Source: Perkinsus olseni (taxonomy: Eukaryota > Perkinsozoa > Perkinsida > Perkinsidae). From it: a stretch of 64,000 nt of DNA. The position numbers and the translations under genes were made by a program. Numbering within the stretch: the first letter of the stretch is position 1; every line of letters starts with the position of its first letter. The stretch spans positions 62,001-126,000 of the forward strand of contig JABANP010000102.1 of assembly GCA_013115135.1 (NCBI GenBank), read 5' to 3'. The notes under the pieces were generated by a model, which was not told the DNA's origin, made no database searches, and worked only from the letters and a program-made list of their open reading frames with translations. Of the stretch, positions 1-64,000 are shown in pieces.

Positions 1-364
1 TCGTCTCATGCGTCTCCAACAGCTGCAGTCCAGCCACATTCAACGTCTCCTCACCTGGAGGCACGGCCCCTCAACGCACTGAGGAGCCCCCGGAAAAGCC
101 CGAGGTCTACGTGGTCAGGGACCAGAATTTCACGTGAACTAGAAAGTGGTCGTCGCGGAATTTTTGACCGAGGAATTACGATTTATAATTTATGAAACGG
201 GAATGGAAGATTTCGGTTCCCTGGAATTGAAATGGAAGTGACAGTTCATGAAATCGATCGGGCAATGGTGTGCCAGGGTGATCTGATTGGATAACACAAT
301 GCTAGCAGCTCTTTTACAACATCAACATCATGATAAATTCTGATGAATTCGAGTATCAAACTAC
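1..364. other. no gene seen
   Basis: I see no supported coding region, RNA gene or repeat here. The stretch lies downstream of the stop codon of the minus-strand secreted-protein gene. Confidence 0.5.
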
Positions 365-1792
365 TCACGACGACACCTTGGCGAGCTCCACCGTCTCTGC
401 AGGAGAGCCATCACGGGCCACTCCGAGGTGGAGCAAGATTCGATCGTCTCCATTGGGTTCGATGGCGATGTTATTGAGAGCAAGGTCTCGGACCCCAGTA
501 TGTTCCTGCACGTTCCAAACTTGCATCTCGGCCACCATCACATTCGTAGGGTCCGTGTCTCCCTCGTCTACCTTCATAACTCTATCGCCACTCAACCTCA
601 TGTAGTCGATGGTCTCCCCGTTGCCTTCTGGGAGATCGAAGGTGAACCTAGCTTCCAAAGCCTCGTCTTTTTCGCGAATATCCACCTCCGTTGACAAGCA
701 CCCGCTCGGGTGACCAAAGACGCTGTAGGTGCCAGCCTTCACCGGGGCCACATAGGGAGTCGAAACGCGAGGAGACACCGCAGCGGTGCTGAGGCGTGCG
801 GTTGCAGCGCGGTCGTCAAGTATTGTGGGTTCCCTTTCTGTTCCGGAGACCCTATCCAGAATCGCCGTCGCAGCAGGTGACCCATCACGAGCCCTCCCAA
901 GGTTCACAAGAATCTGCTTATTCCCCTTCGCTTCAATGGTGATGGTACCGAGGGCCAACCCTCGAATGTTGGTAGCCGCCTGCACGTTCCAGACGTACAT
1001 TTCGGACAGCATCACAATCATCGGGTCTGTCACTTCCTTGTCCACCTTCATAACTCTATCGCCACTCAACACCATGTAGTCAATTTCCTCCTCGCTTCCG
1101 TCAAGGAGCTTAAAGGTGAACTTAGCTTCTAAATTCTCGTCTCTTTCACGAATATCCACCTTCGTTGACAAGCAGCCGCTCGGCTGACCATATACCTCGT
1201 AACTCCCTACTCCCACGCGCCCTTTAGAGGAGCCACCAGCAACAGCAGGGCGGGGCCGGGGCGTCACAACGCTCTGCCCAGGGTATCCGCCCTTCTTCAC
1301 GGGTTTCCTCTGTAGCATAGGCTCCTCGTCGTCCAAGACAAGGTGATACTTCTCTATCGCTACAGTAAGACGGTACTTGTATTGGTAGCGCGTTGATGGT
1401 GTTGGATAAATTCTAAGGGACTCCGGGCTGAGCTTGGCGTCGATTTTCAACAACTTTCCCGCTTTATTCAGCCACTCATTGAGCCCCGTACCATTTCTCA
1501 GCTCTGTGCTATTAACGACCAACTTGTGAACCTCGAAAGTGTGCATCTCTTCCATCTCCCACTCGAAGGGCACCACAGGGGTCGCGACTTCAACGTTGTT
1601 TCTCGTCGAAAAGCGGAGCCTCGCATCGACATCCACCTCGTCACGTTGGTACAAGTCCGCACAGAAGGTGTCGAATGGGACCTCAGGATAAGGGAAAAGT
1701 TTCTTGCTGTGACAGTAGGTGCCGTAGAACTCCTCAGCCAGCACTCGGCTGATGTGGGACGTAATTATAAGGAGAAGGTAACGGCCAAGCAT
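365..1792 (-). CDS. secreted protein with tandemly duplicated C-terminal domain
   Basis: Single-exon reading frame of about 475 residues when started at the ATG at 1792. I chose this start because it opens a classic signal peptide (MLGRYLLLIITSHISRVLA) followed by mature sequence EEFYG; the open frame continues 61 codons upstream with compositionally poor sequence. Residues about 20-170 form a unique N-terminal part with four Cys and possible N-glycosylation sites (NST, NGT). Residues about 196-318 and 354-475 are two copies of one domain of about 122 residues. Both copies share PSGCLST, VDIRE, the IDYM..LSGDRVMKVD block, VWNVQ and ARDGSPA. The single Cys per repeat is conserved. I recognise no family. 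It resembles the small secreted proteins at 24.6 and 45.9 kb only in a short beta-rich stretch. Export is inferred from the signal peptide. Confidence 0.75.
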   Translation of the reverse strand: MLGRYLLLIITSHISRVLAEEFYGTYCHSKKLFPYPEVPFDTFCADLYQRDEVDVDARLRFSTRNNVEVATPVVPFEWEMEEMHTFEVHKLVVNSTELRNGTGLNEWLNKAGKLLKIDAKLSPESLRIYPTPSTRYQYKYRLTVAIEKYHLVLDDEEPMLQRKPVKKGGYPGQSVVTPRPRPAVAGGSSKGRVGVGSYEVYGQPSGCLSTKVDIRERDENLEAKFTFKLLDGSEEEIDYMVLSGDRVMKVDKEVTDPMIVMLSEMYVWNVQAATNIRGLALGTITIEAKGNKQILVNLGRARDGSPAATAILDRVSGTEREPTILDDRAATARLSTAAVSPRVSTPYVAPVKAGTYSVFGHPSGCLSTEVDIREKDEALEARFTFDLPEGNGETIDYMRLSGDRVMKVDEGDTDPTNVMVAEMQVWNVQEHTGVRDLALNNIAIEPNGDDRILLHLGVARDGSPAETVELAKVSS

Positions 1793-1975
1793 CAAACGGA
1801 GAACGGAGACTGAAGAGGTTCGAGAACAGAACTTCGTTTCGGACAGGCTGGAAATGGAAATGAACTTTTCGGGCACACTGGGTGATCTGTGGCGCGGAGT
1901 GCGACGCCGTGACGCGAAATCGGCGATTTCAAATCGCGCAGTGCCTCTGATGGCGGCGTAGCGGACTGTGCCCAA

Positions 1976-2447
1976 CAGGGCTGTGCGCAGTAAATCGATC
2001 AGTCCCAGAACCTAAGACGGCAGTAATCGCCTGGCCAGCTGGCACAGAAAGGGTCCACTCGATCGATTCGTTCCCGAGTGCCTCACTCTCATGTCTGCTC
2101 TGAAGAGTGCTCAGGTAGGCTGCCCCGTGATTTCCTTGTCAAGTTAGAAGGCTGCTCACTCGGGCTCCTTGCTTTGATCATAACGCGCATCCCGAGAGAG
2201 TTATCCCTGTCTTCATGACAGTGCCTTGTAAAACAAGCGCTCGCCCCGACGAGCGTTTCATTCTGAAGAAGTACGATCTTGTAAGTAGCACAACCTTCGC
2301 CAATATCCGCACTTCCCGAAGATGTGCGAAGTAGTTGGCTTTTTGTGAGCTTTTCCCGGAAGAAATGAATGAATCGCGAGTAGCTCAACAACAAAGCGAC
2401 TACCGGTAAAATGAAACCCATTAAATTTGCAACATTAAAAATACAAC
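1976..2447. other. gap between two minus-strand genes, no convincing gene
   Basis: Lies upstream of the secreted-protein gene and downstream of the last recognised pseudouridine synthase exon. A minus-strand open frame at 2089-2460 follows a GTAAGT donor-like site at 2452-2447. It could therefore hold a further exon of that gene, but its composition does not persuade me. Confidence 0.35.
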
Positions 2448-4962
2448 TTACTTCATACAAGCTGGGCAGAGCTCTTCAGCCCAAACAGGGGCGTCTGTCC
2501 GCAAGTGGAACTCCGTTCCATCGTCCAGCCTGGCCGAGTATGAGCACGCGTGCAGAAAGATACCTCCAGGAATGGTGACGTCAGAGATGCCTCCTCGGCC
2601 AGGCAATCGGCGAATAGCGAAGGGATGCCTCTCATCGAAGACCCCACCGTACTTCTCGTCATTAACGATTGGCAGGCTAATAGACTGCAGATGCACCTGA
2701 CCAATACCAGAGAATCAAGCGGTCGCTGTGCCTCGATGGCGAGGCGGGATAAGGGAAAAGTTGCGAGTATCAATCACAGAGGGAAAATTTTTCCCGGAAA
2801 AATGAAAATATGTGCTCAGAAATAGAAGTCCGCAAGGGAGCGCCGAAAGCAATTGCGATTTTACCGTAATAGAATCGATTCTGCTTTCACGTGTTACTAA
2901 CGTGATGTTAGGACGCCTCTCACCGGTAGCGAGCAGTCAAGCAGGGCGAATAAGAGCATATCAGTGCCATGCACCGCAGTTAACCGTGTTGAAGGTACTC
3001 GGGTGCCTCTCAGAAATTATGAGAGGATTCTGGGAATTCTGTGTCAGAATTCCCTGACGTCCGCCGACTTACTCGGATTTGATGTTTCCTCCCGGTGACA
3101 GGAATGCATTCGACGATGCTCTCATCCAGATCAGGTATGTACTTCATCAAGCTTATCCGTGTCAGGGAGGGTCGACCGTCTTCGCTGATGGTTACCGTAC
3201 CATCAGTACGATCGACTCGGAGGGGTGCAGCAACAACAACTACGAAATTTGCCAATCATAGCAACCCACCGCGACCCGTAACCCACCCTCGCCAGCAGGG
3301 CATCTCCCGGAAACTCTTGCAATATACGTCTTATTCGCGCTACGTCTTCGCTGGACTTGTTCGAATTCACGAGCTGCGTTGGCGGTCTTCGCAAAAACTA
3401 CCTACACAGCGTGAGGGATGCCGCTGATGGGAGTTGTTCCATGAGAGTCTCTGGCTGCACCGCTGCTCTACGTCAACAGGAAAAATTCTCACGAATTTAT
3501 GATGAGCTTCATCAGGAGATGGTGGAGAAGTTGTCTTTCGGTTCTTTGTAAGTTCACCAGGGAGATGACCTCCCGAATTCAGGGATGTCATCGGACGACC
3601 GACAGAAAGATATTAGCGCACCGCGAAGAGAAAGTGCTTACTATCCCCGAAGTGACCCTATCAAGTCGATGTAGCGGAAAAAGGTGGTATCCACGGGAAG
3701 CCTCGAGGATCTTCACGCAGGTGTTGTAGTAATAACCCACACATTCATGCACCTGATTAGAGGGAAAACCTATTCAGCATCTGAGAAGAATAAAAGTAGA
3801 TGGGCAAGCAGAAACAGAAGTTTATTCGCGTGTGCAAGAAAACACCATCGAAAGTAACGACGAGGGTTCAACTCGAGGAAAACAAACGACGGGAGGGACT
3901 GGATTCCGGGCTCTCCAGGCATTCCAGGCCATGGAGCGGCTCTTGGTCTACTGTCATGGGCCGAAACACAACACGACCAAGTCGGTGTAGTGACAGCTAC
4001 TTACCGGGAGACCACAAGGCTTATCGACAGCCAGGAACTCATCCGTCTCCATTAAAATTTTCATCGGCGTTGCTGGGATAGGATTCTCCACGCCTGAGAC
4101 AGAATAAGCTCTTCCTGGACTTCATCATATGAGAGTCCATACTCAGCAGCACCGAGAGATATCAAGGGGGCCGCCGCTGGGGGGTACCTCTACCGTAGAG
4201 GCTCTACGGCTCACAATGCAACGGTGATATTGTGACGATCGCACAAGGAAACCCCTTCACTCCGATGCATCAGGAGACGCGTCCGAGAAGGACTACTAGC
4301 ACACAATAATTGATCAGGTGAGTCGAAATTTGAGTTCGACCCAGCGTGGAGGCGTACTGAGTGCAAAACAGCTTGTGAGACAAGACGCGCGCGCAGCACG
4401 AGAGAATGATTACTACAAAGAAATTACTAACCATATCAATTCCAGCTTAGGAGTTCCGTTATGACCAGTAGCTGTCACATCCCGAGCACCCATCACCGCT
4501 TACTTATCGATCTCAGCCACAGACTTTCACCCGGGGCGACTCGATGGCCCTCGTCTGCTCTGAATTCCTTCCTACCACGCGCGAGCTTCAAATCACCGTC
4601 CCGCAGCAGCCTGAAGGCCGACCTGAGCGTGAAAAACGTTCATTTTTGAGCAACTTAAACAACGAAGAGAATGATTCTTGAGCACAGGCCAGCGGTACAC
4701 AAGCACGCTGTTGCACTGCAAACCAATCGTTGGTGATTTCCACGAGAGCCTCCCACTAGTGGGTCTCAGTCAAAACTTACCCTGCCAGCCCACGGCCTAG
4801 AAATCGAAAATCATCAGCAAACAGCTCCGCTATCGTCTTCCCTGCCCAGCGTTCCTTGATCCTAATCTCGAAGCTCCTTTCGTAGGGTGTAACGCATCGC
4901 AGACCATCCTCTTCGTATATCAGTGGCCGTTTCGATACCATAAAAAACGAAACTTTAAACAA
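2448..4962 (-). CDS. RluA/RPUSD2-type tRNA pseudouridine synthase, multi-exon
   Basis: Members of this family isomerise uridine to pseudouridine in tRNA or rRNA. Four coding blocks are seen. Block 1 (4962 or 4941 to 4781) has GLRCVTPYE and KERWAGKTIAELF, the N-terminal signature of the RPUSD2/Pus9 branch. A block near 3394-3297 has SSEDVARIRRILQ, as after the LD..TSG region of the family. The next block ends at 3073 with VTGRKHQIR. The last (2696-2448) begins VHLQSISLPIVNDEKYGG and contains IFLHACSYS and WAEELC. The intron 3072-2697 is well defined (GTAAGT...CAG, phase 0) and restores the canonical TGRKHQIRVHL motif. The exon with the catalytic HRLD motif was not located; it should lie between 4780 and 3400. 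The large intron holds the palindromic insertion at 4188. Confidence 0.75.
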
Positions 4963-7900
4963 ACTGATCTCCGAGACGATTCACGCTACAGACGGTCGTT
5001 AGCAACTCGGGACAAATTGTCGACTGAGGTAGTGCATATCTCATGCCTCTACTCCAATGATGCACGGCAAACCTCAACCCCGGGAAATGACGGATATAAG
5101 GTTGTTGAAAACAGATTCTAGATTCGAAAAGCGTATTCTCAAGGTTAAGGTTGTGATAAGCATCACCATCAGCCTTGAATCTGCTCAGTTTTCATAGGCT
5201 GTCTTCAAACGCATGGGCGATGCCGAACGGCTCAGCCGAATTCTCGATGCGATCAACACAGTGAGTGGCACTGTTCACTCTATAGCCTTGAAAATGCCAA
5301 CAAATGCACGCTCCGAAATGCTGTCGCGTGCATTGCCGTGTGGTGTGCGACATTTCTGCCTGGGTGATCAATTCTCGGAGCGATACGTCCATCATTCAAA
5401 TTCCTGAATGGTGGGTAAATTGACTCAATTTAATTGAGTCGTATTTCTTCCCTACCGAACAGATTCCGCAGCGTCCGAACTGATTCCTGAAGCTCCTAAC
5501 TTCGACAACGTTGTCGAGGAAGAAGCGAGTTACCTTCACCTGTAGAAGCTGCTTTCCCCGTCCATAAAGTACTTCTTGAGCTTCTATGGGGAAAGCGAGC
5601 ATTAAAAGTATACACAACCTGCCGAAAACAGGAACATGAGAATCCACTCACATTGCATAGATGAAAAAACCCGCACGACTATGCACCCTTCAGTAAGAAG
5701 CTCTCCGAGGAAGTTCTTCAAGACCGTTGACAAGTGTATTTGATAAAATATTGTACGGGCCTTCCGGGGGCTCGCAAACTTGGGCGGGAACACTTCTCCC
5801 GGCTTCCTGGACAAGTTTAAGGCTTGAGCTCATGAGCTTCTCAATTTTCCCAATGAAACGATTTGAATTGAAACCCCTTATTTTCATTGAACAGTCTCTA
5901 ATGGGTTCATCATATATGATAAATAGTCAGTGACTATCGGATATAAGGACTCCATACATCAAGCTCGGGTGCTCAAAACTCAACAAGAAATATCCTGCTC
6001 ATGCCATGTGGCAGCACGGTGATATCGTGCAGAATTAGCAATTACCCCGCAGTAGTACGCAGGAGCATCAAACGTTGCACCATTTTCTTCGCTCGCACCC
6101 TCATTGGTTCCCTCCTCAGTGAGGGTTCCTCAGTTCCCTCGACGTTGACCTTCCAACCTGGGCGCATTAAGGGAGCGGATTCTCGACTCGACGTTCATAG
6201 CCTTAGCATTGAGCACATCTCCAGAATACATGCAGTTAATCAGACTCCGGTCTGTCTAGGAAACGCACCAAAGCCTCCATAGAGGAGGATCTTGACCACT
6301 ATGCTGCACTTTGCTGAAACTGCTGAGCACCATGCTGCACTATCTCAGGGCAACCCATGTGTGGAATCAACATGGGGAGAGGACGGAGTCGTCACGCAGC
6401 TACCCTCGCACAGCCCAGCGGAGGAGTAAGGCCATAGGTCTCATCAAAAGTTTCCCAGACCGCCTCGCCCGCGTCTCTAGGGTCCACAGGCAGTTGATGA
6501 ACATCAACCCAGCGAGCTGCGAGAACCCTCAGGAAAGCTCATGACACCCTCAATTTTTTCTGAAATTCTCGGATGGACTCAGTCTGGCTGTTATAATCGT
6601 GAATCCGCTCTGTCACAGAGTCGGCACAGAGCCTCTGTGCCAGGACTTTAGAAGAAGATCTTCGATGTTCTGATAGCGAACTGCTCGGAAGAGTTCCGGT
6701 CAATGGACGACTCTTCATCGGTCAATGTTTGACCGTCATTCCCTGAGTTGCGCTGCGTGCTTCCTCCAGCTCCTCCCACAAACTCATAATCAACGCAGGC
6801 TCGAATACCAAGCAGTATTCAATAGAGAGTGGCTCCCTGTAATACGAAGATAGGTAGAACTTTTACCGTAGAAGACTCCATTTGAGCTATAGCTCACTCG
6901 CTACTTTAGTGGAAATCGAAACGTTAGAGGCGGCGGAGCGATGCTCTTATCGCATCGCGGGAGACGCGCCCCACCTCCAGCTGCCCTCCGATTCTTCTGT
7001 GCCGAATCCAGCCGTTTTCGTATTGCTGGTGGCGCTAGCCTGCTCCTAGACTCTCTCCCCAGAACTCGAATCAGCTGCCATCATTTGCTCACAGATATGA
7101 TCCTATAGCGGCACCTGGGGTGACCACGAGTCATGCAATAAGTCTCGTGATGACACGAAGATATCCAGCCGCCGTCTAGATATCTCGCAACAAGCAGCAT
7201 GCCGGTACAGACGGGACCGCGCCAACGACGAGGGTAGACTGAAAAAGAGCCAGTGAAGAATAAGGAACGAATAATCCGGTCAACACGAGCGCTTTCGGTA
7301 TCATGTCATTCAAGAGACACGACCATCCGACTGTTGAAGGTCATGGACATGGATTTCTAGAGGCTCTCTAGCCTACATAGAGAACCCGCAGGCCGTGGCC
7401 CTCAGCAAAGTAAGGGACTCTCACGAACCCCTACTGAGGGTTCTACGCAAAGGAGGTTTCTCAACCACGTACAGAACGCAAGTCCGTTGGGAGATGACAA
7501 CACAAGATCTGTGTCACAGAAGTTGCAGAAGGATCAGTAGCGACGTCTGCAGCCGACTTGACAACTGAGAGGTTCAATTTTCCAGGATCCTGAACCAAAA
7601 AATCTGTTGGGCTGGCCGCTAGCTGCGCAACGCCCTAGCGCTCGGGAGGGGTTCTCGCATGGCCTCAGAGGCCCGACCTCTGAAGAAAAGGTTATCATCT
7701 ATAGCATTTTGGTCAAGCACGCTGGCAACACTGTTGCCGCAACAGTCATCTTGGCAAACTGCGCGAGTTAGCTGCTCTTCCCTGTGGAATCTCTCTTTGC
7801 GCCTTTCCTTCATTGGTCTCTCCGCGAGCAGAGCGTTGTGATGGGCCAAGCAGCCGACCGGAACGCAGCCGGTCAGTGCAGTGACTTTGCAGCAGCGCTC

Positions 7901-10900
7901 AAGCACAATAATGCGAGTCCTGCGGGCTTTGGTTACGTTGCTCGCGTTGTCGGTGAGAACGGTCACAACAGTTACGGTAGCTCGGCTGAACGCCATCACC
8001 GTGATGGCATCACACACTTCATCACCAAGACGAGCCGAGATACACTCTTCTCTGAAACTTCTGCGAGCAGAGTGAATTCAGTTCACACGCCCAATCGGTC
8101 CGAGCGCGCCACTCAGCCGTTGGTAGCTGGCTTGGGAATCACTAATGCTGTCTTCACCGACCGCGGAGGTCAACTGTCTCCTAGGGAGTCTCGTCGACTC
8201 TCAAGTGAGCATCTGTCTTAGACAGACTGTCTAGTAGAGATTTCGAGACCAGAGGTATCTCACCTCGAATTTCGAGGCTCGAAATCATCGATCTCGGAGC
8301 CTTCATCTGTTGTCGATTGTCAGCGACCGACGATCGCCGACCGTTACCCAATGGGTGATGGTAATACCCATCACAGCTCGAAATGCAGCTTCCAAAGTAG
8401 GAATTACTGCCAAACCGCTTTAATCGGAGACATTCTCTCTGAGAGAATGCTATGTCCCAGTATCTTGATGCATCATCGGGGTGCATTCGTCGCGGAGCGA
8501 CGCAACTGAGCGACCCCAATGCGAAGGAGCGGCTGTTATCCTTGATCAGTGACCATTGATCACACTTCACTACATTTACCCCCAGACTCTAGGGCTCAGA
8601 GACGGAGTTCAAACAAGCTGGGATAACGATGTTATCCGCTCGTGTAGGCGAGCTAGACGAGCACACACGGGTACGGTGAACTAATGTCACATTATTAATG
8701 TGATGACACCTCGATGCAGTAGTGATATAATAGTGAGATAATGGTCAGAGACATTCCTCTCTGCGAGGCATAAGCTCTCTCGAATAGAGTTGTTGAATCG
8801 ATTGAAGCAGTCTACGTGGGCAGTAACTATGTTTGAATCTCAGTTCGAGATTTTCCCATGACCCAGCCCAGAGAGCGCTCCACGCAGTCTCCGCATTCCA
8901 GAGGATCTAGCCTACCTGTTCCAGTGAATATTCACCAGCTCCGCGTACACTGCGAATCCTCAGTTAATGAACTGCGGAGCGCAGTCTGCGCCCACCTTTG
9001 GGGGCCCAGGGTTCGCGGTTCTCCATTCTGCTCAATCCTGTGGATTCAGAGAAACAAGATGTGATTACTGGAAATGACCTAGAAAGTTATTCAGTCCCAA
9101 ACGTTATCACACTCAGTTGCCACAGTGTGACACACTGTGGCAATCTGCAAGCCTGAGCATTATTATATGGGTTGATGAAGCTATCCTGGGCTTCCAGGAA
9201 GCCGCTTCCTCTGCATGAAAGACACCGAAGCTAAGCGATGGGGCCTAACGAACGACCCGAGCGAGGCACCATGAGTCCATGCCGAACAGTGGGAATAAAC
9301 GTCGCAAAATTGTTGAAAATGACACCGGGTAATCCTCAATGGGATATCAGCGAGATATCATCTTTTACTATTCCAAACCACCATAATGATGGCATCATTC
9401 ATGGACTGCTCGCCCGCGGTCGGCAGCAGTATCAGATATAACGAAGGCGACGACAGTTCCACTGAGTGGCGAATCTGATTCACTCTGGTTTCGCCGAGAT
9501 GGTAGAGAGCCCATCATCGCCTCTTGCAAGGGCCGACTCGCTCGGAGCTCGCCCGATGTTCTGAGTAGCGTCGACTATTGTACCAAATCCTAAACTGCTT
9601 CCGCACTTCGGGCTCAAGCTCCTATATAGCTCCGTCGCGTGAAGTCAGCTGCTCTTCATCATGCGGCATCTTGAAGGACGGTAGATGCGCATCATAGAGC
9701 CTTTTATCACGTCCACCTGTATCTACATAGGTATGAGTAGCTCGGGGAAAATCCACAGGCATAGCTCACTCGTAGGCGATACTACTAACTCGGGCAAGAC
9801 CCCAGTCATCTCCGTGATGATGGAGGTGAGAGTGGCCGCGTCTGGAGGTGGGCCATCGAGATGAAGAGCGGAATTCCCCACTGTAGTGCCGAGGGCTCGG
9901 TAGCTCCCCTGAGGGGAGCGAGTCCGACTCGCCGGGTCCTGGAGGGGTTTCAGTGGAACCGTCTCACGGCGGCACGTTTTGCAGAAAGTTATTGACGTAT
10001 TTCTACCTCTTCTGTACTGCGAAGAGTTCAGATGCAACGAATGTTGTTAAGGACTCCTGTGACAGGAGTGAGAAAATCCGTGCACCTAGCGGATGCATCT
10101 CCCTAGCAGGGAGTCCCTACTACTGCCGTCAAAGAGTCTCTGCTAGCCGGGCGAGCCAAGCCTCTCCAAGACTAGCCTGAAAGCCTCAGACGGTATCTCT
10201 AACCCGGAGTTCTGACCAACTTGCGCAGACCCAGCTGCGAGTGGTGACCGCCCAGTACTCCCCTCCTCAGTAGGGGTTCACTACAGGTGAACCGGAAATC
10301 ATTCGACATCCAGACAGTGGGTCGGACCCACTGGGTCCCAGTGTGGAAGTGTCACAGCATCTCTATAAGTTACCCACTTACGTTCCGAGTCGGAACTTCC
10401 GACGTCATTCAAGCTGGCTCGTCTCTGACCAGAGGCGTGTCCCAGTGCCAATTCTGCGAGAAAGGCGGCGATAAGCACTAGCCAGATTAGAACTCATTGT
10501 ACCTTGACGATGAGAAGGATCAATGGCATAAAATATATACCATAAATGTCGAATGCCAGATTCGACTCAAACCATTCGAGGAATCCCTCAGAAGAGATTG
10601 AAGAAAATAGACCTGGCGTGCGGTAGCTTCCATACGCTCCAGGCTACGCTCCACAACGCAACGCCAACAAGAGCGAAGTAACGAAGAAAGTTGTCGACAC
10701 GACACAACGGTTGAGAGCATAGTCTTCTTCCTATAGCTCAAAGCGAGCAACTATCCCCCTCCTAAAGCACCGCAGTCTCTCAACTGACCTTTGCGACGCC
10801 AGAAACCTATCAGGGTGGCTGGCGGAAGGAAAAATAGATTTTCTTTCCTTCACTTCTTTTCTTTCAGGAAAATAGGAAAGTAAGGAAACTTGCGAAGGAA

Positions 10901-13900
10901 AGAATAATCCAATTTTTCTGGGCGGCCTTCGGCCGCCTCCTTAGAAAAAAGCTGTTTGTAGAGCAGTGCTTTGTGAGGCCGTATGCGGATCCTGATGCTT
11001 GCAACACTAGTAGTGATTCACTACCCCTGAGTAAAATCACCCACTGATCCCGATGCGTGAGTAAAAGCCGGGCGGTGATGCTGAGTACGCAAGTCGGATT
11101 ATATTACTCTGAGTAACATGCAAGATTCAAGATGCTGATTCCTGAGCTCTGAGAGAGAGTATTGATTCACGATGGTGAATCAAACCCCCGTGTCATGAAC
11201 GATCTTAATCCGCGAATCACAGTGTGATTATCACACCAAATTTACACGTAAAACGCCCAGATCCAGTACCGGGGGGTTCTCGGCGAGAACTTCTCGCCGC
11301 GACCCTCATGGGGGATGCTGATTCAAAACCCTGAGTAAAGTCTCGCAATCTTGAACTTTCGTAATTTTCCATAGAATTTGAAAGGTTAGGTCAAGTCGGA
11401 AAAGTTGGAAAAAAAGCTTGCACCAGTATTTGAACCCGAGCCGAATTACTCGGGTTGTCACGCAACATGACTCACGTTGATGCGAGTGTGTAAGATGCAT
11501 TAGAAAGGCGGTCGCCTAGGATGGAAACCGGCGATCCCTGCGTGCATCGGAGTAGGTCGCTGATTGCGATGAGGGCCTCATCATGAGGCCAGAATCGCAG
11601 TTCTCGAGCATCCAGATCCAGTCGTTTCCGAGAAAAATGGATTTTTTGGGCTGCACGCCCTGCGGGCGCGCGCTATCCACAAACGGAAGGAAAAATAGAT
11701 TTCTAATTTTCCTTCCCTCCGCAGGAAAAATAGGGAGGAATGAAAGAAAGAATGGAAACTTCAGCCACCCTGAAACCTATGCTACCACACGAGTCGTGTG
11801 ACACGACCTTCCTTTTCGGCAGTGTTCATAGACAGCGTAAGCTTCAGTGACCTTGGATGGAATTGCGCTGATCAGTCGCCACTGGCATCGACGTACTGTC
11901 CATGGTTGAAGGCAAGCCTTTCTTCCGGCATAGCGCCAAGATGAGTTTAGTCTGCGCAAGCCGCAAGCAACTCCCCGAGCAGAGACGCCAGGCTTATGTT
12001 CGGGTTGATTCCGCCGTTCTTTAGTCCACTGTTCACTGCCTCGATGGCGTTGTTGTGACTCGGCACACTCTTCGGGATGTCCTCAGCACCTCTGGAACCA
12101 GCTAGCTCTGTGGCGGAGCCAGGTTTCCGTGAAGTAGCCACGTTAGCTCACGGAAGTATTCGACCATGAATGATCCAACCAAGGTCATATCGCGTAAGTC
12201 ACATAGTTGTCGGTTCGCCGGGCAATTCGCCTATATTGCCAAGTTGCTCCATCATAGGGTTCGAACGATGGAAAAATTCCCAAGAAAGACCCCTGGTCGA
12301 AGGCGAAAAAATTCTCCGTTACTCCGCCTAGTGTCCGGCAGTGACTGTCATGCGAGGTTCAACGATCGCTGATAAGCATAGCCGAAACAGCTATACATTT
12401 AGGCCGGGTGATTCGGCCATGCGCCCAGCGCATTGCGGCAGCTCTCTCTCTATATACGAGCTAAGCACATCAGTATCGCAGCCCATCGAAGACTCCGCAG
12501 ACTTGGCAGGCAGGAAAATTTCGCGACTACTTCAGTTGATTACTTTCGAGTCAAAGTAAGCAACTGAAGGACCGGCTTCGAGCTTGAGGTCGGGCGCTGA
12601 CTGCTCACCGAGCATCTTCACTCGATTCCAAACCTTCTGTATTGATGTTGCACGGAAACGCTGTGTGACGCGGAACGTCTCACAGCTGCGTAGTACTGTA
12701 GACTACAGTCTGTAGTGAAGTACGCTTCGCTCGGAGAACGCTTGCAAGTAACTGGGCTTGAACTGACCAGTCACAGCTCCGTCTCACCCGGCGTCGAGCC
12801 CTCCCATATTCATGCATGGCTCATGATAAAGAAAACTGAGGAACGGCCTCTCCCAGAAACATCCAGTACGAAGAGCAGTTTCTCAGTAGCAAAATTTGCC
12901 GTTCAATTTTAAACAGCAGTTTCTCACCAGCGACGCAAGAGCAGCATTCCTTGAGATTCGGTGCTTACAAACGAGTAAGAGCCACTAATAAGACCTCAGC
13001 CAACCTACAATGCTAGTCCGGCGCCCATAGCACAATCCCGACGCATGTTGGCTGTGACAGTCGAGTACCTGTAGGTACGCCTACGAGCGCCAAGCTGCGA
13101 GCAAGCCCTCCTACAATGGATTCTCAATACACACCTCGTAACCTTCCTCGTCAGGTATATGCCCGTCTGGGAGTTCAGGACTATTTAGGACTAGACAACG
13201 GCGATGATGGGAGTAACTGCTGCGTGTCAGTCCAGCTCGGTGCAGAACGGAAATCTCGGGCTGACCTTAAAGGGTATCTCCAACGGGCTGTTAGTCGGTG
13301 TAAGCCTTCGGAGAGGGCTTGGATCTGAGCAATTTTCCACACGAAGAAATCGCATCTAATTTAAAGCAGGGCAAACCTCGTAGGCAGGTAGAGCAACCAA
13401 GTCGGGTGCCAAAACCCGATAGACGAAAGGAAACAGCTCCGCATACCTACGGGGTAACCGTGGTCAACCGGAAGTGGCCTCGCCCCCAGCCTAACATGTG
13501 CTCATGCGTTCCATGGTACTGCAATGTGAATGCCGATGCACAGCCGAAACGGACATCAGCCGCACTACAGTGGACATATTCCTGTACTAAGGAGGAACCG
13601 TGAAGACCTGACAACTCATTCGGATATCTGTGGATTTTATAGGAGACGTGGCTACAACGCATCTTTCGAACTGGCCGCGAGAATTCTCAAACCAATACTT
13701 TCAGAACATCGCCTCTCGCGAGCAGCGCCTTGCGCACTATAATGACACCAATTGTTAACTCCAGAGACTCAAGCCCAACCGTCGGGAAGCTACCGACAAC
13801 CGCTACAGGATGGCCTCCGGCGGGAAAAAACCGAGATGTCCTGTTTTCGGGGGAAATTGTAGAGCCGGCTCAATGCAGGATCTGGCAGTTTGAAGGTATC

Positions 13901-14800
13901 TCCTCTTCGAGCATTCGGTTCTTTCCACACGGTGCACTTCGCCAACGAAGTTCCCGTCCACAACCAGGGAAAAGAGACTATCAGAAATTCACAGCTCGGG
14001 TTTTTGGATTTGCCCCTTTGGGTGAATCCACAACCGAGTGTCCACAGACCCCTCTACCCATTCATTACCACTTCCTTTGCATCTCACCAAGTTCATCAAT
14101 AAAAACATCGGCAAATGGATTCTCATCTGAAAATATCTGACCTACCATTGTGGAGCGTCTCACATAAGTACACTGTTCTTCACCGACCCCGTCCCCCCAG
14201 CATAACACCTGGCAGTCGAGTCAGGAATGCTTGGGAAATTCTCCTCTACTAATCACTCCGGAACCGCTCATCGTGTCTCCATGACACAAATAGCATTCAT
14301 TCCATGGCATGTCAATCGGATAACTCAGAGACGCCGGTCATCGACGAAGAGAGACCACGTGACCATCAAGAGAAATCTGAACGCCCCCTGCTCCTCCCAG
14401 AAGGCCCCGAGAATTAACAACTGCCACACAACGTGATGGAGAACCACCTCGAGAGGACAAGAAAGAAAGCACAGTTTCGGAGGGTAGTAGCTCGGATTCC
14501 GAGTACTACTACTTTTCACACAGCAGAAATGCAAAACTACCATGGATAGTAGCGCAGCACGTATGACACGAAAAAGGACAGGAATATACCATTGGAGTAA
14601 CCCGATCATACGACGATGAGAATGAGGAGAACCTTTCATCTCCGACATCACGCTTGTTTACTTTCACTCTGCATCTTCTCAATTCGGTGCATAAAAGCGT
14701 CCTGAAAAAAGACCACGACCGTTCTAGAATAGGAGAGCTGGGTCGGTTGAAGACGCGAAAAAGCACGGGAAATTTTCGACGAAATGTTCAATCCCACGTC
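4963..14800. other. 10-kb gene-poor region rich in short odd-centred palindromes
   Basis: No reading frame here looks conserved or has plausible exon structure. The stretch contains at least eleven of the 20-bp D6-core8-D6 palindromic insertions (5418, 7994, 8213, 8264, 8682, 10318, 10383, 11216, 11277, 11787, 12696). It also has longer hairpins with a one-base loop (9117-9143, 6623-6641, 8431-8449, 10053-10069) and two purine-rich imperfect copies of one segment (10803-10924 and 11683-11767). I found no tRNA, rRNA or snRNA gene. Confidence 0.55.
10803..11767. repeat. two diverged copies of a GGAAGGAAAAATAGATTT segment
   Basis: The word GGAAGGAAAAATAGATTT starts near 10825 and again near 11685. 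In both places it is followed by pyrimidine-rich TTTTCCTTCC-like sequence, then CAGGAAAA and a run rich in GGAAAG. A GC-rich block (GGCCTTCGGCC near 10924; CGCCCTGCGGGCG near 11658) sits beside each copy. Together they look like diverged copies of one unknown repeat. Confidence 0.4.
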
Positions 14801-15037
14801 ATTGAATCATGGTATCACGAGTTGGGACCAATGAGTAACATCTCTGAGATACGATATGGTGCAATCTAGGAACGGCATAAGGCAACAGTAAGATCGAAGG
14901 GTAGACCGCAGCTGCGCTAGTCTAGCAAGAATCCTTTTGGCAAGCAAATCGCCGAAGAGCCACATAAATGAATATACGGCAAATTTGTTTGTGAAACAAA
15001 CGGTTATATTGGAAAATATGCCGCTCGAAAATCTCAC

Positions 15038-17130
15038 CTTATTCTCCTGTGGTGTGGTAGTGGGTCTGCCAAGATCACTCCTGACCCCGGGTTTGACCAG
15101 CACTTCGATGAACACAGGCCCGGCACGGGGATGCGCCACGGCATTCGATACTGCTGCTGACAGCTCCTCCTCAGTACGCACACGAATTGCAGTCGGATAA
15201 CTGAACAAATAAAAATACCTCTGCCGGGGAATCGAACCGGGGACCTTTCGATTACCCAGCATCCCGAGCGATGCCGCACAAATTCAAACCGGCAGCAGCC
15301 GTTGGTTGGCCTCCGACGCTCTCATGCATCCCATTATTCACCTGAGCGATGACATACAAGAGGTCCCAGGTTCGATCCCCGGCACCTCCTACCAGAACGT
15401 GAATTAAATTCTTAGCCTTGTTGGTGGCCATCGACCCCATGTGCATGAGGAGAGCTCCATCACCATCCATGCACACCACCGGCGAGTCGGACGGCATATG
15501 GGTGGCCAAGCCTGACAAGCACGAGGCTCTCTCCAGAGACAGCGAAAAGTCCAGGCTGAACGTGGAGGAACGAGCGACCGGATAATTGCTTATAAAAACG
15601 AAGAGCAATGATTACAAGGGAAAATCCAAGCGCAAACGAAGGGAAGTTCTGCAACCGATGATAATAGTACCGCTATGGGCAAGTTAACCAGTAATTCAGT
15701 TTTTGACACTCCAGCGGATCAGAACTCCCGCGTCTAACCCGTGTACTAATACACAGCAAAAATTTTCAATCACCATCAAAGAGAGGTTATGGCGATGAAT
15801 TATAAGTTAATCAAATGATAGAGTATCTTAGGTCGAAGCGAGGGAAAAGCAGACCCGGGGGTATTACCTTCGGCGATCGATCCAGCATGGCCCATATTAC
15901 CAACGCAGAGGAAGTCGTGGGAATGGTCTCCGCCGTACTCGTTAGCTCGAATTTCGAATAATTCACGACTGAAGGAAAACAACGGCACTCGTGAATAAAG
16001 ACCCCGACTGTTGGCAACATCGACGACCTATTCTGCATCTTGCCATCTTCTACCTTAGATATCCCGTAGTGCCAACATAAGTGGCCTGATCACCGCCAGA
16101 CTTGAGTACCACTCGGATCGCATTCTCTCGCGTCATTGGCAAGGTATGGTCATAATCCACGGCTGTTTCCAAAGCGTATCTTTCCAAGGGCAGCAGATCA
16201 CCACAACCTCGAATATCCGATGCAAGCTACCTCGAGAAAGTATCTTTCCGCACTAGCAATAAATGGGGGCTCTTGCTCTCCATAGACTGAAAGGAAACAC
16301 GCGGGGTTCGAACCGAGGACCTTCAGATAGCGAGACCAGCGTATTACCTGTGCCGCTGCCGCCTCGAGCGCTTCAAGTGCCTCTGTGTTATCAGTAGGCA
16401 ACTCCGTGCAAGCCAGATCCATGGCTTGAATTATACCTACGTGTATCCGCTTAACCCAGGTTCTACCCCCGCACCCAGCAATATTACCCGCCTGTAACTT
16501 CCCCATAATCTTATGTTGGGGCTCGTCCTTCACGCCAGGCTCTCCACGCCAGCCCACCAGTACCTGAACCGCCAGAAGTTTACCTCCGTCAATTGAGTCT
16601 TTCTGTATCTTGCACCGTCAACTCAAAGATACCCTCATATTACAAGCATCGGAATCCCATATACTCCTGGATGAGCCAAGGACAGAAGAGGATTGACCAT
16701 ATTGCCGTAGCCACTGTTCTGAGTGTATCTAAAGACAGCTAGAGGTGTCAGAAAAAGCATCGGACCCCGAATTGATCGACCTACACTATGGGGAGCTTGC
16801 CGGTAGCCAAATGGTATCCGGCAGCAAGTCCGATTGCGCTCCCTTCATTGACAGCAATAACATGCTCATCAGACTTCGCGTGATCCGTAACGTATCTAAA
16901 GTCGAAGCATGAAAGATACAAATGAAGTCGCGTCTATCTTACGCGCAGAAGTCCTTCAAAAGAGAATCTGGTACTCCTGTGAAGTAACCAACACCGCAAG
17001 CCCTGGCCTTATTATAAAAATCAGCTACGTTGACACTCCTTGTGCCATGCGTAGAGAACGCCGCCTTGCCCAAGTTCTGGAACGACTTCAACGCTGCCGG
17101 TCCCAATACGCTTCTCGATGGACTTAACAT
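15038..17130 (-). CDS. phosphonopyruvate decarboxylase-like TPP enzyme, at least 11 exons
   Basis: Expected reaction: TPP-dependent decarboxylation of 3-phosphonopyruvate to phosphonoacetaldehyde; sulfopyruvate is the other substrate in the family. Exons with consistent phases: 17130-16943, 16895-16785, 16728-16644, 16563-16488, 16436-16348, 16286-16231, 16179-16054, 15968-15868, 15511-15393, 15341-15256, 15200-15038. The product begins with a possible mitochondrial leader, then shows [18 protein letters not shown] and [19 protein letters not shown]. It continues with YTQNSG, WRGEPG, TTGYLSREL and [14 protein letters not shown]. The TPP-binding motif is [10 protein letters not shown]...NLIHVLVNNG, and the end is [15 protein letters not shown]. 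All family landmarks are intact. The last few residues lie beyond a GT donor at 15037 and were not placed. Four of ten introns contain tRNA-like B-box sequence. Confidence 0.88.
15201..15255 (-). other. 55-nt intron carrying a tRNA T-arm-like B box
   Basis: The intron begins GTAATCG and ends TTGTTCAG, splitting DAG|Y in the TPP enzyme. On the gene strand it contains GGTCCCCGGTTCGATTCC, the B-box/T-loop consensus of a tRNA, at 15228-15238. There is no room for a full tRNA. Confidence 0.7.
15342..15392 (-). other. 51-nt intron carrying an antisense tRNA T-arm-like B box
   Basis: It runs from GTAGGAGG to GCTCAG between HVL and VNNG of the TPP motif, phase 0. Read on the plus strand it contains GAGGTCCCAGGTTCGATCCC (B box at 15369-15379). 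Nearly the same core occurs in choline kinase introns at 53003-52993 and 54156-54166. Confidence 0.75.
16287..16347 (-). other. 61-nt intron carrying GGTTCGAACCCC
   Basis: GTAATACG...CCTTTCAG, phase 0, between AAAAQ and SMESKS. The B-box word at 16302-16313 reads GGTTCGAACCCC on the gene strand and is preceded by GAAGGTCCTC, as in the 3' half of a tRNA. Confidence 0.7.
16437..16487 (-). other. 51-nt intron with degenerate antisense B box
   Basis: GTAATATT...ACACGTAG, phase 1. The plus strand reads ACCCAGGTTCTACCCCC (16454-16470), one or two changes from the B-box consensus. Confidence 0.5.
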
Positions 17131-17269
17131 GGTCGATTAAATCAAACAAGATCCTCCAAAGGCTAACGCACAATAATTCGAAGCATCGAGGGCGATGGCA
17201 GCAGGTGATGGTAATTACTCACAGGCAGATAACAGGCGCTAGCGTCATCATAGAGTTACTCCAAGTCAC

Positions 17270-17700
17270 AATGCCTGTCTACGGGAGTAATGCATTCAGT
17301 GGAACAACGTTACCATCTGCGGGTGCTTATTAGCAGTGGTGACATACGCCGTGTCCGACTGAGGAATTACTATCGATTATTCTTGCATAAACTCTCCTTA
17401 CTTGCGAGTTGGGTGCTGCAAGTCGCTAAGATGCGTGGAATGTTTCGATTATAAAATGGTCCGTCGGTACTTGAGACCCTGATCCGTATTACAGTTTTTT
17501 CTGTGCATCTGGCGTAGCGGACAGAGCATGTGACATGCATGCGGATGATCCAGGTTCGATCCCTTCGTGAAACAATTTTTTTGTACTCGGCTTCTGATAG
17601 CATAAAGTCCGCGGAGAAATAAGTCCTGTGTGATCCGAGTACGTATCGAAGAGGGTCACTTGGGCGACCACTGCGCCTACGTATCCCCCATTAAGATAAG
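17270..17700 (-). pseudogene. exon fragments of an unknown duplicated gene (copy A)
   Basis: Homologous to 23586-23950. Conserved blocks on the minus strand include SDPLRYVLGSHRTYFSAD (near 17670-17610), STDGPFYNRNIPRILATCST (near 17475-17405) and SDTAYVTTANKHP (near 17355-17315), separated by intron-like sequence. The intron between the first two blocks carries a tRNA-like unit on the plus strand (17510-17563). No start, stop or function can be assigned. It directly precedes the TPP enzyme gene and may be a truncated copy. Confidence 0.45.
17505..17575 (+). other. tRNA-like unit with A box and B box
   Basis: TGGCGTAGCGG at 17510-17520 fits the A-box consensus TRGYNNARNGG, and GGTTCGATCCC at 17553-17563 fits the B box. 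Order and 32-nt gap are right for a polymerase III internal promoter. Arms do not pair well enough for me to call a functional tRNA. It lies antisense in an intron of copy A. Confidence 0.55.
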
Positions 17701-18439
17701 CTCGCGTTTAGTAAGCTACGCTCAGTGTGAGAAGTAGGACACTTAGAGTGCCCGATTTGTCTGGGGGGTCCTAACCGCTCAGGATCCTAAGAAAAACGTC
17801 CTATGAAATAGGCCCCTGAGCAGTAAGTGCCACCTACGCAGTCAGCAAGTATTAGAAGTGGTCATTACTCCCGAAATGGGGCATTTTAGGGGAGGTCATG
17901 TGGAATGGTTTCGATCTGGAGAACGATCGCTAGCAGGTTTTCGATCGCTGTGCTGTGATCTGGTTTTCCTCTCCCTACCTTATGAATTTGACCGCCGCCT
18001 ATTTTGTTCAGTTGATACTTTATTCCAGCCGCCCCAGGGTTGCCATGTCGGCTTCCGTTGAGTTACTCAGCTTGAGTACGCTCCACACCGCGTGCCGCAT
18101 CGTTAAGTGTGCGTAACCGAGGTTCGAACTTCCAACCACGTGACCCGCATGAACTGTAATGATAGTTACAGCAAGTTACCCTAGGCAAGCATCATGCTCA
18201 AAGCATGTTGCTGGTTGACCGATCGCCCATCAATCGACGAGCACCGAACGGAAGCGGATCCTGGCCTTCCCGAGTCAGACTCGGGACGAGCAGCTCTCAA
18301 ACTACCACACACAAGGCAGTGCTCAACTGGAACTCAGATTTTAGACCTTTGACGATGATATTCTCAGACACCATGATGCCAGCCGCGGAGCAATAACAAC
18401 ATTCGAGGCCTCACTCGGAAGCAGCTACTCGGTGGCGGC
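17701..18439. other. no gene seen
   Basis: No supported coding region. A perfect 9-bp inverted repeat with a one-base loop is at 18268-18286, and an isolated B-box-like word (AGGTTCGAACTTCC) sits near 18121. Confidence 0.45.
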
Positions 18440-19591
18440 TCACAGAAGGTAGGGATGGTACTTCACCACAACAAGGTCTTCAGTGATGAGCTTCAAGGTA
18501 TACCGAAAACTCCAGTCGCCGAATACCACCGAAGATGGCAGAGTTGTTCCGCACTTGGCAATCGTTGCTGCTTTCTTCAGCCCTCTACCATGACGGAGCA
18601 CGTAGAAATCGCCCTCCTCGATCAAAAGGAAACCGAGTCCCGGCGTGTTCCTTATAAGACTGCCACGTATTCTCCAAGACTCCACCATTCCATCCCTCCT
18701 TGAGCTGAATAGTGTGGGACCACTTTCCCTGACCACGTCGATCTGCACCGAATGCCACGTCGAATCGGACTTATAGATGAAGTCGACAGCGCGAGGGCGA
18801 TCGGGCACCGGGGAGAAACGGATGAAAGAAAAGCTGGGGTCATCACCTGGTTCATGAAATTCGTAGGCTAGCCTGACTTCCCTGGGCCCTGCGGCACTGC
18901 ACATAGCGGATCTCGAATCTGCAATACGAGCCCTTCTTGATGAACACCATCGCCGCATAGAGCAAGTCGCCAATAACAATGACGCCAGCAAGTCTACCAC
19001 TGCACGAAGCTAGGCATGGAAGCATGATCGGCCTTTTCGTCTTACCGTTCGCCATGTCACGGATTGACAGGGTTCCACCATTATCATATAGCACGACCAG
19101 GTGGCGGGTGCCCTCGTCGTAGTAACACCTCCAAGCAACTCCCTCGGAAGCAAGAACGCACAGATTTGAGAGCTTCGTAATAGAGGGCGCAAGGCCGACA
19201 GCACTGCTGTCACAGCAGTGCACATGCGGTATAGAACGAGGCTTTTCCCCTCCCGGGAGATACCGTACACAGAACCACAGTCGATGAACATGAAGTCCGC
19301 CCTGGCCGGCTTCTCAGCGAATACGTCCTCGCGGGGACAATCCAACCTCAGCTCAGGCTTCCTGCAATACTCCATGATATCACCCATGAGGTCGTGCATC
19401 GGCTCCCTACCCTGCTGACCATCCCATAGCCTCTCGATGGCCATACAACGGAGGGCCTCAAAATGATGGGGAAGTTGGAATACCATTACACAGCCGACAG
19501 GCAACCTGGGATGCCAGCTTCGACTGCACCCATTGGTAACCCTCGGCCTAGCGTGAATGAATTCAGGAATTCGTACAGAATAGGTATGCAA
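18440..19591 (-). pseudogene. unknown protein, reading frame broken twice (copy 1)
   Basis: Three overlapping minus-strand frames (19591-19010, 19223-18852, 19000-18440) together read like one protein of about 380 residues. Landmarks in order are HFEALRCMAIERLWDG, MHDLMGDIMEYC, VVLYDNGGTLSIRDM, GDDPSFSFIRFSPVP and VDFIYKSD.TWHS. The first frame break coincides with the 20-bp palindromic insertion at 19198-19217. Dropping 14 nt there joins KSLVLYR directly to the frame of LAPSITKLSNLCV. The second break, near 18905, is unexplained. A homologous degenerate copy is at 22940-23385. No family is recognised. It could be a pseudogene or a gene whose insertion is handled after transcription. Confidence 0.5.
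19198..19217. repeat. palindromic 14-bp insertion inside a coding frame
   Basis: ACAGCA-CTGCTGTC-ACAGCA: two identical 6-mers around a core containing their reverse complement. It sits exactly at the frame break of the gene above. Confidence 0.8.
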
Positions 19592-20014
19592 GCTCTAAGG
19601 CGCACTGTCACGGCCCGATGAGGGACAATCCGAGAGACGTGAGACGGAGCTCCGGCAGTGACGGAAGTAGATTCAGGAGGAGCTCGGAGATAACGTGTGC
19701 TCCATTGTGGAGCTTCCATAGCGCGAGGAGGAATGCACGAGACAACAGATACGGACGACACGCAGGGAACGAAGAAATCGGATCTGAGTCCAATGCTACA
19801 ACCATGGACTAATGGCGGACTAATACTAGGACTAATAGCCATGACTTATAGGCTTCGCGCATGCATGCATCTCCCGCTTAGATAATTACAGGCCTAGGCA
19901 AATATACGACTGCATCAATTTACACCCTTGTTCGACCGTATACCGTTGGTTATCATGATGGTGGAAACACCCCGTGCCAGAGAGACTAACTCAACGCAAC
20001 GCTCAAAGTCGAAC

Positions 20015-21058
20015 TCATCCATGTTCACTCATCTGTACAGCCGTCGATGGAGCAATTCTCAAATATTTGCCCATTTCCGATATGGGTACTAAGTGTTGCG
20101 GATTGCTGCTCTTCCTCAGCCTTTTGCGACCACTGCCGCCTGAGGTCTCGAGTGCTCGCTTAGCCTGCGCGCCAGGCGAGTTCGAAGTTGCCCCGTCAGG
20201 TTGCCCGTGGGATAGGTGTTCGCGATTCCGCACGGCTTTTAGGCCATCAGCTCGGGACGCTCCTGTCAGACCTTTCATTTCCTCAGCGCGGAGCAGCTCT
20301 CGAAGCAGTGGGAAACGGCTGGCGGAGGTGTCGGGTCCACGCTGAGTCGCAGGCTCCATCTCTGTTGGGGCATCGGGTTTACTTTGCTGGAGATCTCCAC
20401 GGCGTTCTACGCTCCCTTCACCATTGTCTTCGGCCATCCCGCTCGGCTCCTCTAGAGGACGTGCGCTGTAGCTGTGATCCAACACTGCACCGATTTTCTG
20501 AGAGTCTCCGCTGTCTGCCCGGGGCCCGTCAAACACCATTGGGATGAAGTACTGGATCTCCTCTCCTCCCTTAAGCCTACCAAGAAGGAGGTTTGCCCTC
20601 CAGTACACGCCATCATGGTGAGATGACTCATCCACGCATATGTGAGTGTAATCGGGTTTGAAGAAGGACACGTAGCCCGGCACATTTTCTTGGAACTTCC
20701 AAAGGTCGCGCTTCCTCCCCAAGGAGTAGCAATGATCTCTGATGTACCTTCGTAGGGTCCCCATTTCATTCCTGGAGATTCCTCCGATATAGGGTTGCCG
20801 GAGTTCTAGTTCCGGCAGTTTGCTGATTGAGCCGTGTTTGAAGTAGAACATCAAGTCGACGTAGGTTGCTCGCCCATCGCCTGTCGAGGTGACCTCGACG
20901 CTGGTCTGCGCGAGTAAACATGGGAGGCTGGCTTCGGCTGCGCTCACATATACACCATCAGACGGGCGAGGAGAACGCGAGCGGCGTGTACTGCGCCCAG
21001 TCACAGTCAGGGACAGGTGAATAGCTACGGAGAACAGCCTTCGAAGGGGTGAGGGCAT
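20015..21058 (-). CDS. unknown secreted protein, 347 residues
   Basis: One uninterrupted frame. I place the start at the ATG at 21058 because a hydrophobic N-terminus follows (MPSPLRRLFSVAIHLSLTV); the open frame extends 181 codons further upstream with no conserved look. The middle (about residues 60-170) is compact and ordered-looking, with YIGGISRNEMGTLRRYIRDH, KPDYTHICVDESSHHDG and FIPMVFDGP. The last 120 residues are hydrophilic and rich in Ser, Gly, Arg and Glu, and include GRKRLRKSS. I recognise no domain. Export is inferred from the N-terminus only. Confidence 0.5.
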   Translation of the reverse strand: MPSPLRRLFSVAIHLSLTVTGRSTRRSRSPRPSDGVYVSAAEASLPCLLAQTSVEVTSTGDGRATYVDLMFYFKHGSISKLPELELRQPYIGGISRNEMGTLRRYIRDHCYSLGRKRDLWKFQENVPGYVSFFKPDYTHICVDESSHHDGVYWRANLLLGRLKGGEEIQYFIPMVFDGPRADSGDSQKIGAVLDHSYSARPLEEPSGMAEDNGEGSVERRGDLQQSKPDAPTEMEPATQRGPDTSASRFPLLRELLRAEEMKGLTGASRADGLKAVRNREHLSHGQPDGATSNSPGAQAKRALETSGGSGRKRLRKSSNPQHLVPISEMGKYLRIAPSTAVQMSEHG

Positions 21059-21601
21059 TAAGGGTAGGAAACCGGGAACGAAAAGAGAGGTCGAGCTATG
21101 GAATGTGGCGCGCGTCTCTTCCCGCAGAGACGGCGGAGGGGTAAAAATCGTTCGCCCGAGGAGACAACCTCTGACTGCGGGAACTGGGAGAAAGGTACGG
21201 TTATGGCACACCTGAACAGGGCATGTGTCACGTGCCTCTGCTGAGGACGACAGGCGAAGGAGCAACGCCGGCCCATCTGCCAGTGCACCGGAGTGATGGG
21301 CGTATGAACACGCATGCACCCCAACACTGGACTCGTCCAGCCTGCCAGGCTGAGCCTGGGAACCCTTGATGCCAGGGCTACCATGGCTCACCCGCAGACT
21401 CGGTTTAGGTTGAGGGTGGGAGCCTCCCACTGGGACTCCCAGTCTGGGAGGGTTCAATTCCACCTGAGAAGGCGGCGGATAGGTCACGAGGAATATCCCA
21501 GACCGGCTCACGCCGACGTAGCATAGAGAAACTGAGAAGAGAGGCAGTTGGAAGGTGGTCCACGCGTCTCCACAGGACCACTCCTCGTGACTGCCGTGCA
21601 C

Positions 21602-22939
21602 AAGTTACCCCTCCAGAAGTTGGTGACGGTAACGCAGCTAGAACTAGCATCATAATCGGAAACCGTTTCCGACTAGTCGTTACGACTAGCTTGAGTAGTG
21701 CAGGGCCGTGTGACTACGTCCCCTGCCGCGATGGTTTCACCCTCAGTGAAGCCTGCGGCTCTCCTTACACACGACAACTGTGCCGAATAAACACAATATC
21801 GTTGAGCTGCAATAGTGCGTCTCTCCGGGCTGGCTAGGATAGGATGGTATCACCAACAGCATCACCTTAAATACGGACGAGGTATTATTAACGTGCGATA
21901 TTCGGAATTCCGTTTTCCGACATCACCGAAGTTCTCGAGCACGGCTTTCGGGTTCCGGGTCCAGCCCAACCGCGAGTAATCACAGTCAACTTGTAAACTA
22001 CAGGTTCATCCTCTTCCACATAGACAAACTCGATGCAGCGCCGAGAAGCACCAAGACCCCTCCCCAGGCCAAACGTTGAACACAGATACTGCTTTCATTG
22101 AGCGGAGTGGGAATTAGACAGCCGAGGTGGCATTCGTCGGTAGCAAAGTGAGGTGACCGATGACACTAAGTTGAGGATGGGTACAAGTTGCCGACGTCTC
22201 TCTTGCGGAAGTGCAGTTTTAGCATTTGTGAAGTCGGGGATGGCCCACACCGGCAAGCTAAAGCAGCTCACGTCGCGCCACCAGGATGACTAATCGTGTT
22301 ATGCCAGCCTGGCAAGCGATGGACTTTACAGGGTACAGGCCAGTTAATTGTCAATCCTCTTCTCGAGTCACGACCGTATCCCCCGTAGTTATGACCACTA
22401 GTCATGACCGGTACGATCAACACAACGAACTCACTGTTCTTAGGAATCAGTGTCTATGATCTGTCAAAGGAAACATTCGCCATGACAATACTTCCTCGGA
22501 GTCAGCACTCTCATAGCGCCGTGGTGAATCTAAAAATCTCTTCTCTTCAAGCTAACTAATTACTCGTCTCACATAAGATAGAGGTGGCATCGCATCAGAC
22601 ACTGATTTCCTTCTAAACCGCTCCCGGCGGGAGCCTCCCGACATAAGAGAAAGTCCAGCGGTCGAGGATTATCGGGGAAGAGCCTCTTCCGAAGAGGCTG
22701 GCGGGGACTTCTCACAACAAGTTGTTGTCAACAACGAATCGTCGCTGTCTTCCTGAGGCCATGTCGACGGCGTAGAACGTAGTTACCACCTTCGTCAACC
22801 CATCTACTGGAGATGATCCATCCCCGGGATATTCTTGACCAGAGAGCCCTGGATGCAGCCAGACTCAACAACTTCATCTATCTTCGTGTTGAACAGCTTT
22901 GGTTTATGCGATCTGAATCAGATCGCTAGGAGCAATGTG
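21602..22939. other. gene-poor, dense in odd-centred palindromes
   Basis: No supported gene. Palindromic insertions occur at 22621, 22677 and 22715, with longer one-base-loop hairpins at 21656-21672, 21673-21689 and 22908-22926. Confidence 0.5.
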
Positions 22940-23385
22940 ATCAGATCATCTGCTCCTAGCCGAGTGCCACTTCAAGTTAGATTTAGAATGGATGTCAACA
23001 GCCCTAGAGAAACCCGGCACCAATGAGAAACCAATGAACGAAAAAGTGAGGTCGTCGCTCTGCTTACATACTGTATGGACTGGTCGAACCTCTGTTTTTG
23101 GAGTGAACCGGACCGAGTATTACTCGGCGAGTAAACATCCATCGCAGTGACGGAACTCGGGTAAATTACCCGGGGTAATCGAGCGTTCCATTGCAACATA
23201 GAGCGCCTAGCTCGGGCTGGAGGCAATAACTCAATGGCGAGAGTCCTTCCAGTCTTGCCAGCACTCATGTCGTACATCAGGAACACACCTCCATTCTCAT
23301 ACAACACGAACAGCTTGCGGTTGTCCGCGTCAAAATAAGAAGAGCAAGCTTTCTCTGGGGTAGCATCATCAATATTCGAGATTTA
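22940..23385 (-). pseudogene. degenerate copy of the 18.4-19.6 kb gene (copy 2)
   Basis: The minus strand shows VLYENGGVFLMYDMSAGKT, matching VLYDNGGTLSIRDMANGKT of copy 1. Further on, in another frame, it shows DLTFSFIGFSLVPGFSRAVD, matching DPSFSFIRFSPVP...RAVD. Between them lie two palindromic insertions (23114 and 23159). Removing 14 nt at 23114 puts VTAMDVYS into the same frame as the second block. This copy looks decayed. Confidence 0.5.
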
Positions 23386-23499
23386 TTGGATTCAATATCC
23401 AATATTCGGACCAATGCACACAAAATTTGTGTCACGAAGACAATCAGTGATTGTCATGGGCGGAGAAGGCAGATATGCTACTTCGGTAGCTGCCGAGCA

Positions 23500-24186
23500 A
23501 GACGTGCTACGGTAGCAATGCTACCAGAAACTTTAGAGAAATTGATTCGGCGGAACGACGTTTCAACCTGCCTGTGGTCATCAACAGTGGTGGGATACAC
23601 CGCGCCCGATTAGAGAAATTACTATCGATATATCTTGTCTAAAGATCTTGTAATGGCGAGTTGGGTACTACAAGTCGCTATGATGTGCCGAAAGCTCCGA
23701 TCCGAAAGTGGTCCGTCGGTACATGAAGCCCTGATGCGCATTGCTGCCTAACAGAGCATCTGCGTAGCAGGCAGAGCATGAGACTAGCTTTTGATCGACC
23801 CAAGTTCGATTTCCGCGGAACGTTATCTTCGTTACGCCAGGTTTTTGATAACATAGCATGGGAATGTGCTTACCAGCGAGTCCAGTATTCCGCGGAGAAG
23901 TAAACTATGTGGGATCCGAATACGCATCGGAAAGGGTCACTTTTCAAAACAGAATCTACGCATCCTGTAAAGCAGATCTTCTCGAAGGCCGTATGAAGCC
24001 ATAAGCCGGGCTCAGGTACTCCATTAACACCATGTGCGTGACGCCAGCGCTTGAGTAAAGGGTCGCCCAGCCGAAATTATTGGTTTGTAGAGCACCGCAA
24101 AATGGGGAATCCGGGAAGCGGGCCGAAGGCCAGCGATCCGGCTCTCTTAGAGTGCCGGCCAGCAGTGTTCCTACGTTCGACCCCAA
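23500..24186 (-). pseudogene. exon fragments of the unknown duplicated gene (copy B)
   Basis: Blocks matching copy A: SDPFRCVFGSHIVYFSAEY (near 23938-23885), CTDGPLSDRSFRHIIATCST (near 23735-23655) and SGAVYPTTVDDH. Upstream is a block ending MEYLSPAYGFIRPSRRSALQ, which has a relative near 28030-27965 (MQYLSSAYDVICPSRRSSL). The intron between the first two blocks again carries a tRNA-like unit (23761-23814), at the same place as in copy A. Function unknown. Confidence 0.45.
23755..23835 (+). other. tRNA-Lys-like unit in an intron
   Basis: TGCGTAGCAGG (23761-23771), then GCAGAGCATGAGACT, which resembles the D-arm and anticodon arm of tRNA-Lys, then AGTTCGATTTCC (23803-23814) as B box. It shares its intron position with the unit at 17510. 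Confidence 0.5.
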
Positions 24187-24646
24187 GGGTGCTCACGTTG
24201 AGCATGCCGGTGGGCACGTCACTCTGGTTGTCTCCCTGCTGTCTGCCAGGACTCCTTCTATAGACGCCTCTATACCAACTTGTTCGCGCAGCAGACGCTG
24301 AGCTCGGGGTATCCTTTTCTCTGGGAAGTATGTGCTTATCATCAGTAGTTGTAACTTGTTTGGCAGTTCCGTGATGGAGGCCTCAGTTTTTCTTCACGCG
24401 ATAGGACTAGTGGCGCGGAATTGCGCCGCCAATTAATGCGTGCGAATTCATGTTCACCGGTTGATGCGATCGATTTCCACAAAAGGAAAAACAGGCCGGA
24501 GTGGTGAGAATTACTTTCTTTCACCCTGCGTCGACTGAGAGTATCGATTTCGTACCTATCGAACAAAGTCTTTCTTCTGCGTTCGTTGGTTAAAGACGCC
24601 GTATGGGAGATCTTCCTATTCATCTTAGGCCATCGGTCACTTAAAA
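24187..24646. other. upstream region of the small secreted protein, no gene seen
   Basis: No supported coding sequence on either strand. The open frames have no recognisable motif or exon signals. Confidence 0.4.
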
Positions 24647-25192
24647 ATGGCCATCACCTATCTCACACTTCGTTTCAACTGGCTCTACCGGACCATCTTA
24701 GCCTTCTCCTGTGCTATGGTGGTGGTGCTGTCTGTTTTGCCACCGGATGGTGGGGGTCCAGTCGAAGAACCTTTCGGAGTAATCGCCGACTATCCCAAGG
24801 GATGCAACGGCGGCTTCGGCTCGACAAGCGCTTCTGACGTCATTAACATCTTGGAAGGTTCCTGCGTCTACATGATGGAAGGGGTGGACCCTGATGGAGT
24901 CAAGAAACGTGGTATTGGGATGATCATCAAATCTTATCATCCTGGAGGAGATCCTGGCGATTTTGGCACCTTCAAATTGGAAATGACCGCGCCGGATGAG
25001 GATTTCGGCCCTCAAAATATCAGTATAGAAGCGACTGGCAGTACTATGCTCAGCCTCGGTAATGACGAAATCTATCTCAACTTGTATATTGACCAGGGCG
25101 AGGTCGTCCCCGTGGGCGGTGAAAGAGACAGACCTGCTGTGAGGATAAGGTCCCGAACGCTTATCTTTTTTGAAGACGCTCCCTTCAAGTAA
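24647..25192 (+). CDS. small secreted protein, 181 residues
   Basis: ATG at 24647 opens a hydrophobic N-terminus that includes TILAFSCAMVVVLSVL, a likely signal peptide. The mature part has two Cys (KGCNGG and EGSCVYMM) and a beta-rich stretch, FKLEM...NISIEATGSTMLSLG. The same spacing of FxLE, IxIE and LSL occurs in the 45938 gene (YVSLEL...GVRVEGLTTIRLSL), which suggests distant homology. The gene may be one exon or may end at a splice site, because the stop overlaps a GTAAAG donor-like word. No known family. Confidence 0.6.
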   Translation: MAITYLTLRFNWLYRTILAFSCAMVVVLSVLPPDGGGPVEEPFGVIADYPKGCNGGFGSTSASDVINILEGSCVYMMEGVDPDGVKKRGIGMIIKSYHPGGDPGDFGTFKLEMTAPDEDFGPQNISIEATGSTMLSLGNDEIYLNLYIDQGEVVPVGGERDRPAVRIRSRTLIFFEDAPFK

Positions 25193-25207
25193 AGAGACGG
25201 GAGATAG

Positions 25208-25483
25208 AAGGAAACTAATTTATATACACGATGGTATCATATCAAAGGCGCTGCTGGTGTGTTTGGATTGTACCTGTATTCGCCTTATGTCACAGCAGAT
25301 AAAGCGAGTACTTATGGCAATATATTCTCAGCCACGCAGACTATCTACTTCGACGGCCTGTCTCGCGATCGCTTTGACATCCGCGTCAATTCCAGGGTCG
25401 TAGGTGCATATACGAATTCTGCTGGAGTAGCGCGGCCTTTCCTTTTCGACACGAATATTATTAATGGGACTTTGTATAAATAG
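25208..25483 (+). CDS. open frame, possible 3' exon of a secreted protein
   Basis: Frame open from after a TAG at 25205 to the stop at 25483. The sequence has a coding look (GLYLYSPYVTADKAS, IYFDGLSRDRFDIRVNS, FLFDTNIINGTLYK) and no frame breaks. An AAAG acceptor-like site lies at 25244-25247. Phase does not fit a direct join to the gene at 24647, so its partner is unknown. Confidence 0.35.
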   Translation, partial: KETNLYTRWYHIKGAAGVFGLYLYSPYVTADKASTYGNIFSATQTIYFDGLSRDRFDIRVNSRVVGAYTNSAGVARPFLFDTNIINGTLYK

Positions 25484-26496
25484 TACGGTCTGGGAAGGTT
25501 AGGTTCGCAGAAGGGAGACTCGTCTCTTTGCTGAGAGATTGAACCTTCCTGCAGGCTCTCATAAGCCTCTTGCTCCTTTTGCAACCCGGAGTGAGGGCCT
25601 CACTGTGAGGCTCTTCCCAACTGCGTACTTTAGGCGACGCGGAGTCGCCCCTTTCTGTACCGAGGGGTCGGGATGATGGGACTGCTGGTAGACTGTCCTT
25701 CCTTTACCTCATCAATGCCTCGGCTTCCTCGCCATTTTATAGAGAAAAGATTGCGTTATGAAAGTCTGTTATAATAATGAGCGGGAGATTGGGAGGACTG
25801 ACGGTTTTGTCTCCCGGTTCGAAAAGTGGCCAGCTCGTCCACAGTGCCAAGTTGGCGCTACTAACGAGTCCTATCCCTTTCACTGTGAAAGTTTCACAAG
25901 GCGAAACCGCATTCTTAGACTCAGATTTGCGAATTCTGGCCTTGCTTCATGCGTTCAACGCGCGTTTTTACGCTCCAAGCCCATTCTACAGAACGGACAA
26001 GGGAAAAGACGCTTGATCCAAAGATCAAGTATCTTTCGCCTAAGCTACGAACCGCGCGACATTGAGAGTATTTGAACGGTCAAACTCGCACATTTCTCCC
26101 TCAGACGGAAGAGCACCAAAGCAGCGTAATCTGAACTCCTTCAGTACGCCAACCCAAGCGTTGCCCTTCAAGGGCAGCCCTTGGGGCAGCAGTCGCCTTG
26201 CACCTTCCGGTTGCAGTGGATCGTTCAATGAGAGGCTGCTTGAGAGTCTCAAGTTGAGACTCAAGTCTCAAACTCTTCGTAGATTTTCCAGCCTGTAGTC
26301 CGACTCGACAACGCCACTGCCGACTCAGAAATGGAGCTTTGTGGTGACTCGGAGTCACTGACTCCGCAAGCGACTCGATGTTTAATAACGAGAACTAATG
26401 ACTTACCAGATTGCTTGATCTTGTGCCCTATTTCAAGTCGATCCTCCGAGAACCGTTCTCGGAGAACGTTTCCCTAGGCAGCGAACGACGTGTTAC
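25484..26496. other. no gene seen, several palindromic insertions
   Basis: Insertions at 25591, 25878, 26240, 26345 and 26448. Open frames are short and overlap on both strands. Confidence 0.45.
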
Positions 26497-26510
26497 TCAA
26501 TGACTCAGTC

Positions 26511-26897
26511 TTAATCGAACGATATAAGGCTGGGCAGTGCCCAGTGGCCACCACTGGCCGCGTTGCCCGGCGAAGAAGATCTTCGATAAGGTTGAACTTG
26601 AATATGGGTATATGATGTACCATATATCCACGTGAATATAAAAGGCAATATCCTGAACACTTCTTGGAAAGAACTTCTTTCGGTGCCTCCCAGGATGATG
26701 AGGGTTTTGAGGGCCTGTCGTACTTCGGCGGCGGCCTGGCTGATATCTATAGGGCAAGCTTGTATTCGTAAGATGGTCGCGATGGTGGTTTCATGGTGCA
26801 GCGCTGGAGGGGTTTGCCCAATCAACCCTGGCACCCCTGGTTCTCGACTACCATCACGTGAGGAGGCTATCGGAACCAACCGACCGTAGCGAAGCAT
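26511..26897 (-). CDS. possible exon of an unknown helical protein
   Basis: The minus strand reads ATILRIQACPIDISQAAAEV and then RQALKTLIILGGTERSSFQE, which has a plausible amphipathic-helix composition. It is followed near 26665 by frame without such character. No neighbouring exon was identified. Confidence 0.25.
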   Translation of the reverse strand: MLRYGRLVPIASSRDGSREPGVPGLIGQTPPALHHETTIATILRIQACPIDISQAAAEVRQALKTLIILGGTERSSFQEVFRILPFIFTWIYGTSYTHIQVQPYRRSSSPGNAASGGHWALPSLISFD

Positions 26898-26899
26898 GT

Positions 26900-28400
26900 T
26901 CCTCTAAAGGACAACCACCCTGAGCGTTGCACCGAGGTGAAAAGACTATGAAGTTCCAAGCCTCGGTTAGCTATAAACACGCACTACCGAGATAAGTTAG
27001 CTCGGTAGTGCTGTGTTATTTGCACTGCCTTGCTCTGCCATCATGGCTGACAAACACATTACGGATCGTCGTTGTCTACTCATCCTTCATTCGCGGATCA
27101 AACTCCTGGGTGTGACACCAGCCTGAACGCTAGCGAGCTCAACAGCGTGATGGGGTGTTAATGGGCAACCGTCCTCGAGGGCCTCGAGTGACTCGAGGAC
27201 CTGGTGGCCTCGACTCGAGTCGAGTCGAGGCCACCAGGTCCCACCGCCGAAGCTCTCCGACGGATGTAGTCCGCAGTCGCAATGCCACTTCCGCAGATTG
27301 TAATGGGCCCAAAATTGGTATACCCCTTGCTGTGATACATTACATTCGCGAGTAGATAAATGCGGTCGTAACCCGTTAGTCGTGATAATCTGGCCGCCGA
27401 AACTAGGAAATCCTGTCTTGGACCGTGAATAGCATTCGTAAGCAGTGGTATCCTATGACGGGTGAAAGTTTCATCGTGAAACGTAGCGGAAATCGTGTGA
27501 CACGATTCGTGTCCATATGTCAGAGAGAATCTCATTTTGGGATTCACCGCTCCAATATCTGCGCACTGTGTTATCTAGATTACACCCTCCCTCTCCTCGA
27601 CACGCAAATCATGTAAAAAGCAGTATGCCGCGCACTCATGCATTATGAAGAACGAATAACTATCTGAACTGTGGCTCATACCAGAGAGTCCATCGAACAG
27701 AGCTCGTCGTGGTGACTCGAATGTCCGTCCCGCCACTCTGTGGGCTTCGTACAGATCACCGACGAACCACTCGAGTCTGAGACCCAAGCACAAGAGATGA
27801 TTGAACGAAGTTACTGAGAGACAGGCTCGAATTGGAATCTCAGAGTTTTGTCGAGATCATCCAGTCAGTGCGAGAGTCTACGCGTTGGCTACTTTTCCGT
27901 TTATGAAGCGCCCAACGCTGAAAACCTGGGAACCTGTCAGGAAGGAGGTAGCCGTAGTGAACTCAGCAAAGGCGAATTTACGCATCCTCCAGCGAAGATC
28001 TCCTCGAAGGGCATATGACATCATAGGCTGAGCTCAGATACTGCATTAATAGCTTCCATATTGAGGAAATCTGGAGGCGAATCGACAAATGCGAGGAGGA
28101 TGAATCGCTCCGCTTACTTGATTCAGCATCCCCTCGATGGCTACCTTGCCGAGGAGCGGGATTGACATTGTTGCGAAGATTTCACAAAGAGAATTTAGTC
28201 ATCGAAACTCAACTCGACTCAACAGTACTGTCTAGGATCAATGGCCGGCAGGAAGTATTCCCTGCAAGGCCGTGCGAGCTCCGATAGCCGTACCGATGAC
28301 CGCCGCAGTCAGGCCAAATGCAACTACGAGGCCCTGAGTCGGAGAACGCATTCACCGCTACCAGCATGAGGGAGTGTCACCGTGAATCGCAAACACGATC
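26900..28400. other. gene-poor region with a 45-bp perfect hairpin
   Basis: Contains the 22-bp inverted repeat with one-base loop at 27197-27241 and a fragment (27965-28030) related to the last block of copy B. I see no other supported gene. Confidence 0.45.
27197..27241. repeat. 45-bp perfect palindrome with a single central base
   Basis: Both arms of 22 bp match without error. The left arm starts GGACCTGGTGGCC, and the centre is a lone G at 27219. A second 8+1+8 palindrome at 27182-27198 abuts it. Confidence 0.95.
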
Positions 28401-28407
28401 ACATTTA

Positions 28408-30874
28408 TCAGCCTACCGCAGCCCATCGATATCGTCGCTTGTCGTCTTCATGCGTGCTGGAGGCGATGAAGCATAATCCAGGAAATACGAAGAGTACGCT
28501 AGCATTAGCAACAGAGCCAACCAGCGACACGGAAAATGTCGAAGGAGTCGGCCAGGACGAACGCGGTGACCTGAGGGGACACCCTGTCGAACGGATCCTA
28601 TGAGCAAGCCTTCCTACACCGGTAAAGACCACGACTACGATCCTGATGATACTGAAATAGGTCACGCGGGCTAGCCGTCGCATGCCACCTAAGAAAGTAC
28701 ACAAGGGAGAAGGGCTTGCTCAGCGGGCCACGACTGAGGCTTCACGAATCGGTTAAGTTTGGAGACGATTTCACGGGAATCTCATGTCCCCTACCAAAAA
28801 CTCGTCCAGCTGCTGTCGATCTCTCGAGCAACTTGAACAACGGAATGGCGTTGCCGGGGTAAGTGCACAGCAGCTCCAATGATAGACAGGCACTCACTAC
28901 TCGTGAGATCTGAGCCGATCTGTATCGTCAACACACTTCTCAATTTGCATTTACCGTAGATCCCTCGGGCATGGCCCGAGTGATGACACCAGGGACGTCA
29001 TCACTGATGCCCGACACCGCTACAACCATAACGCAGGAGAAACAGTAGGTTCAGGATTAGAATCAACACGACTGCATACCCGAGCACCTGGGCAGCGCAC
29101 ACTGGTTCGTCAGGGTACGGCAACCGGTCGTCGGCAGGAACCTTCTCACGTTGGGAAATTTCGCAGGGTTGGCCATGGAATTCTCGATTGGTAGAGCCAT
29201 CGCGGCCACGCCTTCAAAAGATAATGCAGCTATCCCGAGGAAGAGAGGGTACCTGCAAGGGGGTAGATTGCCAGTCCTACGCTTCATCTCCGAAGATGCG
29301 CAGAAGCACTCAAGGTTATTCAAATCGTCACCGATGCTAACCGTCACTGGCTGTCGTTAAGCGAGGATATTGGTGCTGTAGCTCCTGCTACTAGACTACT
29401 TGCGTTGGGCTAGTAAACTTCTGATCCAGGACTATTATCATGACGCTAGTTCACAACATGTCAGATGACTCTACGGAATGGCAAGGTAGACACCGGGGGC
29501 ATACGTCTTCCAATTCGCCGCATTTAGTGCTGGGGAGAACAGCGCCGTAGCATCTTCTTCTGGAGTGTCCACGACAGCTGTAATTGCCCAATAAGCTGCT
29601 GCGATCAAACCCACAGCCATGCAAATCTGGGCATCTCCGATCAGAGTTACCGTCGCTGCAGCACCACTCACAATGCCAACCAGTGAGACCAGCGATAACA
29701 ACTTCACGGATCGCAAGCAGCATATCGGTGAGAGCACCGCAATGCAGCCTAGTAGGGATGATTTCATCGAAACTGAGAGAGGATGACTTCGGGATTTCTG
29801 AGTCGGATACCTCAACCAAGGCGCGCCTGCAGGAAAACTATTCGGGTTTCGGAGTCGGAGGTGGGTAACTGAAGAGATTATCTAGCCTACTCTGGAAATG
29901 AGTCTTCAAGCTGCTAGCAATGAAGATAAGATACGCCGTGTTAGCTCCAAGCTGAGATACGCATAGGAGAGCAGTGACGAGCGCACCAGCTGAAGCTCCC
30001 AGGCATCGGCGTACCACTTCAGCGTACCTATGCCAACAGATCAGAAGGAAGCCTCCTGCTTCAACAAACGAAGCACGAAACGATGGGCCCAAACTGTACA
30101 TCGACGATGTAACATCGTACAGTTCTGGCGTTCAACTTGAACGGTTCAAGGCTCAGAATAATGCCAGGGCCCCCAGCGGCAGTGCAGCGATGCAGGGCTG
30201 CTAGTCCGGCCCAGCCCAATGTTCAACCACAGACTCTGTGGCACAGAGGAAGGGCAAACTCATGGTCTCTAGTCTGGTCGCGATGGATACAAATTGTATC
30301 ACACAATCGTTCCATGACCCAGTATTTGTCTTCGCCCCCACCCTGGAGTCACGACTCTTCCTCCACGTTGAGAAGGGCATTCATCATTGTTTTCGATGTC
30401 TTGGAGGGCCAAGTGTGCAGATACCGCCACGATCAATCTCACCTGCACAGGCTGCGCGATTTCCTTCCGAAGATTTGAAACGACCACCGCCGCACTTACC
30501 GAATAAAACGTGAGCGCAGCGATAACGAGTAGGCTGACGACCCCGAGAGCCCAGCCGGAAAATTCCAACGCTTTCGGGAGGGCAAGGATACCAATGCCCA
30601 CGCACATCTGTCACAGCGAGGAGCGCATGGCTGGGGGAAATGTGAGATGATCTGGAAGGAGCTGGGGCAGAGACCAACTAGGTGTGGACGAGACGACGAG
30701 TTCTGTCGGCGTCCGCATCTTCACGGCAGTCGGAGGAATCGTCTGATACGTATCCGATACGTTGGCTGTGTTGAAGAAGGCCGATAGCTGTCCAGCACCT
30801 CCGACCCCGCCTGCAGTATGCCACTCACCAGAGGTGCTGCTGGACTCGATAGATCTGGCAGAGGGGCGGATCAT
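28408..30874 (-). CDS. amino-acid/proton transporter (Aa_trans/SLC36 type), multi-exon
   Basis: Several minus-strand exons together give the AAAP transporter pattern. After a Ser/Thr-rich N-terminus (30874-30611) comes CVGIGILALPKALEFSGWAL (30607 onward), the GILALP motif of TM1, and then TM2. The exon starting at 30027 has YAEVVRRCLGASAGALVTAL followed by QLGANTAYLIFIA. The block 29815-29471 carries LSPICCLRSVKLLSLVSLVG. The block near 29250-29130 has LFLGIAALSFEGVAAMALPI. The block near 28700-28480 holds later segments. Not all splice sites could be fixed, and the join before TM1 needs one more small exon or a frame correction. Substrate unknown; it should act in a cellular membrane. Confidence 0.65.
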
Positions 30875-31176
30875 AAGGGCGCGACATCACGGGATCCTTA
30901 CATTCCACTGCTTTGCTTCGACAGCCTGTACTGACGCGAGGATTGCATTGCGGCTGTGACATGAGTTGGGGAGATTATGACGCTCGGACGATTGTCTGAC
31001 AGAGTACTGAGCGTTCGACACTCTGTAAGATGCGGCAGGGACGAGCCAAGTTCCCTCTGTCTGAGGAGCACTCACTGGGTGACTGTTTGGGACCGACCTC
31101 TTCCGTGATGACTAGAGGCACTGCCAAGTTTGAAGACATTTAAAGCAATGTTCGAATCGGAGCTACCACAGGGGCT

Positions 31177-31230
31177 GTTCAATAGACCAATTCTGAAGCT
31201 CAGAATCGATTCTGAAACCGCACGTTACGC
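31177..31230. repeat. dispersed short repeat, copy 1
   Basis: Starting GTTCAATAGACCAATTCTGA and containing CTCAGAATCGATTCT, it matches 61046-61100 at most positions. The role is unknown. Confidence 0.6.
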
Positions 31231-31701
31231 GTTAGACTCTACTGGAGAGTGTTCAGTTCCGAGTTCATGAGTAGCTGTTACCGTCAAAAGAAGCCGGCGA
31301 ACTCGTGATCGACGTCTCGAAGCAGCAAGATGCAGGAACGGATGCAAAGGCCGGATGTGAAAGCAGCATGCAGCCCAACGTAGGGCTTAGATCGTGAGAC
31401 ATTGTCTTGCGACCACGCTGCTGGCCACGTGTATTCAGGAGTATCTCTAACGGATAGAGGCTCTATCATAGAGCAATAAGTGCTATCTACTAAGTAAACC
31501 GCAAGATCAGTGTGCCATGTTATGCGGAGAGCCCTTTCATAGACACAACGGGTTCATGAGCCTTTTTTATTATTTTGAAGCCTCACCGATTGACAGATTA
31601 ATGGCCCAGAGGAGCTTAAGAATGATGACTGATTGCGTCGTAAACAAAGCCACCGCTCACTTTCGAAGAACATGCCCTTCTGACAGGAATATCAAATAAC
31701 C

Positions 31702-31917
31702 TCAACCGCTTAATGGCGAATATACTAAATGCTGGCCTGCCTCAATAGCTCCGTTGAAAAAGACGAAGCCGAGGCAAAATATGGGGAGTAGACTAGCGGG
31801 TACATCAGTGAGCTCAGCACCCAATTCGAAGTGTGTCTTGCCCGAGAGATCTTCCAGCCATTCGGCCATCCTCGACGAGGATGGTTCAAAAACTTGGGAC
31901 GCAACCTTGAAGGCCAT
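31702..31917 (-). CDS. short frame with one membrane-like segment
   Basis: ATG at 31917 followed by 70 codons, including LLPIFCLGFVFFNGAIEAG. It may be the first exon of a membrane protein; no partner exon was found. Confidence 0.25.
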   Translation of the reverse strand: MAFKVASQVFEPSSSRMAEWLEDLSGKTHFELGAELTDVPASLLPIFCLGFVFFNGAIEAGQHLVYSPLSG

Positions 31918-32424
31918 ATTCTACCATCACTGAGCACAACTCGACACTGAATTTGGGAGAAGCCAGGATCCTTACTGTCTTTAACCTCACACGCTATACG
32001 GCATCGACCGACTTGACGCACGCACAAACCACCTGGTGCAGCGAAGGTGAAGTCGAGGGTATTTCAATAACATTGCGGATCAATGCCACCCATCTCTTCA
32101 ACGGTCTCACCTCACTAGCAGAGAGTGGTTGAACAGAACGGAAGAACTCGAATCTGATACTCAACTACTCCCTCCGCGAAAAAAGTCGACGCATATTTTA
32201 ATATGAAATGGGGAAATATGAAATAATGAGCTGAGGACGATTCCACATGAGCTTCTGCTCCTTGGGTGGAATGTCGAGATGAAAAGAAAATGACTGAGCT
32301 GAGCTCAGTGAGCTCGAAGGAGATTGATAATATCGTTGTAAATAGTATTCAATGAGTATGCAATGCATACTATGCATAGCCTTATAGCTATGCAACGGGT
32401 CGGCCCATTCCTACGGGGGCCTTG

Positions 32425-33130
32425 TTACTGAGCGAACACACAGGCATACCCCTTAGGGTCATATTCTGCGAAGTATTCGCAGTGCGCCGAGGTCGGGCAA
32501 TCCTAACAATACACGAGGAAGTTTGGGAGCGGGAAAGCCTCGGTTTTCTTACCTCGTTCTTGTTGCAGCTGATGAGGCAGTCTCCGTAGAGACACTCTGC
32601 CGACCCGACGGATGGCTTCGGGCATTCGCCAACGTTCTTGCATTTTTTCGTACAGACGATCGAGGCAATCGCGCCAATGAGGCCTTGCTTGTCCTGAGTG
32701 GAGCGGACCAAAGGCTTGAGGTGAACAGCGTCATTCAAAACCTTTCGAAATTGATCCTGTACTCACGGGTAGGGTGAGAGCCAGGTTAGTGTAGCAAATG
32801 CATCCTCCTAAGAAACCCTTGTCGTTGTAACATTTGTCCCCTATCGGCCTCTCGTAGAGATGCCCTCTTCCGGAGTTCACAACAACGGCGTCTAAATCCT
32901 CTTGGTGGGACTTTGTACCGTTAGCGAGGTCGATCGGCATTCTATTCACGGACAGAGTGTCGAGCTGAGCTTCGCTTTTCCTGAGCGGGACACGAATCGG
33001 ATCTCTGCGAGAGAGCTTGAGGTTTCACTTACGAATATCCATCCGAAGACCGACGAATCTTGATGTCCAAGGTCGTGCCACCAAGGCACATGAAGCACAG
33101 AATTACAACGATGTTGTGCATGATGAGCAT
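32425..33130 (-). CDS. Cys-rich small secreted protein, 190 residues, four exons
   Basis: Exons 33130-33033, 32974-32767, 32741-32553 and 32502-32425 join in frame from ATG to TAA (573 nt). The product opens with a signal peptide (MLIMHNIVVILCFMCLGG). A second ATG three codons in is an alternative start. The mature C-terminal half is Cys-rich: KCYNDKGFLGGCICY, then VCTKKCKN, ECPKP, AECLYGDCLISCNKN, DCPTSAHCEYF and a final ACVFAQ, 14 Cys in all. The layout resembles small extracellular EB/EGF-like modules but matches no family I can name. Introns are 58, 25 and 50 nt. The 25-nt intron (32766-32742, GTGAGT...GAAAG) is unusually short. A secreted effector role is only a guess. Confidence 0.75.
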
Positions 33131-33294
33131 GCTCCCAGCTGGCGGGGCTTCTCGGACCAGTTTCGCTTCGTCTTAGCTCGGAGTTTGAATGGGGGACATG
33201 CTCCACGCTTTTCCTCGTGTCTCTCTCAGACATGTCCACTCAGCAAGTTGAGCAGAGAAGGATGAGCCAGCTAGGATGATCCTCGCTGCGAGAA

Positions 33295-33525
33295 TCATCC
33301 ACGAGAACCTCGCACCAGATCGTCGAGGAGGGAAATTCGTGGAGGTTTTCGCGCGTAGTCTTTAATGAATGCTATGGCGATGTGGTGCTGGATGGGGACA
33401 ATCCTCTGGAGGATAAGCATGTAGAATCGTGCACGGAGCTCCTCCTCGGTGCCACTGAGACGGTGGCGCATTTCGACTATATAATCGTTAAGATTCCGCC
33501 GAGCTCTAGAACAGACCCGAGACAA
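33295..33525 (-). CDS. possible small helical protein or exon
   Basis: 76-codon minus frame with charged, helix-like sequence (NDYIVEMRHRLSGTEEELRA, FIKDYARKPPRISLLDDL). No domain, no splice partners. Confidence 0.25.
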   Translation of the reverse strand: MSRVCSRARRNLNDYIVEMRHRLSGTEEELRARFYMLILQRIVPIQHHIAIAFIKDYARKPPRISLLDDLVRGSRG

Positions 33526-33599
33526 TTCAGGATGCCTTGCCGACCAGAACGGTTATCTCCAACGCTTGCTCTTACCTTAAGAAACGGCATGGCCGGTGT

Positions 33600-34739
33600 C
33601 ACTGATTAGAGACAAACGTCTCCCGTGACGCCAGTGTGTCACGTCGCCTGTCGCGGTACTGACTTGGATATCACTTGGGGGAAACTCAACAAGCGGATGT
33701 CTTATGCCAGAATAAGCCAATACCACTACCCTGGGACAGAAGTAGTGTAACAATGCACTTTACTCTCCTCTCAACCGGTCACCAAACTCAGGTGGCCCTA
33801 TTGAGTTTGGTGACCGGACCCACTTGAAGCGGGTCACTGGGCGATCAAGGTTCAATTTCAACCTACTTTTCAACCTGCCCCGATAGTATCGAGGCTCGAT
33901 AATCGAGCCGACACACGTAAAAAGAATCTTGGTTCGAGAGTCTAGAACTTCAAGCCTTGAAGTTCAAGGTCGCGAGTCAGCGTAGAAAGTGTAGTCACGA
34001 GGTGAGCATAGAAGCATAACATTTCTTAAATTCCAGCCCTCCATTCGGCACCTGGTAAAGCGTACTTTCCTCCTGGAGTTTCATCAAAACAACTGTCCCA
34101 AACACTGCCAGTCTCAAGCCAATTGGCTGCCTGTCATGTGTTCTGGCCTAGCGAGCTCTCAGCGCAATGGCAATTTGCGTCCTCGTCTTTCCACTAAGTC
34201 TGAGATGCTACCTCCGATCCAGACAGCCCCTGGGAGAAGCTCTTACGGACATGAAGAATTCGGGCATCTTTTACAAGGAGTCCTCAAGAATCGCGAATGG
34301 AGGGCTCGTACTGCGGTAGTACCGCAATTGCGACTCGGTAAGACGAGTGTCCCAGTAGTAATTCGTATTAATTCGTAGTAATCGTAGTACCGCAGCGCTA
34401 CAGCACGCAGTTTAGTTGGCTGCACGTACTGTAGTATACAACCCCTGGGAACACAACTTGCACTACTTCTACTGAGAGCATCGAAATCTGGTCTCCTGCC
34501 CAACAAAAATCTAGAGCGTAGAGAATGCAAATCCGCCGCTCTCTTGGTGAACATCTGGTTCGAATCGACCCGCTCGATTCCGGATACCTCCGTTGCTGCT
34601 CTCAATTACTGTTCATGACCAAGGACTGCTGTCATGCAACTCAAAACCTTTCCCAAAGAAAACCTTCACACTCTCACCATGGTGAAGATGGCCATGCCAG
34701 TGATCGTCTCGGATGGGATTCATGAGACATCCATCAATT
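33600..34739. other. no gene seen
   Basis: A 16-bp inverted repeat with an 11-nt loop lies at 33775-33817, and palindromic insertions at 33888 and 33949. An isolated A-box-like TGGCCTAGCGAG is at 34144. Open frames have no coding character. Confidence 0.4.
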
Positions 34740-35334
34740 TCATGAACCTCGCAGTAGCTTCTTTACGCTGTCGAAGAAGCCATCGGTTGAACTCCTCACC
34801 GAGCTGCAGCGAGAACACCAGCTCTTGTTTTCACTTGGATCTCGACCAACCTTCCTTTGTGCCTCTTCCAAACCCATTGAGCTAGGAGGATAATGGAGGG
34901 AATAAACGCGAGAAGGACCTGGCACAGGACGTGACATGGTATGGCGGTCTCCGACAGTAGCTCGGTCAACCTGCATAACCGCCATGGAGGCCAGGGCGGC
35001 GTCTCGGAAATCTCCAATAGAAGTAATTGCGACCAAGATCAGAGGGGCGCCAGAGGAGACTGCGATCTCCAAGTCGATTCTGATGTCGTCTGTGGGCAGA
35101 CAACAGTCCAGGGTCGACTTGAAAAAGATACCAGTCTCACCAGACTCGACAGTTAACCCTCTCCGCCGAGCCTAGGAGGTCAATGAAGTACTCTCTCTTA
35201 ACGGCCGACATGACTTCCCATATCCTCTTGAAAGAAAGCTGAACGAAGCGCTTCGACCGCGTAACGGGTGAAGTGGCGCACTTGTGTTGATCCATCATCT
35301 GCTGCTGTAGGGGACATGTAGGCTGCTGGATCAT
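34740..35334 (-). CDS. possible exons of an unknown membrane protein
   Basis: Three minus-strand fragments look coding: FVQLSFKRIWEVMSAVKREY, LILVAITSIGDFRDAALASM and a membrane-like VLLAFIPSIILLAQWVW. They lie in different frames, and I could not fix the splice sites. Function unknown. Confidence 0.25.
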
Positions 35335-35513
35335 CAGTAGAAGCCAGGACCTTATATACCGCAGAGTATTATCGAAAGACGATCAGATGACCTCACCTGA
35401 CCGAGTTTCATTCGTAACAAAGAAATGGGAGTTCGAGAAGCCTCCGATGTGGCGTCTCAGCTGCTGGGACAACGGCAGCATATCCAAGGACACTCGCATC
35501 GCTAATAACGACC

Positions 35514-35936
35514 CTATGCTTCCTGCATCATAAACAACCTAGATACACCGGCTTTCGCTACTGCTGTTGCTAGGGTGTGACTAACTGAGAGATGCAGGAC
35601 TGGGTGCCACTCGAAAAGGATATCATCAGGGCCAACGAAGGCAAACGCTGAAGGGCCCGAGAATCGAGCAGCACCAATGGAGCCGGCATTAGTGATTGTT
35701 CCAGAGTCACGGAACTGGAGGCTGAACCTGTTGGGGCGTTAAAATAGCGTGAAGAGCGTGCAGTAAGACACTCACGCCGTCGCGAGGGACAGGTCGCCCT
35801 CCCCAACGGCCATGACGGTCGAGTCCAAATCCGGGTCAGCATCGAATGCCTCGCTGTTCTCGAGGTATTGTAGCATGATTGTTTCGTACATGTGAGGAGA
35901 CGGGGTCGGAAACAGCAAGCAGAAGATGCTCACCAT
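35514..35936 (-). CDS. small secreted protein, about 124 residues, two exons
   Basis: Exons 35936-35776 and 35727-35514 join in frame through a 48-nt intron (GTGAGT...CAACAG). The product starts with a hydrophobic stretch (MVSIFCLLFPTPSP), then runs MYETIMLQYLENSEAFDADP and FSLQFRDSGTITNAGSIGAA. The stop is TAG at 35516-35514, although a GTTAGT word upstream could be another donor. No family recognised. Confidence 0.45.
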
Positions 35937-36437
35937 GGATCTTCCTGGCTGGCAGTGGTCCGGGCGGGCGTAGAAGGCCCCTCACAAGTGACGCCAAGGT
36001 GGCAATTGTCGACACAAGAGCTGTGATTAGTTCGAATGGAGACAACAAGTTGGTTAGAGACTAAAAAGAAGGATGGTGCTTTTTATAAGCTCCTATAAAT
36101 GTTTTTCGTAAGCTCCTGTTTAGATTTCCTGAGGAAAATTTTCCCTATCGTAGAGACGAGGTGTGGGTATCAGACCAATGCACAAAGCTCTCGACATTGT
36201 AGTTAAGTGACAGACTGTCTATGACTGAGTCTGTGTCAGTCTGACACCATCTGCAATCCCTAGTAGGGATTCCCTACCTCGATGGTACCAGTGGAAATAG
36301 TCGCTTCTCACCCATGCATTTCTCAGTGTAGAGGAGACTGCGATTCTGGATACGCAGGCTCGAGGACTCTCCATTGAAGGCCAGCTCCACGAAGTATCTA
36401 CCGACCGCTCTCCAGCTGCAACATTGGTGCCTTCCTA

Positions 36438-36659
36438 CAGTTCATCCTGCCACTGGCTGAACCAAGGCGTCACCATCTGATTCACCGCCTCGTAGTCAAA
36501 CGGGTTGAAGTCTGCGTAGACACCAACACGAAGGGCATTGGAGACTCCGAAGAGAGCGGTCCTCGCCGGTGTAAGGTGGTGGTTGACCAAGGCGGCCCCA
36601 GTGGTCATGATACCTGAATGGACGCGAGTGTTGGCTGGAGAGCTAGAGAGGTGTACCAT
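36438..36659 (-). CDS. possible 3' exon, unknown protein
   Basis: Minus frame ending at a TAG, with RTALFGVSNALRVGVYADFN and a tail PWFSQWQDEL. The composition is protein-like but I recognise nothing. It lies between the small secreted gene and the retroelement. Confidence 0.25.
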
Positions 36660-36923
36660 CCACTGAGGTTGAATGAGCTGTAGTGGCAGTGGAAGTGTTG
36701 TACACCAACAGTATTGTTATTGACGATATCATCATCAGCAGCATCTACGAAGCGGCTAGCCGGCAACGCTCATCGTTTGGGGATTCTCGCACCCACAGAG
36801 CTCCGCTGCATATGACAGCGGACGAGTGGCCGGCTGATTCAGAAGACCATTCCACGGCAGCGAGGGGACTTGACGACTGCCGAGTTAAGCCTGAGCGAGA
36901 GGGACCACCTCCATCGCTGATGA

Positions 36924-36967
36924 TCATGCAAAGATAAAGGTTCGCCTTTGTCGCAGTTGAAAGCCCT
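36924..36967 (+). repeat. left terminal repeat of the retroelement region
   Basis: TCATGCAAAGAT...GTTCGCCTTTGTCGCAG...AAAGCCCT recurs at 41149-41206 in the same orientation. The two copies bracket the reverse transcriptase region and could be its terminal repeats. The right copy has a 14-bp palindromic insertion that this copy lacks. Confidence 0.55.
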
Positions 36968-36999
36968 TATGAGGGGACGTCTTTCCCATAAGCCAAGAC

Positions 37000-37021
37000 A
37001 GGGCAGCCATCTTGGCTCAAG
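37000..37021 (+). other. spliced-leader-like sequence
   Basis: AGCCATCTTGGCTCAAG (37005-37021) equals the last 17 nt of the dinoflagellate/perkinsid trans-spliced leader in its C-variant. It is followed by TTTCTTTG, not a GT donor, so it is not an SL RNA gene. It would fit a relic of a reverse-transcribed, trans-spliced mRNA. It also forms an 8-bp hairpin with AGCCAAGA at 36991-36998, so chance is possible. Confidence 0.45.
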
Positions 37022-37760
37022 TTTCTTTGTCCTTAATGGCATTCCTTCTCCGGTATTGGTGCACCGGTCGTGAGGGCGATCTGCGTTGCATCTTCGTCTT
37101 GCTTAGATCTCCTCGGTCACAATAACTTGGACTGTGAGAATACTCTTAGAAGATCGTCTGAGTGCCAAGCTCTGTCGGAGTTCAGGATGGTTCCTTGCTT
37201 TGCAAGCGTGGGTTTGTGATTGAGGGTGTGTTCGCCGCGCCGGAGCGCTCTGCGTCAGTTTTGGTAATTCCCCATTACTCGCCTCCATGTCCGAACCAGA
37301 ACTTCTGGTCCAGAAGAGTATAGTCCATTTTTAGTGTACTCCATTGGGGTTGTGACCACACAAGAAGATCTTGATGGTCAGCGACTGGGAGCGCCGAGCG
37401 AAGAAGTATTTGCTATGGGTTTCCCGGGTAACGAGAATGTTGCCGCACATACAAGCTCAGATAGGATCGAGCTCCTCGGCTTTTGAATTACATGGACACG
37501 GTAGTGTCCTACGCAGTGGAGTATAACTGGGAACCGGCGGCTGCGATTGATAGGGAAATTCGTCAGCGGTTCGACGGAGAGTGTCGTTCCGGAGCTTCGA
37601 CCTATGCTAAGATTTGGCACTGGTAAGACTAGGCTAAGGTTTGAGCCAACAAACCTTCCGGGAGTCCTTTGAGGAGCAAGTTCAGGATGGGACGGGACTG
37701 ATGGCAGTCCCACCTTCTCATTATGTGGGACCTTCTCAAACACATGCTGAATAGATATCT

Positions 37761-40370
37761 TTGGTTTTCTTGGATTCTGCTAGTCGCTTCCATCTGGATC
37801 AATTAGTCGCATCTATTGAGGGGCTCCCTGAACCGGAAGTTCCGGTTTCGGAACAAGTGCGGACTTTTCGGGAACGATTTTCTACAGCCACGGGTTGCTG
37901 TCGCGAGGAGTTGTGTAGGGTATTAGGTTGCTGTAATCGCGGAGTTCTGTGCGGGGCTCCTGTCAAGGGTGATCTGCTCAGGTCAATGCTGGCCCTCGTA
38001 GAGGATCCGGATATTGGGCTACCTAACTCTGCAGATGAGGGTGTGTCGTTAGGAATCGATCACCAATGGAGCCTACGGGTGTATAACCAGTCTTCGAGAA
38101 GAAGCGCGATGATCTGAATCTGGAGCAACTGCGGTTCAGAGTTATGGCAGATTATAAGTCGGTAGAGTCCAACCCGGTGGTAACGGAAGAAGTTGATCTC
38201 CGATGAGGTGGTTCTAGAGAGCCTGCGTCGGTTGAACGATAATGAAGCCATGGATCCGGGTCGCCATTTCGCGAAGATGGCGCTGCTGGAGAAAAAGGTT
38301 AGTCGCCTGGAGCGAAACCTTCTCATAGGATAATAGAAGATTATCGGCGAAACACGTTGAACCCTAGAATGGTTCTTCCCGAGACGGTGAGCCTTCCACG
38401 TTTGCGGGGTTTGCGGAATTATTTTGCTAATTACTTAACTGCGGTCGAGAGTGAGAAAGATGCTCTACCTTGAAGAGCTTCAGTACAAGGAGTCCCTGAA
38501 ATGCCCGGGAAAAGGGATCCCAGTGCTCTGCAACTCGTACTCTTTGAGTATAATATTATATTATTGATATAACCTCAGCATTTCGTCATCTATTTGTACA
38601 AATTTTGTACTACAAAAGAGTGATCGGCATCGTTTATGCGTTCGCGTCCGTGATAGCGCGTACGAACATTTGGCACTCTATTGACAGGTTCTCAGAGGTG
38701 CTCACTACGGCAGTCTTATCTAAAAGCACCGGAGTGATGGCTGAAATAACCCCATTTTGCAGATATGTAGTTCTACTACGTGATATCGACCTGAGTCTCC
38801 GCCCATACGGCAAGGTCCTCAACCTGGTTTCCTCGCGCTTCCTTGGGGCACCAGATGTCCCAGATTGAGCATATTACTAGCAGAGTTCTTGACATCAAAT
38901 CAGAGGAGCGACAGGTCGTGCCGCATTCAAGCATAACTTCAAGATGAGCCAAGATGACCTGGATGACGGGATTCAGTTGGTAGCTGTCTGGCGCAGCAAT
39001 GCTAAGAATATCATGATGACAATGGAGAATACAGGGTTTGGTGCTGTCCCTGGGCTCAACATGTACCGCTAGCTGGTTCAACCTGCACAAAAGAGTGATC
39101 GGCATCGTTTATGCGTTCGCGTGATAGCGCGTACGAACATTTGGCGTTGCCATTCGGTACTAAGGTTGCACCATATCATTGGTGTCACCTTGCAGATGCA
39201 GTGGTCAGGGTCCTAAAGGCGTTGCTGGATCGATTATTATCGTATTGCCTACATGTGGATTCCGTTTATGTTGATGATGGTTTGCTCCCGGATCCCACGA
39301 TTCGCTCATCAATGATAAGTTCTCGATGCTCGAGGCTCGATGCTCAGGTCATCGAGGCTCGATGATCGAGCAGTTGTTCTGTGTCTGCTATTGTGGTTGA
39401 GCTTGAGAATCCAGATTTCATGGAACAAGTGCAGATTCAACACTCCTGTTGCTCATTACATAGGCTTCGAGATCTTTGTCAATGCAGATGCTGTTGATAT
39501 TCATATTTGTTCTTCCATTATTAGCTCGTCGAGGAGTCCTCGCCGAGGACACTTATCACAAGTGACTTGTGGAGTCCCTTCTTGCGTCTCTGCGAGCGGG
39601 CGAAACTTTCGCCGCGAAAGTGGCATTGCCAGTTTATGCGGGAAGTTGGTTTTCATAACGCAAGTAGCTCCTTATCTGAGGAGTTTTCTCCAGCCCTTCT
39701 ATGCGCTTCTCAGCATCATGGATCGTCAGTCTAGGAATGTGTTAGACATCTCCGAGAATAGTGCTTGATACAAAGTTGCTCTGCTCTGGCGTGGTACCCT
39801 TGAATCAAGGGCCTTGATGGTAGTAGCCTCTTCGTTCCAGCGATAGCGTCGGATATACAATTTGTAAGAGTTCGGCATCTCGTGGCGTGTTCAGATTCTT
39901 CCACTTTCGGCACTGGAGGTTTCGTCGCTCTGCCTTCACTTTCTGGGGTCTATCCTTCCCATACCTTCTCGAGCTCTAGTGAGCTCGGCCCTTGGCGAAG
40001 TTTGTTGGGAGATCCCACTTGTATCTTCCACAAAGACATGACACTAATGGAACTCCTCGCTGCCTGTTGCACAGGTTCTTGCGCGTTTAAGTTTCTTGCT
40101 AGCCTTCACAAAGGCTCCGCCTTCGCATTTATTACCAGACTCCACTCCGATCTTTCTTCACTTGTTCACTGATAATTCTTCAGTCGTCGGGACCCATGCG
40201 AAACTGTACTCTCCCAGCTCAACACTCTCGGCAATGCTAGGGAGTTTGGCTGGGTTGTTAGCCCAGTGTCTGGCCCATTTTGATGTGACGTATGTCAAAG
40301 GCTCACAGAACTGGGTAGAAGATTCTCTTTCGCCAGAGGTTTTTCTTCGATTCCCTGCGACATGATCGTC
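37761..40370 (+). mobile_element. decayed retroelement with reverse transcriptase and RNase H
   Basis: Plus-strand fragments in shifting frames. A 5' frame (37761-38117) encodes a Cys-containing leader of unknown type. Reverse transcriptase follows: ALPFGTKVAPYHWCHLADAV and the YVDD box in SVYVDDGLLPDP (39111-39320). The region after the palm has SWNKCRFNTPVAHYIGFEI, then LCGKLVFITQVAPYLRSFLQ. RNase H-like blocks are SDSSTFGTGGF (near 39885), LMELLAACC, TDNSSVVG (near 40165) and VTYVKGSQNWVEDSLSP. The RT/RNase H layout resembles DIRS-type elements, but I saw no tyrosine recombinase. Frames are broken by palindromic insertions and by a 413-bp segment (38675-39087). Confidence 0.7.
38613..39145 (+). 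repeat. insertion flanked by a 58-62 bp direct duplication
   Basis: CAAAAGAGTGATCGGCATCG...GAACATTTGGC is present at 38613-38674 and 39088-39145, differing by a 4-base gap. The 413 bp between interrupt the reverse transcriptase. They contain TTCAGTTGGTAGCTG, TGGCGCAGC and GGTTCAACC (39075-39083), which are tRNA-like words. Confidence 0.6.
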
Positions 40371-40870
40371 GTTTTCTGTGAGATGAAGGGTCTTCGCAGA
40401 AGAGCGTTGTCTGGTCGTGAACGACGGAGGCTCCGTCACGGAGCGTGCCCACGGCCGGTGTTCCGGACACGGGGTGCGCTAGGCGGCCGGACGCGCGGCG
40501 ATCTAGCGCTCGCGTCACGAGTCGTGACGCGCGACGCGCTCTTGCGTGGGGCCGGGCGAGGGACCCCAGTTCCCGGAGCCGGGCTGCATCTTCAACTGCG
40601 GCACGTTCGTGACCTGTATCGCGTGGTATCGCTCCGACCTCTGATCACTCTCCCACGGCTTTCCCGATCGAGTCGGGCGAAGGTCCGCGCGTTTTAGCCC
40701 GATATCTGTCTTCGAGAATGTTTCAACGGTCTTCATTTCGAGAGCTATTGACTTCATTGTGGTACAGTCGTTCTTCGTTGTCTGCTGAGTGTTTAGTATG
40801 TCGGATTCGGGCCGTACGACTATTTCCGTGTGTTTATAGTCCCACTTGGCCCTCTTTTGTGTATGGTTAA

Positions 40871-41107
40871 ATGGCTGCCGTTGAGTTCGATTACCTGGAG
40901 AGGCAGTCCTCAGGCCTCCTCGACTTCTCCGTCCTCTCCTTCTACTGCCAGACAGTTAACGGCGGGGAGCATATCGGCCTGGTGGGAGGGAGCTTGGGAT
41001 TCGGGATGTTTTCTGGCGCCCACGTGGTCCTCCGGCTATCAAGGCGCATTGTCCGCCGTTATGGCCGCCATCTCAGTCTGAGATTCTCAGGTTCTCACGT
41101 CAGCTGA
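40871..41107 (+). CDS. short open frame at the end of the retroelement
   Basis: 78 codons from MAAVEFDYLERQ with hydrophobic, Gly-rich middle (GEHIGLVGGSLGFGMFSGAH). It could be an element-encoded fragment. No match recognised. Confidence 0.25.
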   Translation: MAAVEFDYLERQSSGLLDFSVLSFYCQTVNGGEHIGLVGGSLGFGMFSGAHVVLRLSRRIVRRYGRHLSLRFSGSHVS

Positions 41108-41148
41108 GTTTTTCTAACCCCCCCCCACGTCCCCGAAGCCAGAGGTTT

Positions 41149-41206
41149 TCATGCAAAGATGGAAGTTCGCCTTTGTGACAAAGGCTTTGTCGCAGTTGAA
41201 AGCCCT
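41149..41206 (+). repeat. right terminal repeat, with a 14-bp palindromic insertion
   Basis: Matches 36924-36967 except for extra bases within CTTTGT-GACAAAGG-CTTTGT (41171-41190), where the left copy has a single CTTTGT. This is a direct before/after view of the insertion type found at 43 sites. Confidence 0.75.
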
Positions 41207-41522
41207 CAGCGAGATGCGGAAGATAGAAAAGAGCTTGCAGCTATTCTGGTGTTGTGCCGTCAATTGGCATTTCGGTGTCGTGCTGCTTCCCTGCGGTGAC
41301 GCGTGGGTCGCGCGGCGCGACTCGCCCCGATGAACCGGTCAGTTTTTGAGAGCCCACCTCGCCCTTCACGCATAAACAGAGGTTTCGGCGAGCATTAACA
41401 GCTGCTGCTAGTGTCCCGCTGCTAGTCACTCAGTGACTATCAGCGGGATGAAGGCTTCATCATGAAGCTAGCGACCACACAGTTCAATTGTATGATGCAT
41501 GCAGTGCGCCGCAACCATTCAT

Positions 41523-42442
41523 CTATTCCCCACCTGAGCCGGGCTTGAGGCTAGGTCGCTGCAATTTGGCACGACTGCCCATCGTAGAAGTGCCCGCCAT
41601 AATGGAAGCACGGTTGTGACCTCCTCTCGAAGTGTACGCTCTCCTACCCCGGGAACGGTGGGGCCCATTGCCATCTAACAGGTCACCGCACTCGCTCAAC
41701 GGAGCTCTCACCTACCATCAGTCGCCGGACTAGAAACGCTCCGTCGAGTCGCTGTGGTGGATGGGCGGCTCGCTTCCTCCTGAGGAGCGATCGCTGCATT
41801 CAGGCTGCGCAGGATGGGCAACACTTCCGAAAGACTGCTCTCACTGCCAGTATCTTCCTTCTCGTCATCATCATCGTCACTCAAACCGAGGGGGATAGCG
41901 CCTTGCTGGTCGTGTCTGCTGTAAGACGGTCGTCACGCAATCCAGTCACAAGCACTCACCTCCCATGCCGAGCTTCGAGTTCCACCTCGGCTTCCTCCTG
42001 CTCCTGGCGAGTCACGTCTGACGATGTATGGCATGATGACAACGGCAACAACCCTCCCTCACATTCTGGGGACTGTGATTTCCTATTAGTCTTTGAGCTC
42101 CTCTCTCTTCTCACAGACAACGTGGTACTCCTCTTCTCTGAACCATTAGGCTCTCGCCGGCCATTTCTAAGCGATTCACCTCACTCGAAGTGTTCCGCCT
42201 TCGCCCCTCGCTTCCAGCATCGCCTGAAATCGTGTCGACGAACATACCAGCGCCGCAGCTAGCTCACTCCCGCTTCCCGAGAACTTCACCGTCCTCCGCC
42301 TCCTGGGAGGCCCTAGGGCCTCTCCGTTAGGCTTAACGGGAGATGGCGCGTCCTCCTCATTGCTATTCTGCTCACTCGACGAGAGGTGGTCGGTATCATG
42401 TGACATGAGGAGCCCAATGATCGAGACTTTGGTTATCACCAA
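41523..42442 (-). CDS. possible multi-exon low-complexity nuclear-type protein
   Basis: Minus-strand blocks: a start-like MSHDTDHLSSSEQNSNEEDA (42397 onward), then RRRRTVKFSGSGSELAAALV. A basic block (42190-41956) with RRERSSKTNRKSQSP ends at a GTGAG donor. An acidic block (41905-41720) has SDDDDDEKEDTGSESS. A Gly/Arg-rich end stops at 41523. The phases between blocks could not be reconciled, so exon limits are uncertain. Acidic Ser stretches and Arg-rich tracts suggest a disordered nuclear protein, which is inference only. Confidence 0.35.
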
Positions 42443-43398
42443 GTGCGATGTTCATCCTTCTTAGCCTATCCTACTCCGATCAGAAGCTACGCTAGAGTTG
42501 AGCTAAATCACTGATGACGATAAGAGTGTTATTATAAGAAGTGTTGGGTATGACGATGTGAGTATATGACCATTTGATACTATTGTTTGTGTGTTCTTAT
42601 TGTTGCACTTATCTGGCATTATACGCCAGGATACTCGCATGTATACTCCATCACTCGCATTCCACACATTTTGATTCCGCACGGCAGAACAAGGCTGTTG
42701 TGTTCTCCATTAGACGGTCTGTAACAGAACTTCTGGTACCGGAGTGACTAGCTTCGTCTTGCATACAGGAAATCCGTGGGTTGGGGTGGCAACGTGGTAA
42801 CGACCCCAATGGAGTCACTCCATCAGTTCAACTGAAGCAAACTATTAGTTAGTTCGCCGGAAAGCCGACAGTGTTATCGCCAAGGAAGCTGCAGCGGCCT
42901 CTGACTGTGGATTAGGGACGCCGAAAACTCGGAGCGATCGCCTGTATAATGGTTCGTGCAGGACTATGTCACTCGAGACGCGACGGGCTCGAGACTCTCG
43001 GGTCGAGAGTGATGGCGATTGACCACGGCTGAAGTGCACGTTTGATACAATTTGCAACACAGCCGATGACCGTGTACAACACCATACCCCATTCATCATA
43101 TTCGACTCAATACTGACCTCTGGCACATGTAGTGACCTGCCTTCTCCAATAATTGCCTATTGTGATACATCGTTGTGCCCGATCTGTCTCCATTGCCTGT
43201 CTAGGGCAATGACATCGTAGTGCCCTTTGTGTATTGGTAGCGTGAGGCCAGTAGTTACCATGGAGACCCACGTTGTAATGGGTGGCGAGCTCCCTGCTGT
43301 CTCTAGTGAACGGTTTGGCCGAGCCGGGAACACTACAATAAAATAACATGATAAGATCATAACAACAACATCAAAAGCAATGTGCTACAGTTACGGTT
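42443..43398. other. no gene seen
   Basis: AT-richer sequence without conserved frames on either strand. Confidence 0.4.
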
Positions 43399-43772
43399 TA
43401 TTGCGAGCGCCGTAGAAATCTGCGACTCTCCCATACCGTCCAGCTAGTTCCATTGCTTCCTCCGCCTTATCGATGAGAAATCGCTTGATCCACCCGGTTC
43501 CTCGAGGATAACGCTCGGCGATCTCTAAATTATAGAAATCTTTTTATGAGAGGGATGACACGAGCGGCTGGGATAACTTGGTTGATTCTCTCCTGGACTG
43601 TCCCCGGCGCTGCCGCCTCGATCTCTCCAACCGCATTACACTCGCTGTCTTCAAAACGGATGATCATGCCTCCATTGTTATAACTCCTGAGGATAGAGTT
43701 CGTATCATTGAATCGATAAGTACCGGTTACGTAGTAGGCGCGTTTAGTTACGAGGCGGAGACAATAGCACAA
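43399..43772 (-). CDS. 3' exons of an unknown protein
   Basis: The minus block 43772-43560 has NDTNSILRSYNNGGMIIRFE. The final exon (about 43525-43399) reads IAERYPRGTGWIKRFLIDKA, then MELAGRYGRVADFYGARNKP and TAA. The intron between ends in TATAATTTAG. Function unknown. Confidence 0.35.
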
Positions 43773-44320
43773 TCGCGTCCGCTCAGCTCGGCGCTTCGCG
43801 AGCTAGATAGCAGAGTGCTGCAACCGTTCTGTGGTTGGTCAGTGCACATCGTCAGGTTTCGCAGTTTTATTTGATTTTAAACCCATCCCACCCACACCTG
43901 CGTTGGAGGCTCTGGTGCGGTTTGTTACCGACCAGGTATCGCGGGCCCATCATGCCCTGGCAAGCGCCGTGTCATGTGTATGCGTACCGCTGCCATGATT
44001 GCGGCTGACCGATTCGCATGCCGGTGTCTGACGGACACCGTGTAGCGTTCGGTGCTTGCCCAGGGTCGTGATAGGGCCGCTGCTGATTACCCAAACTTCG
44101 CAGGTATGGTTGGAGACTCGCTAACTAATGCTGGAAAATTCAATCGGTGATGAACTGCTCATCGGCAAGAAACGACTGATCACCAGTAATGGGTTTGTAG
44201 ATGCCTTGGTTCAGTCAAGCCCAGAACAACATAGCAGCTGTCGTATTCCTTGGACATGTGTGCTCAAATGTCCACGAAGGGGGTTCGTTTGCCATAAGTA
44301 ATGAGCCGTGAAGACTCAGA

Positions 44321-44548
44321 AGGAGGCTCAGGGCCATCCTTGATGACGAAGCGGAAAGGCTGACCATAGTGGCGGACCAAGAGATAATGAAAACGGCATT
44401 CCGAGCATGAGTATAACGATACAACACCCAATACGGCTCACAGTGCCTAACGAGCGGTGACAGATTGCCGCACACATAACATCTTGTAGTTATGCAAGTG
44501 CCCAACTATGCCTCCTAAGCTTAGCTTGACGCTAGTTGATGACTTTAT
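44321..44548 (+). mobile_element. 5' fragment of a retroelement, copy 1
   Basis: About 228 bp nearly identical to 47383-47623. It covers the end of one reading frame (RRLRAILDDEAERLTIVADQ and on to a stop), a spacer, and the start of a second frame (MPPKLSLTLVDDFI, ATG at 44508). Several differences from copy 2 fall in third codon positions (GTG/GTA, GAC/GAT, GCA/GCG, TGA/TAA). The copy breaks off after DDFI into a LINE-like fragment. Confidence 0.65.
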
Positions 44549-44589
44549 TTGGGGGCAGACGCACCAACAAGAGGGCCGAGTGGACACTC

Positions 44590-45180
44590 AGATCCGACGC
44601 TCCACGTACATGGGGAAAAATCGACACAGCGGACACAGGGAGACACAGAAGAAGAACTCCTTAATGGCAGTTCCCAACTTGGCACGCTCATCAGACCACC
44701 AGAAGCGTGTGGCGATGCGCACCCGCTCTTTCAAGTATCGAGTGAGGGTTCGGCCACTGACGCATCCCTCAGCATTCACCTCTGAGAGGCTACCGCCTGG
44801 GACCGCCAGGCTGGCGGCTCCAGCGCGTCAGCTACCTCGTTGCCCTCGACTTCGGAGTGCCCTGGGACCCAGTGTAACCGTACTAGCTCGGTGAGTCCTC
44901 GAAAGAGGATGGCAATCTGCCTGGCCTTCTCCCATTTCTGGGTCCTGGCTCGGCTAGCCAATATCCTCAAGACCGCTTGGAAGTTAGTGAAGATCTCCCA
45001 GCTTCCGCCTGCTACCCGGTGCGCGACACCGTCGTAGAAAAAGCAGCTCCACAGAGGTTGCGTACAAGAAATAGAATTTTCGACTTAGTCCAATATCGGT
45101 TGATTGATTTAAGCAGATATCCAGCTTCCCAATCACCTCCACTTTCCTCTGGCCCGCCGTCTCATCTCTCATACCTACAC
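44590..45180 (-). mobile_element. LINE-like fragment with RNase H domain
   Basis: The minus strand reads LVRLHWVPGHSEVEGNEVAD (near 44880-44820), the classic C-terminal RNase H signature of non-LTR retrotransposons. Upstream is ILASRARTQKWEKARQIAIL and downstream RYLKERVRIATRFWWSDERA. It is truncated on both sides and inserted against copy 1 of the other element. Confidence 0.65.
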
Positions 45181-45347
45181 CTGTCGTAAGATAGACGTAT
45201 GGTTCGTATTGCTCAACAGTTTCTGGTGACAGCAGGTAGACATGCCTCTATGAAGTCCGTGTCCCTACATTTCGAGATTGTCAAAGGCGTATAAGGAACA
45301 GAGACGGAGGAAATTCCTCCGAGGAATGTGTGAGGGTCCCCCAAGAA

Positions 45348-45404
45348 GGAACCTTACGATGCGGTCGATAGTAGGTCCTACTATTGACCGCATCGTAAGG
45401 TTCC
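45348..45404. repeat. 57-bp inverted repeat with a single central base
   Basis: Arms of 28 bp with one G-T mismatch around a lone T at 45376; the left arm starts GGAACCTTACGATGC. A second hairpin (10+1+10) follows at 45410-45430, and a palindromic insertion precedes it at 45307. Confidence 0.9.
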
Positions 45405-45937
45405 CTCTAGCATCCTACTAAGTAGGATGCATATATCGGAATAGTATCGACCCAGGTTGTGAAGAAGACGTTATACGGAAGCGGTTCCCAGGGACAACTT
45501 GTCCCGGGCAAGGAGACATTGGCAATTAAGCCGAAATCAAGTGTCTGATGTTCCGATAAACTTTGTTTCATCGGTGTAAAACTCACGCGATCTCGCCTCG
45601 CGGTGGGCTTGTGTGCGACAGCCCACACGTCACGCAGTGACGTGTGGGGTGCCTACGTGTTCATGTCTCCGCTTCCCTGTGGACCGGCGGGGCGACTTTT
45701 AAGCCCAGCCCGTCCCTCCTTCTCCGGGGATCAATCTTCGTAGCTCTCCATACTCTGGGATGTTCACGCCCCTCTGCCTGTGGAGCTTGCTTGCGTCGCT
45801 GCCTACTGTCTGGTTCGCGAGTAAGCGAGATCGTAGACGGAGTTCTACATTACATTCTGTGGCCGAACCTCAAGAGGATCGCCGCATAGCTTTCGTTCAT
45901 ACGCGAGATCAGAATTCTGTCTCTTCATAGTGTAAAC

Positions 45938-46747
45938 ATGTCCTTCTTCATCGGCATCAACATCCCCTTCATTTACGTCGTCATTGCAGTCTACTGCGAC
46001 ACCTTCAGCGGAAACTATACTGTTGCTAATCCAGGCCGGATTGCCGAGCCTCGGTCACGGCGTCTGACCGGTCCAGACGAGGAACCACCAAACTGCCTAC
46101 CTTCAACAGAAAATTTCTGGGGGCAGTATCATTGTTGGCACCGAGTGCAGGATAAAAACAACGTTCATGCTGGCACGCTAATCCCCGGCACCCTGCCCGG
46201 TGATCTCGGAAACGGGTACGTCTCCCTCGAACTCATCGTTCTCAATTCGGATTCTGCGGCGAGAGATGTTGGTGTTCGGGTAGAAGGTCTCACCACCATT
46301 CGTCTGAGCTTGGACTTTGGTATCAAGCTTTACCTCCTCCTCAACGTTCCAAAGTTCGCCAAGAACGGTGGAGATGATAAAGGCGAGGTCAGGCAGATTC
46401 AGTTCCCAACATCATTGCTCGCGATCACGGAAGTTCCATGTTGGGGGACAGTGGCAGCGACAGCCGAAGCACTTACGACCGCTGCTGTGCACAAGACTGA
46501 CAAATACGGCCGTCTCCAGATCGCCCTCTCTACGAGGGGCGTAAGAGGCTATGTGAGCTCGTCGATATCCTTGATCGTGGACATCCAAAGCGATGAATAT
46601 GGAGATTGGGGATTTGATGGTATCGTTAGTGCGAAAATCAGTGCTTCGACTCCCACGCCAGAGTCCACGAGCCCGAGTGACGATGTCGCCCGATGTCCTC
46701 CGGTCAAGTACGGCCACGACATTGCACTATACTATGGCCAAAGCTAA
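45938..46747 (+). CDS. secreted protein, 269 residues
   Basis: ATG at 45938 starts a hydrophobic leader (MSFFIGINIPFIYVVIAVYC). The mature part contains PPNCLPSTENFWGQYHCWHR, a beta-rich segment VSLELIVLNSDSAARDVGVR followed by RLSLDFGIKLYLLLNV, PCWGTV and a Ser/Thr/Pro-rich tail with a late Cys (ARCPP). The beta-rich segment resembles that of the 24647 gene. No introns are needed. Family unknown. Confidence 0.6.
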   Translation: MSFFIGINIPFIYVVIAVYCDTFSGNYTVANPGRIAEPRSRRLTGPDEEPPNCLPSTENFWGQYHCWHRVQDKNNVHAGTLIPGTLPGDLGNGYVSLELIVLNSDSAARDVGVRVEGLTTIRLSLDFGIKLYLLLNVPKFAKNGGDDKGEVRQIQFPTSLLAITEVPCWGTVAATAEALTTAAVHKTDKYGRLQIALSTRGVRGYVSSSISLIVDIQSDEYGDWGFDGIVSAKISASTPTPESTSPSDDVARCPPVKYGHDIALYYGQS

Positions 46748-47382
46748 AAGTCCAGTTTTGGCATCTGCATGAGTCGAACCACAACGGCTCATGGACATCA
46801 GCTCAGCCGTGGGCTAAGGCCCTTCGTGAACTCATGACTTTCTCAATCCGATTCTCATATCATTTTCATCTTTTCGAGGATAAGATTGGCGCCGTGATGC
46901 GGATTTGGTATGCCCCCGGGCAACCTGGTTGCGTGTCTACCAGGAGGTTTGAGAGACTGTATGCATCACAACTGTTTCCCAGAGCATGGTTCCCACATTC
47001 ATGGTGGTCACCGGCGGTCAGCAGCAGTGATTGCTATTACATTGAAGTTTGGAACGTCAAGTCCCCTTATCACTAACGATGTCACATCGTTCACTGATCA
47101 TCATTAAATGATCATCGCATCAACTTAGGCTTTTCAAAAATGAGCAGGATTCTCGCTTTGTATCGCAAGTGGGTGACATACCTTGGGCACGTAATATTAC
47201 GCTTGAATTCGACAACATAAACTCGGGTTAGGCATCGAGAAATCAGAATCATTCCAATTTGCATTAGAAAAATGCACGCTCCTAAGTTTGAGCTATGTAT
47301 AAGATATGCCAGAACTCATGAACCATTTATATCACCTACCAAGTGAGGAACTCGTTATATCAGATACAATGTAGGATACAGT
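46748..47382. other. no gene seen
   Basis: No conserved frames. A one-base-loop hairpin is at 47075-47091. Confidence 0.4.
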
Positions 47383-47929
47383 AGGAGGCTCAGGGCCATC
47401 CTTGATGACGAAGCGGAAAGGCTAGCCATAGTAGCGGATCAAGAGATAATGAAAACGGCGTTCCGAGCATAAGTATAACGATACAACACCGGGTTGAACA
47501 CCCAATACGGCTCACAGTGCTTAACGAGCGGTGACAGATTGCCGCACACATAACATCTTGTAGTTATGCAAGTGCACAACTATGCCTCCTAAGCTTAGCT
47601 TGACGCTAGTTGATGACTTCATTAGTTATATTATGGGCAGAATCTCAGGATTTCACTCAACCATTGACTTGAGTTCCCTAATGGTTAACATCGTGGAGAA
47701 CCCGTCTTCCGAATCCTCGGTGAACCCTGTCGGCTTGCAGATTGCTCATGCTTCTGGTGTAGAGAACGTTCACCTTCTACGATATGTTACTGATGAAGAA
47801 TTCGCTGAGAAGTGCGAAGAGATGCCCACTGATAAGAAGAAGACTGCTGCTGATATACTGACTTGGCCTCGTATCTCCTTTCGAGCCAATCCCTTTCTGT
47901 TCGGAAGAGTATGCTCTCGAGTGTTATGA
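47383..47929 (+). mobile_element. 5' fragment of a retroelement, copy 2, with ORF start
   Basis: Same layout as copy 1: end of a frame (ERLAIVADQEIMKTAFRA, then stop), spacer, then ATG at 47582 (MPPKLSLTLVDDFI). The second frame continues for 115 residues with ANPFLFGRVCSRVL at the end. Compared with copy 1 the spacer has 12 extra bases (GGGTTGAACACC). Near 49543-49570 a short inverted match to the start of this frame appears. Probably a gag-like frame of a retroelement; I recognise no domain. Confidence 0.55.
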
Positions 47930-48077
47930 GCCTAACTAACGACCCATAACACTCATAACTTATGAGTGGCTTCAACAACCGTGAAGGTAACGAGCAGAGC
48001 ACTTTGCTCTGTCGTGAGCCTGCAATCCTGAGTCGTACATTTGGTACACCATAAGCACTACATCCGTTCGTTTCGCA

Positions 48078-48701
48078 ATGAGCTCAGTTCCAGTCTGGAG
48101 ACTTCGCGAAGTCAACTACAACGGAGGGAGGGATTCGCAGCTTGACAGTGGAATCATCGTACTACAATCGCATGGCCTTCGGAAAATCCATGCTCGAGAG
48201 GGACTTCGTGCGTTCCAGTTAATGGGGCGAGCGGAGATGCTTTATGCCGGGCCACTGCGTAAAAACCCAGCCGCGGGGGACTGGAAGGAGGTGCTTCCGA
48301 AGACCGAACAGTGCAGTGAACATTGTGCAGCGGCGTGTTATCTCAGAGCAGCCAAGATTCGTGTCAAACGGCTTGCCCCAGAGAGGGGCGGCGGCTCAGG
48401 TGCCAGAACTGTGACAGCCACTGGGAGTTGGTGGGCAAGCGAACCGCAGTGCCCGAGCCTCGGGCCCCGAGGTGAAGGCATGACATCACGACTGGTGATC
48501 CCAGGGCGTATAGCAGTATGTTTCATACTTTACAGCGAAGAAGACTGGCATAACGGAGGCGGACAAGTCTTAGAGACAGACGGTGTGGTACACCTGCACT
48601 ACACTGCATTTACCTTGAATGCTGCCGCGTACCATTATTCCCAGGTAGCCGTCAAAGCTCATCATACGCCTCGCACTGGCGTGCAGGCGTATGCGTTCTA
48701 A
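48078..48701 (+). CDS. unknown open frame, 207 residues
   Basis: ATG at 48078 to stop at 48701 without interruption. Segments such as DSGIIVLQSHGLRKIHAREG and FQLMGRAEMLYAGPLRK could be coding, but the middle (Gly/Arg/Ser-rich) is also open on the opposite strand, as in GC-rich repeats. No family. It may be mobile-element sequence. Confidence 0.3.
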   Translation: MSSVPVWRLREVNYNGGRDSQLDSGIIVLQSHGLRKIHAREGLRAFQLMGRAEMLYAGPLRKNPAAGDWKEVLPKTEQCSEHCAAACYLRAAKIRVKRLAPERGGGSGARTVTATGSWWASEPQCPSLGPRGEGMTSRLVIPGRIAVCFILYSEEDWHNGGGQVLETDGVVHLHYTAFTLNAAAYHYSQVAVKAHHTPRTGVQAYAF

Positions 48702-50169
48702 ATCAAGCTGCAGGATTTCATTATCGATCAACTCGAGTCCGGTGTTATCACTCATTCAGCCTTGTCTCAAGTAGCCACACTGTACTGAGTTACTGTGTGG
48801 TAAGGTAGCAGTTCCTTGTTCTCGTCGAGAACTTCTCGAAGACTACCCTCGAACTTTGACTTCAACTTTAAGGTCTAATCATCTGCATGGAAGTCGAGCC
48901 CGAGCTCTGATCACGGTCCGTTAACGATTTTTTTCTTACGGATATTTTTCATTCGAACTAGCTGTCCCTAGAACATTCTGGAGTGGGCTAGCTCCACACT
49001 TTCGGCTGCCCCTTGTTCTTGACATAATTCCGGATACAGCAACAATGGTGAACCGCCTAGACAGGCCCAAAAAGTCCACTATCATTATGGCACAATGACA
49101 TAGCCCCTAGGCGCTCATCCCTCGCTCAGGGGACCAAAGTCTGTTACGCTCATCAACCATGACCAGCTGGGGAGAACGCCCATCCTGACTCGTGATCTCC
49201 TGCAACCCGCATGCACTGGCACTTAAATCGGTAGCGGTCCACCCCTTTCGTGAGCTCGGCATCCCCATCGCCGCATTCCAGCCGTTCTACGAACCATGAC
49301 CTTCCTCCCAGCTCTAGCTCTCATGAACTACATAACTTTCAGCTATCCTACCTCTGCCACAGAGTGCGGCAATCCGTTAGTCCGGAATTGACGGATTCAG
49401 TTTGTCTACGCCAGGCGAGAGCCTTGCCGCAAGGCTGCTCAGCAGCCAGCACAAATACCATTCGACCAGGGTGTCAACCATGAGGCACTCGGGAGGTAGA
49501 TGGTTGTTGAATTCCTGAGCTTCCATCTTTAGCTACACTGATAAAGTCATTCACTAGCGTCAAGCTGAGCTGAGGTTCCACGGTTGTGGACCCGCATCAC
49601 GTTGTGAAGATGTCATCGAGATTTTCCCAAGTTCATACCGCTCGTCTCCAGACTCTTGAATCGAGAGGCCCCTTCTAAATAGTCGCCTTATACATCATCT
49701 AGTATCAGGACTCCCCCGCACTCTATTCACAACACCGCGACCGTGGCACGAGACATATCCTCACGACGGATCATGCTGAGTTCATCCCGTTCAACCGGGC
49801 TCATTCAAGAGCAAGCACTGAATGAAGCACCGCTGACTTCAGCTCGTCGGAGGTCTTCAATGGTTGCAACGCGGTGATGTTCGAAATCCGGCCTTGGGTA
49901 TCCCTCTGCACATACTGCAGCCATGGACCTTGATGGAGCGATGGAGCTACCACTACTCACTGATGGCCTACGTCGTCCATGCTGCTCTCTCTGACTCTAG
50001 TAGATCTCCGTGGAGGGTTTCCGAGTCGACCCGATCCTGACGAGGAGAGCGGCGGATCATCATCACGTACCGGCCTCCTTCGTGGGGCTCTGGTCGGTCT
50101 TATCGCAACGAGGGGCGCATGTACCCCAAATGATGGAATGATGCTCAGAATGATCATCCTCGACTCGAT
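48702..50169. other. no gene seen
   Basis: One palindromic insertion (48819) and a short inverted match to the retroelement frame (49543-49570). Otherwise featureless to me. Confidence 0.4.
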
Positions 50170-51567
50170 TCAACCCTCCGCTGAATTCACCTCAGCTGTG
50201 ACGTCATCACCATCGAACCGGGCTAGACTAGTCAGGCGGTATATGACCCTCAACTTCACTGATCTGAAAAACAACCGCGATGATGATGATGGACCGTGTA
50301 GGGCAGAGCGGCAACGTACGGCAGTTGGGCTATCGGGTTGCCCGAGATCCACAGGTCCGCCAGGTTAGTGAACGCTCGCTCGAGTATCTGTCGGAATATT
50401 GATCACGCGGAAGCAGCAGCCACGCTGTTGCTGCTGGCCAACCTCGAGGTTTGTATCCAGGTCATCGAGCTGGTTATTGGATACGACCAGCCTGGCCAGG
50501 GTGGTGCAAATCCATGGGCTCAACCCTTGAAGATTCTGCAACAGAGACGTCCGAGGCGGCAGAGCAGGGCTTCGGCTCGCCTTCACAAAGTTGTTCGAGA
50601 CATCCAATTCGCGCAGCCTGTTGAGTCCTTCCAAGCCGTGCAGGGATGAGATCTGATTATGAGTAAGCTTGAGGACACCGAGCTCGGGAAGGTGGGCTAT
50701 GTTCTCGATGGTGGTGATTTGGTTCTCGGATAAATCCAGCAGTTCCCTACCGGAGTAGCAGCGGTGGTCGGCCGTCACGATCAGTTCACTCACAGGTGAT
50801 TAGTGCGCTTCAACCCATAGGCTGGGATTTGCTTGATAGCGTTCCCGCGTAGACGCAGTTGCCGGAGAGAGGTCCGACAGTTGGACCAGTCACCAAGCTC
50901 CTCTGAAGAAATCTTAGGTTGAAGCTTGCGACGGATGAAACAGGTCGCTCTCACGGATCTCGTTGTAGCTCATATCCACTTGCTCTAACGAACGAGAGAG
51001 CGCAAGACAGTCCGCCCTGCGGAGTAGGTTATGGGAAGCATCGAGTACTCGTAGGCAGGGCATAGCGGATCTAAGGTTGAAGCTGGCTAATCACAGAGGG
51101 AGCAGCCCTACAGGGCGTCGAGCCTCCTGAGTCTGTTGTGGCTCACATCCACCACCTGCAGATGACGGTAGTCTCTCAAGACCTGACAAGAGGCCACTTC
51201 CACAAAGCACCACTGACGGCCGTACCGGGTCGAGGTTAGTGAGTGAGAGATTCCCGATGCTGCATGAAAGGTAGGCGTGGTGGCCAGGCTGTACGGGCGT
51301 GATGCCGAGCCCGCCAAGGCCAGCAGTGACCTGCTGTTGTGATGATGAGCCCGAGGGCTGGCTGCTGCAGTCCCTGCCCACTTGCTCTCGAGTGAGAGGA
51401 GACACGTCATCAGCGGATACCTCAACCTCGTCCGGGATGGCTGTTTCCCCTGGCTGGCGGCACATGGCAAGACACGGCAGTAAGGAGATTGTAGACTGTG
51501 TGCCAAACCGTTGTGTATCAGTGCTGTCCCTCTGGGTCACCCAGACTGGGTGGATGTCCTCAGCCAT
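50170..51567 (-). CDS. leucine-rich repeat protein (SDS22/LRR-cap type), 350 residues, 8 exons
   Basis: Exons 51567-51226, 51182-51112, 51070-50955, 50902-50794, 50746-50587, 50535-50443, 50387-50320 and 50263-50170 keep frame from ATG to TGA. After an N-terminal disordered part with SSQQQ come at least eight LRRs of the LxxLDxSxNxI type: LQVVDVSHNRLRRLDAL, LRVLDASHNLLRRADCL, LEQVDMSYNEI, LLDLSENQITTIENIAHL, LGVLKLTHNQISSLHGL, LRELDVSNNF and LARLVVSNNQLDDL. The end YRLTSLARFDGDDVTAEV is a typical LRR cap. Introns are 41-56 nt. Such proteins are protein-interaction scaffolds, for example PP1 regulators or axonemal factors. The partner cannot be told from sequence. Confidence 0.85.
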
Positions 51568-51832
51568 ACTTCAATAGTCACAAAGCAGTGGTGATAGTCA
51601 AATTCACTTTCTCATCAATCCACTTGCCTGTTGTGCTGCCTGGGAGTTGCTACCCTAAGCTTACAAGCCGCGAAATGCCCAAGAAATCTACTCGAGAAAC
51701 ACTCAAAAGCGCACAACTTGTCCACCATGGTCTCTTAATTGGCTCAAGAACAACATGGCACTTCGAGCAGCTCGAATCGAGCTTTCACTGAGCACAACCA
51801 TGTGGTCCCCAATGCGATCATCATGAAAATCA

Positions 51833-52050
51833 TCACCACAGGAAATCTCGCCGCGCCTTTAGGAGGTCCAAGGCGGGCAGTAGACACGACCACTTGTCAA
51901 TGGAGCTGTACTCGAGGACCTCGCCGAACTGACCGCCTCGGTCAGCATGCGGTTGAGCTAGATGCAGGGGGGAGGCGAACATCTTGGTGGACGTTTGGAG
52001 GTACGGCAGCGTCGAGAGGGCTATTTGGTGGAAGTCGGTGAGGGGCGGAA
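51833..52050 (-). CDS. 3' exon of an unknown protein
   Basis: The minus strand reads FHQIALSTLPYLQTSTKMFA, then QFGEVLEYSSIDKWSCLLPA and LDLLKARRDFLW, stop at 51835-51833. It is protein-like throughout. Upstream exons between 52050 and 52400 (for example GHGLVITTRELYIF) could not be joined with confidence. Family unknown. Confidence 0.4.
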
Positions 52051-52672
52051 AATATACAACTCGCGGGTGGTGATGACGAGGCCGTGGCCTGCAAGGAACG
52101 GATGAGTCGAGCTGCTCGACTACGGCATCGCGAGAGCGGCTTCAAGAGCGATGCTCTGCCACACGGCGCCGCTCGACTAATGACGCTCCTCCGCGAATTG
52201 GACAGCTTCCAGCGGGAGAAGGTCTGCGCACCTCCAGAGCGGATGAAGGCCCGAGTCGTGTCCAAGGCGTCTCTGATGCCTCAGCAAGGATACGCTACTC
52301 GACGGTTTATGATGGTGTGCAGATATGATACCGTGATGATGTAGAGCGTCGAGTTGAACATGGATATGCTGATGATGATGCATGGCATTGAAGGCAGTAG
52401 TCGGTCCCTGAATGCGCCGATGATAAGGCCTTCCTCGATAGAGTCTTCAAAGCCAACCTCGCTTGATGGTCACGGAATGGAGTTCGATCGCTTCTGTACT
52501 GCCAATTTTCCCTCAGCGAATGGATCATGATCCAGGCAGTGAGCGCTACGAGCCTTTGCCAATTACGAATTATTGACGAACGCTTAACACAACCCCGGCG
52601 AGGGAAGCCTTTCAATTTGGCAGCGCCGACACCTGATGTGTCTGTCTGCATACCACACCAAAGCCAATATAA

Positions 52673-54502
52673 TCAGGATTCCTCCCCCATCTTCAAGTCA
52701 AAATATCCTCGCAGCCTCGCCTTCCCGTAATTTTCGTAGTCAAACAGCGACGCATCGTCATCGTCCTCGTCCTCGGTACCATGGTCCTGCTCGAAATGCT
52801 GTATGACACTCCAGGCGCACCAACGAAGCTCAGCCGCCATCGCGTACAGTCGGACCGTATCCAACTGAGGACGACTGATGAGGAGAGCTTTTCAGGAGAA
52901 GGCTTACCATGGTGGACTCATCAAGGCTGCTGTACTCACTCTCTGTGAGGTAATTACGTAGGAAAAGCAACTGTGAGAAGATGTCCTCGCCGGGGATCGA
53001 ACCCGGGACCTCGAGCTCACCTGTAAGTCTTTGCTGGGGAAGTACTTCTCTACGTTGTAATCGTTCTCCACAATGAGCATGCTTTCTACCACCTGAGGAC
53101 GGAGGAACAACCCTCAGAGCGTTTCCAACCAAGACAAACCAACTCCATCATTTCGCGCCCGCCTGATTCCTGAATGACTATTCAACCTAGTCACTCATCG
53201 ACAAGAAGGTTTCCACGTCATTGGAGCCGCCTCCACCGTGGAGCCTCCACGGCAGAGGAAGGGGCTGCGGTCCTGGCCTACTACCGCAGCGAAGTGGTTG
53301 GCGATGTCGGCAACTGCAGGGTTGAAGGCGCAATACTCGTAGTCGATGAACCTCAACGACGACTGCCCGTCATCATCCTTGGGCACCAATATGTTACCCG
53401 AGAGCAAATCGTTGTGGCAAAAGACAATCTGACATGAAATACCTCACCAAAGATTCGAACCCACCACCTCCACCATGGCAGAGCTGAACCCTAACCCACT
53501 CACCTTCTCGAGCGAGCTCTCATCAACACTCTTGCGCGACTCGATAGTTCTCTGCAGCCACTTAGCCTCCCCTTCCACTGTACTAAGCATCGTCATGAAG
53601 TCATCCTCCTCGTCCTCCGGTGACGACTTCAACAACTCCCGTCCCTTCGCGACGTAGGACCTAATCCTGTCCCAGAGGTCCGGCTGATTGACATCCCTTC
53701 CCCGCCCCGCAGCAGCTGGCTCGAGGGAGTGCATGTACCTACGGACCCTATTCCCTTCACAACAGCCGTCGCCAAATACCGTAAATGCTGTGCTATCGCC
53801 GGTGTCCACTTCTCGGTGACCATCTCGAGCGGACCGAGTGGCCGCAGCTGCGTGAAAAACTCCTCAACACGACCATTCCTGAATCCGAATGCCTTTGACA
53901 GAGAATCTTCGCTGTGCGCTCACCGAAAGATACCCAGCAGAGCGGGGCCGAATCCAATGGAGCTGAGGTCGTTGAACACTCGATTTTCCGTTTTTCTATC
54001 AATAATCGAGCTGCCTGCCTCCCCGAACACTCGCACAAGACAAACCGGGAGGCGACCCAATGGGCCCTCTTTGTCAGGGCAGCCGGACGCACTCCCAGCC
54101 GTGGAGTCGGTAGGCGCGTTGCTCGCCGGTGATGCCCCAGAGTCCTGAGGTCCCGGGTTCGATCCCCGCAGCGTGCACTTTTCAAGCATACCTCACCAAT
54201 ACAGAACTCCACTTTGAACAAGGAGTTGGTTATCCCTCCGGTAACTCTCGTCACTTCCACCGGCGTCTTCCTCGCTCGAACGCCCTCGATTTCCGCCCCG
54301 GCCAAGTGAGCGACTTCGTCATTATACCGCAGCACACATTCGCCTGACCACCATCATGACGGGGCGGTACTTTGCAAAGGCTCCTACGGCAGAGGCTCTC
54401 GAGATGGTCAGAAACCCGAGGGTCGGAGGGGTCGATGGAGACCTCAAATCGAGGTACTTGCTCCCAGGTGCAAGGCATTACAAAAAGATATATGGGCCAC
54501 AA
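52673..54502 (-). CDS. choline/ethanolamine kinase, 8 or more exons
   Basis: Family role: ATP-dependent phosphorylation of choline or ethanolamine, first step of the Kennedy pathway, cytosolic. Exons with consistent phase: end at 54197, 54068-53924, 53878-53780, 53747-53504, 53428-53285, 53092-53021, 52970-52908, 52864-52673. Landmarks: TRVTGGITNSLFKVE (N-lobe), CLVRVFGEAGS, the Brenner phosphotransferase motif IVFCHNDLLSGNIL with FIDYEY, and DYNVEKYFPSKDLQLLFLRN. The C-terminal ELRWCAWSVIQHFEQ and FDYENYGKARLRGYF complete the family pattern. The exon upstream of 54335 is ambiguous; MPCTWEQVP near 54478 may be the N-terminus. Introns are 32-192 nt, and three carry tRNA-like B boxes. Confidence 0.88.
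52971..53020 (-). other. 50-nt intron made largely of a tRNA T-arm-like core
   Basis: GTGAGCTC, then GAGGTCCCGGGTTCGATCCC on the gene strand, then GGCGAGGACATC and CTCACAG. B box at 52993-53003. The 3' part GCGAGGACATCT recurs beside the B box at 57146. Confidence 0.75.
53429..53503 (-). other. 75-nt intron resembling a tRNA 3' half
   Basis: Runs from GTGAGTGGG to CATGTCAG. The middle reads TTCAGCTCTGCCATGGTGGA and then GGTGGTGGGTTCGAATC on the gene strand, like an anticodon arm followed by a T arm. B box at 53452-53461. Confidence 0.65.
54069..54196 (-). other. 128-nt intron with an antisense tRNA-like unit
   Basis: On the plus strand GTGGAGTCGGTAGGCGCG (54101-54118, A-box-like) is followed by GAGGTCCCGGGTTCGATCCC (B box 54156-54166) and GCAGCGTGCACTT. 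The unit lies opposite to the gene. Confidence 0.65.
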
Positions 54503-54598
54503 TCTTTCGAATACTCATGTTTCCGACACTTTAGCGCGCGCCCTGAGAACACAACCACACGATGATTGGTAAGACGTGGGTGTTGCAGTGAGGAGAGG

Positions 54599-56199
54599 TC
54601 ATTGAGGGCTGCTCCGCTTCTTGCCGGCCCGTATGATATTATACAGTCTCTTGTCGGCCAACTTGGATAAGGACTTTCGCACCTTCACCGTCACGCGCCG
54701 CGAAATTCCTTCCGTCCGATCGTTCTCGGTGGGCTCAGCGGTCGGCTGATCTTCCCAAGGCTCTCCAGTTTTCTCAATAACAGCCGTGAAGAAGCCACCG
54801 GTGTTGTTGAGATGAGGATACACCCTCAAGCAGGGGGACAGGTCGAAGGAGCCAGAGGGCCACATGCTAGGCCGATACCACTCCTTCTTGGAATCACGCT
54901 GGGATATGGCCTCACAGTGGAAGACCTCAGGTGAGTCCTCCATCTCCTCCACGACTTGCCAATGGTTGAGGCCCGGGTACGTTCGAAAGCCCGGCAGCTT
55001 CACGTGAACCAGTCGACCATGTGGGGATACTGACAAGGATGAGGTAACTTCGTGGCGCAGTGACAAAATTTCTTAGGAGGTAATTTCGTGGCGCAGTCTA
55101 CACGATATAATTTCGTGGCGCAGTGACAGAAATTCTCACGATATAATTTCGTGGCGCAGTGACAGAAATTCTCACGATATAATTTCGTGGCGCAGTGACA
55201 GAAATTCTTACCCGCCTTCAGAATGGCCTGCACGACAGCCTCGTTCTCGAGTGGATTAACACTGCAGGTCGAGTAGGACATTCGACCACCCACCTTGAGC
55301 AGGGCGAAGGCGCGCAGGGCTATCTGAGAGGAAGCGTATCCAGAGGTTGTCAATGCAAGATACAAAACATGTCAGGTTGCTACCTGTATTTGCGTGTGAT
55401 GCAGCCTTCTCCCCAACGACGGATCCCAATGTTTCCATTTCACCGGATACTTCCGGAAAGTTCCGTCGCCCGAACACGGCACGTCACAAATAACCCGATC
55501 GAACTTATGTTTTTTCGGTATCAGTTGTGCCTTGTGGTTGATGACCATGAAACCCTCAGATTCCCCGACCCTCCCACACAGTATGTGAGCCCTTCTCGTA
55601 CTCAACTCATTAGCCACCACCAACCCCCTTCCCTGTTCTATCACGTCAAGGGCCTGCAAGGTCTTACTCCCGGGAGCAGCACACATGTCGAGCACATCAT
55701 GCGCAGGTTCGATTCCCAGCACCGACACCGGCACCATCGAGGCCACCTCCTGTCGCCTCGCTCCGCCTCCAACGCCCCCGTGATTTTGTTTCAACCACGC
55801 ATCGAGTTCCGGATATGCCTCCTTAGCCGTCCTAGGGTCGCACCCTAGCTGATACCCCCCACACCACTTGAACTGTCTCGCCGGTGGTATCCATCGCCCG
55901 TTTCTTGCCAGTGTGACATCCTCAAAGATACTCTTCGGCGGCTCGCACCGGGAATCTTTCCGCACTCTAAAGGATATCGGCAGGGGAGCTCGGAGGTGGC
56001 TGATGAGATCCTCCCACTCGCCATCGCCGTTGTCCATCTTCAGCCCGCAGGCCCGATAGAAGGCCTCCCATCGCTGCACCCCGTCAGTGACTATTTCTCC
56101 GAATCTTTTCGCAACAGGTTCAGCAGCCGTCTCAACCGACCTCCGCCCCTTTCGTCTATGCTTCGACCTTGGATGCTTCCTTGCTGTCATCAACAACAA
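54599..56199 (-). CDS. NSUN2: NSUN2-type RNA (cytosine-5) methyltransferase
   Basis: Transfers methyl from SAM to C5 of cytosine in tRNA and other RNAs. Exons 56199-55384, 55323-55212 and 55029-54599 join in frame to 452 residues. Order: basic N-terminus ([13 protein letters not shown]), FYRACGLK, the SAM loop [30 protein letters not shown] (catalytic-type PC motif) and [20 protein letters not shown] (TC motif, the second conserved Cys). Then come [13 protein letters not shown] and the C-terminal [19 protein letters not shown]. Both Cys motifs are intact, so activity is expected. Introns are 60 and 182 nt; the second consists of a tandem repeat. Confidence 0.9.
55030..55211 (-). repeat. intron built of five CGTGGCGCAG repeats
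   Basis: On the plus strand CGTGGCGCAG begins at 55051, 55087, 55114, 55150 and 55186, in units of 36 nt (one of 27). On the gene strand three units each begin with a donor-like GTAAG or GTGAG followed by AATTTCTGTCACTGCGCCAC. TGGCGCAGTGA fits a tRNA A box. The 20-nt word GTCACTGCGCCACGAAATTA also lies in the OTU-like gene's second intron. Confidence 0.85.
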
Positions 56200-56721
56200 T
56201 TCAACAACATCACTGTAAATGATTCAGGAATAATGATAAAGATCTCGCTGCCCCACCTCTTGTCAACACAAAGCTGTCTCAGCTAGTGCTAACTATATCC
56301 ATTCTACATTGTAGAATCTACAAGACCGAGTACGCAGAAGCTACGAACCCGAAATGAGCGAGACTGACAAGAGCCTGTCCTTCACAATAGAGCAGGAACA
56401 AGCGTGTGGTGGAATCGTTGAGAAGGATACAGCGCGACGTCGTGCGCAGTAGATGAAGTAGACAGATTAGCTATATTAGCTAGCGGCCCGCATTCGCGCC
56501 AAGTCAGCGCGCGGCCCCTCTTTACTTGGCCTCCCGACTCCCTATGTCGAGTTCCGAAGTTAGAACTGAGGGGACACGAAGATTGTGTCACACTATTACT
56601 GCCGGCATACCTATGAAGTGCTTCATCCTCCAGTCCTGAAGAAATAATGGGAGACAACAAGGCCACAACAATCGCCTTCTCATCCCCTACTCGAATACGA
56701 CACTGATACCGACATGAAACC

Positions 56722-59700
56722 TCACGCACTGGAATGAACAGGGCAGCCACTACGACGACTACTGCCGTCACTGCGCAGCCTCGGAAGGCCGTACCGCTCC
56801 TTCACCCGATCGTCTCCTTGCCGAATCTCCCTCGAGGCCAGGATCATCGTGAAGGGACCGTCGTAACACAGCAGCTCCAAAACAACGTAGCCCGCCGACT
56901 CTTCCGAAGAGTACACAACATCATCGAGTATCTTCTCAAGATGCGCCAGACCTACAGTTGCACGCATGCACAAAATCTTCCGGCTGCGCCAAAGATACTC
57001 TTACAGCAAATCTTTTCGTCGTTGACCTTCTCTACTATCGGTCCACCAACCCACCCACTGCCATAACCGGAGTTGCATTCGTCAGCGAGGACTTGGGTGA
57101 GCACTACGCATTCCTGACCGACAGCGACAATAATCGAGCCACCCAGGTTCGATCCCCAGCGAGGACATCTCAGAATTATATATGGTTAGAATCTTCAGCT
57201 TTGAAGCTTGAAGGCGTTCCGAAGATACCCCAGGAGAAATCAAGAAACGCGGAACACTCCCAACCGATACGGCGTTGTTTCAGCACAGGTTCGATTCCCA
57301 GGTCCGCCATTATTCTCACCTGCCGCGTCTGGCACTTCCTTCCAGTGTTGACTATATGCTGCAAGTGGGTCGGCCTGTCCCTATCAGATGTCCATCCTCT
57401 CAAGTAGTCGATACTCAACGGTTGGAATACCAAACCTGAGCAGGGACCAGAAATATGTCGCCCGCCACGAAATTCCACACATCAACTCCATCATCGATTT
57501 GGAGTACAGATGAGCGATATCGCCGCTAGTTTTGATTTTCGCCTGCTTCAGGCATCGTGAGCTATTCTACGGTCCACAACAGGTTTCCTAGCTTCCAACT
57601 ATCCTACTTCAATGATATACTGAGTCCACTATGCCAGGCGGAGCGGGGACGGCGGCCGAGCAATCAGGCAGTTCGAACCCCAGTAGACTGAAAAACGCCG
57701 TTACCGCTGTCGCGTGGCGTAGCGGCCTCATTTTGGCCTGTTGCAGTTTTTCCGTTGCGGCCAGTTGTATTATTGATACATACATAATCGCAATCATTAG
57801 GAGAATATAATTAATCCACCATCTAGAATAATACCACAAATCCACCAATTCTACTCTGAACCGGATAATCACGTGAAGCGAACAGAAGGTTGTCTTAGGC
57901 CTATCACTACCGAGGGTATAGCCGAGAACTTTACGGAACCCTCATTCCCACTCGGAGGCGCACGATCGTCAACCTCTCCCATCCTTCGCCAGAGTGAAGC
58001 AAAGATTCTCCCCTCACGCCCTCACTACCTCCCGTTATCAAAAAAGAAGGGGCCTTCACGTCGTACATCTGTCCCTTTGGAACCAAAAAACAATCCTTCG
58101 GGGACAACAGCCCCACTGTCCTCCTCTCCACGACCGGTCCAGCCTCGCCCCTCGATAAAACCGTCAGCTCTACCGCATCGCCCACGTAGAAGCTATCCAG
58201 CAACGCCGTCATGTACAGGCGTCTTCCGAGGTACCTGTGGACGGGTCGAGTAAACACCCTCTTACCCTCGAGCTACAGTACGAGGAGGTGAATTCAATTC
58301 AAATACCGTGTAAGAGATGTAAAGTGGGGAGAATTCATTCTGAGACGATCTATTTTAGAATGAAAATTTTAAGACCATTTCGGGCCTTCGCTCCCAGAAA
58401 ATGAAGAGTTGAAGTCACTTCAATTCAACTGGAGGTGGAAATGGTACACATGCCCGAGGATCTCCACTACTACCAGACATGGCCGAAGCTGTCCAGAGGA
58501 GTGCCGTTGATGGCTGTGATGACATCGTACTTCTTCAAAGCCGGGTTGACGGACCAGGAGACCATCACCCCTTTGCGATCCATCCCAACGACAGTGTCAC
58601 CTGAAGCCAGGCAATGGAGTATCGTCACGCTTGTATCCGACAAGGTTCAACCAAAGATACACTATCTCGGTGTAGAGCAGCAAACAAGTAGATTGGGCTG
58701 ATAGTGAAGGGTAATCCAGCCGAGGAGACGCTAGTATGATGGAGCTAGTGATCACACGCCTCAATAGTGTCATCTTACTACCACTCCAAGCGCTACTCCC
58801 ACATATTGTTGATAACAGTAACACTGCACTGATTCAATATTGTGTGCTCTCCCCGTTCGAACTCGACGGAGAGATTGACACACATGATGTTCGCGACATC
58901 CCACCGCGGTTCCACAGTGTTGAATTGCGTCACGCAGTCCGATCGAGGAAAGCTCTAGAGGGTCGTATTACCTCCCTCCACGCCCAGCCACTTTTTAAAC
59001 TGGTCGTTCTCCACAGGCTGGCAAGTGACCCCCAAACAGGGAAGGTCCAACGACCCATCACCAACCCCACCGATGGTCGAAGCCAAGCTCTCTGCATCGG
59101 CCGCCCGAGCGATCACTCGGTTAATGAAGCGCCATATAAGGTAGCTCGGCACCGCGTGGCCTTGGTTCTCAACGCCATGGGAGACATACTTCTGGAAGGC
59201 CACACCTGAAAATGGATCACCATGGAGCACGCCACATGCTGGATGATCTGCAGGGCCTCTCTGAGAAGTAAAAGCAGTTCCGAAGAGAAAGTGAATCGCG
59301 TAAGGTCGGGGTTTGGATGGCGTTGACGTGCCGAAAAAATTAAGTGGCACATTTCAAAAAACAATACGGGTAGAATTTACCACCCGACGCCTTAGGAAAT
59401 GAACTAACGACGATTCAACGTCAAATGCCCTTCAGGTTTCCTAGACGGTCTTACTCAGCACAACACCCGAAATGTCCTCTCCCCTCTACTACCCAAAATC
59501 TTATCCGAGTTACCGCACATAACCGGCCCGCCAGAATTGCCAGCATTGATGGCAGCATCCACTGTGATGCCGAGAGCCGGCCGAGCACTATGGGAGTACT
59601 CAACCACCTAGTAGCAAGACGCGATCGATGGCGAGGCCTCAAGGTGGACTACTACTACTATTACCTCACATCTCGACACAACACCACTGGTGACAGACAG

Positions 59701-60647
59701 CTTGTCGCCGCCGACGGGGTAGCCGACCACCTGCTCGTCATCATCGTGACGGGCATGACGGAGAGGGGGACACCTACTTGTACTGTATCCCGCAGCTCGG
59801 GAAGGTCGTCCCATCGGGCGAGTTCGAGTGGTTTCATCTCCGCCGCAGGGCGGTCGGGCGAGGGGTGGTTGCCACCTAAGACAGAAAGACCTCCCTTGAA
59901 CCACAAAATAGGTATCAGACGATAATTTACGTGTCGGACGCGAGAAAGTTATTAGAAAGAGAACCCAGCAGCCTGCAGATCATCCTTTTCTTATGCTCAT
60001 CGAAAGGTCATTCGAAAGAGCAGGTCTGAAGCTATGGCTGCGGAGGGTTGGTAGTTTCAGCCTGACGCTACCAACTGGCACGTTCTAATGTCTACAAAAT
60101 ACGCGGGAAAACCTCAATAAATTAACGACGTAGTGAGTATATTATCATAATATTACTATCGGTATGAATCGTGTCTGTTACCGTCCCCGATGACCCCACT
60201 ACCATTCCTAAATCCCTCCTTGTCGTTAGTTACTTCCACCAGGGCCAAGTCCGAGTCGTGGCAGACCGCTCGGACGACGGCCGGGAATTTATTAGGTTCA
60301 AAGTAATCAGTATTTCGCTGGACTGTGAGGTAGATACTGTCCGCTACCACATGCGCTGCCGTCAAGACGAAGTTCCGTGCCCGCCAAGATGGTCCGGCAG
60401 ATTCCGGTAAAGACAGTAGACAGCCCGAGCCACTAGAGGCCTCAACAGGAGTAGTCTGCCAAGGGACGGTCCAGCTGGGCCGTTGACGAGTCACATGGAG
60501 TTTGACAACAGCCAAGTCGGCGGGGCTGGGGCGCTGGGTCGAGAAGAGGCGACGAGCGGTGGTCGATAGGAGCCTGGTGGAGGCTAGGACGGGTCTGGTG
60601 GTGATGGCATGGGGGAGGAGGGGAAGGGGACTGGCAAGAAGGGACAT
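56722..60647 (-). CDS. DEG/HtrA-type serine protease, 10 or more exons
   Basis: Exons in consistent phase: 60647-60203, 59890-59778, 59730-59665, 59607-59493, 59205-58972, 58600-58474, 58234-58029, 57435-57320, 57113-57005, 56951-56722. The trypsin-like domain shows the His box NFVLTAAHVV, the Asp box HDSDLALVEV and the Ser box NAGNSGGPVM. It also has VVGYPVGGDKLSVTSGVVSR and GVAFQ....HAVPSYLIWRF. The C-terminal half (PTLDSFG-like PDZ remnant, APSFLITGGLVFQPLSIDYL, VLADECNSGYG, HLEKILDD, RYGLPRLRS) matches plant DEG1/DEG9-type proteins. The Arg/Ser/Thr-rich N-terminus could be a mitochondrial leader. A small PDZ exon may be missing between 58972 and 58600. Presumed role: organelle or nuclear protein quality control. 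Confidence 0.85.
56952..57004 (-). other. 53-nt intron carrying an A-box sequence
   Basis: The gene strand reads GTAAGAGTATC, then TTTGGCGCAGCCGGAAG, and ends AACTGTAG. TGGCGCAGCCGG (56980-56991) fits the tRNA A-box consensus exactly. Confidence 0.6.
57114..57319 (-). other. 206-nt intron with two antisense B boxes
   Basis: The plus strand shows GGTTCGATCCC at 57146-57156 and GGTTCGATTCC at 57288-57298, each followed by acceptor-stem-like sequence (CAGCGAGGACATC; CAGGTCCGCC). It looks like two tRNA-like units inserted one after the other. Confidence 0.7.
59891..60202 (-). other. 312-nt intron with a tRNA-like unit
   Basis: The gene strand has CAGTTGGTAGCGTCAGG (60077-60061), close to a tRNA D-arm and anticodon-arm start, and CTTTCGAATGACC (60018-60006) where a B box would be. 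A full pairing check was not possible by eye. Confidence 0.5.
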
Positions 60648-60749
60648 GCCAGGGAAAACTGTGGTGCTGATGATGATGGTGCTTCCGAAACAGAGAGGTT
60701 GTCCATGCTGCTGGGAGGGTTTTTAATGAGCTAACAGCGCAAGTCGCCC

Positions 60750-60815
60750 GAGAATTGTCACGCGGTAGAGCTCTCAGCTGGCTCGCGAGACCGTAGGTTC
60801 AATCCGATCACCTGA
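60750..60815 (+). other. tRNA-like sequence upstream of the DEG protease gene
   Basis: CGCGGTAGAGCTCTCAGCTG (60761-60780) followed by a GAGA pairing partner and GGTTCAATCC (60796-60805). A/B-box order is right but the acceptor arms do not clearly pair, so I call it tRNA-like, not a tRNA gene. Confidence 0.4.
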
Positions 60816-61045
60816 CGATTTTTCCGGTTCTAATTCCTCCACCGGATATCACTACCTTGAGACGTCTCGACTGTATAGAAGGCAGCGAGACTTCACTAGC
60901 CTTGCATTCCGGTGCATCAGACGACCAAGGCTCCTGATATCCCAGCTGGCCGCCGATCTGTGAAGTCCGCAGGAAGTTCCACAACGGAATTGTCTAGTCT
61001 CGAGCGCCGCGAAGAAGAGACGGACATCTAACAGCTCACGGAGGT

Positions 61046-61100
61046 GTTCAACAGACCAATTTTGAAACTCAGAATCGATTCTAGAACCGCATTTTACGTG
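61046..61100. repeat. dispersed short repeat, copy 2
   Basis: GTTCAACAGACCAATTTTGA...CTCAGAATCGATTCT matches 31177-31230. Confidence 0.6.
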
Positions 61101-61440
61101 TAAAATTGAATTCCAAAGTATCAGTGAGCTTCCAAAACAATTTATCCGCCTGCTGAACCGCCCGACGGTGTGTTTGGTCGGATAACTCGTCGGATAACAA
61201 GACTCGTTCACAGTTCTTGAGTGGCAAAATACGTAAGCTAGGCGTTGGTGGTGGTCAACAGAAGGTGTTGGCAGGCCCATACTAGTAACGCTTGTCTCTG
61301 CGTACGTTCGCACGCAGACGCGGCACAGCTATCGTGTGCGTGCTTAAGCTAGACTCGAAACTGATGTCCACAGCAAGCCAGAGAGATGGTGACCAGAGGG
61401 GCCACGGAATCGGTCGTAGTTGAGTTCCTTGTTCTTTCAC

Positions 61441-62620
61441 TTTCCGAGTGTATCACCCACCAGAGCTACTTTGGAATTCGAAGCCGAGCTGGCCACTGTG
61501 CTGGAGGAGAGTAAAGTAACGTTTGAGGCGGAGGAGAGGCAGCGTCGAAGGAAGCCTCTGCCGGAACGCCGGGCCTTCGACGAAGACGGCAACGGGAGGG
61601 AGTCGAAGAGGATGTTAACGAGGAGTTTAACGCAGACTTTTAGTGAACTTGAGAAAGACAATTCGAACCCTCGACGGCAGAGTCGGATTGTGAGAGATGC
61701 AGAAGCCTCACTCATGGCGTTGGCTGCCAGGAGCAAAGAGAGGAGGAGGTCGGAACAACTTGACCTGTTTTGTATCTTTCGTAGATCAGCCTAAGATACC
61801 TTCTTCAGGCAAAACCCTTCAAGCGACTCTAACAGCAGCTCAGTAAAATCTTCGGAGTGCGCGGCGTCTGTCGTATCTTCGCTCGACTCGACTGCGGTGA
61901 GGGTGGAAGCCGCCTTAGCGACCCTCAACGTCCAAGTGGTGGACATGGGCAGTACGAATACCTCGGAGGATGGTACGGGTTCTGCCACCGTCACTGCGCC
62001 ACGAAATTATTACGGCGCTCAGGCGACGAGATGTACAATCAATGCTTCTACCTCTCGCTAGCTGCATCTTGGTTGGCTGCTATCTCCGAAGGCTTCATAG
62101 ACTTGAAGGAGTCAGCTGATTCAATTAAAGAGGTGTGGCAAGAGGTTCCGACCCTGAGCTTTTTTGTATCTGTCACGCTCGACCTCTGGATACCTTTCAG
62201 ACAGCGTTATCGCTCAAGCGTTTCATAGAGGGCCGAGTAATCGAAGCTCATCCAGGGTGGGTCAGCAGCGGCCAAGTCGGAGAGAACATCCAAGTATCCA
62301 AATCACTCGTCACTTCCTCGCTTCGACCTCGGCATCCTCAGGCCTTCAGCGACTTCCTCCCCTACGCCATGTGCCGGACAGGCTCCTCCCGAGGACCCAT
62401 GGACGATCTTTGCGTCGTCATCGTCAGCGAAGTCGGCCAGGCTGATTTTTACATCGGCCGCCAATTTTCGGACTCCCAGTCTGATGTTATTTTAATTTAC
62501 CATAGCCCCGGCCACTACCAATGCGTACTGCAATCTGATGGTCTCCCTTTGCGGCGAAGAGCCGTGAGGAAGGCCCTGGAAAGGTGCGGTGTTGTGGTCG
62601 TCGAGACTCGAGAGGTTTAA
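61441..62620 (+). CDS. OTU-like cysteine protease, 4 exons seen
   Basis: OTU proteases remove ubiquitin. Exons: to 61766, 61809-61978, 62023-62144, 62201-62620, all in phase, ending TAA. The first visible exon is charged and coiled-coil-like (FEAELATVLEESKVTFEAEE). The second is Ser-rich. The third begins GDEMYNQCFYLSLAASWLAA, where C is the expected catalytic Cys. The fourth has FIEGRVIEAHPGWV, the middle FSDFLPYAMC, DDLCVVIVSEV and YHSPGHYQCVL with the expected catalytic His. No start codon was found in exon 1, so upstream exons are missing. Introns are 42, 44 and 56 nt; the second contains the same GTCACTGCGCCACGAAATTA word as the NSUN2 intron. Confidence 0.7.
61979..62022 (+). other. 44-nt intron sharing the NSUN2-intron repeat
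   Basis: GTTCTGCCACC, then GTCACTGCGCCACGAAATTA (61990-62009), then TTACGGCGCTCAG. The shared word read on the other strand carries TGGCGCAGTGA. Confidence 0.75.
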
Positions 62621-62622
62621 CC

Positions 62623-62868
62623 ATGGCTCAGCATCAGATGTCATCACAATTTGTGCAACTTGAGTTCGACAATAACTGTTTCGGGAAAAGGCGTCCCAGA
62701 GAATTTTGGTTAAACTGTCTGACAGAATGGAAGATGAAACTTGAGGCCGTCTGCCGAGTGCGATTGAAAGCCCACCAATATGGAATCAGAGAAAACTGTT
62801 TACGATTAATTGGTGAAGAGTGGAGGGTCGGGAAAATTTTGAAGTATAATGAAAAGCTTCTGCAATGA
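62623..62868 (+). CDS. small unknown open frame, 81 residues
   Basis: ATG at 62623 starts three bases after the TAA of the OTU-like gene. The product is basic and helical (REFWLNCLTEWKMKLEAVCR, ENCLRLIGEEWRVGKILKYN). No family. It could be a 3' UTR frame or an independent gene. Confidence 0.35.
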   Translation: MAQHQMSSQFVQLEFDNNCFGKRRPREFWLNCLTEWKMKLEAVCRVRLKAHQYGIRENCLRLIGEEWRVGKILKYNEKLLQ

Positions 62869-63114
62869 AAAACTCTGCCACCAGCAGACCTCACATTCTA
62901 GCTGCCACTGTCTTCATGTAGCGTGGCCTAGCGGGCCGTCGCCAGGGGCCCCATCTCTGCAGTCCTTCGTTACAGACTGAGTAACGCTGCTGCTGCCACC
63001 GTGTCCATGTGGTTTGAAATAAGTCGTTTTCTGATTTCAGGAAATATCTCATCGGTATCAGGTTCACCCGCGGTGACTATTTTCCCTTCTAGAAACTAAC
63101 TATCCTTCACCCTC
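62869..63114. other. intergenic, A-box-like word
   Basis: TGGCCTAGCGGG at 62924-62935 fits an A box, and a weak B-box-like AGGTTCACCC is near 63059. Probably a relic of a tRNA-derived element. Confidence 0.35.
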
Positions 63115-63675
63115 ATGTCCTCCCCGTCGAATCTCCTCCATCTCGAAAATATCCTCATCGACCTTTACCCGTGCAACAGACCTGCCAACTGGAGCCAAAT
63201 CATGAACACCCCTGCCCTCGAGGATCTCAGAATCCTCATTAAATCCCAATTCAACCTGGACGTGCGTCCGAGAGTCTTCGGATCTGCATCAACCGGTCTT
63301 GTCGGAGAGAACTCTGACGTTGACGTGAATCTGGCATCGGACGGCGTCGCCCCTGGCCAACTCGTCGCCTGGCTGGCAACCCGCTGTAACTTCCTCGACC
63401 GCTTCTTCGTCGAGAGTTGGACCCCTCAAGCTCGAGTGCCGGTGGTCAAACTCAGAGACGGGCACACGGGAAAGATACTCGACGTCAGTGTCGCCAATTA
63501 CCTACCCGAAGTGAACTCGAGGTTGATAGCTGGCTACGTCGCCATCAGTCCCAAGGTTCGAAGATTCATCATCGCAATCATAGTAGGTGGAATCTGCTTC
63601 AGCGTCGTCCTCATTTCGAAACATGAGGAATTTGAGAGCCTCAACATGAGCATGAAAATGGTCTTACTCGCATGA
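63115..63675 (+). CDS. Cid1/TUTase-type nucleotidyltransferase, 5' exon
   Basis: ATG at 63115. The nucleotidyltransferase signature FGSASTGLVGENSDVDVNL (GS followed by the DxD pair) is clear, followed by VPVVKLRDGHTGKILDVSVA and NSRLIAGYVAISPKVR, as in non-canonical poly(A)/poly(U) polymerases. After PKVR the frame turns hydrophobic and loses family character, so a splice donor is probably near 63556 and further exons lie downstream or beyond the window. Expected role: addition of A or U to RNA 3' ends. Substrate unknown. Confidence 0.7.
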   Translation: MSSPSNLLHLENILIDLYPCNRPANWSQIMNTPALEDLRILIKSQFNLDVRPRVFGSASTGLVGENSDVDVNLASDGVAPGQLVAWLATRCNFLDRFFVESWTPQARVPVVKLRDGHTGKILDVSVANYLPEVNSRLIAGYVAISPKVRRFIIAIIVGGICFSVVLISKHEEFESLNMSMKMVLLA

Positions 63676-63689
63676 TTTATAAAAACAAT

Positions 63690-64000
63690 ACTCTACGCAG
63701 CTCAGCGTCCCCCTTACAGCAGCATCTTGTGGCGTCCGGCTAAGCTAGGGTTGTGTAATCTTGGCCTCATTACGACTTGAGAGTTCTCCGCAGTGATGAA
63801 ACTTCTCGTGCGCTTTCATCGTGGGGTAGATGGCCGAGTGATGGGGCGCCGGTTGGGGTCGAAAATTCTCTCCGCAAACTGGACATAGCGGTCGAGGTTG
63901 ATGACCAATCGAAAAGGTTAATGACGAGCTATTTCGATACCCTCCTAGTTGCTACGAAGAGGCTTTGCAACTCATTATTCCTTCTCCACTTGCCCAGCTC
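63690..64000. other. intron or downstream sequence with an A-box-like word
   Basis: GATGGCCGAGTGATGGGGCG (63829-63848) closely resembles the A box and D-loop of tRNA-Ser/Leu; GTCGAGGTTGATGACC follows near 63893. No exon of the nucleotidyltransferase could be placed here. Confidence 0.35.

What the first reader, a model, noticed from the sequence alone, without database searches (positions are those of the whole stretch)
4188..56322. A rigid 14-bp insertion signature at 43 or more sites: D6, inverted D6 in an 8-nt core, D6
Seen directly: at each site listed in the repeat feature a 6-mer is followed by an 8-nt core holding its reverse complement, then by the same 6-mer. Examples: CTCTAC-CGTAGAGG-CTCTAC (4188), GAAGAG-CCTCTTCC-GAAGAG (22677), TTCAAG-CCTTGAAG-TTCAAG (33949). 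Spacing never varies and the 6-mers almost all differ, so this is not a sequence family but a product of one event type. By simple probability about 0.002 such sites are expected in 64 kb. They avoid well-supported exons. Possible makers (inference): a polymerase that copies 7 nt, adds one base, folds back, copies 7 nt and resumes 6 nt back; or repair of a 6-nt staggered break with hairpin opening, such as a transposon excision footprint or a nuclease scar. The constant size argues for an enzyme with fixed geometry. I know of no described element with this form.
Basis: seen in the sequence. Interest (0 to 1): 0.93.

Follow-up and report, generated by a model that had tools for sequence, protein, structure and literature searches.

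The report
Scars of hAT jumping-gene excision
The repeated 14-base insertions are most likely scars left when cut-and-paste jumping genes of the hAT type leave their sites in a Perkinsus-like genome; they are unusually dense and mostly of one form, so they record how DNA hairpins are opened and rejoined.

Summary
In detail: 59 exact sites. The true unit is 22 bp: an 8-mer W = t1..t8 became t1-7 + reverse complement of W + t2-8, a 14-bp insertion. 52 of 59 are perfect; 264 kb hold 139, a Markov shuffle 0. This is the product expected when a hAT transposon (8-bp target duplication, flank hairpins closed one base off the element end) excises and the opened hairpins anneal through complementary overhangs. 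Paralogous copies show clean 14-bp presence/absence. Eight indels of other sizes with exactly 6-bp homology all have the predicted apex bases on both sides, which a fixed-size polymerase jump does not predict. hAT transposase genes, and hAT elements with 8-bp duplications beside empty sites, are present. W has a weak GTYnnRAC motif. Unusual are the density, about 23,000 estimated (8,600-41,000), and one dominant product: 125 of 141 by scan, 20 of 28 among paralogue indels; published hAT footprints are more varied. No site was seen occupied in one copy and scarred in another. New variant of a known kind.

The parts
10803..11780 (.). hAT element, 962 bp (too short for a full transposase gene), TIR CAGGGTGGCTG, with 8-bp target duplication AAACCTAT at 10803-10810 and 11773-11780
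11003..11024 (.). footprint inside the element, one mismatch
1916..1937 (.). footprint, D6 AAATCG
2781..2802 (.). footprint, D6 GGAAAA
4187..4208 (.). footprint, D6 CTCTAC, W=CCTCTACG
5417..5438 (.). footprint, D6 AATTGA
7724..7745 (.). footprint, D6 GCAACA
7993..8014 (.). footprint, D6 CATCAC; base after not complementary
8212..8233 (.). footprint, D6 CTGTCT
8263..8284 (.). footprint, D6 CTCGAA
8681..8702 (.). footprint, D6 TAATGT; base before not complementary
9189..9210 (.). footprint, D6 GCTTCC
10317..10338 (.). footprint, D6 TGGGTC
10382..10403 (.). footprint, D6 TTCCGA
11215..11236 (.). footprint, D6 ATCACA, inside the hAT element, shared with copies L063-L065
11276..11297 (.). footprint, D6 TTCTCG, inside the hAT element; L063, L064 and L067 lack the 14 bp at this column
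11568..11589 (.). footprint, D6 ATGAGG, inside the hAT element; L063, L064, L066 and L067 lack the 14 bp at this column
11786..11807 (.). footprint, D6 ACACGA
12695..12716 (.). footprint, D6 CTGTAG
19197..19218 (.). footprint, D6 ACAGCA
21338..21359 (.). footprint, D6 AGCCTG
21429..21450 (.). footprint, D6 CTGGGA
22620..22641 (.). footprint, D6 CTCCCG; base after not complementary
22676..22697 (.). footprint, D6 GAAGAG, W=GGAAGAGG
22714..22735 (.). footprint, D6 CAACAA
23113..23134 (.). footprint, D6 CGAGTA
23158..23179 (.). footprint, D6 GGGTAA
23504..23525 (.). footprint, D6 TGCTAC; base before not complementary
25590..25611 (.). footprint, D6 GTGAGG
25877..25898 (.). footprint, D6 TTTCAC
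26162..26183 (.). footprint, D6 GCCCTT
26239..26260 (.). footprint, D6 TTGAGA
26344..26365 (.). footprint, D6 TGACTC
26447..26468 (.). footprint, D6 GAGAAC
27492..27513 (.). footprint, D6 TCGTGT
30097..30118 (.). footprint, D6 ACATCG
30129..30150 (.). footprint, D6 GTTCAA
30227..30248 (.). footprint, D6 CACAGA
31453..31474 (.). footprint, D6 ATAGAG
32294..32315 (.). footprint, D6 TGAGCT
32356..32377 (.). footprint, D6 TATGCA
33887..33908 (.). footprint, D6 ATCGAG
33948..33969 (.). footprint, D6 TTCAAG, W=CTTCAAGG
36256..36277 (.). footprint, D6 TCCCTA
37295..37316 (.). footprint, D6 CCAGAA
38596..38617 (.). footprint, D6 TACAAA
39350..39371 (.). footprint, D6 ATCGAG
39529..39550 (.). footprint, D6 CGAGGA; base before not complementary
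39599..39620 (.). footprint, D6 GCGAAA
39797..39818 (.). footprint, D6 CCTTGA
40423..40444 (.). footprint, D6 ACGGAG
41070..41091 (.). footprint, D6 TCTCAG; base after not complementary
41170..41191 (.). footprint, D6 CTTTGT
41447..41468 (.). footprint, D6 ATGAAG
45306..45327 (.). footprint, D6 GAGGAA
48451..48472 (.). footprint, D6 CCCGAG
48818..48839 (.). footprint, D6 TTCTCG
51531..51552 (.). footprint, D6 CTGGGT
51762..51783 (.). footprint, D6 TCGAGC
53230..53251 (.). footprint, D6 CTCCAC; base before not complementary
56302..56323 (.). footprint, D6 TCTACA
6607..6639 (.). non-canonical footprint, 25-bp insertion, palindromes 7 and 10 nt
8344..8371 (.). non-canonical footprint, 20-bp insertion, palindromes 6 and 5 nt
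9107..9137 (.). non-canonical footprint, 23-bp insertion, palindromes 4 and 14 nt
27174..27231 (.). nested or repeated non-canonical footprint; two overlapping readings, 36- and 50-bp insertions
45369..45427 (.). non-canonical footprint, 51-bp insertion, palindromes 9 and 11 nt

Best explanation
The sites are excision footprints of hAT-superfamily transposons. Shown: the product is W[1-7]+rc(W)+W[2-8]; paralogues without the insertion read as a single W; hAT elements with 8-bp duplications and hAT transposase genes are in the genome. Inferred from known hAT chemistry: an element sat between two copies of W; the transposase nicked one base into the flank and closed each flank end as a hairpin, so the hairpin apex is the complement of t8 on the left and of t1 on the right. 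The hairpins were nicked away from the apex, giving two 3' overhangs that are parts of rc(W) and of W. These complementary overhangs annealed, gaps were filled and strands sealed. The outcome does not depend on where the nicks fall as long as the overhangs overlap, which explains the rigid 14 bp. When the overhangs did not anneal, or the hairpins opened further out, longer palindromic insertions resulted.
For: Flank bases 56 and 55 of 59. Only W=8 with a one-base offset gives exact sites in number. 11 of 11 14-bp paralogue indels carry the structure with 0-1 mismatches; more. All 8 non-14 indels with exactly 6-bp homology have both predicted apex bases. Scan without paralogues: 141 rows with at least 4 nt of palindrome on each side; 0 in six Markov shuffles and 2 with the wrong apex. 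Enumeration of all nick positions with random sequence: 41,967 of 42,000 runs with 3 or more nt of designed overlap give the canonical product. W motif GTYnnRAC from 201 unique sites, symmetrised, against nTnnnnAn for Hermes (PMC10368747, passages). hAT dimerisation domain 21 matches; one 581-aa open frame with DUF4371 + Dimer_Tnp_hAT. Elements with 8-bp duplications beside empty sites. Published Ac/Ds footprints are centred on the complement of the base bordering the element and show microhomology (PMC5873905, passages).
Against: No pair was found in which one copy holds an element and the other the footprint at the same W. Of 10 MITE copies examined, 4 had a perfect 8-bp duplication by script (two of these have identical flanks on one contig) and a fifth by eye; the rest did not. 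Footprints outnumber elements: 139 perfect footprints in 264 kb, 5 hAT-like TIR+TSD elements in a 283-kb scan. Of 37 non-14 indels of 6 bp or more, 29 do not fit the model as tested (24 with 4 bp of homology or less, 5 with 5 bp or other than 6 and the apex base on at most one side). Nine of 29 14-bp indels had under 6-bp homology, which I ascribe to later substitutions without testing each. At palindrome length 3 the wrong-apex control for other lengths equals the observed count (22 against 21); the signal is clean only from 4 nt (1 against 16).
Confidence: 0.9

Rival explanations
1. Hit-and-run cutting: a hAT-like transposase (perhaps domesticated) cuts 8-bp staggered targets and makes the hairpins without an element ever residing there, so a scar needs no earlier insertion.
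For: Footprints outnumber elements. The same end product and the same W motif would result. No occupied/scarred pair was found.
Against: Elements with 8-bp duplications exist beside empty sites. Known hAT hairpins form at element ends, not at bare targets (recalled).
Confidence: 0.05
2. Template switching by a polymerase with fixed geometry: copies to t7, jumps to the other strand, copies 8 nt back, and resumes 6 nt back.
For: Gives exactly the canonical 22-mer.
Against: Does not predict the 8 non-14 indels with the same 6-bp homology and apex bases but palindromes of 2 to 27 nt, nor a target motif.
Confidence: 0.02
3. Excision scars of another superfamily with 8-bp duplications (P, Merlin, KDZ, Novosib).
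For: 8-bp duplications are shared (recalled).
Against: The one-base hairpin offset is a hAT feature and P elements leave 17-nt overhangs (both recalled); hAT transposase matches and TIRs were found. I did not search for the other superfamilies.
Confidence: 0.03

Closest known systems
Ac/Ds (hAT) excision footprints in plants, S. cerevisiae and C. albicans
   Same: Palindromic P-nucleotide insertions centred on the complement of the base bordering the element, with microhomology in repair (PMC5873905, passages)
   Different: There more varied: 28 kinds in 128 in C. albicans, the two commonest in 35 and 18, longest P insertion 3 nt; arms up to 20 nt in S. cerevisiae. Here the complete 14-bp product makes up 125 of 141 rows or 20 of 28 paralogue indels with exact 6-bp homology
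TcBuster / Tol2 / Hermes hAT systems
   Same: 8-bp target duplication (Tol2, Hermes), hairpin-repair footprints (TcBuster), weak target preference (nTnnnnAn for Hermes, weak palindrome for Tol2) (passages)
   Different: TcBuster footprints are insertions of a few nt and deletions up to 50 bp; about a third of Tol2 excisions leave differing footprints (passages)
V(D)J coding joints with P-nucleotides
   Same: Flank hairpins opened off centre (recalled)
   Different: No one-base apex offset, no target duplication, highly variable joints (recalled)
Amoebophrya introner elements
   Same: Local direct and inverted repeats in a relative of dinoflagellates (PMC7789003, passages)
   Different: Those are introns with 3-5 nt direct repeats and 8-20 nt inverted repeats at their ends, not 14-bp scars

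Membership tests
hAT excision footprint | 8-bp target site underlies the scar | tested here: met
   Only W=8, offset 1 gives exact sites in number; copies without the insertion read as a single W
hAT excision footprint | Hairpin apex is the complement of the base bordering the element, on both sides | tested here: met
   56 and 55 of 59; 8 of 8 non-14 indels with exactly 6-bp homology; 2 wrong-apex against 141 at 4 nt or more, but 22 against 21 for other lengths at 3 nt
hAT excision footprint | Variable P-nucleotide lengths | tested here: met
   2 to 27 nt in 8 paralogue indels; 16 of 141 rows non-canonical
hAT excision footprint | Same site occupied by an element in one copy and scarred in another | tested here: inconclusive
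   Two 10-kb queries (39 of 438 and 39 of 256 candidates scored) and a self-comparison gave occupied/empty pairs only
hAT superfamily (resident elements) | Transposase with hAT dimerisation domain | tested here: met
   21 PF05699 matches; 581-aa frame with DUF4371 and PF05699
hAT superfamily (resident elements) | 8-bp target duplication and TIR starting CA/TA | tested here: met
   5 of 8 rows of the TIR+TSD scan, the other 3 being one inverted repeat in L039; but 5 of 10 copies of one MITE lack a clear duplication
hAT superfamily (resident elements) | Target preference nTnnnnAn | tested here: met
   T 0.37 at position 2 of W, 201 unique sites; A 0.37 at position 7 follows from the symmetrising. 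The preference is weak
hAT superfamily (resident elements) | Active transposition today | not testable with these tools
   No reads, no strains

The most novel reading that the evidence does not exclude
This organism resolves paired hAT hairpins by a near-deterministic annealing route: hairpin nicking far from the apex followed by annealing of the complementary overhangs, in place of the more error-prone joining seen in plants, yeast and animals. Excision would then have one predictable main product, and the genome would hold tens of thousands of datable records of past element positions. (Lowered from 0.4 on checking, because 20 of 28 is less extreme than 125 of 141.)
Probability: 0.35. Interest if true: 0.72.

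Novelty: new variant of a known kind. Interest (0 to 1): 0.6.

Why it matters
Excision scars are usually varied and hard to recognise. Here most can be read by a simple rule, so the history of cut-and-paste transposition (rate, target choice, age, selection against exons) could be measured genome-wide without the elements. The dominance of one repair product gives a natural data set on how hairpin ends are opened and rejoined in an alveolate. Comparisons of this genome with its relatives should expect 14-bp indels of this kind and read them as transposon scars.

Tried and rejected
Considered and dropped: a sequence family or binding site (W differs from site to site; weak motif only); chance; a fixed-size polymerase template switch; introner elements like those of Amoebophrya. 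My first version of the hAT model predicted the base before D to equal y; one search showed it is the complement (55 of 59 against 1 of 59), and reworking the strand geometry after seeing this showed that the complement is what hAT hairpins give, so the one-base rule on that side was fitted to and then tested on the other-length indels. An early direct-repeat scan found no other footprint class; it masked near sites and looked only at end bases, and one search then found 16 non-canonical rows. A first TIR+TSD scan missed the window's own element because of my low-complexity filter; one search showed it. A loss of end joining was considered as the reason for the single product: Ku, Pso2/Artemis-family and Mre11 matches are present, one each, so it is not shown.

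Literature: the listings (15 of 20 papers shown; 10 of 24; 10 of 1,327) showed no title or abstract start on hAT excision footprints in Perkinsus, and (20 of 38; 9 of 9; 8 of 1,190) none on this single product dominating a genome. Passages only were seen of PMC5873905, PMC3499496, PMC7789003, PMC2753552, PMC10368747 and PMC4423477. The library lacks most subscription papers; Yu 2004 (PMC321453) is not held and is known here only through PMC5873905.

Full report
Observation. The exact pattern D6-x-rc(D6)-y-D6 occurs 59 times in the window, every time with an 8-nt core and the inverted copy at offset 1; cores of 6 to 12 otherwise gave two sites, both with core 12. The flanks show more: the base after the second D is the complement of x in 56 of 59 sites and the base before the first D is the complement of y in 55 of 59. 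The unit is thus 22 bp: an 8-mer W = t1..t8 has become t1-7, then the full reverse complement of W, then t2-8. Relative to a single W this is a 14-bp insertion. Seven of the 59 miss one flank base.

Controls. In 264 kb (the window plus 20 stretches of 10 kb from the same assembly, 10 chosen by position and 10 around hAT transposase matches) there are 139 perfect 22-mers. One third-order Markov shuffle gave none; W lengths of 6 to 12 with five offset pairs each gave 0 to 5 exact sites for every geometry but W=8, offset 1. The same geometry read as reversed or as complemented gave 0 and 0. Sites with 1, 2 and 3 mismatches number 52, 72 and 95, against 0, 3 and 14 in the shuffle. The mismatches are spread over the positions; 1, 8 and 17 of these sites overlap perfect ones. 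This looks like decay of scars of different age, with some chance matches among the weaker ones.

Where. The genome is 61.5 Mb in 968 contigs. The 10 stretches chosen by position, all on long contigs, hold 38 perfect sites in 100 kb, from 0 to 12 per 10 kb; scaling gives about 23,000 in the genome with a bootstrap range of 8,600 to 41,000. The window is richer than that sample (52 in 64 kb). Open frames of at least 200 codons cover 15.6% of the 264 kb but hold 6 of 191 sites with at most one mismatch, where 29.7 would be expected; long open frames are only a proxy for exons.

Ancestral state. Comparing paralogous copies within the held sequence gave gaps at the sites. Of 119 unique indels, 11 were 14 bp long, and all 11 were this structure with 0 or 1 mismatch. 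The window itself carries a hAT element at 10803-11780 with target duplication AAACCTAT; footprints starting at 11003, 11215, 11276 and 11568 lie inside it. Aligned with five other copies, the 11276 and 11568 insertions are absent from L063 and L064, which instead hold a 25-bp palindromic insertion that the window lacks. Three long copies of another region (L031, L068, L069) differ by many 14-bp insertions; every 14-bp indel printed there matches the structure with at most 2 mismatches.

Mechanism. If a hAT element leaves a W-element-W site, hAT chemistry closes each flank as a hairpin one base off the element end: t1..t7 t8' t7'.. on the left and the mirror image on the right. Opened away from the apex, the ends carry 3' overhangs that are parts of rc(W) and W, complementary to each other. 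Annealing and filling give t1-7 + rc(W) + t2-8. An enumeration over all nick positions with random sequences gave this product in 41,967 of 42,000 runs with 3 or more nt of designed overlap, so the rigid size can follow from the 8-bp duplication and needs no fixed nick.

Independent test. The same model predicts other products when the ends do not anneal: any insertion length, but 6-bp homology, the complement of t8 first and the complement of t1 last. In 106 collapsed paralogue indels (188 unique before collapsing), the lengths other than 14 with exactly 6-bp homology are 12, 22, 23, 24, 25, 42, 45 and 50. All eight have both apex bases right, with palindromes of (4,4), (10,7), (5,13), (9,11), (13,8), (8,27), (21,8) and (25,2) nt. 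In the same set 29 indels were 14 bp; 20 had 6-bp homology and 18 of those the complete 8,8 structure; the other nine had less homology, perhaps through substitutions. Of the 37 non-14 indels of 6 bp or more, the remaining 29 do not fit as tested. Among paralogue indels with exactly 6-bp homology the 14-bp product is thus 20 of 28.

Scan without paralogues. Asking for the same 6-mer twice, both apex bases and at least 4 nt of palindrome on each side gave 141 rows: 125 of 14 bp and 16 of other lengths, two of these being readings of one place; 0 in the shuffle, 2 with the wrong apex, 0 in 50 kb of E. coli. Five more shuffles gave 0. Asking for both apexes but a long palindrome (6 nt or more) on one side only gave 31 rows of other lengths, against 0 or 1 in each of five shuffles and 7 with the wrong apex; at 3 nt on each side the wrong-apex control for other lengths is as high as the observed count, 22 against 21. 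So the share of the 14-bp product is roughly 70 to 90%, by the measure used. A fixed-size polymerase jump does not predict the other lengths.

Makers. PF05699 (hAT dimerisation) has 21 matches in the assembly. One 581-aa open frame carries DUF4371 and PF05699. The TIR CAGGGTGGCNGA occurs 109 times against 11 for the reversed control; among the places listed many form facing pairs about 560 to 1,270 bp apart. Elements with matching TIRs and 8-bp duplications are at window 10803-11780, L031 4311-4902, L035 3500-4946, L036 379-532 and L036 3014-5989; three more rows of that scan are one inverted repeat in L039. The L031 element is flanked by GTGCCGAG twice where L068 reads GTGCCGAG once and L069 ATGCCGAG once. 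The 2960-bp L036 element has an empty counterpart whose two matches overlap by exactly 8 bases (C288, coordinates only). Of 10 copies of the 576-bp MITE, 4 had a perfect duplication by script, two of these with identical flanks on one contig, and a fifth shows TGGCGCTC on both sides by eye; the others had altered, truncated or partly palindromic flanks.

Target motif. From 201 unique sites, W has a weak symmetric preference G-T-Y-n-n-R-A-C; counts were symmetrised, so T 0.37 at position 2 and A 0.37 at position 7 are one observation. Hermes prefers nTnnnnAn with 8-bp duplications (PMC10368747, passages) and Tol2 a weak palindrome (PMC2753552, passages).

What is known and what is new. Ac/Ds footprints in C. 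albicans, yeast and plants are deletions and palindromic insertions centred on the complement of the base bordering the element, with microhomology, and varied: 28 kinds among 128 in C. albicans, the two commonest in 35 and 18 (PMC5873905, passages). TcBuster in human cells gave insertions of a few nt and deletions (PMC3499496, passages). In rice, transposon excisions almost always left deletions and/or filler (PMC4423477, passages). So the kind is known. New here, as far as the listings I saw go, are the density and the dominance of one complete product (capped listings of an open-licence library). Repair genes do not explain it yet: a Ku match just above its cut-off (28.3 against 25 bits), one Pso2/Artemis-family match and one Mre11 match are present, so loss of end joining is not shown.

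Open point. No site was seen occupied in one copy and scarred in another, so insertion followed by excision at the same W is inferred. Cutting of bare targets by a transposase would leave the same scar; I give it 5%.

Noticed in passing
L012/L037, L033/L040, L034/L037, L035/L040 (two), window/L066: Six collapsed 7-bp indels between paralogues; five have 0-4 bp homology and fit neither the hAT scar nor a simple duplication, one is a 7-bp tandem unit. Possibly footprints of another transposon type.
   Followed up: partly
L055-L060 (C146, C576, C24 flanks of the 576-bp MITE): By eye, some MITE copies lack outer bases and have inverted rather than direct copies of the flank, as if hairpins had formed and been repaired with the element still in place.
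   Followed up: no
L065 (C907), matching window 11277-11634: In this copy of the window's hAT element the segment is inverted, with one breakpoint at the 11277 footprint site (match coordinates; alignment).
   Followed up: no
L031 about 3745-3826, also in L068; absent in L069: About 82-bp insertion whose two sides overlap by 8 bases at the L069 site, with palindromic copies of the flanks; looks like a complex footprint.
   Followed up: partly
G000 C574, C209, C25: A 126-bp match repeated about every 375 bp, probably a tandem array.
   Followed up: no
window 55372-56223 (-): Open frame with an RsmB/F-type RNA methyltransferase domain (PF01189).
   Followed up: no
window 365-2011 (-): 548-aa open frame without a Pfam match; apart from the window's own protein, three Perkinsus olseni proteins were its only matches among the 7,997 candidates scored.
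   Followed up: no
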